This document shows, in pieces, positions 1 through 64,000 of a DNA stretch of 64,000 bases. Numbering within the stretch: position 1 is the stretch's first letter; each line of letters starts with the position of its first letter. A model generated the notes under the pieces. It saw only the letters and a list, made by a program, of their open reading frames with translations, ran no database searches and was not told where the DNA came from. The position numbers and the translations under genes were made by a program. This DNA is from Blumeriella jaapii (Eukaryota; Ascomycota; Leotiomycetes; Helotiales; Drepanopezizaceae). The stretch is from contig VWND01000004.1 of NCBI GenBank assembly GCA_009599575.1, positions 1,356,001 through 1,420,000 on the forward strand. The letters are read 5' to 3'.

Positions 1-1549
1 AATATTAGCGAATTCGCCGTATTATAAAACTGAAAAGTTTTTTAACTTATATAAAACTCGGTTTAACTGTATTATTATATTTAATTATTTGAATTTATCA
101 AACAGATAGCACGTAACTAGCTTACTTTTGGAATCTCGTTTTGCATTAACGAAAGTATTAATCATATCGAATTGCTTAATTTCCAAATCGAAATAGGCCG
201 CTAGCGTTATAATCGTTCGGAAAAAACAGACTGCGAATATAGCTGCGTATATAAAAAAAATTAAAACTTCGTTTTAAAAGTTTTCTTTTATAATTAATTT
301 CGATTTGCACCGTTGCAACTCGTTTAAACTGTTTGTTTTGTATATAAAAATCCATTTAAATAAAATAAATTTTATGATTTTATTTTTTTTAACAATTCTT
401 TAGCATTTTCTGGTTTTTAAGTTTTTGATCTCGGTTTTTGCTTTTTTTTTAAACTGCTTTTTTATCTAATAATTTTTTAATTCGTTTTAATTTCTTAGAG
501 TTTTCGAGAAATTGTTCCGATATTGTTTTTGGTCGGAAAATTAAATATTTTTTATCGATTTTCTTTTTATCGAAGCCGCTATTATTGCGTAAATAATTTA
601 AAGGTTTTTTTCATTTATTTAAATCGGCTCGTTTATTTAAAACGTATAAACGAATTCGTCGATCTGTTGTTTAATAAATAAAACCATTAATTAAAAAATT
701 TCGCATATCGTAGCGTATATTTTCGGTTTATCCGGCTAATATAAAATAAAATTTGTACGATTTCGTTTAGCAGTTTTTAAAATCAGCTGCTTTTTATCGC
801 TTATCGGAAACTTCGATTTGTTTTTTTTATTTTTTTTAAATAATGCTTTTTTTTTAGTAATTAGCTTTGGAAAAGTTTTCAAAAGCAAGCGTTTAAATAG
901 CTGTTTTATTTTAAATCGATTTGGCGCTTGATTTGCCGGGCGATAGCTTTTAATTATAATTTAAAAAATTAAATTGCGCGCTTTTTGTATAGAACCATTT
1001 TTATATTCGCGCCGAAAAACTTTTTAAAGCTTTATTCCGTTTTATTCTGTTTTGCAATAATAAGCTTTATTAGTTTGTTATTTTTTTTTAAACTTTTATG
1101 ATTTTTTAACGCTTTTATCGCGTCGGTCAAAATGTTTCGAATATGCTTTGTATACTTCCGACTAATAACTAGTTTTAAAAATTGAAATTAATCGGTAATA
1201 GCTTTATCGAGAAAACTTTTATAAAAAACTATTACTTTCGAGTTTTAAACGTTTGAATCGACCGTAAAAAAAGGCTCGATCGCTTCGACTTTTATTAGAT
1301 TTTTTATTTTCGAAGATTTAGCTTTTTTTGAAATATTTAAATTTATTAATATTAAAGTATTTTTCTTTTTTATCGTAAGCTTTAAAAATTTATTAAAAAG
1401 GCTTGAAATAAATTTTAGTTTTAATAGCGGCTCCGGTGAAAAAAGACTTTTATTTTTTCGTATAAAATTTAGAAATTGCTCGTTTTGTAATAATAGCTTT
1501 TTTTTTGTATTACTTTTTTTTTAGCATACCGAATTTTGCTGATCTGCGC
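1..1549. other. RIP-degraded tract, probably integrase-RT linker/RT start of Copia-A
   Basis: Very AT-rich sequence continuous with Copia-A. By element order it should hold the integrase-reverse transcriptase linker and the start of the reverse transcriptase on the minus strand. I found no convincing RT block and no YxDD remnant, and no other gene, RNA or LTR boundary. Confidence 0.4.
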
Positions 1550-3592
1550 CGCTATTAAAACCGTCCGCTAATATCTGATACTCAGCGTTTTAAGCTTTTT
1601 CGTTTTTCGCGTTTTCGATAAACTCTACGGTTTTTTAAAGTTTTAATTTAATTATAAGATTTGGATTTTTACGCTCCGAAAAATAAAATTTGAATTCGTT
1701 AAATACTACGTTTCGGCTCGTAATTACACGCATTAATTAAAGCATTTAGATTTTGTAAATATTAAAAGCGTTATATTTAATTAAATATCCGATGTATTTT
1801 TTCGGAAAAATTTTAAATTCTTTTTTATGTTTTATAACTTTCCGATTTTTTATTATTAAATACGTACGAGCTTCGTACGCATAAACTTTGCTTTAATCTG
1901 ATTTAAAATCGGCCGTACGCGCTTTTATAATAGCAGGGTCGTAGTACCGGAAATATTACTTAAATTAATTATACAAAATTTTATTTAAAAACTTAAATTA
2001 TTTTTTAATAAGCGGCGATATATTATATAAATGCGCTGCTGCTTTTATCGTTTCGAATCAAAAAAAAATTGAAAAGCCCGCTTCGATTTTTATTTTTATC
2101 GAACGCTTAATTATTTTTCTTTTTGCTCGTTCGATCGAGCCGTTTAGCTGGTATACGTAAAGTAAAGTTAATTTTAAATCGATATTTTCGCGCTTCGCTT
2201 ATTTTTGATATTTCGAAATAATGTTTTTTTGCTTTGAAATTACCGACGATTCGTTATTTTATCGAATTTTGCAAATAAAAAAATTGTATTAGCGTTTTAC
2301 TTATGCGTCGAAAATTTAAAAACGGTTTAAAACGACTTTTATACTTTTCGTTTTAATAACGAAGGCTTAAATCTTTTTATTATATTCGTTTTTTATTAGA
2401 AATATTTACGTCGAACCGTTGTAAGCTTTTTTACGATTTTTGGAATAATCGTAAAAGTTTTAGCCGATGCGAAAAAAAAGCTTGAGAAATTTGTTTTTTA
2501 ATATTGCTTTTAAAATTATTTGTTTTAAATATATAATAGTATACTTTTCGCATTTTATTTTAATTAAGCTTTTGATTTTTATTTCACGAATATTTTCGAC
2601 CAGCTTTTCGAACGCGTTTTTATTTAAATAGCCCGAACGAAAATATTATAAGCGCGCATCGTTATTCCGATCGTACGTAAATACGCTGCTTTTTTTAAAC
2701 TTATAACGCGTATAACGTTTCGGAATTATATAAATTATTAGGCCGGGCGAATTACGTTTTAAAAAGTTTAAATTATTACGTAGAAAATGCGAATAAAAAA
2801 AGTAATTGATTTTAATATATTTAAATATACAAAAATCGGCGATCGTTTGATATTAACATTTTAAAATAAAGTTTTCAAAGCTTTTAAAACGAAAAGTATT
2901 ATTCGATTTTTAAAATTAATAACTTTTTTTAGCCAAAAAATTAGCGGAAATAATATTAATAATAAAATCTGAAACGAACGCTACGTTGTTAAAAATTATA
3001 TTTTAAAGCTTTTTATTTTTTTTGCGAAAAGCCTTTTTTATCAAACGACTTTTTTTTTCGACGATTAAAAGACTTTGTATGCTTGTATAAACGTTGTTAA
3101 TAGAATTATTAACTTTTTTATAAAACTTTTCGATAAAAAGATTTTTGTCGTTTATTAAATAAATTCCAAAGTAATTATTAAAAAAAGTATTTTTATTTAA
3201 AAAATAATATTAATTAAGCTTTAAAACTAAAACGTTAATTCCGAAATGCTTTTTAATCGTATTAAAGCAAAAAAAACAGAAAGTTGCGGTAAAAGACTTT
3301 TTCTGGTCGTTTTTAAAAATTAACTTTAGAATCTGTTTTAGCTTAATTATTAGAATTTTAAGGATTTTGTTAATTACGACTATTTAAATACTTTTTTTAT
3401 TCAAAGCTTTTAAAGTTTTTTTATAATTGAAAAACAGCTTTTTTCGTATTTCAGCGATCTTCTGCTTATTTAAAAAATTAAAAAAAGTCTTTTTTTTACA
3501 ACGATTATTTATTGCGTACAAAAACTTTTTACAATCGGTTGAAAAATAAAAATAACGCTTTTTAAAAGTGTCGCATAAGCAGTTATACTTTT
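1550..3592 (-). pseudogene. copia knuckle-protease-preintegrase-integrase relic of Copia-A
   Basis: One minus-strand frame runs from about 3590 to 2600 with very few stops. It starts with a Cys-rich knuckle remnant (CLCDTFKKRYFYF, near 3570). It then has the segment that follows the copia protease active site (NDKNLFIE near 3150; NIISANFLAKKSY near 2940) and the GAG-pre-integrase area. Further down (about 2650-1550) it has an integrase-like part whose C-terminal conserved stretch reads NFSEKIHRIFN near 1800. In a live element this polyprotein cuts itself and integrates the cDNA. The protease catalytic Asp is not clear in what remains. Stops fall mostly at expected Gln/Trp codons. Confidence 0.6.
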
Positions 3593-3599
3593 TTTTCTT

Positions 3600-4860
3600 T
3601 TTTTTTTTTTGCTTTTTTTTTTTTTTTTTTCTACGATTTTTCGAAATATCGTTGTTTTCAGAATCGAAAAGAAAAATGGCGAAAACTCCGACCTTTCGGC
3701 TTAAATTATCGAATCCTCGGTTGTTTTTATAAAATTTAATTCGATTAAAGTTTTTTTTATAAAAAAGCCGGCAAATTCGTTTTTCAAATACTTAGCTTTT
3801 TTGCCGTTCGCTTATTATAAATTAATATATGCGGCGATTGCGTCGAAAAAATCGGTGGCAGCGTAGCGGCTATTTATATTAGAAATCTTATATTCGACAG
3901 CTGTTTTATAAGCGGTTTGCTATTTTTTCATTTATTCGGTAATATTTATTTTTCCGTTATACGTTTTGCGAAAAGTGTTTTTGTAATTAAATCTGACGAA
4001 GCTAATTACGGAAAAATATGCAGAAATAATATTCTTTTTTAAAATACGAACGAAGGCTTGAAATAACTTTTGCTTTTTTTTATAATATAAATCTTTAACT
4101 TTACGCATACTTTTATTTATTAAAGAATTTTTTTGCAAATCAGTATGGAAAATGGCGTACGCTTTTTTATTATTAATAGCGTTAATCTTCGATTAAGCAA
4201 TTGCAAAATTTATTAAATTAGTTTTTATAATTGAAAAAACTTAGTCGAGCAATTTCTGATAGATAATAACGTATTTCTGCCATTTTTTAAGCTTTTATAA
4301 ATGGTTTTTGAAAAAATAATCGATTTTATTTTTTAAATCGTCGAAAATTAAATTGGCTGATCGAGGCTTGTCGGAAAAATTGCTTATCGTAACGGCGGCT
4401 TTTTTTGTTTCGATTATGCTATTGTATTCGGCGCATTTTCGATCGTAGTTTGCTTAGCGCTTTTTGTTTTTTTGATCGATAAATTAATATAGCGATTGTT
4501 TTTATAATCGTTTATTAATTAAAAAGCGAAGTAAAAAGTCAGGATCGGTGTAATCGAAAGAAAAAATTTTTAATCGGTGAAATTTATACGCTTTTAATCA
4601 GAAAATCTACGATTTTAGATCGTGGAGGAAAATCTTTTTTTTCGTAGGAGCCGATATATTATTTTCGTTGTGAAGGGTCGATTAATTTGGTTGAAAAAAG
4701 TAGAAAAATGAAAATAAGATTTGTAAGTTGAAAAGATCGAAAAATTAATGCTTTTCGTATTTTTAATAGCTTTTTATCGATTCGTAGCCTTTTGCCAAAT
4801 AAAGAAAACTTTGCAAAATATAACTTTTTACGAATATCTTTTAACAATTCGAATGAATTG
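3600..4860 (-). pseudogene. copia Gag relic of Copia-A
   Basis: Minus-strand frames from about 4860 to 3600 read as a lysine/phenylalanine-rich helical protein with the layout of fungal copia Gag: a central region including 'LINKSMRKVKDLYYKKKQ' (near 4110), then 'RYAATDFFDAIAAYI' (near 3840) ahead of a Cys-rich knuckle region. In a live element Gag forms the particle that packages the RNA. The frame is broken by several RIP-type stops and probably by small shifts, so no start codon can be chosen. The assignment rests on position upstream of protease and integrase and on general resemblance, so it is moderate. Confidence 0.5.
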
Positions 4861-4987
4861 ACCGGTAAAGGCTTCTAACGAGTTTCTTAGCGTATGCATT
4901 GCAAAAAAAAGCTTATTAATTAGCTCCGGAACTTATAACTGTCGTGTATAGCTAAATAATCGGTAGGAATTTTTATCGGAGGCTGGA

Positions 4988-5188
4988 ATGGATAAATTGT
5001 ATGCAATAAAATATTACTTATATTATTTTAAATCTGATTGGCGAGCTTTTCGCAGAAAACGGAAGGTTCGGGCTCGCTTAGTTAGTCGCTCGGAAAAACT
5101 AGTTTTCGAGAAGGCTCGTTATTACGTGACTACGAGCTTTTCCGAGCTTCAGGAACATTTAACTACTGAAAGCGTACAGGAAGAATGA
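4988..5188 (+). CDS. 66-codon frame in a less AT-rich patch, unknown
   Basis: An ATG-to-TGA frame of 66 codons in a patch that keeps CA/TG dinucleotides and is richer in GC than either flank, especially in its second half. The product would be charged (RAFRRKRKVRARLVSRSEK, then an acidic end ELQEHLTTESVQEE), with no membrane segment, signal peptide or recognised domain. It sits between the 5' end of Copia-A and the truncated edge of Gypsy-1a. It could be a fragment of a host gene, of an element leader or Gag, or a chance frame. No promoter or intron signal decides this. Confidence 0.25.
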   Translation: MDKLYAIKYYLYYFKSDWRAFRRKRKVRARLVSRSEKLVFEKARYYVTTSFSELQEHLTTESVQEE

Positions 5189-5240
5189 ATCTGGAACAAA
5201 AGAAATGAAAAATAATAAAGGAATGTAAATATAGCGCAAC

Positions 5241-5836
5241 AAAATTTAAATAACGGATCCGAATAACGTTAAATTCAGATTTTCGAATATCGGCTTATAA
5301 TTCAGCGTCAGCGAGCTTTTAAAGTATTTTGCGAACGTATATAGCGTGTTTTAAAAAATCGGACGAATAAATAAAAATATTATTTAAATATGCCGTACAA
5401 AAATCGTTTAAATAATCGAAACGTTGTTTATATAGCGTTAATAAATTGCGGATTTATTAATAAAGCCAAAAAATAGCATTTTGCATTTATAAGCGCCGTG
5501 ACGCGTACGAAACGTCGTTAGTTTTTTACTGGCGGGATTTATTCGAATTTTATAAAAAGCTTAACGAATATCGAATTTCGTAAAAATTCGTGTTTTCGAA
5601 AAACGAGCAAAAGTTTTATCGAAAAAAAAAAAAAATAGCGATTTTTACAAATAACGTTATTAAATGTTCGATAATCGATATAAAAACGTAATAAACCGTC
5701 GGGTTTTTTAGCGAAAAATATTAAAACAGCGAAAAAAACGATAAAAAATTCGATAAAACTTTTATTAAAATTATTTTGCAAATAAGTTTTATTAATTTCG
5801 AACTTTAAAATCGATATTTTATATAAAAAAATGTAT
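5241..5836 (-). pseudogene. Gypsy-1 copy a, reverse transcriptase fragment left of the Gypsy-3 insertion
   Basis: Minus-strand relic of a chromovirus-type gypsy reverse transcriptase: KKPDGLLRFYIDYRTFNN near 5660-5720 is the conserved RT block, and 5379-5390 encodes YLNN where YLDD is expected. It aligns base by base with Gypsy-1b around 21620-22215 and Gypsy-1c around 39160-39735. Similarity starts abruptly near 5241, so everything 3' of the RT in this copy is missing on the left. On the right it stops at 5836, where Gypsy-3a begins, and resumes at 17134 after a GTAT target duplication. Confidence 0.9.
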
Positions 5837-6103
5837 TGTAAAAATAGGTAGGAAAACCAGACTGATACGGCCATATGTCGGTGGGTAAGATAGTCTAGGA
5901 AATCCCTAGAAAAAACTGAAAAAAGGAAAAGAAAAATGAGTAAAGGTATGAATTGGATTGCATGCTTATGGTACTATCTAAGGGGATGCTTTGCTTTTAT
6001 ATTTGTTAAAGGTAGTCAGTGGCAGAGGGTCTCGGAGGAGTTTATGCCTCGATTATAGCTAAAACTATTAACTTTTATTAATACAAGATATTACCGTTTT
6101 ACA
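5837..6103 (-). repeat. Gypsy-3a 3' LTR (267 bp)
   Basis: Direct repeat of 16867-17133 and inverted relative to 50344-50608. Termini are TGTAAAA...TTTTACA. It is more RIP-mutated than the partner LTR (for example GAGGAGTTTATGCC here, GAGGGGTCCATGCC there). Both are exactly 267 bp, so differences are substitutions, mostly transitions, without net indels. Confidence 0.92.
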
Positions 6104-6189
6104 TCCTGTTTCAAATAATATACGTAATCGTTTTTAATTACGACCAAAGAAAAACATAACTTTAATAAGTGCAATTTAATTTATTTTAT

Positions 6190-9100
6190 TTGGTTTAAAA
6201 ACCAATTAATCAAAAACCGAACTTCTTAGCCCTATACTTTTTCGTTTTTTAACCCGTTTTTGGCCTTTTTGCTATTGGCTTTTGTAAAGGAGTAGCGTTT
6301 CGCTTGTCGTTTAAATTATTTTATTTATTTTGCTTTTCTGAAAAATGGCTCGATAAAATATCAGTCGAGATATCGTTTAAACCTACGAACGTTTTAATAA
6401 TCTTTTTGTCGATAATATTATCAGATATCGCCGCGACGGGTGCTTTCTACGACTTTTCTCCGTAAATAATAAATTTCAGCTTTTAAACGTGGTTTTACGT
6501 TTTGCAAAAAGCGCTAAAAAGTTTTGTATTAAAATCGTAAAAGTAATCGATTAATTCGTCGTAATTAAAACCGATTAACGCTTTTGCTTCGCGTAAAACT
6601 GATAGGTCGGACTACGGTTGTCTGCCGACGAATGCTTTTGAAAAGGCTCCGAAGCCTGTAAAAAAAACTACTTTACGAAATGGTTCGGAAATAGTCGTTT
6701 GCAATCGAAACTACCGAAAATGCTATAATTGCTTTCGCCGTAATACAAATAATATTAAATTGCTTATCGGATTATCGTTTTCGAAATAGTTTTTGTATTT
6801 CTGCGCCGTATAATTGTTCGAATAAACTAATATTACGCCGTCGGTTTTTTAAATCCTGAATCTGACGAAAACCTTTTGTTTAATCGAAAAGCTGACAGAA
6901 ATTATTTTATTTTTTATTTCGTAGTTTTCGGTTTTTCAATCCGATAAAATAGCCGAGGCCATTATTTTAAACGCGCTAAAATACGAGAAAGCTGGGCTTT
7001 TCTAAATAGTTTTAATCAGCTTGGCGTCGTAGTGTAATTACAAATAAGCTTCGATTATTTTCGAATTGTATGCGAATATAAGCAGAACGTAATAATCGAA
7101 AATGGCGTCGGTAAAATCTTCGATTTTTTTCTTTTTCTAAAAGTCGGCGATATCGAACTTCGTAATTATAATACGGTCGGAGCCAGCGAAATTTAAAACG
7201 ATCGGAACGTTAAAATATGTTACGAAACGGCAATTTCCAGGATTTCGAATAATTAAAATAGCGAAATAAAAGCCGGAATGCATTCTGAAAGCTTATTAAA
7301 TAAAACTGTAAAGCATATTAGCAAAAAAAATTATAAGCGCTTCTTGGGTTTTAACCAGTCGAAAATAATATTTATATATAATTATCTTTTCTTTTATAAA
7401 ATACAGCAGTGGCTTGTTTTTTCCGTTGTAAAACCTTACGTAATTAACGAATTCGCAGCTTAATTCAGACAGATTTTGAAATATATTTTCGGTCGAAAAG
7501 CTAAAAAAATCGGCTTTTAAAAATATTCGTTGTTTTCATTTTTCCACGTTTCAATCGAGCTTTATAATCGCGCTAAAAGCCTTAAGATCTGTTTTAAAAT
7601 TTGCGTAGCTCAGATAAACTTTAGCACGCGCTTAAGTAATTCTCGCAATTTTTCGTCGAAATATAAACTAATTATTAAAATCAATTTCGAACACGTCGTA
7701 ATCCGAATTTTTAATAACAGCGAATCGATTAGCGAAGCCGACAACGTTAATTTTTTTTATAATTAAATCGCAATACGCCGCGTAATAGCGTATGTAAAAA
7801 TGGCAGAATTTACCGTTTTTTTTAGCGTTAACGTTATTTGTAAAAACGAAATTAAAAAATCGGAGTTTCTCAGCGAAAAAAAGCTCGAGTAAAAACGGGT
7901 CACCGTTTTCAAAAGTCTTTTTTATTTGCTTTAGCGTATCATATTTGCAATCTTTCGAAAAAAACTTAATTCAGTTTTCGTTCGAAGCAAAAGAAAAAAA
8001 GCTGACGGATTTATTTGGCTTTTATATAAAAATATCGAAGTAAAACTTCTGGATTGTTTTATCGTCGAAAGCGAAAGTTTTAAACAAAGCAATTTAATTT
8101 TATACTTTTTATATAATTTTTTTCGCGATAATTTCGATATCTTTTTCCAAGCTTTTTCGATCGAATCGCGCAATAGTCGAAATTTTAAATACTTTTATCA
8201 AAATCTGAAATATTAACGGTTCGACGTTTTTAAACGCAACAAACGTTTTTAATATTTGCGTATTCAATTTCGAAAAGTCAGATTCAAAATCGTTTAAATT
8301 TTTTCTTTTCGAAATACTAAAATATTTTAAGTTTGATTTTGTAAAATCGTCGCGTTTTTTATTAATTAGCTTAAAACTTATAATTCGGCGTTGATTTCCG
8401 ATTGTTTTTATTCGCGGTGCTTTTTTTGCTAGCGACGCGAATAATTTTCTTTTCCGAACAAAAAAAGTTTCGAAAATATCGGCGCGCTTTTCCACGTTTT
8501 CTGTTTTTATTTTTTTCGAAATCGTTTCTATAAATACAATAGGCTTTTTGTATTCGAATAAGCGATTGTTTGCTATCACGCTTTTAATTTCGTCTTTTGA
8601 TTCGTTTTCGATAATTAAAAATAAAAATCGCTAAATTGTTTTAATTGCTTTAAAAGTATTAATTGCCACCGCGTATATTTTTTCGAATTAAACGAAAATA
8701 ATATTAGCTTTTTCGTTTTCTTCGTCGTCGTAAGCTTAAAATATCGGAATAGCGTCGTTTTTTTTTTTCGATATAAAAATGCCGCATTTGGCGACGCTTA
8801 ATTTTTTATTTTAAAAAAAGGTCAGATTTAAAGTTTCGCAGCCGACTAAAACTTTTTTTAGCGATTATATAACGTCGTCGATCAGTTTGCAAACAGCTGT
8901 AAAAAAGCTTATAAATTTGCGGACTTTTGGATTATTAGCTTTTAAAGCTTACGCTTTGAAAATGTAAGCGTTTAATACTCAGATTCTTTTTTTCGTAAAA
9001 GTAATAGTTTCGAAAAAGCGAGCGAAATGCCGAAATAAAATAATACCGATAATTTTACTAAAAACGTATTTTTAAATATATTTTTCTCGTTGATTTAACA

Positions 9101-9480
9101 AAAAGCGTAATATTCGGTCGGTCATCTCTTTTTTATTATCCCGAGCTTTTCTTGCTCCGGCGAAAGCTTTTAAAGCGTTGTCGTAATTTAGCAGAAACTT
9201 ATCGTAATCAAAGCTTTTACAAACGAATTTAACTTTAACGAAGCTTTCGTAATCGAATAGAAATTCGTTAACGTTTTTAATTATTATATCGAATTGCTTT
9301 ATAAACGTTTTTACGAAAGCTGCTTATTAATTTAAAATAGCGGTATTATATATTTGTTTAAATTCGGAAAAATTACGTATAATAATTTCGTTTTAAAATA
9401 AATTAAAAATAAATTTGCTAAGTTTAGCAACGCTTTGCTTAGGAAACGATATAATATCGATAAGTTTGTTAATTAAAAAA
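6190..9480 (-). pseudogene. additional ORF (ORF3) of Gypsy-3, unknown protein of about 1,090 residues
   Basis: A single minus-strand phase can be followed from about 9480 to 6190 without an evident frameshift. It is broken only by stops that are consistent with former CAA, CAG or TGG. That continuity over 3.3 kb is strong evidence of a real former gene. I do not recognise the product. Visible features are a charged helical stretch near the N-terminus (KAFAGARKARDNKKEMTDR, about 9115-9170), one PAL33-encoded peptide (FASLAKKAPRI, 8410-8442), a longest uninterrupted block at 8579-8109, and a basic C-terminus (KRPKTG, near 6250). No signal peptide, membrane anchor, zinc finger or nuclease motif is evident. 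It lies where env-like genes sit in retrovirus-like elements. The start codon cannot be fixed. Copy b keeps only about its first 75 codons. Confidence 0.75.
8410..8442. repeat. PAL33 copy 1 (in ORF3 of Gypsy-3a)
   Basis: 33-bp imperfect palindrome: left arm ATTCGCGGTGCT, right arm AGCGACGCGAAT, 9-bp centre. It is in frame in ORF3 (minus), encoding FASLAKKAPRI. Confidence 0.75.
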
Positions 9481-9969
9481 GTGTATTATATTTATTAAAA
9501 AGTAAATAGGAAAAAGTACGAAAATTATAGAATATTTATATTTAAAAGCCACGGGAATCCGCATGCTGTTTTTCCAATAAATTATAATTGTTTAGGTAAA
9601 TACTCGTTCAAAATAACGAAAAAAGTAAACAATGCAAAAAGTAATAAATAATAAAATGCATAAAAAATAGTTTTCGTAAAATATACGAATAATATAAATA
9701 TATCAAATATGCGGCTCAAACATATACAAAGCTTTTGTTTTAATAAACAAAAATACAATTAAACAAAAAAAAGTATAGTAAATGTTTTAAATAATATAAA
9801 AAAAAGTTTTAAAAATAAATAATATATATAAAACAAAATAATTAAATTGTATATAAGCAAAGCAAAACAAAAATAATAAAATAATATATAATAAAAAAAA
9901 AACATAAACAAACAAAAACAATAAAATAGTTAGTAAACAATTTTATAAGCATTTTTTTTCTTTTCGGTT
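9481..9969. other. extremely AT-rich spacer between pol and the additional ORF of Gypsy-3a
   Basis: About 490 bp made almost entirely of A and T with very few G or C, clearly more extreme than the coding parts on either side. No frame shows conserved coding character. The same spacer exists in copy b (about 57230-57715). It separates the integrase tail from the additional frame, so it could have been an intergenic region, promoter or intron before RIP. Confidence 0.6.
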
Positions 9970-11475
9970 ATAGGTGAAATTACGATTTAAATTGTGTTTT
10001 CAGCGGAATTATCGTTCGGTTGCTTTTAAACCTTTTTAAAGGATTTTTTTTTTTCAAAAGTATAATCGCTTTGGTCGGAATCGTCGTCGAAATCGTTGGA
10101 ATCGGAATCGCTGTCTAAATTAAAATCCAAAAAATAAATTTGCTGGTTTTTTTTATAAAATCGCTTTAACCGGTTAGCGGCGAACGTTTTTTTCAGTTTT
10201 GTTCCATCGAGTTTCGTAAGCTTATAATAGCTTTTATTTAACTCGGCTTCGCATACTTCGTAGAATCCGAGCTATTTATAATTAAATTTAATATCGGCCG
10301 ATTTGTCGATAGCGCGTTAAACGTCGTAAATTAAAACCAAATTTTTTTTTTTGATTAGCGTTTTTTTTAAAACCTTGGTTTTATCTCAAACTTTTTTAGC
10401 TGCTTTTTTATACTTTTTTTTTTTTAAAATTATTTTTTTTATATTTATATCGCGGTAATTTAATTGTTTAAATTTTATTATTAATAAATTTGCTTTCGTT
10501 TTTATTTTAACCACGTTATAAAGCTTTTATACAAGCTATTTTGTTTCCAAAAGCAGTCGAGCGTTTCTGCCGTATTAAATAAAAAATAAAATTATTTTAA
10601 TAAAAGCGTATATATATATACGCATAGTAAAAAGCATTTCCGAGAATTTCCGCGATCAACTTTTATAACCCTTTCGAATAGCTTTTGAAAAGCCGTTAAA
10701 AATATTTTTATAGCTTCGTTCTACGAATCTGTTATTTTTCGAATTGTAAATTAAAATTTAAATGCGTTAAATACTATATTTTTTTGTAAAAGTCTCGATA
10801 ACGCTTTTGTTTTTAAATTTATTATCGACGTTTAATTTACTAAACAAATCGTATCGATATACAACGTTTTCTCAAAAAAAAGTCGTTATAACTTCGGAAA
10901 TAGCGTTTCGAAAAAGTCGCTTTTCAGACTATTCAGAAAAATCGTCGATAGCGAATACGAAACATATATACCCGCGGTCGGTAATCGATACGCGTATAAC
11001 GTCGAAATTAACTTTTTCTTAAATTCTAAAAAATTACGTCGGATATAATAAGTTTTCTTTTCGGCCAAGCTTTCGTTTTTAGCAAAAAATGCAGCTTTTA
11101 ACGAAAGCTTTGCAGTTTTCGAAGCATTTTTTTTATTAAAAGTCGTTTTTGGTTCGGTAATAAATAGCTTTTGCTTTTTTATAAAACACTTTTTCGTAGA
11201 TTTTTTTTATAATTTAAAACTTATCAATTTTGTTATTTATTACTAAGCGTTTTTAATATATATTGTTTTTTATTTTGTACAGCTTTTTGTCGGCTAAAAT
11301 ATAATCGAAAGCTTGATTTTTAAATAATTTAAACTAATAATTTAACACGCTAAATAATTTAAATAAAATAATTAAATAATATACGATTAAATAAAAGTCG
11401 TCGGTTTTGTAATTATCGATCAAAAGTTTATTTTCGTCGTTAATCGGTTTATTCCGATCGTTTTCGGTTAAATTC
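9970..11475 (-). pseudogene. integrase relic with acidic C-terminal tail, Gypsy-3a
   Basis: Below RNase H the minus strand encodes an integrase: a zinc-binding/catalytic region around 11300-10600 whose degenerate blocks resemble the 'NGxxERxH...' part of gypsy integrases, a linker, and a C-terminal stretch ending KKTFAANRLKRFYKK (near 10180) then an Asp/Ser-rich tail (LDSDSDSNDFDDDSD, near 10100). It would have inserted the cDNA. Catalytic D,D,E residues cannot be confirmed individually because of RIP. Copy b equivalents are 55865-57200. Confidence 0.7.
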
Positions 11476-11508
11476 ATTCGCGGTACTAGCCGAAATAATA
11501 ACGCGAAT
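11476..11508. repeat. PAL33 copy 2 (Gypsy-3a, RNase H-integrase region)
   Basis: 33 bp, ends ATTCGCG and CGCGAAT. Minus-strand reading FALLFRLVPRM. It pairs with the next copy 30 bp away and is orthologous to 55690-55722 in copy b. Confidence 0.8.
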
Positions 11509-11538
11509 GCTTTTTCGGCCCGAAAATCGGTGTTTTTC

Positions 11539-11571
11539 ATTCGCGATACTAGCCGAAATAACAACGCGAAT
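11539..11571. repeat. PAL33 copy 3 (Gypsy-3a, RNase H-integrase region)
   Basis: 33 bp, ends ATTCGCG and CGCGAAT. Minus-strand reading FALLFRLVSRM. Orthologous to 55627-55659 in copy b. A second PAL33 in the same frame 30 bp downstream suggests tandem duplication or double insertion. Confidence 0.8.
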
Positions 11572-11579
11572 AGTTTTGG

Positions 11580-13190
11580 CTTTGTAAAACTTAAAACGCA
11601 AATAGCGAAGCAGCCGATTTCGTTAGCGATCCATTCGTTAATATTTTATTCGCTTTATTTAACGAAATCAAATAAATAAAAGCGTTTTCGTTTAAAAAGG
11701 CCGTTTGCCGCTGTATTAATTATTCTTTTGATATATTTAACTTCGAAGTTTATAAATCGTATTCAAACTATTTAATTAATAACGAATGCTTTTAACAAAT
11801 TATTGGCTTTTTTATTTAATTAATCGATAAAAACTTTTGCGTTTGTTTTCAAAATAAAATATACGCCGTACAATTCGTTTTTTATCTTTTTTATTGCTTT
11901 AAAAGCGCTTCGATATTCTCGTTTAATAACATCGTAGCGTGCTTTCGCGGAAAACTATAGGCCGCTTTCGAATCGTAAAAAATATCGTTTTTTATTTTTA
12001 TCGATTTATTGCAATACAGCTTTTTAACCGAAAATACTAGCGTCGACGGTCAAAATAATTTCTTTTGCGTTTGGGCTATAATCGATCCGCATAAAAAATA
12101 GGGCCGATAAAAAGTCGTTTTTAAAAACTTTTATAACTTTGCTTTGTTTTTCTCTCCAAACGAAATCGATTCTTTTTTTTATTATAGCGTAAATGGATGC
12201 AGTTTTCTGAGAAAAGTTTTTAATTTAATTACGGTAATAAATCATAACGCTAATAAAAGCTTTGGCTTCGATAATATTTTTACATTTTTTTTATTCGCAG
12301 ATTTTTTCAATTTTCTTTCGTTGCGAATAACGGCCAGCGCTATTAATTATATAATTAACGATATTTATTTCGAGCATGCAAAATTTTAATCGAAAGCTAA
12401 TAATAGCTTTGGCTTTTTCGAAACAAATTATAATTTTGTCGATGTTTTAAATATATTTTATTATATAGCGTCGAATTTTAAAAAAAATCTTTTTATTATT
12501 ATAATATAATTTAAGGCCTTTTACTCCGACGTCGTTAACGTAAAATAAAGCAATATCGGAAATGCAAATTATAAAAATCTTATATACGACTTTTACGAAC
12601 TAAGCGACTAAATTAATGGCTCTTATAAATACTTTAATTATACGTAATAAACCGATTGAAATTTGTATTGCCGTTATATTTCGAAATCGTAGATTAAGCA
12701 TTAAATAATCGTAGCCGGAAAACAGATCGAAAAAGGAAACGATTATCAGTCTTGCGAATTCGTTCGAAAATTAATCGACGTTAAATGGCACGTTAGCATC
12801 TCGTATCGTTATTCTGTTTATTTCGACGATTGCGATAATAAATTTGTAAATGCTTTTCTTTTTTTTCGCAACGATAAACCATTTGTTTTTATATAAGCCG
12901 TGGCAAAACTCGAGGATCTTTTACTTAATTCGTTTTTAATATTTCGATTATTTTATTTTAAAAAGCTTTAAAAACTGAAAAAATCTTTTTTTGCCAGGCT
13001 TCGTAAAATACGATTTTAATATCGATATAAAACGTAACGTTAAAGCTGAATTGGCTTATTTCGGTAAAATCGAAAACTATAGCTTTTTTTCGGTTGCGTA
13101 GAACTTCGTATAAAACCTTTTTCTTTTTTAGCAAAAATTGGATTCCGATTGCTAAATTATCAAATCGTTTTTTTATAAATCGGCTGCCAA
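11580..13190 (-). pseudogene. reverse transcriptase and RNase H relic of Gypsy-3a
   Basis: Conserved RT blocks are readable in order on the minus strand: WFIVAKKK (near 12880), FFDLFSGYD (near 12715), then FYVNDVGVKG around 12531-12542, where the catalytic YxDD has become Y-V-N-D. Further down are the RT connection (KAFISVMIYYRN near 12260) and the RNase H area. This is the gypsy RT lineage with the F-S-G-Y-D and D-D-V-G-V-K-G signatures. Two PAL33 palindromes (11476-11508, 11539-11571) sit near the RNase H-integrase junction. RIP stops are frequent. Confidence 0.85.
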
Positions 13191-13483
13191 ATAATAAACT
13201 GGAAAATCGGCCGGTAATAAATCTTTCGAGTTCGCCGGTAATTAATTAAAATAGTTTTGTTGCTTTATCTTTTTCGAATTAATCGTTTATTTTTTCGAAG
13301 ATATTTTTATCGGATTCGCTAAAATTCACGAATCGTATTTTATTAGCTTTGCGCTTATAAAAAATGCTGATATTAATACAAAAAAGTAGGGTATATAAAT
13401 CGGATTTGTTTAATACGAAAACGAAATCTTCGGAATTTTTATTTCCGAATTAATAGCCAAAAATATTAATATTAGCCAATTTC

Positions 13484-13516
13484 ATTCGCGGTGCTATCTC
13501 GATTAATAACGCGAAT
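13484..13516. repeat. PAL33 copy 4 (Gypsy-3a, protease-RT linker)
   Basis: 33 bp, ends ATTCGCG and CGCGAAT with centre degraded by RIP. Minus-strand reading FALLIEIAPRM. Orthologous to 53957-53989 in copy b. Confidence 0.8.
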
Positions 13517-13664
13517 GCTTTTAGCCGAGTATTTTTCAGGTTTTGTTATAGCTTAGCGTTTGTTTTAGGACCAAAGCCGGCTATTCGTTTCCCGATAAAA
13601 CGTCGACTAAAAAGACTTTGTCGCCGGCGACGATAATTTAATTTTAAAAAAACCGGTTTCAGTT

Positions 13665-13988
13665 TCAAAAAAAGGCTTTTATTTGGCCGTTTTCGGTGTA
13701 TTTAAAACTGACGAAACTTTCCAAAATCCAAAGCATTTTAAAAATAATAAAATAAAAGCATTTTTTTATTATCAAAAAGTCTTTATAAATAATAATACTT
13801 TTAACGTCGATTTTTATATTTCGTACAATTCTATCAAACTTAATAATATTTTTATTAACGGTAATATAAATCATTCGTTTATCGGTAATAATCGGAACAT
13901 TATTAGCTTCGGCCGTTTTCTGGTTTATATAATTAACTTCGGCTCCATTATCGAATAAAACGAAAGCGGTCGTATTTTTCTTAAGCAT
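13665..13988 (-). pseudogene. retropepsin-type protease relic of Gypsy-3a
   Basis: A 107-codon open stretch with FVLFDNGAEVNYINQKTAE near its start: the aspartic protease D-S/T-G-A loop, here D-N-G-A because Ser is now Asn (G-to-A change). It sits between Gag and RT as expected and would release mature Gag and Pol. Copy b has the equivalent at about 53488-53810, reading D-N-K-T. With the active-site loop altered it cannot be functional. Confidence 0.85.
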
Positions 13989-14439
13989 AATTTTTATCTT
14001 TAACGCTTTTATAGCCGTATAAAAGCAGTTTCGTCGTTTTGATTTTTAAGTTTTTATAGCGAAAACTAAAAGGCTGATTTTTTTCGAAGATTCTTTTTTA
14101 TCGGCTAAATTAATTACAATATTGTAAATTTTTTTTTAGTTTTTTTCCAATTCAAAATCGTTTTTTTTTCGAATGATTTCAACTTTCTCGTTTCTTTTTA
14201 ATATAAAAATTTGTTTATTAATAACTTTGTCGAATTTCCTTTTTATGCTAAATAAATCGCTGAATTTCAATTTAATCTTTTGTTTTATAATTCGTTTAAT
14301 AGCTTCGTCGACGGCTTCGGAACTAATATATTTATCGATTCATTTCTCGCTTCGCATTAATAATAAACGCTTAGAAGCTGGTACTTTTTGAATAATTTAA
14401 ACCGGAGTATCGGTATCGATATCTTTTATATCGTCGTTA

Positions 14440-16289
14440 ATTTCTTTTATTATAAGCGTTTTTCTGATGGTTTCATCGGTTTTTTCTCGAATTCCAAAAT
14501 CTTTTTCCCTTTCGATTTTAACGTTTTTTTTTACATCAGTTGGTTTGGCGAATAGAACAGAAGCACTTTGCTTTTTTGTAATTCGCTGGCTTAATTATAC
14601 AATTATAATATCTGCAGATGCGATACTTGCATTAGCAATATATATATTTGTTTTTTATTTATATACTTAAATTCTACTTATATTTAAAATAAAAGTTTTT
14701 TTTTTAATTAATACGCTTTTTGGAATATTTTCTTTTTTATTAGTGAAAATCGTTTTTATATTTTTTCTGTTTTCCAAACAATCGTTTTATTTCGTACTTT
14801 TTATTTTCAAGCGAATAATATTTAATCAGCTTTAATTTTCAGCTTTGTTAAAAAGGCTTATTTCTGCTTTCGTCGGTCCGAAGCAAATCGCTCCGTACTT
14901 ATTAATATAACAGACTTTATTATTTATACAAAAATTAAATATTTTGCATTCTGAGCGAATATAAAATTCTTCGCAGTAAATTTCTTTGTTATTACAAAAT
15001 CCATACTTAAGGCCACGAAGTCTGTTTTGATAATTACTTTTACTATTTTAATAACCGCGATTTTAGTTTCCGCGTTAGTTTTTTTCTTTTTTTTAATAAT
15101 CGTTATTATAATTAATATTTCGCTAATCTTAATCGTTAGCACGAAAAAATTGCTATTAGGCAGCTATTACTTTTACGATGGCTTGGCGAAGTTAATCGCT
15201 TCGCGCATCTTAAAAAAAATAATTGTTATAAAAGTTATTTTAATCGTTTTTATTATCCGAATTAACGTAAAAAAGTTTTTTTTGCTATTGCATAAAACCT
15301 TCGACTTTGCTTTAAAATCCTTGAATTTTAATATCGGTAAATTTTAATACGAAAGTTTCGATATTTTTATTAAGCTTTTCCAAGCCTGTAAATTTTGCAA
15401 AACGATTAAATAATATAATAACTAGTTGTTTTTTAGCGATTTCGGTAACTTTTAATAGCTAAGCATATTTTTGCATTAAAGCTTCCACGTCTTTTTTATA
15501 AATAGGAAAAGGAGATTTTTCTTGGTTTATAGTTTTAATAATACGTTCGCTTTGGTTTTGTTTAAAAACGAATTTTATAAATTTGAAATATTAATCGAAA
15601 GTTTCAAAATCTTGTTTATTAATTTTAAAATACTTAATAGTTTTATTGCGAATGCTAATTGAAAAGCCAAATAAAAACAATTTTCTTTATTTAACTTCGC
15701 TTAAAACCTTTTTATTAACAAAAACGTTAAAAACTTTAATATAAATACGATAATAAGCCTTGAGTTTTTTGGCTTAACGGGTCGTTATAATAAATTGTTT
15801 AAGAAAAGCGATAGTATCGCGAATTTATTAGCGGTCGTAGTCTCGGAATTCCGATTTCAAAGCTTTAATTAACTTACGCTAATCTCGAGCCTTAATAGCC
15901 TTTTATTTATTCATCGATTTAATAATATTTTTAATAATTGAATTATAATAACGAAGGAGTTTATCGAATATTTCAGTCTCAAAAACTCCGAAATCCTTAC
16001 AGGTTTTTTTATATTTTTCGATAAAATCGGTAACGTTGGCGCTACTAAATAAAAATGCACCAAAAAAGCCAGAAAAAAGCATGCGGCCTCGCATAAAAAA
16101 ACGAAAAGCGTCGTTGTTTATAATATTAGCGAAAGTGTTAGTAAGGTTTAAATTAAATAAATAAATGTTTTTTAAAATTGCAGGTTGAGGGTTTTTAATA
16201 TAAAAGGAATCGTTTTCAATAAAGAAGCTATTAAAAAGGTCTTTGTGTTTTCTAAAAGAATTAAATAAAATAAGATTGCGTTCAAACAT
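14440..16289 (-). pseudogene. Gag relic of Gypsy-3a
   Basis: The best-preserved block (16289-15903, 128 codons) begins MFERN and contains SSANVTDFIEKYKKTCKDFG, the retrotransposon Gag pattern in which a short helical module precedes 'DFIExYxxxCxxFG'. The copy-b Gag also begins with an ATG (MSERN, 51185), supporting this start. A Cys/His region lies near 15010-14940 (YIRSEC followed by an ICFGP-like tail), a degenerate zinc knuckle with Cys/His replaced by Tyr or Lys. Gag would form the particle and bind RNA. Many RIP stops follow the first 128 codons. Confidence 0.7.
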
Positions 16290-16866
16290 TTAAATAATAT
16301 GTTAAAAAACTTGTTTTTTGATAAGTTAATTGAATTAATATAATATTGCTATATAATCTACGGTCTCGATATTCCGTGGCTTAAGCTAATGCACGTACAG
16401 CCATTTCTTTACTATTTTTAATAAAAAGCCGCAAATTGTAATTGCTACAATCATAAAGCGCAAAATCAAAAGGTTAAGTTTTCGCCAAGCGTTTAATTAA
16501 AAAAGATTTAGTTCAGAAAGGCCGAGCGCAGCGGTCGAAGCGTACGAACCAATATTCGATTTATTATTCTTAAACAAAAAAGCGATTTTCGAATTTTAAA
16601 TTTCGCACGGTTCAAAATCGCCTAACCGTAATTTCAAACGTTTCTGAAATATATTGCACTTTTATAATCCAATAACTGTGCGCAAAATAAAAAAAACTAT
16701 TAAAAATCTTTTATATAATGCAGCTGCGAATAATATCATATAAGAAGTCCTTTAAGCCGTAATAGCGAAATATCGAAATCGACCTTGACTTGCGAATTCG
16801 AGAGATGCATCGGCGAATATATAAAAACGAAACACCGAAATTTGAATTCTTACGTAGATTATCAAA
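16290..16866 (-). other. 5' leader of Gypsy-3a
   Basis: Sequence between the 5' LTR and the Gag start. It should contain the primer binding site next to 16866, but the bases there (TTTGATAATCTACG on the minus strand) do not match a primer tRNA I can name. There is no coding frame of note. The equivalent region in copy b is 50609-51184. Confidence 0.5.
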
Positions 16867-17133
16867 TGTAAAAATAGATAGGAAAACCAGACTGATACGG
16901 CCATATGTCGGTGGATAAAATAATCTAGGGAATCCTTAGAAAAAACTGAAAAGAAAAAAAGAAAAATAAGTGAAGGTATGAATTGGATTGTATACTTATA
17001 GTACTATCTAAGGGAATGCTTTGCTTTTATACCTGTTAAAGATAGTCAGTGGCAGGGGGTCTCGGAGGGGTCCATGCCTCGACCATAGCTAAAACTACCA
17101 ACTCCCATTAATACAAGGTATCACCGTTTTACA
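16867..17133 (-). repeat. Gypsy-3a 5' LTR (267 bp)
   Basis: Better-preserved LTR of the element, keeping GC-rich tracts such as AGGGGGTCTCGGAGGGG near 17055-17072. It lies beside the Gag end of the minus-strand element, so it is the 5' LTR and would hold the promoter. No clear TATA motif can be picked in this AT-rich context. Confidence 0.92.
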
Positions 17134-18929
17134 GTATTTCAGCTTTTTTTTATTTATAATAAGTTCGATTTTATAATCGTAGGGCCGGTAAAAGGCTAGC
17201 TCGTTACTGGCGGCTTTAAAAAATACGTAACCGAGGTTTTTGTACTTCGGGGAAAAAGATTCGAAAAAAGGTTTATTCGAAATTAGCTTTGCTAAACTAA
17301 TTAAAAAGATCGAAATCGATATTTTATTGGTTTTGAAACGTTCGAAAAAACTGTAAAATCGGATTTTAAAAAAAATATTATACGTAAAGTCGTTTAATAT
17401 TTTATCGATTTCGTATAAAAAGATTAAAAACATTTCAATTGCTTTTTTTCTAAAAATTAGCTTAAAAGCGTATGCAATAATTTAGCAGATAAAAATTGGG
17501 TAAACAGTAAATTAAAAAACTCGTTTTCGAATTAATCGTTTGAAAAGTTTAAAAAATGGCTTATTTAAATTATCGATTATATTAAGCTGAAAAGCTATCG
17601 CGGCGAAAGCTTTTTTTCGGTTTTTAATATAATTGTTTTTCGTAAAACAAAAAAGCTGTTTTGACGAAAAAAAAAAAAAAAAAAATAATAATAAAAAAAA
17701 GATCGGCAGCTTAGAAAAATAATATAATTTTTTATATTATTTTATTAGCGTCGCTATCGAAATTGACACCGCGAATAAAATTCGATTTTTTCGCGCTTCG
17801 TATAACGTCGTAAATCTGCTATAATTAGTTAAGGTTTTTGTTACGTTTTACAGCGTCGTTTTAATAGCGAAATTAAATTTTTCGGAAATGCAAATAAAAA
17901 ACTTTAATATAACGAGCGTAAAAAGCTGTAAAAGGGTAAGACTTCGGCCAATAAAGCTTGCGTTTATTACAATTTAATAAAATTTAATGTTCGGCCAACC
18001 AAGCTTTTTTTAGAATCATATTATAATTTCCGAAATTAATAAATTAAAAAAAAGTATTCGATTGTATTCGATTGCTAATAATAAAATTAAAAAGCGTAAA
18101 ATATATAATTAAATAGCTACGAATTTTATTATATTTTTTTACAAAAAAAAAGCCGGGAAAAATTAAATTAAAAGTTTTAAAAAAAAAAAATTTAATCAGC
18201 GCCGAATCGATTAACGTATAACCGTTCGTTTTAAAATCGGCGAACGCTTTTATTTTATACGAAAAACTATTTTTAATAAATATAACGGGAATTATTAATA
18301 AATCGCTATTAAGAAGCTTTCGAACGTTAAAATAACGCATATCGCGTAATACGCTTAAAAAAAAGGTTTTGCTTAGGCCTGGGCGTTTTTTTCGATTAGC
18401 GAAAAAGTTTTTAATTTTTTTATATGCGTTTTGAAAGTCGTTTGGAAAAAGATTTTCGTTTTTATTATTATTTTCAAAAAGCGAATTTTCGGCCGGTTCG
18501 ACCTTGTTTATATTTATTAGCTTAAAAAAGCCTTTGGGTAAAACCGAAGATCGGCTTGTAAAAAATCGTGCAAATTAGTTTTTTTAAACTTTTTAATATA
18601 AAATAAAAAACGAGCGTTGTCGTTAATCCGATCGAAAAAAAACGCTAAAAAAAGCGTTTTAACGTGGAAAAAAAAGAAAAACAACAAAAGGCTAAAAAAA
18701 AGCTTGTGAAATATTTAAACGATTTTCGTACGTACGATTTGATTCGTAATACGCTTTGATTAAAAATTTATCATTTTAATAAATAATAAATTTGATTAAA
18801 AAGCGATTCGCATATAAAATTCGTTTAGCCAATTGATTTTGTTTTTTTTATCGGACGGCGGTAAGCTAATTTTTAAAAATCGTTGTACGCGTTTATTTTA
18901 AATACAATTTTTTTCGTAAACGCTTTGGT
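17134..18929 (-). pseudogene. Gypsy-1 copy a, right part: RT start, protease and part of Gag
   Basis: Continuation of the element interrupted at 5836. On the minus strand from 18929 down it reads the C-terminal part of Gag, a protease domain (18340-18044; MRYFNVRKLLNS, then ADFKTNGYTLIDSALIK, the retropepsin D-S-G-A region with S and G replaced), a linker with a long A-tract and PAL33, and the N-terminal RT region up to 17134. It is colinear with Gypsy-1b (22211-24010). At 18929 it is cut by the LTR of Gypsy-1b, and its Gag N-terminus and 5' LTR are not found beyond. Confidence 0.85.
17744..17776. repeat. PAL33 copy 5 (Gypsy-1a)
   Basis: 33 bp, ends ATTAGCG and CGCGAAT (one arm mutated). Located between the protease and RT of Gypsy-1a, at the same element position as 22830-22862 and 38495-38527. 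Confidence 0.75.
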
Positions 18930-19196
18930 TGTAACGATCTAATCAGTCGGAGGGCTGGGAGATCAATCAACTGGTCGCCGTGTTCACATGGTATAAAACG
19001 AGCCTTTGGTTCTGTAACAAAAATATTCATTTAAAATTAATAATTGCAAAAGGCAAAGGTTGTTAAAAAAAGAAAGTCTTATATATATAAATAGTTTCCA
19101 TAATTAATAAGAAGATCTATCAGAAGATCAGAAAGCTTGCAGCTATACGTAATTGCTGAGGTGATACGAAAAATAGCAAAAAAGTAAATCGTTATA
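18930..19196 (-). repeat. Gypsy-1b 3' LTR (267 bp)
   Basis: Matches 25076-25342 directly and 36013-36276 in inverse. On the plus strand it starts TGTAACGATCTAATCAGTCGG and ends AAATCGTTATA; the ancestral ends are probably TGTGACG...CGTCACA. Confidence 0.92.
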
Positions 19197-19439
19197 CTAT
19201 CCTCCCGTCCGAAAAAAGCGCGCTTTCGAGCTTTTATTTATTAGTACGTCGCTATTTAAATAATCGTACAAATCCAAACCTTCGGAATACGCTTTTAACC
19301 AGTTTATAAGTTTTGCAAAAAAATCGGAAAGCTTTTTATGCGCCAAATAAAAGTCGCGCACTTTTAAAAAAGCGTATATAAAATCAAACGCGGAATATTA
19401 CGTAAGATTTTTATTTAAGCTTATTTAAAAAGCTTTGTA

Positions 19440-20690
19440 TTAAAAGGTTTTCCGCTGCATTCGATAAACGATTAATTCCTCGATTTCGTATTTAAGCTTA
19501 TCAATTATATTAATAAGTTTAAAAGCTAAATTAATCTGATTTAAAAGCGCGTCGTTAGCTGCTTTACGCAATCGACTAGCGTGAAAAACTGAATATACGT
19601 TTATAATATTAGAAAAGTCTAGTTTAAAAACGTTATCGAAAATTTTGGCTATAATTTTAAAAAGGTCGTTTATAAAATTGTCGAGTTTGCGAAAAAGCCG
19701 AAAGGTCGGAAATAAACGCATATCGAGCCAAACGTAATCGTTAACGTTAAAATCGATCGCGCGGCGAAATTTATTCGTATTTTTTTTTATTTTATCGTAA
19801 GCTTGTTAAAAATGCGATTTAGCAAGGTTTTAAGCGTCGTAATAGCGGCGAACGTACGCATAAGCTTCGTTTGCGTTTAATTTATATAAAAAATTAAAAA
19901 AAAGAAAAGTATCGAGCTTTCAGTTTCAATTAATATAAGAAATATAACCGTGTACAATTTCAAAAAATAAAAAGCCACCTAGACTTTCGTAAAAAAAAAT
20001 TATTTGGGCGAAATCCATTATTAAAAAAAATTCGCTCCAATCGTTTTAATAAAAATTTACGAAAAATCGAAAGCGTTTTTGCAAATATTAATTGTAAATT
20101 TCGGTCTGATCGTCGGTTTCGGAATAAGCGGCTATCGAAAGCTTTAGTTGCGTATCGAGTATTTTGTTTAATGCAAATTAAAAAATAAACTAATATTAAA
20201 AGTCACGATCGCTAATAATACTTTTTAAAAAACTAAAATACTTATATACGTGGAATATATACAATTTGGCGAAGCTTCGAGCGTCGATATTTTTATAGCA
20301 AAAAATCGAAATAGCTTGCTTGGAAAAGCGATTTATTATTATAAACACGTTGTCGTAATCGTATTTGTTTTTGTTAAAACTGCAAAAGTTTATTATAACG
20401 TGTTTTTAAAAATAGTCAAAAACAGAAAAAGGCCGAAAAAGGCCGGAACGTTTATTTTTTAAAATAAAACTTTTTCGATAAGCGTAGCAATTGCGATAAT
20501 ATTATTTTACAAAAGCTGTTATATCTCGCTAATAATATTAGTCCGAAAGCAATTGCGTAGTTTTGCGAGCGTTAAAATAAACGATAGAAATTTGATCGTG
20601 CATTTTTCGTACAAAAGCCAAACGAAAATAATCGACGTTTGGTATTATCAAGCGACCGTAATATAGCAGCAGATCGCGTTTAAATATATA
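19440..20690 (-). pseudogene. integrase and C-terminal domain relic, Gypsy-1b
   Basis: The C-terminal block (19721-19440, 93 codons without a stop) reads MRLFPTFRLFRKLDNFINDL, then VFHASRLRKAANDALLNQI. This is the 'RPSRKLD...GPF...VFHxSLLRKA' module that closes chromovirus integrases before the chromodomain-like end. The upstream catalytic core is colinear with the better-read Gypsy-1c (40690-41640) but has many stops. The frame closes at 19440, about 240 bp before the LTR. Confidence 0.85.
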
Positions 20691-21019
20691 CGAAATATTA
20701 TTATCGTCGTTTTTTTTCGTAGCGTTTCGTATAACTTTTTTTCGAAACCATCAGGCTGCTAGCTGTGCGATTAGCGTAAAAAAGCTGGTTAACGATACGG
20801 AATGCGAAAAAAAAATCAGCTATTTTAACGATAAAAACAGTTGTTTCGGAAGCCGTAAAAAATCGCAGTTTTTTAATTAAAAAGCGGTAATCGATTTGAT
20901 CGGCTCGAAAAAAAGTTTGCAAGCGCTAAATGCGTTTAAAAAAGTTTTGGCGGTCGAATTCGCTCGTACGACATGTTAATGCGTCAGTTAAAAAGTTGTA
21001 TTTACTTGGTTTATACGTA

Positions 21020-22304
21020 ATAAAAAAGTTGTAATCGGCGAAAAGCTCGGCCTAGCGTGTTTATCGAACGTTTAAAAATTTGGAAGTTATAAAATACTCT
21101 AAAGCTTTATAATTAATAATTATTTTAATTTAATAAACTAAATCAGCTAGTTTAATACGAAAGTTGCTTAGAGATTTTACGATTACGAGCATTTTTTTAT
21201 CGTATACGACGTAGTTTAGCTTTGCGAAAGTTATAATTTTGCTAGAATAAGCGATTGAAAACCAATCGTCGCTATAAAATTGCGAAAGCACAAAAGCTAT
21301 TACGCCGTCGAAAACGTTAGTTTTTAATATGCAAAAAAGGTTTTGTTTGTAATATTATAAAACTGATGCAATAATAAAAGCTAATATAAAAAAGTCGAAA
21401 CTCTTTTAATATTTAAAAATGAAATTATAAAAAGCGTTAGCTTTAATTAAATAAATCAAAAGCTTTGCAATTATATCGTAATTTCGAATAAAACGTCGGT
21501 AAAAGTTATAAAAACCAAAAAAGCTTTATATATTTTTTATAATAATAAAAAGCTTTCAGTAGGCGATCACGGAAACTTTTTTTAGATTTATTTTTAAATT
21601 TTTAATAAAAATAATAAAACCTAAATAACGGATCCGAATAACGTTGAATTCAGATTTCCGAATATCGGCCTATAATCCAGCGTCAGCGAGCTTTTGAAGC
21701 ATTTTGCGAACGTATATAACGTATTTTAAAAAATCGGACGAATAAATAAAAATATTATTTAGGTATGCAATGCAAAAATCGTTTAAATAATCGAAAAAAA
21801 CGTCGTTTATATAGCGTTAATAAGTTGCGGATTTATTAGTAAAATTAAAAAGTAGCATTTTGCATTTATAAGCGCCGTAACGCGTACGAAACGTCGTTAG
21901 TTTTTTATTAACGAAGTCTATTCGAATTTTGTAAAAAGCTTAACGAATATCGAATTTCGTAAAAATTCGTACTTCCGAAAAACGAGCAAAAGTTTTATCG
22001 ATAAAAAAAAAAATTAGCGATTCTTACGAATAACGTTATTAAAAATTCGATAATCGATACAAAAACGTAATAAACCGTCGGGTTTTTTAGCGAAAAGCAT
22101 TAGAGCAGCGAAAAAAACGGTAAAAAGTTCGATAAAGCTTTTATTAAAATTATTTTGCAAATAAATCTTAATAATCTCGAGTTTTAAAATCGATATCTTA
22201 TACAAAAAAGTGTATTTCAGCTTTTTTTTATTTATAATAAGCTCGATTTTATAATCGTAAAGCCGGTAAAAAGCTAGCTCGTTACTGGCAGTCTTAGAAA
22301 ACAC
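21020..22304 (-). pseudogene. reverse transcriptase and RNase H relic, Gypsy-1b
   Basis: KKPDGLLRFCIDYRIFNN (22014-22110) is the conserved RT block. 21754-21765 encodes YLNN at the catalytic YLDD site, so both Asp residues are Asn. The RNase H part follows at about 21400-21020. It is colinear with Gypsy-1c 39160-40330. It copied RNA into cDNA in the ancestor and is inactive here. Confidence 0.88.
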
Positions 22305-22829
22305 GTGTTCGAAGTTTTTGTATTTCGGAAGAAAAAATTAGAAAAAAAGTTTATTCGAAGTTAGCTTTGCTAAGCTAATTAAAAAAATCGAAATCGATAT
22401 TTTATTGGTTTTAAAACGTTCGAAAAAACTATGAAATTAAATTTTAAAAAAAATGTTATACGTAAAATCGTTTTGTATTTTATCGATTTCGTATAGAAAA
22501 ATTGAAAATATTTTAATTGCTTTTTTTTTGAAGATTAGCTTAAAAGCATATGTAATAATTTAGCAAATGGAAATTAAATAAGCAGTAGATTAAAAGATTC
22601 GTTTTCGAATTAATCGTTTGAAAAGTTTAAAAAATAGCTTATTTAAATTATCGATTATATTAAGCTGAAAAGCTATCGCGGCGAAAGTTTTTTTTCGGTT
22701 TTTAATATAACTGTTTTTTGTAAAACGAAAAAGCTGTTTTAAAAGGAAAAAAAAAAAAAAAAAAAAGAAAAAAAATAATAAAAAAAAATCGGCAGCTTAG
22801 GAAAGTAATATAATTTCTTATATTATTTT

Positions 22830-22862
22830 ATTAGCGTCGCTATCGAAATTGGCATTGCGAAT
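22830..22862. repeat. PAL33 copy 6 (Gypsy-1b)
   Basis: 33 bp, ends ATTAGCG and TGCGAAT. Same element position as in Gypsy-1a and Gypsy-1c, so insertion predates the spread of this family. Confidence 0.72.
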
Positions 22863-23249
22863 AAAATTCGATCTTTTCGCGCTTCGCACAACGTCGTAAA
22901 TCTGCCATAATTGGTCAAAGTTTTTGTTACGTTTTACAGCGTTGATTTAATGGCGAGATTAAATTTTTCGAAAATGCAAATAAAAAACTTTAATACAACG
23001 AGCGTAAAAGGCTATGAAAAAATAAGACTTCGGCTAATAAAGCTTGCGTTTATTACAGTTTAATAAAATTTGATATTCGGCCAGCCAAGCTTTTTTTAAA
23101 ATCATATTATAATTTCCGAGGTTAGTATTTAAAAAAAAAGTAAACGATTGTATTCGATTATTAATAATAAAATTAAAAAACGTAAAATATATAATTAAAT
23201 AGCTACGAGCTTTATTATACTTTTTTATAGAAAAAAAAGCCGAAAGAAA

Positions 23250-24960
23250 TTAAATCAAAAGTTTAAAAAAAAAAAAAAAGGATTTAATCAGCGCCGAATC
23301 GATTAACGCATAACCGTTCGCTTTAAAATCGGCGAGCGCTTTCATTTTATACAAAAAGCTATTTTTGATAAATATAACGGAAATTATTAATAAATCGCTA
23401 TTAAAAAGCTTTCGAACGTTAAAATAACGCATATCGCGTAATACGCTTAAGAAAAAGACTTTGCTTAGGCCTGAGCGTTTCTTCGATTAGCGGAAAAGCT
23501 TTTAATTTCTTCGTATGCGTTTTGGAAATCGTTTAAAAAAAGGTTTTCGTTTTTACTACTATTATTAAAAGGCGAATTTTCGGCCGGTTCGACTTCGTTT
23601 ACATTTATTAGTTTAAAAAAGCTTTTAAATAAAACCGAAGGTCGGCTCGTAGAAAATCGTGCTGATTAGCTTTTCTGAACTTTTTAATATAAAATAAAAA
23701 ACGAGCGTTATCGTTGGTTCGATCGAAAAAGAAAAACGCTAGAAAAGGCGTTTTGGCGTGGAAAAGGAGAAAGAACAGGGGGCTGAAAAAAAGCCTATGA
23801 AACACTTGGACGACTTTCGTACGTACGATTTGATTCGTAATACGCTTTGGTTAAAAATCTATTATTTTAATAAATGGTAGATTTAATTAAAAAGCGATTC
23901 GCGTATAAAATTCGTTCAGCTAACTGATTTTGTTTTTTTTAACGGACGGCGGTAAATTAATTTTTAAAAGTCGTTGTACGCGCTTATTTCAAATATAGCT
24001 TTTTTCGTAAACGCTTTAGTATTTTATCGCGGAAAACGTTCAGAAGCTGTTTATCAGTTCGTATTTAAGCGTTCGCTGCGAAAATAAAAAATCGCAAATA
24101 AAAGCGCTAAAAATCGTCGTGCGTATTTATTACAAATATCTTAAATTCGTTTTCGGCTTTTTAAACGTTTGAAAAATCGGCCAGGAAATCGGCGACTTTT
24201 TTAATTAATTTTTCGAGAAATATAAAATCGGAACGGTTTAAAATACGCGGGGTAAAAAACTCTTTTACTACGCTTTCGGTCTGATCGAATATATAATTTT
24301 TGCGAAATCGATCGCTAGCGAAATAATCGTAGTAAAATTCGAGATTATCGAGAATTTTAGTTTTTTAATAGCGTGCTTTGTAATTTTTATTATTATTTAG
24401 CTTAAACTTAAGATTCGGAACGCGCTTTATACGAGCTAATCGAAAGTTAGCAAATAAATAGAAATTATAGCGTTCAAAAGGCGCGTTAAGATTTTGGCCG
24501 TTAAAAAAAGATTTAAAAAAAATTCGCGAAAAGCGTGGAAATTAATTTGCAGCGTTTGTAAATTGAAATAAAACGTTGCGAAAAAATGAAACAGCAAATT
24601 CGCGATTGGCAAAAATACGTTCGATAAATTTTATCAAACGTTTTAATTAAAAAATTTGCCGCAGTCGTATAATTTTTAGAAATTGTCGCTTACGCTTTTG
24701 CGCTTTTTTTAGTTGATTTTGCAAAAGTCTTAATTAAACGCTTTTAGCGCTAGGCTGTAAGAAAAAAATGGCAGGCGAAATAATTAATGCTTTGCCTTTT
24801 CCTTTGTTTTTCTTTTTTCGGGGAAAAGACTGTTTTTTAAAAAAAAAAGCTTTTGGGAAAAGCTGCTTTTTCGCTGATTAAAAAAAAAATTAAAATATAG
24901 TAGCAAAAGCTGAAAAGCTTTGCTGAAAAAGGGATCGTTGAACAAAAGCTATTTTTCGCG
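23250..24960 (-). pseudogene. Gag and protease relic, Gypsy-1b
   Basis: The protease (23432-23250) reads MRYFNVRKLFNS...ALADFKANGYALIDSALIK. The family pattern would be ADSGANGY, so the Ser-Gly of the catalytic loop is lost while the following NGYALIDS is intact. Above it, to about 24960, lies the Gag region seen more clearly in Gypsy-1c. The A-rich homopolymer at about 22746-22790 is in the same place in all three Gypsy-1 copies. Confidence 0.8.
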
Positions 24961-25075
24961 AAATGCGGAAATAAGCCTTTTTACGACCGGTCGATCACTT
25001 TGGTATAACCCGTGAAAAATTCGAAAAAAAAAATAATTTACGCCGTCGCCAGCGTAAAAAAAAAATTGTTAATAA

Positions 25076-25342
25076 TATAACGATTTAATTAATCGGAGGG
25101 CTGGGAAATCAATTAATTAATCGCCGTGTTTATATGATATAAAACGAGCCTTTGGTTTTGTAACAAAAATATTTACTTAAAATCAATAATTGCAAAAGAC
25201 AGAGGTTGCTAAAAGAAAAAAACCTTATATATATAAATAATTTCCACAATTAATAAAAAGACCCACCAGAAGACCAAGGAGCTTGCAGCTATACGTAGTT
25301 GCTGGGGTGACACGAAAGGTGGCAAAAGAGTGAATCGTCACA
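25076..25342 (-). repeat. Gypsy-1b 5' LTR (267 bp)
   Basis: Direct repeat of the left LTR with an intact right end (GAATCGTCACA) and a RIP-mutated left end (TATAACGATTT). It directly abuts Gypsy-2a pol at 25343. Confidence 0.92.
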
Positions 25343-25862
25343 TTTTCTGCCCTAAGAAAAAGTCGTTGTAGACAGATTTAAGCAGATTAATATAAAAAAC
25401 AAAATATAATAATTTTTGTTCGAAAAGTAATTTCAGCCTGTAACTGTAAAAGCCTAAAACTTCGGCGATTTTGTAAAAACCGTAGAATTTATTATTTAAT
25501 TTCTTAATTAATTTAATAAAAAATTATATTACGTTTGTTAAAAAACACGTTATTTCTTACTTTATAAGCAAAAGCTGGTTGGCGTTATTAATTAATATAA
25601 CATTTCTGATCGGCCAACGCTAAAATCAGATTTGTACGTAAAAGTAATTTTAATTTTTTTATTTTATCGGCGAAATCGTTTCCTTTCGTATTTGCTATTC
25701 GCAAAATACGTAAAATAAAATCTAAAATAAGCTTAGGTGAAAAAAAGCTTATTCGGAAATAAAAACCTTTATTAGCGTAAAAAAAGAAAACTTCGGTAAA
25801 AGCGTTTACAACGTTATTCGCTGCGAATTCAGCTAAAAAAAAAGCCAGTTTTTCTAATTTCC

Positions 25863-26579
25863 TTAAGCGTATTCGACGAATTGTCTTAAGTAAAAAAATA
25901 AGTAAGCGTTCGCGTTTTCGGTTTGGCCGTTTGTTTCGAAGTGAAAACTAATAAATAGCGTAATATTAGTTTCGAAACGGTAATTAATAACTTTCCAAAA
26001 CTGTAAAACAAATAAAAAACCTCGGTTTAAAATTATAAAATCGAAAAAATTATATAAACGCCAAATATTTCTGCAAAACAACTTGACTAAATTTATCGCT
26101 TTTATAATTATATAACAAACTGTGTAATATCGTTTTTTAATAAAACGATAAATTATTATTATAATCAGGTTGTTTCGATTCTTATGCTTTTTCACTGAAA
26201 AAAGACTTATAAAATCGATTAATATATAATTCCAACGGCGTAAAAAAATAAATAAACGTTTAAAAAATCTTTAATAACGTTAATTAATATTTGTATTACG
26301 AAAGCAGCCGTTGTAATTGCGAATAAATCTTTTGCAATCCTCGGAAACTAATGGCCAATATTAATTTTTATGAATAATTTCGTAAAACTTATTTTTGCCA
26401 GGATAGCCTGTTTTTATTAAATTATAAGCCATTTGTAAAAGCCAAATACGAATAAAAACGTTTAAATTCGATATATCGAAAACGTAAAATCGGTTTCGAA
26501 AATATAATTTATTATTGCGTATAACGCATTTAAAAAGTTGTAACGTTTTGGCTTTCGAAATATCTTTTGATTTAAGCAT
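25863..26579 (-). pseudogene. integrase relic, Gypsy-2a
   Basis: Two open blocks. 26579-26361 matches the N-terminal zinc-binding region (NLIKTGYPGKNKFYEIIHKN, where GHPG is now GYPG). 26195-25863 is the catalytic core: YRFIKKRYYTVCY..., LFCRNIWRLYNFFDFIILNRG (second Asp now Asn: the family has SDRG, here LNRG) and FHFETNGQTENANAYL (family ETDGQTE, here ETNGQTE). It is a recognisable gypsy integrase with at least two acidic residues mutated. The C-terminal part continues to 25343. Confidence 0.9.
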
Positions 26580-26599
26580 TTTTTTTTTAATAGCGATTC

Positions 26600-28160
26600 A
26601 CAACTTATTAATAAAATAATATTTATTCAAAAGTCGTAAAAGCTTTTCGTCGTTTGCTTCGAATTATTTTAGCGAAGCCGGAAAAGCGGTTAAAACTTCG
26701 GTCAGATAATATTTTTTAAAAAAAGCTTGGTTTTGAAACTAAATTTATTCGTTTGAAAAATTCTGAAAATTTTTTTAAAAAAAACGTCGGGTTAAAAAAT
26801 CAGATTTGCTATTTTGTTTTTCAAATTTAAATATAATTACAAAATCAAAACCAGCTAAAAATTTGCTTCAGCGTATTTAACGTTTGTTAAATTGCTTAAT
26901 CGTTATAAAATATTTCAAATTTCGGTGGTTTATAAATATTCGAATTAAATAAGCAATTTTTTGTAATTCGGCTCGCTAATTTTCGAAGCAACGTATAATA
27001 GCGAAAAGTTTTTTGTTATAAATTTCGTAATTGCATTCGGCAAAATCGAACTTTTTCGATATAAAAGCGATTAAATAAAATACTTTTGCATCGTTTTTCT
27101 GAAAAAAAAATTCTTAAAAAAACGTAATTAAAAGCGTTAGTTTTAACCAATATTTTTTTATCAGAATTAAAATGGAATAACGTAAATGCAATCGTAAAAG
27201 CTGATTTAAGAAATTCGAAAACTTTTATATAATCGTTGTTAAAATTTTATTTAATATTTTTTTTCGTTAAATTTATTAAAAGAATAACGATTCTAAAAAA
27301 ATCTTTAATAAATCGTCGATAAAAATTCGCAAAATCTAAAAACGCTTATACGTTTCTGACGTAAAAAAAAAAATTTCAGCCCGTAATCGCTTCGAGCTTT
27401 TTAAAATCCATTTTGATTTCAGTGATAAAAATAATTATTTTAAAATAAACGACTTTTTAAACTTCGAATTCGCATTTTTTTATATTTAATTGCAGATCCG
27501 CGTCAGAAAAAGCTTAAAAAATAAAATTAATATATTTTTTATATTTTAAAAATCGTTTAAATAAACTAAAATATCGTTTATATAAGTTATACAAAAAATA
27601 TTTAAATAAAATCGTAAAATATCGTTTATGCGAAATTAAAACGTAGCGGAAGCGTTGTATAATCCGAAAAGCATAACCAAAGATTCGAATAAGCTATATT
27701 TTGTATTAAATACAATAAGTTATTTATGGCCTATTTTTATTCGAATTTTATTAAAAACGGCGAAAACGAATTTAATATAAAATTTGGCTTTGCTTAATCG
27801 TAAAAGCGTTTTTTAAATTAATAGTAAAAAATATCGGTTTTTAATTATAATAGCGTTAAAAACCTTATAATCGACGCAAAATCGTAGTTTTTCTTTTGGT
27901 TTCTTCGCGAATAAAACTGAAAAGGCTGCGGGAAAAAAGCTCGTTCGAATCCAGCCTTTTTCGAAGTTTTTTTTTAAAAATTTGCGTAAGATTTAAACTT
28001 CGTCGACTAATATATTATATAAAAGGCCGTATAAAAATACTGCTTCAGATCGAAATTCTATCGTATAATCAACGCTTTTTTTATAAAATGCAAATTTATT
28101 AATTTCGATAAAATCAAAAGCGGTTAAATAATAATAATAGAAAAAAAAAGTTTTATTCGA
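26600..28160 (-). pseudogene. reverse transcriptase and RNase H relic, Gypsy-2a
   Basis: In order on the minus strand: LFAKKPKEKLRFCVDYKVFN (near 27860-27920), KAKFYIKFVFAVFNKIRI (near 27760), SLFESLVMLFGLYNASATF (near 27650), then YIND at 27573-27584 for the catalytic YIDD. RNase H follows down to about 26600. It is among the better-preserved RTs here, with the first catalytic Asp replaced by Asn. Copy b carries the same block at 60640-61330. Confidence 0.9.
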
Positions 28161-28693
28161 AAATCGATTAGCGATTTGATTTGAAAAGCTAAACGAATAT
28201 CTTTTAATAAAGCTTTAGCAAAGTAAAGTTCGGCTGAAAATTATTGTCGTACAATCTGAAAAAGCTTATTTTTTTGCAATTAATCGATTTTAAATAATAT
28301 AATAAAAAAAGATTCGTGGGTTAAAACGCTTAATTTGTATAATTATTAATTAATTTCGTATAAAAAGGCTGAAAATACCTCGACTCCTAGTTGAAAAGCT
28401 AAAATAATAAACACAACTGCTTTTGTACGACGAGGTGTAGCTAGTAAAACGACGGTTTTGTAAAAGTAGCGTTTTTGAACTAGGCCTAAAACCGCTAATT
28501 AATAAATACGTTAAAATAAGCAATTCGTACGGTAAAAGTCTGAATTAAAACAAAAAGTATTCGTAATCCAATTAATATAAAAGTTGTATATCCGAAGCCA
28601 AAGCTTTTTTAAAATAAAATCGTATTTTTCTAATATTATAATAAAAGCTGTAATTAATTCGGTATGGCCGGCGGTATTAATTTAAAAAAAAAC

Positions 28694-28930
28694 TTAATAA
28701 GTAATATCGCCGTAAATAAAAAAGCGTTTATCAACTATAATAAGTTTACGTGGATTAATAAGTAAAACAAAAATCAATTCGTAATATTTTACGAAAAAAT
28801 AATTAATAAAATTATCGATAGCTTCGGAATCGTTTAAAAAATAAATTTTAATATATATACCATTAGTAATTATAATACAAAATAATATCAAATATGATTC
28901 CGGAACGCTGTCCAAAGCAAATAACTCCAA
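28694..28930 (-). pseudogene. aspartic protease relic, Gypsy-2a
   Basis: 78 open codons with LNDSEAIDNFINYFFVK. This is the gypsy protease pattern 'D-S-G-A-x-x-N-F-I', here D-S-E-A, so the catalytic-loop Gly is now Glu (G to A). Downstream NPRKLIIVDKRFFIYGDITY fits the flap and following strand. It lies between Gag and RT as expected. Confidence 0.82.
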
Positions 28931-28939
28931 TTTATTTTA

Positions 28940-30440
28940 AAAGTTTTTAATAATAACAATTATTAAAAACAATTAATTTTCCGATTTTTTTGCCTCGGCT
29001 TTAGCCTTTTTAATTCAAAAAAAATCGGAGCAATTAACAGCGCGGTATTTATCGCTGGCATATTATAAGCAAAAGTTATTAGTAAAAAAGTAAGTTCGGC
29101 GCGTTAATTTTTCGGCATTATTTATTAAGCGTTTATTTTTGGCTATATCGGCTGCGATTTATATAATTGCTTTGATTTAAATAGCGCTAAAATTTATAAA
29201 ATCGCTTTGAATAATAATCGTAATAGCAGTTTTGAATATAAAAGCAAAAAAAATTATTTTCGTATTACGGCTTTCGGTTTTGTAATAATTGAAATTTAAT
29301 TATCGAAAAACGGTATCGGTTTCGCGTATTTAAGCGCAAAAACTAATAAAATCGGTTTTCAAATCGAAAAAATTAATATAAAACAAACGGATAATTATAT
29401 CAGAATAAAAAGCTTCGCGCAAAATAGCGATAGCGGCTTCGTTATTAAATTTAATATAATTTTTAACTTTTAATTAAAAAAAAAAAAATAAACAGAAATT
29501 AATTGCTTTGCTTGAAAAATAAATGTTTTTTTAAATATATCTGCTTATTAATTAAAAACACACCGAACGATTATTAAAAGACTTAAATTATTTTTGCAAT
29601 AATTAAATAAAAAAAATGCCGTTCGTACGTAAACCTTTTTGTAAAACGCTTTTGATTATATCGGAAAAGCGGAAAAAAAAATAAAATTTGTAAGATTTTT
29701 TATTCGATCGCATATCAGTTTTAATTAAAACGAAGCTTTAGAATTATATTTTAAAAAAAAATGGTAAAATACTTTGTAATATTGCCGGTATTATCCGAAT
29801 TTGTGAATTTATCGGGGTCGGAAAAAGCAAATGTTTTTTTTTTTTGCGTTTAAAATATTCGGTGTATTTTAATTAATAAAAGCTTGTTTTCGGAAATTAG
29901 CAAATTCGGCTTCGCGGTTTTAAATCATTTTTTTTTAAAAAGCCTTTTTTTTCCAGTATTATACCGTTTGAATATTTAGCTTCTAAGCGAAATTATTTAG
30001 TTTGGCTTTGAATAATATTATTATATCGTTCTGTTTTATCGCGTAAGCGAAAATATCGAGGATTTTTTAAAAGCAAGCTTTCGTGTTAGCGATCAGAACG
30101 GCGACGATTTAATCGGGATATTTAAAATGCTCCAAAATAAAGCAATTAAAAGGTTTCGACAATTTAGAAAATTCCGACATTTTCGGTATTAATGCCCGAC
30201 AAAAAAAAAACGTAAAATGTATTTTGTTCCGGAATATAAATAAAAACAAAACAAAGTTTTTTAAATATAAATCTTATATTAAAAAGAATTGTCGTTTCGT
30301 AATTTCGTATAAAAAGTCGTAAAAATCGTAAAGTTATTATCGCGATAAAATTGATTTTTTATATGCGCAAAAGCAAAACAGAATTAGCAGGCCTTTTTAA
30401 TTCGAAAGCTAAAATAAAAATGTCAAAGGAGTTTGATAAT
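28940..30440 (-). pseudogene. Gag relic with zinc knuckle, Gypsy-2a
   Basis: The knuckle at 29030-29071 reads C-L-Q-Y-A-S-D-K-Y-R-A-V-N-C if the internal TAA is taken as former Gln. Spacing is exactly C-x2-C-x4-H-x4-C, with the second Cys and the His both replaced by Tyr. Upstream, to about 30440, the minus strand is Gag by position with many stops; I cannot define its start. Gag would bind the genomic RNA through the knuckle. Confidence 0.7.
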
Positions 30441-30445
30441 TAATA

Positions 30446-30630
30446 TGTAAAAAAAGCGAACGAGCAGAAAGTTCGTAAGTGATTTGCATTAATTACGAGG
30501 TTTTTAAATTAAAAGTGCCGCGAACTTTAAGATATAATATATACGGATGATCACGTGGTTCTAATATCACGTGATAACAACGTGACTCTCGGATTACGTA
30601 ACCAACGAACTAATGTCCCATCCCCTCACA
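30446..30630 (-). repeat. Gypsy-2a 5' LTR (185 bp)
   Basis: Shares most of its sequence with 57937-58110: GAACGAGCAGAAAGTTCG near the start, then ATCACGTGATAACAACGTGACTCTCGG, and the end CCCATCCCCTCACA. The left end TGTAAAAAAAG is a RIP-mutated TGTCAGGGGTG. It contains TCACGTGG and TCACGTGA (E-box CACGTG twice). Confidence 0.88.
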
Positions 30631-32300
30631 AATATACGAGCCTCGTATTTATTTAAAACTTAAAAAAAAAACGTTGCCGAAAGATTCGTGCGGCAAAATC
30701 AGTTATGCAATATTTATTAAAAATAAAAAACCTTTTTAATTATTTTGGTAATAAAAATAAAAAGAACGGAAGTGTTGCTTAATATACTAATTTATTATTT
30801 CGGTTTGCCTATCGATATTAAAATTATACGCAATAATTAACTTAACTTTGGTTTTTAATATACGGCAGAATTTTTACTAAAAAACCGAAATAAATTAAAC
30901 TTTTCGGTCCGAAATAATTAAATTCGGCATACCGAAATAGCGTATCTAATAAATCAAAAACAAAGCTGCCAATTTTTTCGCTGTAATAATTTTGTAACAA
31001 AAAACTAACAAAAGCTTTTTAAACAGGCGATTTATTATTACGAAAGGGAAATCGTAACTGTTTTCGTTTAATAAAAGCTTCGTGAAATCTATCGTGAAAT
31101 ATTAATAGGATTTGTTAAATATAAGCAAAAGTTTTAAAAAGCCCGGGGTTTTGTCGCGCCTAGCTTTTATTTATATATAACGACAATTCGAAACGTATTA
31201 TTATATATTTGCTTTTATAACTTTTTAATAATATTTGCGATCGATTAAAAGCTTTATTTTTTTTTTTTAGCGTATACTACGCAAAGCTGTTCGTAAATAT
31301 ATCGGATTAAAAAAATTCGCAATTCGAAAGGTTTTAAAAGCATTATTAATTTACTTTAAAAAAACAATTTGTTTTGTCGCAATTAATAATCAAAATTATA
31401 ATTGCGAACTTGCATTCGTTGCGCTTCGAAAAAAAAAAAGTTTTTGTTAGCTTGCAGCAAATCGTTTATAATTGTATAGCTATATATATCGTATGCGATT
31501 ACGAAAGTCGGGTTTGCGAGTTTTTTTATAAATATTTTATTTTTTTTTTTTTTGCTGTTTTTTTCGGAAAAAAAGTGCTGTCGTTGTCGTGCTTATCGAA
31601 AATTATTTTTATAAGCGCTAGCGTAGTTATGTTTTTAACAATTATTTTTTTTTTAAATTTAAAATTTAATTTATCGTTTGAAAGCATTTGCTGCTTTCGA
31701 ACTGCTCGTTATCGTGCTTTTAATAAAATTTTTTTTTTAATTTTTGCGAAAAAAGATATTAGCGAGCGTATTAATAATTTCCGACCGGTATATAATTATA
31801 AAATAAAAATCGGCGAAAAACTCGGCTTATCGGATTTATCGAATCGAAAAGTTTTTAGTTATTATAAAGTATTTTAAAGCGCGATAATCGATATATATAT
31901 ATACGTTTTTTTAAGCGTTTAACAGTTTCGGCTTGTAATTTTTAAAAAAGCGAAAAATAGCGAAAAGCTTTTTGTCGTAAATCGGATAATTAAATTCGGC
32001 ATCGATTATAATTTAAAAAAAAAACCGATCGAATAATAAAAATTATTTTTTTGCAATTGCGATAATACGTTAGCTATTATTTTATTAAAAAAGTCGGTTT
32101 CCAGGCGCGTTTGCTTATAAAAGTCGTAATAATATAAAATAAAAGTATTTAGCAAAGCTTTGCGCAATGCTTTTTATACGTTTTTCTGTTTTTTTTCGAA
32201 TACGAAAAAAACGTTTTTGCTTATAAAAGCAGTGAAAAAGCGGCAAATACGATTATAACCGGTTATAAAACGTTTATAAAAATTGCAAAAGCTTAAAAAG
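30631..32300 (-). pseudogene. RNase H and integrase relic, Gypsy-4a
   Basis: RNase H is readable as EFNYPIYDKKLFAIFRFFKN (near 31970), then YIDYRALKYFIITKNFSIR (near 31870) and AEFFADF (near 31820), the gypsy 'TDHxALxYF...WAExLADY' pattern. Below 31640 the integrase N-terminal and core regions are colinear with copy b but more degraded. The apparent 167-codon plus-strand frame at 31374-31877 is antisense shadow of this region. Confidence 0.8.
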
Positions 32301-32399
32301 CTTTGCACGCTTCGCATATTCGTTGCATATTGCCAATTTTTAATAATAACGATTTTTTTGGGGTTTATTTTAATATTTTAAATGCTAATAACGAAACTT

Positions 32400-33130
32400 A
32401 AAAATTTGATTTTCGTAATATTAAATTCGTATTTTTTAATATTAGTTTTTAAGCTGTATTTTCTTAGAATCGACAGGATTTTTTTAACGTAAATTTTATA
32501 TTTTAAATTATTCGCGAAATAAATAAAAATATCGTTAAAATATGCCGAGCAAAAAACATTTAAATATTTTATAAAAATATTATTAATAAAGCGTTGAAAT
32601 ATAACGGGCTTATTAGTAAAGCCGAACGAAAAGATTTTATATTTGTATATATCGTATCGGATGCGAAAATTAATTAGTTTTTTAAATTTTTCGGATATTC
32701 GGATTCGATTAAATACTTATTAAATATTAATTTTCGTAAACACTTTGGCTTTAATAATTCGCGCTAGCATTTCTTTAATCAAAAATAAAAAATAAAGATT
32801 TTTTTCGTAAAATCGTTAAGCTTGCGGTAATCGATATATAAGCGTATAAAACCGTTTGATTTTTTAATAAATAAAATCGGGGCGGCGAAAAAAGTATTAA
32901 AAGGTTTAATAAAGCTTTTATACAAATTGTCGAAAATATAACTTTTGATTTTTATAAACTGTTTATTTCTAAAACGTTTAAATAGTTTTTTAAAAAGCGT
33001 ATTTTTCGTAGCAAAATGTATTTTGTAATTTACATCGGAACGGCGGAAAGCGAGCTTATCGCTTTTTTGCTTATAAAAGAGTTTCTCGAACTTCGAGTAC
33101 TAAATTAAAAAAAGCTTTTTTATAAAAACT
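32400..33130 (-). pseudogene. reverse transcriptase relic, Gypsy-4a
   Basis: Minus-strand block PILFIKKSNGFIRLYIDYRK (near 32880-32820) is the RT 'FVKKxxGxxRLCVDYR' motif, and 32531-32542 encodes YFND for YxDD. The intervening region carries RIP stops. It lies between the Gag/protease area and RNase H as expected for gypsy. Confidence 0.85.
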
Positions 33131-35600
33131 ACGTTATTATTATATTTAATTTGCAAAGCGTCGGGAACGGAAATACTTTTTATTACCGCGAATTATATAA
33201 TTTTTTTCGATTCGGCGATTTTCGTACGGCGAAAACGTTTTTTGTTTATATTATATATAAAAGTAAAAAACGTATAATCGCTAAATAATACTAATTTTTT
33301 TTTTTTGCGGCTCGCATTTGCTTTTCGTAACGTATTTATAAAACGTTGAATGCAAAAGCGGAAATACAGCTAATATTACAATTGAAAGTAAAAAAGATAA
33401 CAATTGGCCCGGTTGGAAGAATCGGCTTGGTCGGTTTAAAGCTGCTAATAAAAAACTTTTTTATTTTATGCAAACTGCTTTTAAGATTTTGCATAAACGT
33501 AAAAGGTTTATTAGCTTTAAAATTTAAATAAGCTTTTTTAATCGTCGTAAAAATATTAACAGAAATATATAAAACTTTTATTGCGCTGTTTCGTTTGTTT
33601 GCATTTTTTTAATATATACGACTAAGCATTTTAGGCTTTTTTCGCTGATTAAAATCGACGAACAATTGTTTATTAAAATATAAAATAATAAATATATCGA
33701 ATAGCTATTTTATTTGGTTTTTTTTTTAGTTATACGTTTGTTTTAAATCGTAATATTGTAAAAATTTGCGATTAATAAAAACGTCGGTAAAGCCCAGATT
33801 TATAATTAAAAAAAAAAATTTATACGACGTCGGTTAATTGTAAAAAAAAAAATTGGCAAAAAAAATAAGCTTTCCCGGCTCGCTATTATAGCCGGTGGAT
33901 ATAATAGGCTTATGCAGCCGAATAAAATTTATTTCGAAACGTTAAAAAAATTAGTATATTAAAAAAGTTTTAATCGCATCGAAAATATTAACTTCGCTAT
34001 CGATATATGCAAATATTTTAATATATAATTTATTGCGTATTAATTTTATAAAAATTAAAAACTATCGCTTTTTTATTGAAAAGCGCTGGTTAAATTTTAA
34101 ATTTTTTTACAAATCGAATTTTTTATTATAATAAAAGTTTTTGCTACGGCTTAAAAGTTTTTTAACAAATCGTTTTGCTTTTCGTCGATAGCTATTTCGG
34201 CGATTTTGCGATTAAGCTTAGCATCGGAGCAAACGTTTACGAAATAGCCGGGCTTGCCGCAATTGTAATAAGCGCCGGAAAAACGCTTAGCCAAACGGAA
34301 AAAACCGAAAATAGCAGAAGTAATAGCTATACGCTTGTAAAAATTTTTATCAGAAAAAGAAAAAGCCGTGCGAGCAAAAAGGGTTAAAAAGGTAAAACGT
34401 TATAAAATTTTAAAAATACCGGAAATACGCTTAAAGTTTTAATTAGCAAAAGTTATAGCAGGGAAAAAATAGCTTATACGACGAGCAAAAGCCATTTTTT
34501 TAGCTCGGATATTACGTGATTTTTTATTCGCAACGGCTAAAAACTCGTTTAAAATAATATAATTATTATTTATTTTGTATTTTTTTATTCGAAGATCGTA
34601 TTTAAAAATAAAAATAATTTTTTCGTATATATTTTTAAATCAACGGTTTTTAATAATTTTGCTAATAATTACGTAGCGGATAAATAAAAAACGAAAATTA
34701 TTAGAAATTTAACCGTTGTTTATATAAAGTTTATTATATTATAATTTAATAAATTAAACGCGATTATAATTAAAAAACCGCTGATTAAAAATGCGAAAAA
34801 CGTTTCGGGCCGATTGGGCTTAATTATAAAACTCGGAGTTTAAATGCTTTAAAATAATAGTTTTTGCTTTTTTAATAATATATTTAAAATATGCTTTGGC
34901 TTGGTTTATATTTTATATAAAGTTTTTTAAGTATTTTTTAATAAATAGTTTTATATTTATTTTTTATACGTTATATTTAATTATTTCTTAATAGTCGCTG
35001 AAAACGTAGCGAAAGTATTTGATTTTGAATAATTCGATTCGAAAAATAATTAAATCGAGGACGGAAAGGTAATATTCGGGAATTAATTAAAAGTCCGCCG
35101 TAAAAGCGCGCGAAACTCGAAATAAAAAGAAAACGTCGCGAGCGATATTAGCGAAAGCTGAAAAGCGAGCGGCGGCGATAATTTAAGCGATTATTTAAGC
35201 GATTTAAAACTGCTGGGCCGCAATAAATTTTTTAACGTTAGCAGATATATTAAATAATCGATTTGGAAGTATTCGTCGGTTTAAAAATATTAAAATGTCA
35301 GCGTCGTATAATTCGATTTTAAATTTAATAATAAAACGAAAGGATTTAGCAGATAACTATAATTTAATAAAAAAGTCGTGAAATAAAAATTCGCTGCCAA
35401 AGTCGTCGAAAAAGCCTAAAACGAATAAAGATTCGAAAGCGCCAAAAGCAAAAGCAGAAAATAAAAGTGCTGACTCGAAGCCGAATCGTACGGATTGCGT
35501 TCGTTTTCGGATGCCGGGTCGATTTATAAAAAAAGCATAAAATATTGTAATATTAAAAAAAAGTGATTCGAATTGCAAAAGCAGATCGAATTAATAAAAA
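33131..35600 (-). pseudogene. Gag (zinc knuckle) and protease region, Gypsy-4a
   Basis: The knuckle at 34229-34270 (minus) reads Y-Y-N-C-G-K-P-G-Y-F-V-N-V-C: perfect C-x2-C-x4-H-x4-C spacing with the first Cys and the His changed to Tyr. The protease should lie between it and 33130, but no D-S/T-G motif survives clearly. Above the knuckle, to about 35600, is Gag by position with a helical, Ala/Phe-rich minus-strand reading around 35100-35200. The start is unknown. Confidence 0.6.
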
Positions 35601-35850
35601 AGAAAAACTTCAGCTTTTTTTGAAAACAAAATTAATAAAAAAAAGTTCTGATTAAAGCATCGATAAATAAACGTCGGTACGGGCGGCCTGAAAAAAATTC
35701 GAGTTGCAAAAGTAAATCGAGTTTTTAACCGTAAATATAAAGCTTTTTAGCGAAAGTTGTTTGGTCTTTTTTTATATTATAGTTAGCTTAAAAGTAATCA
35801 AAAAAATAATATAGACCAAAAAATACGCATATAAATTAAAAAAAAAAACA
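35601..35850. other. 5' end of Gypsy-4a, no gene seen
   Basis: AT-rich sequence with no conserved coding frame. It includes an imperfect inverted repeat around 35761-35820 (TGGTCT...ATATTAT / ATAATATAGACCA). It may be the leader or a lost LTR of Gypsy-4; nothing decides. Confidence 0.35.
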
Positions 35851-36012
35851 CCGAGCTAAAATGCTCGGGGTCGCGAATTTTATTTACAATGGGTTGCGAT
35901 TGTGGGTCACGTGATTTAGCGCGAGGCCTAGTGGCCGAGATGGTCCGGGCCCAAACCTTATTTCAACACCACCGGCAATCATACCACAGGCACCTATACC
36001 ACTGGCACCTAT
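35851..36012. other. RIP-poor island: hairpin, E-box, A-box-like motif and 15-bp minisatellite
   Basis: About 160 bp with normal CA/TG content between degraded elements. In order: a perfect 6-bp hairpin CCGAGC-TAAAAT-GCTCGG (35851-35868); CACGTG (35908-35913); TGGCCGAGATGG (35932-35943), which matches a pol III A-box as in tRNA-Leu/Ser; then three to four 15-bp units ending in the copy CACCTATACCACTGG (35991-36005). The last unit is cut at 36012 by Gypsy-1c and finished at 48618-48630. The 15-bp period is in phase with a plus-strand pentapeptide repeat (T-Y-T-T-G). No B-box or tRNA fold is seen. Confidence 0.6.
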
Positions 36013-36276
36013 TGTGACGACTCATTCTTTTGCCCCTCGTGTCACCCCAGCAACTACGTGTAGCTGCAAGCTCCCTGGTCTTCTGGTGGGTCTTTCCATC
36101 AACTGTGGAAACTATTTATATATATAAGGCTTTTTTTTCTTAGCAACTTTTGCCTTTTGCAATTATTAATTCTAAATGAATATTTTTATTACAAAACCAA
36201 AGGCTCGTTTTATACCATATAAATACGGCGATCAATTGATTGATTTTCCAGCTTTCCGATTAATTAAATCGTTATA
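36013..36276 (+). repeat. Gypsy-1c 5' LTR (264 bp)
   Basis: Starts TGTGACGACTCATTC (intact) and ends AAATCGTTATA (RIP-mutated CGTCACA). The first half keeps GC-rich sequence (CCCCTCGTGTCACCCCAGC), so it is less RIP-affected than the second. Confidence 0.93.
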
Positions 36277-36640
36277 TTATTAACAACTTTTTTTCTACGT
36301 TAGCGACGGCGTAAATTATTTTTCCTTTCGAATTCTTTACGGATTACACCAAAATAATCGACCGGTCGTAAAAAAGCTTATTTCCGCATTTCGCGAAAAA
36401 TAGCTTTTATTTAACGATTCTTTTTTTAACAAAGCTTTTCAGCTTCTGCTATTACATTTTAACTTTTCTTTTTTTAATCAGCGAAAAAGCAGCTTTTTTT
36501 AAAAATTTCTTTTTTTAAAAAACAATTTTTTTTCCGAGGAAAAAAAAATAAAAAAAAGGGCAGAGCGCCAATTATTTTGCCTGCCATCTTTTTCTTACAG
36601 CCTAGCGCTGAAAGCGTTCAGTTGAGACTTTTGCAAAATC
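36277..36640 (+). other. 5' leader of Gypsy-1c
   Basis: Region between the 5' LTR and the Gag area. It is AT-rich with no conserved frame. The primer binding site should begin at 36277 (TTATTAACAACTTT) but does not match a tRNA I can name. It includes a well-preserved stretch around 36596-36650 shared with Gypsy-1b. Confidence 0.5.
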
Positions 36641-37900
36641 AATTGAAAAAAGCGCAAAAGCGTAAACGATAATTTCTGGAAACTATACGATTGCGACAAA
36701 CCTTTTAATTAAAGCGTTTGATAAAATCTATCGAACGTGCTTTTGCTAATCGCGAATTTGCTGCTTTTTTTTTTTTCGCAACGTTTTATTTTAATTAACA
36801 AACGCTGCAAATCAATTTCCACGCTTTTCGCGAACTTTTTTTAGATTTCCTTTTGACGGCCAAAACCTTAGCGCGCTTTTTAAACGCTATAATTTTTATT
36901 TATCTGCTGATTTTCGACTAGCTCGTATAAAACGCGTTTCGAACTTTAAGTTTAAGCTAAATAATAGTAAAAATTACAAAGCACGCTATTAAAAGATTAA
37001 AATTTTCGATAACTTCGAATTTTATTACGATTACTTCGCTGGCGACCGATTTCGTAAAAATTATATATTCGATCAGACCGAAAGCGTAACAAAAGAGTTT
37101 TTTATTCCGCGTATTTTAAACCGTTCCGATTTTATATTCTTCGAAGAATTAATAAAAAAGGTCGCCGATTTTCTGGCCGATTTTTCCGACGTTCAAAAAG
37201 CCGAAAACGAATTTAAAATGCTTGCAATAAATACGCACGACGATTTTTGGCGGTTTTATTTGCGATTTTTCATTTTCGCAGCGAACGCTTAAATACGAAT
37301 TAATAAATAGCTTCGAAACGCTTTTCGCGATAAAATACCAAAGCGTTTACGAAAAAAGCTGCATTTGGAATAAGCGCGTACAACGACTTTTAAAAATTGG
37401 CTTATCGCCGTCCGTTAAAAAAAATAAAATCAATTAGTTAAACGAATTTTATACGCGAATCGTTTTTTAACCAAATTTATTACTTATTAAAATAATAAAT
37501 ATTTAATCAAAGCGTACTACGAGTCAAATCGTACGTACGAAAATCGTTCAAATACTTTACAAGATTTTCAGCCTTCTGCTGTTTTTTTCTTTTTTTCACG
37601 CCAAAACGCTTTTTTTAGCGTTTTTCCTTTTCGATCGGACCAACAATAACGCTCGTTTTTTATTTTATATTAAAAAATTCAAAGAAATTAATTTGCACGA
37701 CCTTTTACGAGCCGATTCTCGGTTCCACCCAAAGGCCTTTTTAAGCTGGTAAGTATAAACGAGGTCGAGCCGGCCGAAAATTCGCCTTCTGATAATAATA
37801 GTAAAAACGAAAACCTTTTTCCAAACGATTTTCAAAACGCATACGAAAAAGTTAAAAGCTTTTTCGCCAATCGAAAAAACGCCCAGGCCTAAGCAAAACC
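36640..37900 (+). pseudogene. Gag relic, Gypsy-1c
   Basis: Plus-strand frames hold a retrotransposon Gag domain: FYYDYFAGDRFRKNYIFDQTE (about 37020-37080), then FEELIKKVADFLADFSDVQK (about 37140) and HDDFWRFYLRFFIFAANA (about 37240-37290), the 'L...F..PF..FY..FLRLA..A' pattern of chromovirus Gag. The phase changes at least once near 37300. It ends in a Ser/Arg-rich region before the protease ATG at 37924. No intact zinc knuckle was found. Confidence 0.7.
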
Positions 37901-37923
37901 TTTTTTTTAAACGTATTGCGCGA

Positions 37924-38470
37924 TATGCGTTATTTTAACGTTCGAAAGCTTTTTAATAGCGATTTATTAATAATTCTCGTTATATTTATTAAAAATAGTT
38001 TTTCGTATAAAATAAAAACGCTCGCCGATTTTAAAACGAACGGTTATGCGTTAATCGATTCGGCGTTAATCAAGTTTTTTTTTTTTTTTTTTTAACTTTT
38101 AATTTAATTTTTTTCCGGTTTTTTTTTTATAAAAAAATATAATAAAACTCGTAGCTATTTAATTATATATTTTACGCTTTTTAATCTTATTATTAACAAC
38201 CGAATACAATCGTTTACTTTTTTTTTAATTATTAATTTCGGAAATTATAATATAATTTTAAAAAAAGCTTAGTTAGCCGAATATTAAATTTTATTAAATT
38301 ATAATAAACGCAAGCTTTATTGGCCGAAATTTTATCCTTTTACAGTTTTTTACGCTCGTTATATTAAAGTTTTTTATTTGTATTTCCGAAAAATTCAATT
38401 TCGCTATTAAAACGACGCTGTAAAACGTAATCAAAACCTTAACTAATTATAACAGGCTTACGACGCTGTG
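37924..38470 (+). pseudogene. aspartic protease relic, Gypsy-1c
   Basis: Starts MRYFNVRKLFNS. 38026-38070 encodes ADFKTNGYALIDSAL, the protease active-site segment (family D-S-G-A-N-G-Y), here D-F-K-T. Colinear with 18340-18044 and 23432-23250, where the same residues are changed. It is followed by a linker with PAL33 (38495-38527) and a T-homopolymer (about 38576-38614). Confidence 0.8.
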
Positions 38471-38494
38471 CGAAGCGCGAAAAGATCGAATTTC

Positions 38495-38527
38495 ATTCGC
38501 GGTGCTAATTTCGATAGCGACGCTAAT
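38495..38527. repeat. PAL33 copy 7 (Gypsy-1c)
   Basis: 33 bp, ends ATTCGCG and CGCTAAT. Plus-strand reading FAVLISIATLI, the same phase as used in Gypsy-3 although the host elements differ. Confidence 0.75.
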
Positions 38528-39159
38528 AGAATAATACAAGAAATTATACCACCGCTTTCTCAGATTGCCGATTCTTTTTTTTTATTTCTTTTTTTTTTTT
38601 TTTTTTTTTTTTTCGTAAAAAAAAAACAGCTTTTTCGTTTTATAAAAAACAATTATATTAAAAACCGAAAAAAAGCTTTCGCCGCGATGGCTTTTCAGCT
38701 TAATATAATCGATAGTTTAAACAAGCCATTTTCCGAACCTTTTAAACGATTAGTTCGAAAACGAATTTCTTAATTTACTGTTTATTTAATTTCCATCTGT
38801 CAAATTATTGCATACGTTTTTAAGCTGATTTTTAAAAAAAAAGCAATTAAAATGTTTTTAATCTTTTTATACGAAATCGACAAAATACTGAACGATTTTA
38901 CGTATAATATTTTTTTTAAAATTCAATTTCATAGTTTTTTCGAACGTTTCAAAACTAATAAAATATCGATTTCGACTTTCAGCCAGCTTAACAGAGCTAA
39001 CTTCGAATAAATCTTTTTTCGAATCTTTTCTTCCGGAATACAAAAACCTCGAACATATATTTTCTAAAGCCGTCAGCAACGAGCTAGCCTTTTACCGGCT
39101 TTACGATTACAAAATCGAGCTTATTATAAATAAAAAAAAGCTAAAATACATTTTTTTAT

Positions 39160-40340
39160 ATAAAATATCGATTTCAAAGCTCGAAATTATTAAAATTTAT
39201 TTATAAAATAACTTTAACAAAAACTTTATCGAATCTTTTACCGTTTTTTTCGCTGTTTTAATGCTTTTCGCCAAAAAACCCGACGGTTTACTACGTTTTT
39301 GTATCGATTATCGAACTTTTAATAATATTATTCGTAAAAATCGCTATTTTTTTTTTATCGATAAAATTTTTATTCGTTTTTCGAAAGCACGAATTTTTAC
39401 GAAACTCGATATTCGTTAAGCTTTTTATAAAATTCGAATAGATTCCGCTAATAAAAAACTAACGACGTTTCGTACGCGTTACGGCGCTTATAAATGCAAA
39501 ATGCTATTTTTTGGTTTTATTAATAAATCCGCAATTTATTAACGCTATATAAACGACGTTTTTTTCGATTATTTAAACGATTTTTGCATTGCATACCTAA
39601 ATAATATTTTTATTTATTCGTCCGACTTTTTAAAATACGTTATATACGTTCGTAAAATATTTCAAAAGCTCGCTAACGCTGGATTACAAGCCGATATTCG
39701 AAAGTCTAAATTCAACGTTACTCGGACCCGTTACCTAAGCTTTATTATTTTTATTAAAAGCTTAAAAATAAATCCAGAAAAAGTCTTCGTAATCGCCTAT
39801 TAAAAACCTTTTACTATTATAAAAAATATACAAAGCTTTTTTAGTTTTTATAACTTTTACCGACGTTTTATTCGAAACTACGGTATAATTGCAAAACTTT
39901 TGATTTATTTAACCAAAGCTAACGTTTTTTACAATTTCACTTTTAAATATCAAAAGAATTTCGACTTTTTTATATTAGTTTTTATTATAGCATCAGTTTT
40001 ATAATATTACAAGCAAAACTTTTCTTGCATATTAAAAACTAACGCTTCCGACGGCGTAATAGCTTTTATGCTTTCGCAATTCCATAATAACGATTGGCTT
40101 TTAATCGCTTATTTTAGCAAAATCATAGCTTTCGCAAAGCTAAACTACGTCGTATACGATAAAAAAATGTTCGTAATTATAAAATTTCTAGGCAACTTTC
40201 GTATTAAATTAATTAATTTAATTTATTAAATTAAAATAATTATTAATTATAAAGCTTTGGAATATTTTATAATTCTTAAACTTTTAAACGTTCGATAAAT
40301 ACGCTAAGCCGAGCTCCTCGCCGATTACAATTTTTTTATT
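39160..40340 (+). pseudogene. reverse transcriptase and RNase H relic, Gypsy-1c
   Basis: The best-read RT of this family. FAKKPDGLLRFCIDYR begins at 39267, IFTKLDIR follows near 39390, TTFRTRYGAYKCKMLFFGF near 39470-39500, YLNN at 39594-39605 (YLDD expected, both Asp lost), ANAGLQADIRKSKFN near 39670-39720, and SFYNFYRRFIRNYGIIAKL near 39830-39890. RNase H follows with NASDGVIAFMLSQ (about 40040; first Asp now Asn), YFSKIIAFAKLNYVVYDKKM (about 40110) and ALEYFII (about 40250). Confidence 0.93.
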
Positions 40341-40689
40341 ACGTACAAACCAAATAAACACAACCTTCTGACTAACGTATTAATACGTCGTACGAGCGAA
40401 CTCGACCGCCAAAACTCTTTTAAACGCATCCAGCGCTTACAAACATTTTTTCGAGCAAACTAAATTAATTACCGACTTTTAACTGAAAAACTTCGATTTT
40501 CTACGGTTTTCGAAACAGCTGTTTTTATGGTTAAAATAGCTAATTTTTTTTTCGCACTTCGTATTATTAATCAGCTTTCTACGCTAATCGCACAGCTAGC
40601 AGCCTGATAGCCCTCCGAAAAAAAGCTGTACGAAACGTTACAAAAAAAAACGACGATAATAATACTCCGTTTTCGTATATATTTAAACG

Positions 40690-41926
40690 CGATCTGCTAT
40701 TATATTACGGTCGCTTAATAATATCAGACGTCGATTATTTTCGTTTGGCCTTTATACGAAAAATGCACGACCAGATTTTCACCGTTTATTCTAGCGCTCG
40801 CAAAACTACGCAATTGCTTTCGAACTAATATTATTAGCGAAGTATGACAGCTTTTGTAAAACAATACTATCGCAATTGCTACGTTTATTAAAGAAATTCT
40901 ATTCCGAAAAATAAGCGCCCCGGCTTTTTTCAGCCTTTTTCTGTTTTTAACCATTTTTAAAAGCACGTTATAATAAATTTTTACAGTTTTAACAAAAACA
41001 AATACGATTACGATAACGTATTCGTAATAATAAATCGCTTTTCTAAGCAAGTTATTTCGATTTTTTGCTATAAAAATATCGACGCTTAAAGCTTCGCTAA
41101 ATTGTATATATTTCATATATACAGGTATTTTGGCTTTTCAAAAAGTATTATTAGCGATCGTAGCTTCTAGTATTAGTTTATTTTCTAGTCTGAATTAAAC
41201 AAAATACTCGGTACGCAATTAAAGCTTTCGATAGCCGTTTATTCTGAAACCGACGGTTAAACCGAAATTTATAATTAATATTTGCAAAAACGCTTTCGAC
41301 TTTTCGTAAACTTTTATTAAAACGATTAAAACGAATTTCTTCTAATAATAAATTTCGCTTAAATAATCCTTTTTTACGAAAATCTAAATGGCCTTTTATT
41401 TTTTGAAATTGTATACGATTACATTTTTTATATCAATTAAAACTAAAAGCTCGATACTTTCCTTTTTTTCAATCTTTTATATAAATTAAACGCAAACGAA
41501 GCTCGTGCGTACGCTCGCCGTTATTACGACGCCTGAAACTTCGCCAAATCGCATTTTTAATAAGCCTACGATAAAATAAAAAAAAATACGAATAAATCTC
41601 GCCGCGCGATCGATTTTAACGTTAGCGATTACGTATGATTCGATATGCGTTTATTTCCGACCTTCCGGCTTTTTCGTAAGCTCGACAATTTTACAAACGG
41701 CCTTTTTAAAATTGTAGCCAAAATTTTCGACAACGCTTTTAAGCTAGACTTTTCTAATATTATAAACGTACATCTAGTTTTTCACGCTAATCGATTGCGT
41801 AAAACAGCTGACGACGCGCTTTTAAATCAAATTAATTCAGTTTTCGAATTTATTAATATAATTGGTAAGCTTAAATACGAAATCGAAAAATTAATCGCTT
41901 ATCGAATGCAGCGAAAGACTTTTTAA
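40690..41926 (+). pseudogene. integrase relic with C-terminal module, Gypsy-1c
   Basis: Core blocks: RLAFIRKMHDQIFTVY (about 40745; zinc-binding His region), DYDNVFVIINRFSKQVISI (about 41000), RYFGFSKSIISDR (about 41115-41155) and ETDGxTEIYNxYLQKRF (about 41245-41300). The C-terminal block 41645-41926 is open for 93 codons: MRLFPTFRLFRKLDNFTNGL and VFHANRLRKTADDALL. The acidic catalytic residues D (VI-x-R), D (ISDR) and E are partly retained. Frame closes with TAA at 41924-41926. Confidence 0.92.
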
Positions 41927-42169
41927 TACAAAGCTTTTTAAATAGGCTTAAATAAAAATCTTACGTAATACTCCGCGTCTGATTTTATATACGCTTTTTT
42001 AAAAATGCGCGACTTTCATTTGGCGTATAAAAAGCTTTCCGGTCCTTTTGCAAAACTTATTAACTGGCTGAAAGCGTATTTCGAAGGTTTGGATTCGTAC
42101 GATTATTTGAATAACGACGTATTAATGGATAAAAGCTCGAGGGCGCGCTTTTTTCGGACGGAAGGGTAG

Positions 42170-42300
42170 TATAACGATTTACTCTTTTGCCCCTCGTATT
42201 ACTCCAGCAACTACGTATAGCTGCAAGCTCTCTGGTCTTCTGATAGGTCTTCCTATCAACTATGAAAATTATTCATATATATAAAGCTTTCTTTCTTTAG
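42170..42300 (+). repeat. Gypsy-1c 3' LTR, left part
   Basis: First 131 bp of the 3' LTR (starts TATAACGATTTACTC, a RIP form of TGTGACGACTCATTC), cut by Copia-B at 42300. It continues at 48485. Confidence 0.93.
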
Positions 42301-42508
42301 TGTGGGTATATGGTGGTGGCTGATCATGCGCACAATCACATGATCAGCCCACGTGACCACGGTAGGCTGCAAGCGTGCAGCCCTACCTACATATACCCGT
42401 GCGATAGCTAGTTTATTTCTTAGATCTTTTTCGCAATACAACCCCAGTTATTGCAATATCTCAACCCTGTGTATACATAACACAACCCCTTTTTATACGA
42501 TATTAACA
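42301..42508 (+). repeat. Copia-B 5' LTR (208 bp)
   Basis: Contains a 27-bp hairpin (GGTAGGCTGCA...TGCAGCCCTACC, 42361-42387), the E-box CACGTG in CCCACGTGACC (near 42348), and GGGTATAT near the start facing ATATACCC at about 42392. It keeps normal CA/TG content. Confidence 0.95.
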
Positions 42509-45500
42509 CTGATTAATAGTTGATTTTACTGTTAATTATAAAGCAGCTAGGTTTTTACTAAAGAAAAGGTAGCAAAACGGTGCAAAAGGCGACCCCTTCC
42601 TGCATTTGGAGCTACGCTAAGATCGACGACTTTTTCGGAATAGCTAAGATCAGGTACTAGAAGGTGACCCTTTGACTGTACGCGTTTTACACGCTCGCGC
42701 CTAGCTTGCGCAACCAAAACCAAAAACCAAAATTAACAAAGACCCACTTATTTGCGCCAAGCCCGAGCCTGCAGCCTGCGCACCGAAAACAGCAACAACC
42801 CAATTCAACCCAACCAACCCAATTCGACCTTGCAACCTTACAATCTACCTTGCAACCCTCTGATTGCAAGCAAAAGCAGCCAAGATGTCGAGAATATCTT
42901 TCTATCCCATTCGAAACCCCTTATTCGACTTAGATTTCGAGATCGATACCGACCTTTGGCTAAAGCAATTCAAACCAAAAACAATTGCCTACCAAACCGC
43001 TTTTGTTGTAAATAAATAAATCTACTTTTTTCTAGACCGATACAAAACAAAACACAAATACGTTTAAGAAAAAGGCTTATAAAAGCTTTTTTAAAAAGAT
43101 TTTACTAATTAAAACGCCGATTTATTCAATATTGCATACGCTTTTTTAAAGCGCAACTTTTACAACCATTTGTTTATTTATAAAATTAATATAGTCTTAT
43201 TTATTAAAAACCGAAATAATAGTTATGCAAATCGTTTGGCAGCGGTATTCCAGAAGATTAAACCTACCCTTTTTACTTCTGCAAACAAAAAGCGATAACA
43301 AATGAAAATTAAGAGATTTAGCTACGAAATAGCTTCCAAAAGTAAAAAAAACCTACCTTTGCCCTTTTTATCCAAATCAGTTGTCGGGAGCGAAAATTAT
43401 TATAATAATAAAAATATTTATATCGAAAATAATAAAAATGGATTTCAAAAGGCAAAAGACAGCCTAGCCAACGTTTATACGTTACGAACAACCAAAATAC
43501 TTATCAAAAGTAGCGATAATAGCGTACGTAATATATTTTTCATACGAAACAAAACGTTATACAATTTCAAAAACAAAACGAAAATTCCCAAAATTAAAAA
43601 TAACGATCCTAACCTTTCCGATAAACTTTTAGACGACGACGAAAAAGCAGAAGTCAGACCTTACAAAAAAAACGATTTCGTACAGCTAGTTCTAAACCTC
43701 AGCAAAATATATTATAAAAATAAAATAAAATACGGAAATGAAATATGGGATATATTCTACGTAAAGCTGAAAAAGTTTTACAATCTGTGCGATTTATGCA
43801 ATTTCTCCGAAAGCCTATACGCAAAAGCCTTTTCGCATATATTTAAAAAAGCAGCTGACGCTTACTACTGCAATATTATAATTCGTAAAAACTATTAGTT
43901 TAGCGTAATAATTAGTTTTATAAAAGCTTATTTCGAAACGATTAAAAACCGCAAGCTTTATCTGACAGCATGGCGTACAATTATATACAAAGGAATACAG
44001 GCTGAAAACCTTGGCAAATCGCGCTTAGAATGCTTAGAAATTATATTCGAAAAATTAGCGCTGTGTTAACAAGCTTTTATTAAAAAGTACGAAACCGTCA
44101 ATTATTTGCGAAATTAAGTTATCAGCGCTTGCAATAGCGTACAGAAATGCAAATACGCTTTAATAAACCCTGCAAATACGTATAAAAGCGTCGCATCCCA
44201 GTTACGCAATGCAATTGAGATTATTAAACGAAAAGTTCAATTGCGAAAGTTGACTTCTATCACCCCCCAGCTTTTTTAAACTTCTGTCACCCCAAATTAA
44301 AATAAAAACTACTACACAAACCGAACCTACAAAAACAAAGGTCGCGAAAAACGCTTCGGCAAAAGCTATCAAGGCAGAAGCTCATTTAGAAGAAAAGGAT
44401 TCCGAGGCCGAAAAGGCTATTCAGGCAGTTCTAGCAATTCTTCCCAACTTAAAAAGTGTTAGATATGTAAAAAAATGGACTGCTGGTCAACAAAACACTT
44501 CCCAAAAAAACGTAAAAAAGCATACGACGAATACAGCGCCAATAAAGCTTATTTTATTAAAACCTTCTCGATTGTATAATAATACATAAGCTTCTTTGCG
44601 CAATACGAAAGCGTTAAAAGCTTGGAAAACGCCCTTTTCTCTCCTTTTGATTAATACAACATATGGAGCGCCGAAAACGGCTATTACGATAGGAATAAAT
44701 ATTAAAACGATAATTTTTTTATTTAAACTTTTTATACAAAAGCTGGCAAGATAATAAAAGTCGAAGTTTTGACTATTTTACAAAAGCGATCTATCTACCA
44801 CGCCTTTACAAAGCTTGACCTTATAAACCTTTTTATTCAGGAGAACGATAAACTTTTATTAAAAACGTATATTTCAGGTTCGAAATACTTTTTATACAAA
44901 TTCCAAGGATTTCTCTCAGATTCGGATGCAGCTGGCAAGTTTTCAAATAATATATTTCAGTTTAAAACCCTTAAGAAATTGCTATTTTAATTTGCTTTTA
45001 ATCTTTTTTCGAAAAAAAATACGATTAGCTTTAAAATAACTTTTGCAAATATTTAAGGAATAGTTTTTATTGCAACACTTATTAGCAAAATCAAGTTTTA
45101 TATCGTTGATATTAATATCTTTTTTTTAATTTGTTTAAAAAATATAAATGCTTTTTATATTTATTTCGATAATCTGTATAATATACTTATATAAAAGAAT
45201 AGCTTTGGCGTATTAATAGTTCGGAAATAGAAATATTTATTTATGCTGCTTAATACCTAAGAAATTTTTTTTTGCTATTTTACAGAACTCGAACTACGCC
45301 AGATTTATCAACGATAAAAACACTTTTTTGTACAGCGTTTTGCAGCTATCCTGAAACGTATAAAGCAAGAGTTCGAAACTGCTATTTTGAAAAAGATTGC
45401 AAAATACTGTTTTTAATATTAATTATACGAACAAGCCTTTCGCCGATTTAAGATTTCACTGAAAAACGATTATAAATTCAATTATTCGATAATTATAAAT

Positions 45501-48194
45501 ATTATATATATTAACGGCGATCCAGTTTTTTATATCGTAAATTTAGCCACCATTTACAGCTCTGATGGTTTTTTAAAAAATATAATTGCAAAATACGTAT
45601 AAGATACATTTCGGCTGTATTAAATCGATTTTTATTTAAGTTCACCCGACGTAATTATTATCGATTCAGAAACCAATTTAATTTTTCAAAAGTTTCGTTA
45701 ACAAATACGTTCCATAAGATATAATATTAAAATCGTTCTAATCGAAGCTTATAATAATATTAGCAAAATGGAACGTTACTACGGCCCTTTTAAACGAATT
45801 TACAGTATTTTGAAAAAACAATTAAAAGATAAAAGCTTCGATAAGCATATGATTCTGAAAATAGCTTTTAAGGCTATAAACGATACTGCGAATTCAGATG
45901 GTATTATATCCATTTTGCTAATATACGGCGCATACCCTCGTTTATCAAAAACAAACGCTTTTTTCTGCTTTTGTAACGAAAAAACGCGATGTATTACGCC
46001 TTGCAACCTAAGAAATTCGGCGAATTTAAGCCGAACGCAAAATTTCGGAAGCCTTACGCATTAAAAACGGCCCGAATATCTTAGAAACATTTAATTTCTT
46101 TTTGCAATTAGACGTACGCGTATATAAAAAGAAAGGAGGTTGGTCAGGCCTTTACAAGTTTATTTCAAAAGATAGCAATATCTGCAAAGTTTAAATTAAC
46201 GATAAAACTTCAGACTTCCGAATTACGTTAATCAAGCTTTATTACGAATTGAACGGTAAAAACTGCGATAAACCAGTTGTTAAGAAGTATTTTTCAAAAG
46301 TCACATTACCAGCTGCGACTATTGCATCACCAGCTGCAATTGTACAGCCTGTTGCAGAACTGATTGTACCATCAATTCAATCTCCAGAGACTATATAAGT
46401 TCGCCAAGGCACCAAAATACGCGTTTCTTCCCGAAAAATTAAAAAGTAACAGCAATAGCAGTTATTTATAACTGACGAGTTTTACGAGCTTAAAAAAAGA
46501 AATATAAGAAAAAATAATATTAATATATTGTTTTTTGCAAAAACTATTAAAACCAACTTTTTCGACGATTGTATTGCAAGCTACCTTATACATAAAGAAA
46601 AAGCAAACGCTGAATGCTTAGTTAAGCTACGTTAAAAAAGTGTTATTATAACCTCCGGCGAGCCTTTCGAAACTTCTAAAAAAATGAAAGTAAAAGGTTT
46701 GATCGAGAAAAGCGTTTTTAAGATTGTATAATACAATCCTACTTTTCACCACGGCCGAATCTTTAATTTACGAATTATAAATAAAATTAAAAGTAAAAAT
46801 ACAGCTATATTATTCGAGAAATTTAAACTGGTAATTTAGTTTATAACGACGATAAAAAGTACGATATTTTTATTTAATCACTTATTATTCAGCGAAATAG
46901 CCAAAAATTAATTATAGCTTTCGCTCTAATCTTCGAATATATTTGCAACGTTATATTGCATTTAAAAAATATTATTTAAGCTTATGTAAGCGCTAATCGG
47001 TTTTTAAAAAGACAGATTTTAGCGCATCTTTTTAAAAAGCTACGATCCAGTTACCCAGAAGGCTCGATTCTGCTGATTCATAAGCTTTTATACGGTATAA
47101 CAAAAGCAGGCACGCATTGGTGGGATACGTATTACAAGCATTATAAAAACAAGCTTTATATGACTACGTTAATATACGACCTTTGTTTGCTTATTTTTAT
47201 TATTTTTGTTTTCGCAATTGTAAGAATGCAAACAAACGACACGTTGCAACTAGCAGACGACGTTTTTTCGGCTTTAAAAAAGGCCGAATTGTAAGCAGCA
47301 AATTTTAATACAAAGCCTAAAAATACACTAAGTGAAAGCAACGTTTTGATTTTCAACGGAGGAGCCTTATATAAATCAAAGTTAAATAACTTTATTTTTT
47401 TTAGACAGAAAAACTAAGCAAAAAAACTCGAGCTAATCAAGGACGATAGGAGCAATTATTTCGCCCAGCGCGCTCGAAAAGCTTATATTACTAGTTTGTG
47501 TTAATCCGAGGCTATTTTCGACCTTTTAATAGCTGCACAAATATAAATGGAAAATCTTATTTAATCAGATATCGATACAATTAACAAGCGAATCCGATGA
47601 ATAATAAATAATCAAAATCGAGGACTTTTATTTATATAGATCGACCTTTTTATTGCAAAGCTATTTGTATTTGTTAACGGCTTATTTGCTAATAATAAAA
47701 ACTGCAATTCGCAAATTAGCTACGAAATCTTTTTAATTAATAAAATGCAATTTAACAATTTATTTAAAATAAAAGAAAACCTTATTGCAGCAAGCTCAAT
47801 CAAATGCCAGAGAGTTATACGAAGCGTATTAATTTCAGAAATATACGAAATGGTTTTTGGAATAAATATCGCTATCTGCATCGCCATAATTCTACGTATA
47901 ATTACTTAAAAGCTTAATCTTTCCGATATTTTAATAATAGTTTGCATTAATTTATACTTTTTATATAAATATTTGATTAAATTAAAAATAACAAAAAAGA
48001 AACGCTTTATAATCGATATTATGGCTTTCCGCCAGAGTTATAAAAAAAGAGAATTATCAAAGGTTAAATGGATTAACGGAAAAAACAATCCGGCGGATGC
48101 TATAACGAAAGCAAATCTTAATAAGGCTTTTACCACTTTTATTGACAAAAACGAAATTAACGTAAGAATAAAAGGTTGGGTAGAAAGACAGTAG
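42509..48194 (+). pseudogene. copia gag-pol polyprotein relic, Copia-B
   Basis: A single phase can be followed from about 42890 to 46064, with stops at expected Gln/Trp codons, and the rest aligns to 48194. Domains: Gag (43302-43898 is stop-free; NEIWDIFYVKLKKFYNLC), zinc knuckle C-x2-C-x4-C-W-S-T-K-H at 44457-44498, protease loop SDSDAAGKFS (about 44915-44945; family D-T-G-A-A-G), pre-integrase and integrase (DPVFYIVNLATIYSSDG near 45510-45570; MERYYGPFKRIY at 45768; DGIISILLIYGAYPR near 45900), RT (LLYGITKAGTHWWDTYYKHY at 47083-47140; N-D at 47235-47240 for D-D) and RNase H (47973-48194; FIIDIMAFRQSYKKRELSKV, KWINGKNNPADAITKANLNK). The frame ends TAG at 48192. Start not certain; two ATG frames at 42706 and 42752 lie in the RIP-poor leader. 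Confidence 0.92.
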
Positions 48195-48269
48195 AAAAAG
48201 GAGACGATTATATGTACAATTAGAAAAAGACTAGCTAGCTATGATTAATCTTTATAAAAGAGTTGCCAG

Positions 48270-48479
48270 TGTGGGTATATAGTGATGGGCTGATTATGCG
48301 CACAATTATATAATCAGCCCACGTGACCACGGTAAGCTGCAAGCGTGCAGCCCTACCTACATATACCCGTGCGATAGCTAATTTATTTTTTAGATCTTTT
48401 TCGCAATACAACCCCAGTTATTGTAATATCTCAACCCTGTGTATATACAACACAACCCCCCCCTTATGTGATACCAACA
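48270..48479 (+). repeat. Copia-B 3' LTR (210 bp)
   Basis: Nearly identical to the 5' LTR; differences are mostly C/T and G/A transitions (for example CACATGATCAG versus TATATAATCAG) plus a C-run of different length near 48457. Confidence 0.95.
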
Positions 48480-48484
48480 TTTAG

Positions 48485-48617
48485 TAACTTCTGTCTTTTG
48501 CAATTGTTAATTTTAAATAAATATCTTTGTTACAGAACCAAAGGCTCGTTTCATACCATATGAACACGGCGACCAGTTGACTGATTTCCCAGCCCTCCGA
48601 CTGATCAGATCGTCACA
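48485..48617 (+). repeat. Gypsy-1c 3' LTR, right part
   Basis: Remaining 133 bp of the LTR after Copia-B, ending GATCAGATCGTCACA, followed by CCTAT (48618-48622). This end is not RIP-mutated. Confidence 0.93.
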
Positions 48618-48660
48618 CCTATACCACTGGCAGGATCGTAACAACAAGCAGTTCGGAAAC
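48618..48660. other. right flank of Gypsy-1c: end of the 15-bp minisatellite
   Basis: CCTATACCACTGG finishes the repeat unit interrupted at 36012, then a short RIP-poor stretch (CAGGATCGTAACAACAAGCAGTTCGG) leads into Gypsy-4b. It restores the pre-insertion locus. Confidence 0.75.
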
Positions 48661-50343
48661 AGCAAATACTTTTAAACGATAAGTTGCGTTTTTAAATTTT
48701 TAAAAAAATAGCTACTAAAAGAAAAATTACGCTAGCGCTTATGAAAATAACTTTCGATAAACGCGACGACGGCAGCATTTTTTCCGAAAAAAACGGCGAA
48801 AACGAAAAAATTAAAATATTTACGGAAAAAATCGCAAATCCGATTTTCGTAATCGCATACGATATGCAGGATTATATAATTATAAACGATTTGTTGCAAA
48901 TTAATAAAAACTTTTTTTTTCGAAGCGCAACGAATGCAAATTCGCAATTAAAATTTTAATTATTAACTGCGATAAAACAAATTGTTTTTTCAAAGCAAAT
49001 TAATAATGCTTTTGAAACTTTTCGAATTGCGAATTTTTTTGATTCGACATATCTACGAACAATTTTACGTAGTATACGCTAAAATAAAAAAAATAAAACT
49101 TATAATCGGTCGCAAATACTATTAAAAAGCTATAAAAGCAGACATATAACAATACGTTTCGAATTATCGTTGCATACGAATAAAAGCTAGACGCGATAAA
49201 ACCCCGGGCTTTCTGAAGCTTTTGCTTATATGCAGCAGGCTTTATTAATATTTAACGATAAATTTCACGAAGTTTTTATTAAACGAAAATAATTACGATT
49301 TCGCTTTCGTAATAATAAATCGCTTATTTAGAAAGCTTTTGTCAGTTTTTTATTATAAAACTATTATAACGAAAAAACTGGCAGTTTTCTTTTTAATCTA
49401 TTAGATACGCTATTTCGGCATGCCGGATTTAATTAATTCGAACCGAAAAGCTTAGTTTGTTTCGGTTTTTTAATAAAAACTTTGCCGTATATTAAAAATC
49501 AAAATTAAATTAATTATTACGTACAGTTTTAATATCGATAAGCAAACCGAAATAATAAACTAATATATTAAAAGACGCTTCCGCCCTTTTTGCTTTTATT
49601 ATCAAAATAATTAAAAACGCTTTTTACTTTTAATAAACATTATACAGCTGATTTTGCAGCACGAGTTTTTCGGCAACGTTTTTTTTTTAAGTTTTAAATA
49701 AATACAAAGCTCGCATATTTTAAAATACAAATAACTTTCGCTTTTTTCGCTCGGCCATCGAAAAGCTTAACCGCGACGAAGTTTTGTATTTGGCTTTCCG
49801 AATTAAAAAGATTATAAAATACGTTTAATTATTTATTGCGCAGTAATAAGCCAAAATAAAACGCTTCGCTAATTTGCACAAACGACCGATAAATTAAAAT
49901 ATAAGCGACGAGATATTAATAAATATTAAAAATTAAAAGCTCGACCGATCTTTTCGAAAGCTTTTAAACAAATAATACGGCTTAATCAAAATCGTCAACA
50001 AAATAAAAAAAAGTTGAAGGCTTGACTTTTCCGCGAATTAATTAATTTAATTAATTTTTTATTTATATTCGCTTGGAAAACATGTTAATAACTTTTTACC
50101 CAACGACGCTCCGAACCAGCTTTTATTCAGCTATTTCTTAAACAAACGAAATAAAAAATCGAAAAAATAATAAGTTCGAAATTGCACAAAAAATTATTAT
50201 AACATCAGATTAATTAAAAAAACGCTGATAAAAATCTCGAATAATGTTTTTGTTTTAACGTTATAACGGCTTTTTATATCTTTTAAACATTTTATCGATC
50301 GCATCCTACCGCCAAAAGCCTTTTACGAGCGCTTTCCGCTTAG
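48660..50343 (+). pseudogene. Gypsy-4 copy b: integrase fragment
   Basis: Plus-strand fragment colinear in inverse with 31700-30631 and extending further 3'. The integrase core is clear: DFAFVIINRLFRKLLSVFYY (about 49275-49340), RYFGMPDLINSNRKAQFVSVF (about 49420-49470, if a stop is read as Gln), then RILKIKIKLIITYSFNIDKQ (about 49475-49530; family STAYHPQTDGQ) and QTEII. A C-terminal module follows to 50343 (IFAWKTC near 50070). The D of SDRG is now N. It is cut at 50343 by Gypsy-3b. Confidence 0.85.
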
Positions 50344-50608
50344 TGTAAAACGGTGATACTTTGTATTAATAGGATTTGGTAGTTTTAGCTATAATCAAGG
50401 CATAAACCCCTCCGAGACCCCCTGCCACTGACTACTTTTAACAAGTATAAGAGCAAAGCACCCCGTTAAATAGTACCATAAGCACGCAATCCAATTCATA
50501 CCTTTATTTATTTTTCTTTTTTTTTTCAGTCTTTTTTAGGGATTTCCTAAACTATTTTACTTACCGATATATGACCGTATTAGTTTGGTTTTTTTATTTA
50601 TTTTTATA
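50344..50608 (+). repeat. Gypsy-3b 5' LTR (265 bp)
   Basis: Inverse of 16867-17133. Starts TGTAAAACGGTGATA and ends with a RIP form of the terminus (ATTTTTATA). It keeps CCTCCGAGACCCCCTGCC near 50407. Confidence 0.92.
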
Positions 50609-51184
50609 TTTAATAATTTACGCAAAGATTTAAACTTCGGTGTTTCGTTTTCATATATTCGCCGATGCATTTTTTAAATTTATAATCAAAATCGATTTCG
50701 ATATTTCGCTACTACGGCTTAAAAAATCTTTCATATGATATTATTCGCAGCTGTATTATATAAAAGACTTTTAATAGCTTTTTTTATTTTGCGCATAGTT
50801 ATTAAATTACAAAAGTGCAATATATTTTAAAAACGTTTGAAATTACGGTTAGGCAATTTTAAATCGTGCGAAATTCAAAACTCGAAAATCGTTCTTTTAT
50901 TTAAAAATAACAAATCGAATATTAGTTCGTACGCTTCGACCGCTGCGCTCGGCCTTTTTGAATTAGATTTCTTTTAGTTCAACGCCTGGCGAGAATTTAA
51001 CTTTCTGATTTTACGCTTTGTAATTGTAGCAATTACAATTTGCGATTTTTTATTAAAAATAATAAAGAAATGGCTGTACGTGCATTAGTTTGAGCCACGA
51101 AATATCGAAACCGTAAATAATATAGCAATATTATATTAATTTAATTAATCTACCAAAAAACAAGTTTCTTAATATATTATTCAA
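50609..51184 (+). other. 5' leader of Gypsy-3b
   Basis: Inverse equivalent of 16290-16866. AT-rich, no frame of note; Gag begins at the ATG at 51185. Confidence 0.5.
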
Positions 51185-53060
51185 ATGTCTGAACGCAATT
51201 TTATTTTATTTAACTTTTTTAGAAAACGCAAAAACTTTTTTAATAATTCCTTTATTAAAAACGATTCTTTTTATACTAAAAACCTTTAATTTGCAATTTC
51301 AGAAAACATTTATTTATTTAATTCGAATCCTACCAATACTTTCGCTAATATTATAAACAACGACGATTTTCGTTTTTTTATGCGAAGCCGCATGCCTTTT
51401 CCTGACTCCTTTAATACACTTTTATTTAATAGCGCCAACGTTATCGATTTTATCGAAAAAAATAAAAAAATCTATAAGGATTTCGAAGTTTTTGAATTTA
51501 AAATGTTCGATAAACTTTTTCGCTATTATAATCCAACTATTAAAAATATTATTAAGTCGATAAATAAATAAAAGGCTATTAAAGCCCGAAATTGACGCAA
51601 ATTAATTAAAAGTTTAAAATCAGAATTCCGAAACCACGATCGCCAGCAAATTCGCGATATTATCGCTTTTTTTTTGATTATTTGTTATAACAACTCGCTA
51701 AGCTAAAAAACTCAAAGCTTATTATCGTATTTATACGAGAGTTTTTAACGTTTTCGTTAACAAAAAGATTTTAAACGAAATTAAACAGAAAAAATTGTTT
51801 TTACTTAGCTTTTCAACTAGTATTCGCAACAAAACCATTAAGCATTTTAAAATTAATAAACAAAATCTTGAAACTTTCGATTAGTATTCCAAATTTATAA
51901 AATTCGTTTTTAAACAAAATCAAAACGAACGTATTATTAAAACCATAAACCAAAAGAAATTTTTTATTTATTTACAAAAAAAAAGTAGAAGTTTTAACAT
52001 AAAAACATGCCTAATTACTAAAAGTTACAAAAATCGCTAAGAAACAATCAATTATTATATGATTTAATCGTTTTGCAAAACTTATTAGTTTAAAAATATT
52101 TAATAAAAATATTAAAACTTTCGTATTAAAAATTACCGATATTAAAATTTAAAAATCATATAACAAAATCGAAAGCTTTATATAATAGCAAAAAAAACTC
52201 TTTTACGTTAATTCGGATAATAAAAACGATCAAAATGATTTTTATAACAATTACTTTTTTTAAAATACGCGAAGCGATTAAATTCGCCAAGCTATTATAA
52301 AAATAATAGCTGCTTAATAGCAACTTTTTCGTATTAACGATTAAAATCAGCGAAATACTAATTATAATAACGATTATTAAAAAAAAAAAGAAAATCAACG
52401 CGGAAATCAAAATCGCGGCTATTAAAATAGTAAAAGTAATTATTAAAACAAACTTTGTAGCTTTAAATGTAAATTTTGTGATAATAAAGAAATTTATTGC
52501 GAAAAACCTTATATTCGCTCAGAATGCAAAGCATTTAATTTTTGTGTAAATAATAATATTTGTTATATTAATAAATACGGAACGATCTGCCTCGGACCGG
52601 TAAAAGCAAAAATAAGTTTTTTTAATAAAGCTGAAAATCAAAGCTGGTTAAATATTATTCGTTTAAAAATAAAAAGTACGAAATAAAACGATTGTTTAGA
52701 AAACAAAAAAAATGCAAAAACGATGTTTATTAGTAAAAAAAAACATTTCTAAAAGCGTGCTAATCAAAAAGAAAACTTTTATTTTAAATATAAGTAAAGT
52801 TCAAATGTATAAATAAAAAATAAATATATATATTACTAATGCAATTATCGCATTTGCAAATATTATAATTGTATAATTAAGCCAACGAATCACAAAAAAG
52901 CAAAATGCTTCTGTTTTATTCGCTAAACCGATTAATGTAAAAAAAAACGTCAGGATCGAAAAAAAAAAAGATTTTGAAATTCGAAAAAAAACCGATAAAA
53001 CTATTAAAAAAACGCTTATAATAAAAGAAATTAACGACGATAAAAAAAATATCGACACCG
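51185..53060 (+). pseudogene. Gag relic, Gypsy-3b
   Basis: Starts MSERNFILFN at 51185, with one stop before a longer block (51380-51571) containing NSANVIDFIEKNKKIYKDFE. A Cys-rich zinc-knuckle remnant (CEKPYIRSECK) lies at about 52497-52535 with the following motif ICLGP near 52595. Its layout equals Gypsy-3a Gag. Confidence 0.72.
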
Positions 53061-53439
53061 ATACTTCGATTTAAATTATTTAGAAAATACCAATTTTTAA
53101 ACGCTTATTATTAATGCGAAGCGAAAAATAAATCGACAAATATATTAGATCCGAAGCTGTCGACGAAGTTATTAAAAAAATTATAAAACATAAGATTAAA
53201 TTAAAATTTAGCGATTTATTTAATATAAAAAAAAGATTCGACAAAGTTATTAATAAACAAATTCTTATATTAAAAAAAAACGAAAAATTTAAAATTATTC
53301 GAAAAAAAAAATCGATTTTAAATTAAAAAAAAAGTCAAAAAGAAATTTATAATACCGCGGTTAATTTAGCCGATAAAAAAAATCTTCGAAAGAAATCAGC
53401 TTTTTAGCTTTTATTATAAAAACTTAAAAATCAAAACGA

Positions 53440-53810
53440 CGAAACTACTTTTACACGGCTTTAAAAGCATTAAAAATAAAAACAATACTTAAGAAAAATA
53501 CGACCGCTTTTGTATTATTCGATAATAAAACCGAAATTAATTGCATAAACCAAAAAACAGCCGAAATTAATAAAATTCCGATTATTATCGATAAACAAAT
53601 AATTTATATAACCGTTAATAAAAACATTATTAAATTTAATAAAATTATACGAAACGTTAAAATCGACGTTAAAAATATTATTATTTATAAAAACTTATTA
53701 ATAATAAAAAAATGCTTTTATCCGATTATTTTTAAAATATCTTAAGTCCTGGAAATTCTCGTCAGCTTTAAATACACCGAAAACGGCCAGATAAAAGCTT
53801 TTTTTTAAAA
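53440..53810 (+). pseudogene. protease relic, Gypsy-3b
   Basis: Reads FVLFDNKTEINCINQKTAEI: the active-site loop D-S-G-A is now D-N-K-T, three substitutions all explainable by G-to-A changes. The rest is colinear with 13988-13665 (YTENGQIKAFF at the end). Confidence 0.8.
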
Positions 53811-53956
53811 TTGAAACCGATCTTTTTAAAATTAAATTACCGTCGCCGGCGACAAAATCTTTTTAATCGACGTTTTATCGAAAAACGAATAGCCGGCTTT
53901 AGCTTTAAAATAAACGCTAAGCTATAATAAAACCTGAAAAATACTCGGCTAAAAAT

Positions 53957-53989
53957 ATTTACGTCGCTAATCGAAATAGCATCGCGAAT
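53957..53989. repeat. PAL33 copy 8 (Gypsy-3b, protease-RT linker)
   Basis: 33 bp with a degraded left arm (ATTTACG) and intact right arm CGCGAAT. Orthologue of 13484-13516. Confidence 0.7.
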
Positions 53990-55626
53990 AAAATTGGCTA
54001 ATATTAATATTTTTAATTATTAATTCGAAAATAAAAATTTCGAAGATTTCGTTTTCGTATTAAATAAACCCGATTTATGTATTTTACCTTTTTGTATTAA
54101 TATTAACACTTTTTACAAGAGCAAAGCTGATAAAATACGATTCGTAAATCTTAGTAAATCCGTTGAAAATATTTTCGAAAAAAAAAACGATTAATTCGAA
54201 AAAAAAAAACGAAGCAATAAAACTATTTTAATTAATTATTAGCGAACTCGAAAAACTTATTACTAGCCGATTTTCCAGCTTATTATTTGGCAGCCGATTT
54301 ACAAAAAAACGATTTAATAATTTAGCAATCGAAATCTAATTTTTGCCAAAAAAAAAAAGTTTTATACAAAGTTTTACGCAACCGAAAAAAAGCTATAGCT
54401 TTCGATTTCACCGAAATAAGCCAATTCAGCTTTAACGTTATTTTTTATATCGATATTAAAACCGTATTTTACGAAGCCTGGCAAAAAAAAACCTTTTTAA
54501 TTTTTAAAGCTTTCCAAAATAAAATAATCGAAATATTAAAAAAACGAATTAAGCAAAAGATTTTCGAATTTTACCACGATTTATACAAAAACAAATAATT
54601 TATCGTTGCGAAAAAAAAAAGCATTTACAAATTTATTATTGCAATCGTCGAAATAAACAAAATAACGATACGAAATGCTAACGTATTATCCAACGTCGAT
54701 TAATTTTTAAACGAATTCGCAAAATTAACGATCGCTTTTTTTTTCGATTTGTTTTTAAGCTACGATTATTTAATATTTAAACTACGATTTCGAAATATAA
54801 CAGCAATTCAAATTTCAATCGGTTTGCTACGTATAACGAAAGTACTTATAAGAATTATTAATTCAATCGTTTAATTCGTAAAAATCGTATACAAAAATTT
54901 TATAATTTGTATTTTTGATATTGCCTTTTTTTACGTTAACGACGTCGAAATAAAAAGCTTCAAATTATATTATAATAATAAAAAAATTCTTTCAAGAATT
55001 CGACGTTATATAATAAAATATATTTAAAACATCGATAAGATTATAGTTTGTTTCGAAAAAGCCAAAGGTATTATTGGCCCTCGATTAAAATTCTACATAT
55101 CCGAAATAAATATCGTTGATTATATAATTAACAGCGCTGATCGTTACTTTTAATAAAAGAAAATCGAAAAAATATGCAAATAAAAAAAGTGTAAGAATAT
55201 CACCGAAACCAAAGCTTTTATTAGCGTTGTGATTTATTACCGCAATTGAATTAAATTTTTTTTTTAAAAAGCTGCATTATTTACGCTACGAAAAAAAAAA
55301 ATCGATTTCGTTTAAGAAAAAAAATAAAGCAAAATTATAAAAATTCTTAAAAACGACTTTTTATCGGCCCTATCGCTTATGCGAATCGATTACAGTCTAA
55401 ATGCGAAAAAAATTATTTTAATTATCAACGCTAATATTTTCGGTTAAAAAGCTGTATTATAACAAATCGACGAAAATAAAAAGCGGCATTTTTTACGATT
55501 CGAAAGCGGCTTATGATTTTTCGCAAAAACACGCTACGATACTATCAAACGAAAATATCGAAGCGCTTTTAAAAAAAAAAAAAAAAATTAAAAAGCGAAT
55601 ACTTTAAGTTTTACAAAGCCGAAATT

Positions 55627-55659
55627 ATTCGCGTTGCTATTTCGGCTGGCACCGCGAAT
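55627..55659. repeat. PAL33 copy 9 (Gypsy-3b)
   Basis: The best-preserved palindrome: left arm ATTCGCGTTGC, right arm GGCACCGCGAAT. Orthologue of 11539-11571. Confidence 0.8.
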
Positions 55660-55689
55660 AAAAAACATTGATTTTCGGGCCGAAAAAGC

Positions 55690-55722
55690 ATTCGCGTTAT
55701 TATTTCGGTTAATACCGCGAAT
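55690..55722. repeat. PAL33 copy 10 (Gypsy-3b)
   Basis: 33 bp, ends ATTCGCG and CGCGAAT, inner arm mutated. Orthologue of 11476-11508, spaced 30 bp from copy 9 as in Gypsy-3a. Confidence 0.78.
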
Positions 55723-57229
55723 AAATTTAATCGAAAACGATCGGAATAAACCGATTAACGACGAAATTAAACTTTTAATCGACAATTACAAAAACGAAAA
55801 CTTTTATTCAATTGCATATTATTTAATTATTTTATTCAAACTATTTAGCGTATTAAACTATTAGTTTAAAATATTTAAAAACCAAACTTTCGATTATATT
55901 TTAGCCGATAAAAAATTATATAAAATAAAAAACAATATATATTAAAAACGTTTAATAATAAATAATAAAGCCGATAAGTTTCAAATTATAAAAAAAGCTT
56001 ACGAAAAAGTGTTTTATAAAAAAGCTGAAGCTATTTATTACCGAATTAAAAACGATTTTTAATAAAAAAATGCTTCGAAAATTGCAAAGCTTTCGTTAAA
56101 AGCTGTATTTTTTATTAAAAACGAAAGCTTGGCCGAAAAAAAAACTTATTATATCCGACGTAATTTTTTAAAATTTGAAAAAAAAATTAACTTCGACGTT
56201 ATACGCGTACCGATTACCGACCCCGAATATATATATTTCGTATTCGCTATCGACGATTTATTTAAATAATTTAAAAAGCGATTATTCCGAAACGCTATTT
56301 CCGAAGCTATAACGACTTTTTTTTAAAAAAACGTTATATATCGATACAGTTTGTTTAGCAAATTAAACGTCGATAATAAATCCGAAAACAAAAGCGTTAT
56401 CGAAATTTTTATAAAAAAATACAGCATTTAACGTATTTAAATTTTAGCTTATAATTCGAAAAACAACGGATCCGTTAAACGAAATTATAAAAACATTTTC
56501 GACGGCTTTTTAAAAGCTATTCGAAAAAATTATAAGCGTTAATCGCGGAAATTCTCGGAAATACTTTTTATTATACGCATATGCATACACGCTTTTATTA
56601 AAATATTTTTATTTTTTATTTAATACGGCAAAAACGCTCGATTGCTTTTAAAAACAAAATGGCTTGAATAAAAGCTTTATAACGTAATTAAAATAAAAAC
56701 GAAAGCAAACTTATTAGCAATAAAATTTAAACAGCTAAATTACCGCGATATAAATATTAAAAAAAAATTTAAAATTTTTTTTTTAAAAAAGCAATTAAAA
56801 AAATCTGGAATAAAACCAAGATTTAAAAAAAACGCTAATTAAAAAAAGAAATCTGATTCTAGTTTACGACGTTCAGCGCGCTATTAATAAATCGGCCGAT
56901 ACTAAGCTTGATTATAAATAGCTCAGATCTTACGAAATATACAAGGCCGAATTAAATAAAAGCTATTATAAGTTTACGGAATTCGATGAAACAAAACTGA
57001 AAAAAACGTTCGTCGTTAATCGGTTGAAACGATTTTACAAAAGAAATTAACAAATTTACTTTTTAAACTTTAATTTAAATACTAATTCCGATTTCAGCGA
57101 TTTCGACGACGATTCCGACCAAAACGATTATATTTCTAAAAAAGAATTTTTTTTTAAAAAGGTTTAGAAACGACCGGACGATAACTTCGCTGCGGAAAAC
57201 ACGGTATAAATCGTAATTTTATTTATAAC

Positions 57230-57715
57230 CGAAAAAAAGAAAAATGTATATAAGATTGTTTATTAATTGTTTTATTGTTTTATTACCTATTATTTTCCTT
57301 TTATCATATTTTGTTTTATTGTTTTTGTTTTGCTTTGCTTATATATAATTTAATTATTCTGTTTTATATATACTATTTATTTTTAAAACTTTTTTCTATA
57401 TTATTTAAAACACTATTTATACTTTTCTATATTTAACTATATTTTTATTTATTAAAACAAAAGCTTTATATATGTTTAAGCCGCATATTTAATATATTTA
57501 CATCGCTCGTATATTTTACGAAAACTATCTTTTATGTAATTTATTATTTGCTATTTTTTGTATTATTTATCCTTTTCGTTATTTTAAACGAATACTTGCC
57601 TAAACAATTATAATTTATTAAAAAAACAGCATGCGAATTTCCGTGATTTTTAAATACAGATATTTTATAATTTCCGTATTTTTTTTATTTACTTTTTAAT
57701 AAATATAATATATTT
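57230..57715. other. extremely AT-rich spacer, Gypsy-3b
   Basis: Same almost G/C-free spacer as 9481-9969, between the pol end and the ORF3 start. Presence in both copies shows it belongs to the element. Confidence 0.6.
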
Positions 57716-57936
57716 TTTTAATTAATAAACCTATCGATATTATATCGTTTTCTAAACAAAACGTTGTTAAATTTAGCAAACTTATTTTTAATTTTTTTTA
57801 AAACGGAATTATTATACGCAATCTTTCCGATTTTAAACAAATATATAATGCCGTTATTTTAAATTAATAAACAATTTTCGTAAATATATATAAAAAACAA
57901 TTCGATATAATAATTAAAAACGTTAACGAATTTTTA
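57716..57936 (+). pseudogene. N-terminal fragment of ORF3, Gypsy-3b
   Basis: About 73 codons colinear with 9480-9258 of copy a (KLSKLIFNF-like start, then IKNVNEF just before the break). Cut in frame at 57936 by the Gypsy-2b LTR. Confidence 0.7.
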
Positions 57937-58110
57937 TGTCAGGGGTGTGAACGAGCAGAAGGTTCGTGGATAAATTGCATTAACTACGGGGTTTTAAATT
58001 TAAAAATGTCGTAAAGTCTAAGATATAATATGTACGGGCTCCGATGTCACGTGATAACAACGTAACCTTCGGACCACGTGACCAACGAATTGACGTTTTA
58101 TCCTTTTACA
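57937..58110 (-). repeat. Gypsy-2b 3' LTR (174 bp)
   Basis: Starts TGTCAGGGGTGTGAACGAGC (unmutated end) and ends ATCCTTTTACA (RIP form of CCCCTCACA). It contains GTCACGTGATAAC and GACCACGTGACC (two E-boxes). Confidence 0.9.
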
Positions 58111-59130
58111 TATAATTCTTTTTTTTATTTTTTTATTTAATTTTTTCGTCGTCGGAATTTATTTTTATAAATCGAGCTTCGTTCGCGAAGCGTTTTTGTA
58201 AACGAATGCGAGGTTCAGCTGAAATAATAAAAAAAATGATAGAAAAAGCAGGCTTTTTTAGTTTCGAAAGCAAAACAATTGATTTTTGTAATAAAAAAAG
58301 AATTGATAGCAGTTTTTTTGTGTTTAATAACGGTTGTAAAAACTTTTTTTGATAATAAAAGTTCGTTTTCGTTATTCGTCGATTTGGCACGTTTTTTATT
58401 AGCAATATTAGCTTTAGTTAATTTTATTTTGGTCGGGTAAAGTTTTTAAAAAAAACGTATAGCGAATTCAGTTATAAAATTATATGCGTTAATAACGTTT
58501 TTTAATAATTCTTAAGATTGATTTTCGGCGTTATAGCCGCGCTATTATATAAAATAAAAAAAATTGAAGTTTCGTTTAAAATCGAAAATAACGTTTATAA
58601 TTTATAATAAATTGCCGTCGGCGTCGATAAAAACAAATAATAGAAAAGGGTTTTTTTGCTTTGGAAAAAGGTCGTTGTAAACAGATTTGAGCAAATTGGT
58701 ATAAAAAACGAAATATAATAATTTTTGCTCGAAAAGTAATTTTAATTTATAACTATAAAAGCTTAAAACTTCGGCGATTTTATAAAAACCGTAAAACTTG
58801 TTATCGAGCTTTTTGATTGGTCTGATAGAAATAATATTGCGCTTATTAAAAAATACGCTATTTTTTATTCGGTAAACAAATGCTAGTTAGCGATGTCGGT
58901 TAAAATAGTATTTTTGGTCGGCCAGCGCTAAAATCAGATTCGTGCGTAATAATAGTTTTATTTTTTTTATTTTATTTGCAAAATCGTTTTTTTCCGCGTT
59001 TATTATTTATAGCGTGCGAAAAGTCGAAGCTAAAATAAGTTTGGATAAGAAAAAGTTTAATCGGGGATAAAAGCTTTTATTAGCGTAAAAAAAAGAAACT
59101 CCGGTAAAAGCGTTTACAGCGTTATTTGCT
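58111..59130 (-). pseudogene. C-terminal pol region, Gypsy-2b
   Basis: Holds a 90-codon stop-free stretch (58405-58133), Lys/Leu-rich with a polar end (RFIKINSDDEKIK), and above it the integrase C-terminal module, colinear with 25343-25860 from about 58660 upward. No chromodomain signature can be confirmed. Confidence 0.55.
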
Positions 59131-59900
59131 GCGAATTCGATTAGAAAAAGCCAGTTTTCCCAGTTTTCTTAGGCGTATTTAATAAATTATCTTAAGTAAA
59201 AAAATAAATAAGCGTTTGCGTTTTCGGTTTGGCCATTTATTTCGGAATAAAAGCTGATAAATAGCGTAATATTGGTTTCGAAACGGTAATTAATAGCTTT
59301 CCAGAATTATGAAATAAACAAAAAGCTTCGGTTTGAAATTATAAAATCCGAAAGGTTATATAAGCGCCAGATATTTTTACAAAACAGCTTAGCTAGATTT
59401 AACGCTTTTATAACTGAGTGGCAGGTTATATAATATCGTTTTTTAGTAAAGCGACATATTATTATTATAATCAGGTTATTTCGACTTTTGTGTTTTTTTA
59501 CGGAAAAAAAACTTATAAAATCGATTGATATATAGTTTTAACGGCGTAAAAAAATAAGCAAAAGTTTGAGAAGTTTTTGGTAGCGTTAATTAGTATTTAT
59601 ATTGCGAAAACAGCCGTTGTAATTGCGTATAAATTTTTTGCAATTCTTAGAAATTAATAGCCAGTAGTAATTTCTGCTGACAATTTCGTACAATTTGTTT
59701 TTTCCGGAATGGCCTGTTTTTATTAAATCATAGGCCATTTGCAAAAGCCAAATGCGAATAGAAATATTTAAACTCGATATGTTTAAAACGTATAATCGGT
59801 TTCGAAAATATAATTTATTATTGCGTATAAAATATTCGGAGAATTATAAGTTTTTTGATTTCGAAATACTTTTTGGTTTAAGCATTTTTTTTTAATAGCA
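59130..59900 (-). pseudogene. integrase relic, Gypsy-2b
   Basis: Colinear with 25863-26600 of copy a, with more stops. The zinc-binding segment near 59700-59760 and the core near 59150-59450 can be matched block by block. Inactive. Confidence 0.8.
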
Positions 59901-61498
59901 ATTTATAACTTGTTAGTGGGATAATATTCGTTTAATAATCGTAAAAGCTTTTCGTCGTTTGTTTCGGGTATTTGTTTAAGCAGAATTAAAAAAGCGTTTA
60001 AAATTTTAGTTAAATAATGTTTTTTAAAAAAGGTTTGATTTTGAAACTGAATTTTTTCGTTTGAAAAGTTTTAAGGAAGGTTTTGAAAACGTCGGGTTAA
60101 AAAGTCAGATTTGCCATTTTGTTTTTTAGGTTTGAATATAACTATAAAGTCAAAATCAATTAAAAATTCGCTTCAGTGTATTTAACGCTTGTTGAATTGC
60201 TTAATCGTTATAAAATATTTCAAATTTCGATGGTTTATAAATATTCGAATTAAATAAACAGCTTTTTGTAATTCGGCTCGCCAATCTTCGAAGCAACGTA
60301 TAATAGCGAAAAGTTTTTTGTTATAAATCTCGTAATTATATTCGGCTGAATCGAACTTTTTCGATATAAAAGCAATTGAATAAAATACTTTTATATCGTT
60401 TTTTTAAGAAAAAATTCCTGAAAAAACGTAATTAAAAGCGTCGGTTTTAACGAAAATCTTTTTATCGGAATTAAAATGAAATAATATAAGTGCAATAATA
60501 AAAGCTGATTTAAGAAATTCGAAAGCTTTAATACAATTATTATTAAAATCTTATTTAGTATTTTTTTTCGTCAGATTTATTAAAGGGATAACGATACGAA
60601 AGAAATTTTTAATAAAGCGTCGGTAGAAATTTGCAAAACTTAAAAACGCTTATACGTTTTTAACGTTGGATGGAAGGTTTTGGCTAATAATAGCTTCCAA
60701 TTTTTTAAGGTTTATTTTGATTTCAGTAGTAGAAATAATTATTTTTAGGTAAACGATTTTTTAAATTTTAAATTCGCATTTTTTTATATTTAATTGCAGG
60801 CCAGCGTCGGAAAAAGCTTAAAAAACGAGATTGACGTGTTTTTTGTATTTTTAAAAGTCGTTTAAATAAATTAAAATATCGTTTATATAAGCTATATAAA
60901 AAATATCTAGATAAAATCGTAAAATATCGTTTATGCGAAATTAAAAAGTGGCAAAAGCGTTGCATAAACCGAAAAGCATAATTAACGATTCGAATAAACC
61001 GTATTTCGTATTAAACGCAGTAAGTTATTTATGGCCCTTTTTTATTCGAATTTTATTAAAAGCGGCAAAAACGTTAAGTTTGATATAGAATTTCGTTTTA
61101 TTTAATCGAAAAAGTATTTTTTAAACTAATAACAAAAAATACCGGTTTTTAATTATTATAACGTTAAAAGTTTTGTAATCAACGCAAAAACGTAATTCGC
61201 CTTTTGGTTTTTTCGTAAACTAAATTAAAAAAGCGGCGGAAAAAAAGCTAGCTCGAATCCAGCCTTTTTCGAAATTTTTTTTCAAAAACTTACGTAAAAC
61301 TTAAAGTTCGTTAATTAATATATTATATAAAAAACCGTGTAAAAGTATTGCGCCAAAACGGAGTTTTATCGTATAATTAACGCTTTTTTTATAAAACGCA
61401 AATTTATTAATTTTAATAAAATCGAAAGCGGCCAAATAATAATAGTAGTATTAAAAGAGTTTTATTCGAAAGTCGATTAATAGTTTGATGTAAGGATT
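59901..61498 (-). pseudogene. RNase H and reverse transcriptase relic, Gypsy-2b
   Basis: RT block near 61200-61260 is colinear with 27860-27950, and YIND is encoded at 60878-60889 (YIDD expected), as in copy a. The N-terminal edge is cut at 61498 by the Gypsy-5 LTR. Confidence 0.85.
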
Positions 61499-61902
61499 TG
61501 AAAGGCAGGGAAACACTAGTTCAGACAATAAAGCTCAGATAAGATTGGGTTGATAGTCAGACTGATTTCTACCTTCTACATCTCTAGTAGAAGGCGTGTA
61601 TAAGTACAAAAGAAGGGATGGAGCCCTCGAGAAAAGTATTTCCCAGGAAACCAGGCGAGCCCCATTTAGTATGCTTTTCCAGCCCCCATCCCGACTTTTT
61701 TTTATCCTTTTTAATATAACCCTAATAACTGGTTTTTTAGCAATCATTCCTATAAAGTGTTTTATTTAAATATTATTTCCAGCCTTCACAGTACTATCCG
61801 GCTCCCACGGCCTATCCGCAGAAAGTATTATTCGAAGGTTAATAAAAAGCAAAAGGTTTTGGCGGATCATCTGACTTATATACGTAATATTGGTTCCTGA
61901 CA
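61499..61902 (-). repeat. Gypsy-5 3' LTR (404 bp)
   Basis: Inverted termini TGTAAGGA...TTCCTGACA (ancestral TGTCAGGAA). It contains the hairpin CCTTCTAC/GTAGAAGG (61572-61594) and a TATAAG (about 61598). GC-rich stretches such as CCGGCTCCCACGGCC are intact. Confidence 0.88.
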
Positions 61903-61920
61903 TTACCCCCCCCTCTAGGC
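61903..61920 (-). other. polypurine tract of Gypsy-5
   Basis: On the minus strand GCCTAGAGGGGGGGGTAA immediately precedes the LTR: the primer for plus-strand DNA synthesis. Confidence 0.8.
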
Positions 61921-62008
61921 CTTTAGTTCCCAAAAGCGACTGATTTTTTTATACGTATGCTTCCGTATATAACGTGCGTTACGCCTTCGAAATAACGTGC
62001 GATTTCTT

Positions 62009-62071
62009 CCGCTTTCGATCGTGAATTATAGCTGTTTCGTCCGCTTTTGGTCGTGAATTATAGCTGTTCTG
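62009..62071. repeat. two-copy 32-bp tandem repeat upstream of the antisense frame
   Basis: Units 62009-62040 and 62041-62071 share CCGCTTT-GTCGTGAATTATAGCTGTT. A shorter repeat ATAACGTGCG occurs just upstream (61969, 61992). It lies ahead of the plus-strand frame in Gypsy-5, where a promoter would be. Confidence 0.7.
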
Positions 62072-62099
62072 CTGTTCTATTTTTTTTGTTTTCGGTAGC

Positions 62100-63044
62100 G
62101 TTCGCATTTTCGTTTGAAAAAGCCTTTTTCCTTAAAATAGCCGCTATTTGCCTGCTCAACTTTTTTTTTTTCTTTTTTATTTTCATTTTTTTATCAGCTT
62201 TCTTTTATTCCAATCAACTGCTTTTCGCCGCGTTCGCCGCGAATTCTCAAAATACTCTTGATTTTTATCTGCCTTCGGTGCGCCCGCCTGATTTTACGCG
62301 AAAGCATCACAGCGGACTTTTTGCCTTTTTGCGTTTTCGAGCTTCCTAGCGTAAAATGCAACCGCTGTAAAGCTTCGCATATTCAGTACCTTTCTATAAA
62401 TCCCTTAAATTTCTATTCGAATTCGCTTTTAACTAGCTACAGGTTTTTGCCGCACGCGCCACCGAGGCGCAAACCTTTTTCGCGAGTTTTAACGATTTTA
62501 TAAATTGTTTCGATGTTGCTATCGCCGCTGCCGCTTTTTCTTTTTTTGCTGCCAAAGCCAAAGCTTTTGCTAAAACTTTTGTCGATTTTATTATCTACGA
62601 CGCTTATATAAATCGTTTAAAAAAAGATAACGCTTCGGCTTTTATAATAGTCGAAGATCGTGCGAATCGCGCCGCGGCTCGGGCTGCCGCTATTGCTACT
62701 GCGCCCGTTTCTGCCGGTTTGGCGGCTGCTGCTATTTTGAAGATTTTGGCTGCGCCGGCCCTTTTTTTTAACGACGCTAATATAAAACGTATTCTTCGAC
62801 GTTTCGAAAACGTCGCTCGGACCCATTTTGACCAGTTAAATCAAATTCTGGATTTTCACGAAAATATCGTAATTGCAATTTAAAATTCGATTACGGCTAT
62901 CGTAAAAGCTTTGATTAAAATAAGTCGAATATTCTGCGAATTCGTTTAGTATTAATTTTTTTTTTAGCCTGCCGCTGCTTTTGAATCTGAAAAAAATAGT
63001 AATAATAATAAGAAAAAGGATAACGATAAAAATAAATTGACTTA
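62100..63044 (+). pseudogene. antisense ORF of Gypsy-5: CxxC zinc-like N-terminus plus Ala-rich helical domain
   Basis: Plus strand, opposite to pol. The N-terminal part (62258-62400) has a C-x2-C...C-x8-C-x2-C pattern (CLRC at 62270, CVFELPSVKCNRC near 62330-62370), like the cysteine clusters of Gag-like fungal repeat proteins. After a phase change near 62440-62470, 148 codons are open (62437-62880): EAQTFFASFNDFINCFDVAI, an Ala-rich stretch (RAAARAAAIATA) and FENVARTHFDQLNQILDFHE. Beyond TAA (62881) and TAG the same phase continues to a Lys/Asn-rich end at about 63044. The function is unknown; RNA or DNA binding is only suggested by the Cys pairs. Confidence 0.55.
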
Positions 63045-63109
63045 GCGGCGGTTCTGGGGTTTTCTAAGTGTTTTTGTTTTTTTTTTCTTATTTTTACGGC
63101 GCGCATTCG

Positions 63110-64000
63110 TTATTGCTCCGTTGTTATTATTTGTCGTATTTTTTAAGTATTTTTTTATAATTTTTTTTGCGTTTGTAAAATAGTTTTCTGGCTTTCAAAA
63201 GTCTTCGCTTAATAAATAGCCTTTTTATCGTATTAAATAATATCGGCCCTTTTTTGTATTTTTATAAGCTTATATTAATTTGATTTTGTATTTTTCGGGT
63301 TTTTAGAATTTTATTATATTATTCTTCGGCTCGGTATCGTCCCGACTTTGCTAAGGTTTTAATAAAAAAACGTGGAAAGTATCGTGAATACGATATTAAA
63401 AAAAAAGTTCGAATTAATAAGCTTGGCCGTGCTCGTATATAATTCGCTTAATTTTAAAAAGTCTTAAATATTTATTTGAAAGCTTTCGAAAAAATCGCAG
63501 CTATCGAAAGTTTTTGATCGATAATAATACTTTGTCGCTTATTTGAAATCTAGTTTTTTTGTGTTTAGCGTCGTAAAACTTTTTGTGGTTCGCGTTAGTT
63601 TTTTTTAGCTTTTTACTAAGTATTTTTTTTTTTTTTTATAATATTTTAATTCGTTTTTCCGCTGACGATATCCTTTTTTTTACGACGTCGCTTTCGACGT
63701 TGTTGCCAAGTTCTAGGTAAAAGCCGTATAATATACGAAAAGAAATAAAACCCGTAAAAGCGTATATCGAATTATTATACGTAAACTCGGCTAAAGCAAG
63801 CTTCGTAGCCCAATCGTTTTATCGATAATCGCAGTACGTGCGAAAATAAAATTTTAAAACTTGATTTTAACGTTTCGTTTGGCCATCGGTTTAAAAATGG
63901 AAAGCGGTGCTTAATCGACGTCGTATTTGTAAATGAAATATTACTAAAAACCAGAATTTACTAATAAAAACTGATTCTCTGTTTGTAATAATCTTTTTAA
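63110..64000 (-). pseudogene. integrase relic, Gypsy-5
   Basis: The minus strand reads RRRLSTAFHF, a stop, TDGQTKR, a stop, NQVLKFYFRTYCDYR, then NDWATKLALAEFTYNNSIY (about 63940-63770). This is the C-terminal half of the gypsy integrase core. It continues with LYGFYLELGNN and a basic helix, and to about 63110 with a degenerate GPF-like/chromodomain-like region (YTSTAKLINS; KTFESQKTIL near 63200). The upstream part is outside the window. Confidence 0.85.

Follow-up and report, generated by a model that had tools for sequence, protein, structure and literature searches.

PAL33, a short palindromic module in coding positions of two Gypsy retrotransposon families of Blumeriella jaapii

How does the same short palindrome come to lie within several unrelated retrotransposon genes? 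The question is raised by a 64,000-nucleotide stretch of Blumeriella jaapii DNA, here called the window, in which the original prediction had pointed to ten 33-mers, named PAL33, at five distinct sites. Coding palindromes are known to us mainly from bacteria and organelles, and the prediction knew of no such element in the nuclear retrotransposons of fungi; a literature search likewise found none described in fungal retrotransposons. All ten 33-mers are present (10/10), and they do reduce to five sites, A to E, multiplied by copies of two elements, Gypsy-3 and Gypsy-1.

Ten places in two retrotransposons

Gypsy-3 copy 1 occupies 5837..17136 on the minus strand, is bounded by 267-bp terminal repeats (5837-6103 and 16867-17133) and lies inside a Gypsy-1 copy, as delimited by self-comparison and its junctions, with the strand taken from the open readings. 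Self-comparison also delimited a partial Gypsy-3 copy 2 (50341..57937, plus strand) and Gypsy-1 copies at 18932..25338 (minus strand, terminal repeats of about 260 bp) and 36013..42299 (plus strand). In Gypsy-3 copy 1, all on the minus strand, site A lies in ORF3 (8410..8442, read in the gene sense as F-A-S-L-A-K-K-A-P-R-I), sites B (11476..11508) and C (11539..11571) lie 63 bp apart in the RNase H-integrase region, and site D (13484..13516) lies in the protease-RT linker (..LKAFALLIEIAPRMKLANINIFGY..). Copy 2 carries D (53957..53989), C (55627..55659) and B (55690..55722), all on the plus strand. Site E is in the protease-RT linker of Gypsy-1, namely at 17744..17776 (minus strand) in the copy interrupted by Gypsy-3 copy 1, at 22830..22862 (minus strand) in the copy at 18932-25338, and at 38495..38527 (plus strand) in the copy at 36013-42299.

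For Gypsy-3, the RT was assigned by eye from its active-site region, the RNase H by a Pfam match, and the integrase by alignment with a relative bearing an integrase domain. The Gypsy-3 RT piece gave a single weak Pfam match, to an unrelated family; its protease piece matched a retrotransposon peptidase only, below the cut-off, and the Gypsy-1 protease match also fell below the cut-off. The ORF3 piece holding site A had no Pfam match at E <= 0.1. Among named proteins, a gag-pol fragment of Drepanopeziza brunnea comes nearest to Gypsy-3 (69% over 124 residues, in the RNase H part).

The arms had been described as ATTCGCG...CGCGAAT or one-arm mutants of this. Six of the ten places have perfect arms (8410, 11476, 11539, 13484, 55627 and 55690) and two a single mismatch (17744 and 38495); the remaining two (22830 and 53957) have two mismatches.

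Kinship, palindromy and RIP

In less mutated genomic copies the arms read ACTCGCG...CGCGAGT, and in Gypsy-1 (site E) ACTCGCG...CGCCAGT; the window's ATT/AAT ends have arisen by mutation, at E from ACT/AGT. The window also has a RIP-like composition (CpG observed/expected 2.9, CpA 0.55), and it might be supposed that look-alike palindromes arose when RIP struck ordinary linkers containing CG. At two sites the window copies are indeed better paired than the less mutated ones, with 10 vs 9 Watson-Crick pairs at A and 11 and 12 vs 8 at B, so RIP adds pairing there. At the other three sites, however, the less mutated copies equal or exceed those of the window in palindromy. Of 16 pairs, such copies have 12 at C, where the window has 10 and 11; at D they have 10-11 against 10, and at E 10 against 8, 8 and 10. 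For scale, only 2 of a pool of 9521 33-mers, the sites themselves included, have at least 12 pairs, and 28 have at least 10. The arms were common to the sites before RIP, and since the less mutated copies carry them together with a predicted 7+5-bp hairpin at C, the palindrome was not made by RIP. We thus reject a pure RIP artefact, an explanation that we find barely credible.

The length had been given as exactly 33 bp, and this holds as the distance from arm to arm. As the length inserted it is less certain, because the next outer pair (positions -1/+1), compared in one copy per site, is Watson-Crick at A, C and E and not at B and D; the palindrome may thus be 35 bp long.

With E inverted, the 33-mers of less mutated copies share 21-29 of 33 positions with one another and 7-15 of 30 in their 30-bp flanks, the latter close to background, while the best of the 9521 control 33-mers, the module's own copies excepted, matches site C at 18. 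With E again inverted and the arm/loop borders set after the fold had been seen, transversions relative to C number 2 in 104 arm positions and 9 in 28 loop positions (Fisher p 1.1e-5). Site E is closer by transversions when inverted, differing by 3 from C (6 direct), 4 from A (7) and 4 from D (5), and the inverted reading, LASPSKLAPR, resembles the Gypsy-3 peptide; E is probably inverted relative to the other sites. Outside the 33-mer some columns are alike among sites, with A-runs at -3 to -6 and +2 to +4, and the edges are thus not perfectly sharp. Judged from these alignments, the five copies are of common origin, with arms kept while loops diverge and with fairly sharp edges. This bears out the view that a related module sits at five non-homologous coding places in two families.

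Reading frames, peptides and predicted hairpins

The module was also said to be read in a conserved phase, and for A to D this is the case. Stop codons per 90 codons average 0.37 in frame vs 4.0 and 8.8 in the other frames at A (27 copies), 0.03 vs 6.4 and 7.6 at B (32 copies), 2.35 vs 7.1 and 5.7 at C (34 copies), and 2.9 vs 7.8 and 6.7 at D (10 copies), and the four sites give one peptide type in a common frame, [LF]A[LS][PL]xxx[AT][PS]R[VMI]. Site E behaves differently: ten of 14 fetched loci are Gypsy-1, and in all ten E is open over at least 217 codons as T-R-G-A-N-F-D-(G/S)-D-A-(S/N). The open frame at A-D lies one base later than that at E, which is read as TRGANFDGDAS; the phase is thus not conserved across families.

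These data bear on whether the module is retained on account of its peptide, which might serve as a repeated linker or as a protease-processing site between domains of the Gypsy-3 polyprotein. The common frame and peptide type of A-D would fit such a role, as would the positions of these sites, with D separating protease from RT and B and C separating RNase H from integrase. Comparable junctions should then carry the same peptide, but in Gypsy-1 a junction of this kind holds E, whose reading frame is different. Moreover, the arms are conserved, by eye, even at third codon positions if RIP-type changes are set aside, whereas the loop varies, and site A lies in ORF3, whose piece matched no Pfam family. 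In 123 homologous proteins nothing closely resembles the module in any of its frames (at best 7/11); this says little about A-D, as 120 of the 123 are Gypsy-1 relatives (120 listed of 431). We regard a peptide role as improbable. Nor can D and E be one linker by simple common descent, as their positions and frames differ: E ends 83 residues before the pre-RT segment ISICQIT (seen in locus L076), and D stands directly before what appears, matched by eye, to be the counterpart of that segment.

A less mutated copy of site C is predicted to fold as RNA into a hairpin of 7+5 bp (-18.4 kcal/mol, z -4.15). The predicted hairpins are also strong at A (z -3.30) and D (z -3.15), and they are weak in the copies folded for B (z -0.49) and E (z -1.50); the ability to fold is thus clear at three sites.

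Such hairpins might be kept for an action in the element RNA, such as pausing, packaging, frameshifting or dimerisation, and the stable predicted folds at C, A and D, with stem kept and loop free, are what this would lead one to expect. By eye, in two Gypsy-3 copies the frame of the protease differs from that of the D region, which would suit frameshifting. Of ten less mutated Gypsy-1 loci, however, nine have the protease end, E and the pre-RT segment in one frame (four loci stop-free, five with stops in that frame), and the tenth, L086, shifts after E; frameshifting is thus not general, and we discard it as a general role. The window has no Rfam match at gathering scores, which also disposes of a known RNA family, and four scattered hairpins in one RNA match no described signal known to us. 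An RNA role is in our estimate very unlikely.

Genomic distribution and the manner of spread

The original prediction called for a genome-wide search, and further copies are plentiful: when at most one arm mismatch is allowed, the 47.4-Mb genome contains the pattern at 1765 places and a reversed control pattern at 2. In 70 sequences (277,786 bases; most chosen for holding the motif, with overlapping loci counted once by their flanks), perfect arm pairs within 120 bp are spaced only by 33 (n=82) or 96 (n=30), the latter being the cross-pair between the neighbouring sites B and C. The excess over the control and the restricted spacing rule out a chance origin.

Copies in host genes, which it was also proposed to look for, are absent from the genome matches listed, as classified by eye from their centres. 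Searches for a sixth context, made with perfect-arm patterns that degenerate copies elsewhere can escape, found known centres only: three places with R at -1, four with S at -3 and five with a perfect-stem pattern. Flanks were checked at a first set of loci and at 32 further ones, and every place bearing the module fell in a known context. Of 12 places in the further set, nine were in A-C contexts, one proved to be site D whose right flank is foreign, and two were unrelated chance matches; in the other 20 loci all 21 module copies were in known contexts, one E by its left flank only. The suggested dispersal as an independent element thus finds no support in the flank-checked places.

Precise empty sites were sought with joined flanks among the 40 best-scoring genome copies of each group, and none was found. 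All 40 scored Gypsy-1 matches (site E) exceed the query stretch in length, in 28 cases by exactly 33 bp and in the others by 27-39; of the 40 for Gypsy-3 (B-C), 38 have 96 bp extra and one 98, and for one a single flank is listed. Insertion is hence deduced from the edges and was not seen directly. Among protein relatives, one at 36% identity approximately lacks B and C (alignment gaps of 17 and 20 residues), and when the D region served as protein query, none of 95 candidates was scored. Gypsy-1 has 431 protein relatives, of which the best 120 were examined (identity of about 40-49% in alignments that cross the linker); the linker proved too variable in 26 alignments for them to serve in an empty-site test. 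A target-site duplication is rejected, since none is consistent across sites: E has none, B has one off-register 3-base match, A and C have A-runs, and at D the copy L090 has AAAAT exactly on both sides, while L091 and L093 lack it. It had been said that a lack of both further copies and empty sites would speak against an inserted element; copies proved numerous, and, as far as seen, they belong to two families only, with no precise empty site.

Among the matches listed, PAL33 was found only as a passenger of Gypsy-1 and Gypsy-3. As these matches include neither a copy in a host gene nor a sixth site nor a precise empty site, its copy number reflects two amplified retrotransposons. We therefore favour, with hardly more than even confidence, the reading that PAL33 is one hairpin module that was copied on a few occasions, both inside and across two Gypsy families, and that is carried as a passenger and tolerated in linkers. 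The module (33 bp arm to arm, perhaps 35) would have settled at five coding positions in two Ty3/Gypsy families and been multiplied by retrotransposition of Gypsy-3 and Gypsy-1. We speculate that the self-complementary segment was copied during reverse transcription, by template switching or snap-back priming at the hairpin, and that inserts survived only where they kept the frame and landed in a tolerant linker; such spread would need neither a transposase nor a function of its own. This passenger reading has points against it: all four sites of Gypsy-3 use the same frame (a chance of 1 in 27, given three frames), the folded B and E copies are weak, the scored copies hold no precise empty site, and columns outside the module are partly alike.

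PAL33 might instead be a true mobile palindromic micro-element of RPE or MITE type, moved in trans by some enzyme into many kinds of target and noticed only in high-copy retrotransposons. Related palindromes with fairly sharp edges at five non-homologous coding sites, in two families, two frames and probably both orientations, are in keeping with this, and the context tests are blunt: they used perfect arms, and the R-at-minus-1 pattern misses new sites if the module is 35 bp with an outer C-G pair. We nonetheless think it unlikely, given the lack of a sixth context in the pattern searches, the known contexts of the flank-checked module copies, and the lack of a consistent target duplication and of a precise empty site among scored copies. 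That PAL33 is the eukaryotic nuclear counterpart of an RPE, a selfish coding palindrome of 33-35 bp that enters LTR retrotransposon genes in both orientations and in at least two frames and uses the retrotransposons as vehicles, is to us a doubtful proposal.

The likeness to in-frame RPEs holds for the anatomy: both are palindromic, exist in several copies, lie in frame in unrelated coding sequences (here at five sites in two families), and add a peptide, and PAL33 is predicted to fold as a hairpin. RPEs are described, in an excerpt of PMC10969869, as about 150 bp long, in bacterial host genes and in ten families, whereas PAL33 is far shorter, was found only in two retrotransposon families, with no ordinary host gene among the matches listed or flank-checked, and is not shown to be an RPE. 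MITEs share inverted-repeat ends and the lack of coding capacity of their own, but PAL33 is far shorter and without a consistent target-site duplication. REP elements, given in a passage of PMC3733652 as repetitive extragenic palindromes of 20-40 bp, are similar in size and palindromy, yet they are extragenic and prokaryotic, and PAL33 is intragenic and in a eukaryotic genome. Partial texts of PMC2670323 and PMC6649704 report organelle-genome palindromes presumed selfish and coding palindromes in Nematomorpha mitochondria; these are alike in spreading as presumed selfish DNA or within coding sequence, but they belong to organelle genomes, PAL33 to nuclear LTR retrotransposons.

A hairpin module lying in frame at five sites of two nuclear retrotransposon families, with the stem kept, the loop free and two frames in use, would mean that retroelements are able to gather and carry such modules, and PAL33 offers a system of well over a thousand copies for the question of how in-frame palindromes spread. 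It also counsels caution, as the arms are rewritten by RIP and copy number alone overstates mobility. One Gypsy-3 copy (L092) has a single PAL33 with C's left flank on one side and B's right flank on the other, the outcome expected of a 63-bp collapse.

Five sites in two retrotransposon families

Self-comparison of the window places all ten copies of PAL33, the 33-bp palindromic repeat, within two nested Ty3/Gypsy families, Gypsy-1 and Gypsy-3, and since they belong to copies of these elements they represent only five sites; the original prediction had their place and number right. Of the two Gypsy-3 copies, the one at 5837-17136 has sense minus and 267-bp terminal repeats and lies inside a Gypsy-1 copy, and the one at about 50341-57937 has sense plus. 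Further Gypsy-1 copies occupy 18932-25338 on the minus strand and 36013-42299 on the plus strand. Site A lies in ORF3 of Gypsy-3, sites B and C in its RNase H-integrase region with 63 bp between them, and site D in its protease-RT linker; site E is in the protease-RT linker of Gypsy-1. ORF3 is the third long open region of Gypsy-3, 3' of the integrase (6104-9400, minus strand), and a 184-residue piece of it from locus L089 had no Pfam match. Where the first Gypsy-3 copy meets Gypsy-1, inspection by eye points to TG..CA ends and to a duplication of four bases, GTAT; an uninterrupted counterpart of this insertion site is seen at about 22212.

Genome-wide, the window form of PAL33 with at most one arm mismatch was found at 1765 places, against 2 for the reversed pattern. 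Perfect arm pairs up to 120 bp apart (277,786 bases examined) were spaced only 33 (82 pairs) or 96 bp (30 pairs), the latter being the cross-pair between neighbouring sites B and C.

The palindrome in less mutated copies

The window is heavily RIP-like in composition, with CpG enriched (observed/expected 2.9) but CpA depleted (0.55) over its whole length; RIP here seems to spare CpG, so that CGCG-rich motifs survive in mutated DNA. As a less mutated sample we took 14 loci upstream of open RT frames, ten of them Gypsy-1. Site E was present in all ten as ACTCGCGGTGCCAATTTCGATGGCGACGCCAGT or close variants, while no E-like module was seen in the other four, from two other families, nor in L073. 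These ten Gypsy-1 copies, with a GC content of 0.45-0.50 and long open frames, exist beside heavily mutated ones, which suggests recent transposition. For Gypsy-3, five stretches gave the less mutated forms ACTCGCGTCGCCAGCAGAAAAAGCATCGCGAGT (A), ATTCGCGTCACCATTTCGGCTAGCACCGCGAGT (B), ACTCGCGTTGCCATTTCGGCTGGCACCGCGAGT (C) and ACTCGCGTTATTAATCGAAATAGCACCGCGAGT (D). Because less mutated copies read ACT/AGT, the ATT/AAT ends are mutated forms of these; ACTCGCG N19 CGCGAGT, allowing a single mismatch, matched 134 places in the genome versus 6 for the control.

Of 16 possible Watson-Crick pairs, less mutated versus window copies form 9 vs 10 at A, 8 vs 11 and 12 at B, 12 vs 10 and 11 at C, 10-11 vs 10 and 10 at D, and 10 vs 8, 8 and 10 at E. 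RIP thus gave extra pairs at A and B, and the palindrome at C, D and E is at least equally good without it. In a pool of 9521 33-mers that contains the sites themselves, 2 had at least 12 pairs and 28 at least 10.

Between sites (E inverted), the 33-mers match at 21-29 of 33 bases and the 30-bp flanks at 7-15 of 30, while the best control 33-mer, the module's own copies excepted, scores 18; the five sites thus have a common origin, with fairly sharp edges. RIP does not cause transversions. Relative to site C, these fell at 2 of the 104 positions in arms and 9 of the 28 in loops (p = 1.1e-5, with E inverted and borders chosen after the fold was seen), and the stem is conserved while the loop is free to vary. 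In the copies used, the two bases immediately flanking the 33-mer form a Watson-Crick pair at A, C and E, not at B and D (at B, the -1 base is C in 30 and the +1 base G in 19 of 32 copies). Since this outer pair forms in some sites, the palindrome may be 35 bp long, and the inserted length may differ from 33. Folding single copies as RNA gave z-scores of -4.15 for C, -3.30 for A, -3.15 for D, -1.50 for E and -0.49 for B; an RNA function of the module is possible, at lower weight than the copying of a hairpin segment proposed below.

Reading frame and orientation

Mean stops per 90 codons in frames 1/2/3 were 4.0/0.37/8.8 at A (27 copies), 6.4/0.03/7.6 at B (32), 7.1/2.35/5.7 at C (34) and 7.8/2.9/6.7 at D (10), so that the Gypsy-3 sites all have fewest stops in the frame from the second base of the 33-mer; at E (10 copies) they were 1.5/2.3/3.4. 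The Gypsy-1 frame runs from the first base of E, giving TRGANFDGDAS or variants, and as this holds in ten loci, the earlier F-A-V-L reading of E used the wrong frame. Each of the ten less mutated Gypsy-1 loci has E within an open frame of 217 codons or more; in nine, four of them stop-free, the protease end, E and the pre-RT segment share one frame, and in L086 the frame shifts after E.

Transversions with E inverted versus direct numbered 3 vs 6 to C, 4 vs 7 to A and 4 vs 5 to D, and inverted E would encode LASPSKLAPR, which resembles the peptide of the Gypsy-3 sites. E is thus likely inverted relative to A-D, an orientation made uncertain by so palindromic a sequence. A function of the module's peptide is possible, again at lower weight. 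We also considered D and E as one inherited linker, and rejected this since their frames and their distances to the pre-RT segment differ (E ends 83 residues before it), which indicates separate linkers.

Contexts, empty sites and origin

Three patterns for new contexts, requiring perfect arms, found 3, 4 and 5 places, none of which had a new centre; the first is blind to new sites if a 35-bp palindrome has a C-G outer pair. By eye, the places listed from both genome searches carry A-E centres except two from the ACTCGCG search (L103 and L104), whose flanks are also unrelated, the control predicting about six. A set of 12 flank-checked loci contained these two, nine that fall at A, B or C by context, and L105, with the D left flank and module followed by foreign sequence. 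This foreign sequence, in L071 also, begins TGTAACG exactly at the right edge of the D module, where perhaps another element inserted. In 20 further loci, all 21 module copies stand in A, B, C or E contexts (L125 by left flank only). As far as searched, PAL33 is restricted to Gypsy-1 and Gypsy-3, and no host-gene copy was seen among the places listed or flank-checked.

In a joined-flank search for an empty E site, the 40 best-scoring copies were all longer than the query stretch, by exactly 33 bp in 28 and 27-39 bp in the rest. With C and B flanks joined, 38 of 40 scored copies had 96 extra bases, one had 98 and one a single flank. Outside these 40, L092 has one module bridging the C-left and B-right flanks, the outcome expected of a 63-bp collapse or deletion between the B and C repeats. 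Both modules are missing, in gaps of 17 and 20 residues, from a relative that is 36% identical across the RNase H-integrase piece; it supports insertion in this lineage and is not a precise empty site. There was no consistent target duplication at the sites, AAAAT flanking one D copy on both sides (L090) and not others.

We infer that, as the elements were reverse-transcribed, template switching or snap-back synthesis could have copied the hairpin segment to new places in their cDNA; the segment would have been retained where frame and protein tolerate the insert, and would then have been amplified by the elements themselves. The original prediction of a module resembling Rickettsia palindromic elements (RPEs) is appealing yet only partly supported: the shared module is borne out, the phase given for E is wrong, and no host-gene copy or precise empty site turned up among the copies covered. 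An RPE-like mobile element is possible, also at lower weight: the review PMC10969869 describes RPEs as about 150 bp long, in ten families and in Rickettsia host genes, and PAL33 is like them in anatomy but differs in length and, as far as seen, in host-gene insertion, so we do not class it as an RPE. Other known palindromes to set beside it are REP elements, those of organelles and the coding palindromes of Nematomorpha. A second, unlike palindrome, GGCTGATCATGCGCACAATCACATGATCAGCC, and a related copy occur at 42318-42349 and 48286-48321, within a 192-bp repeat whose copies are 93% identical.
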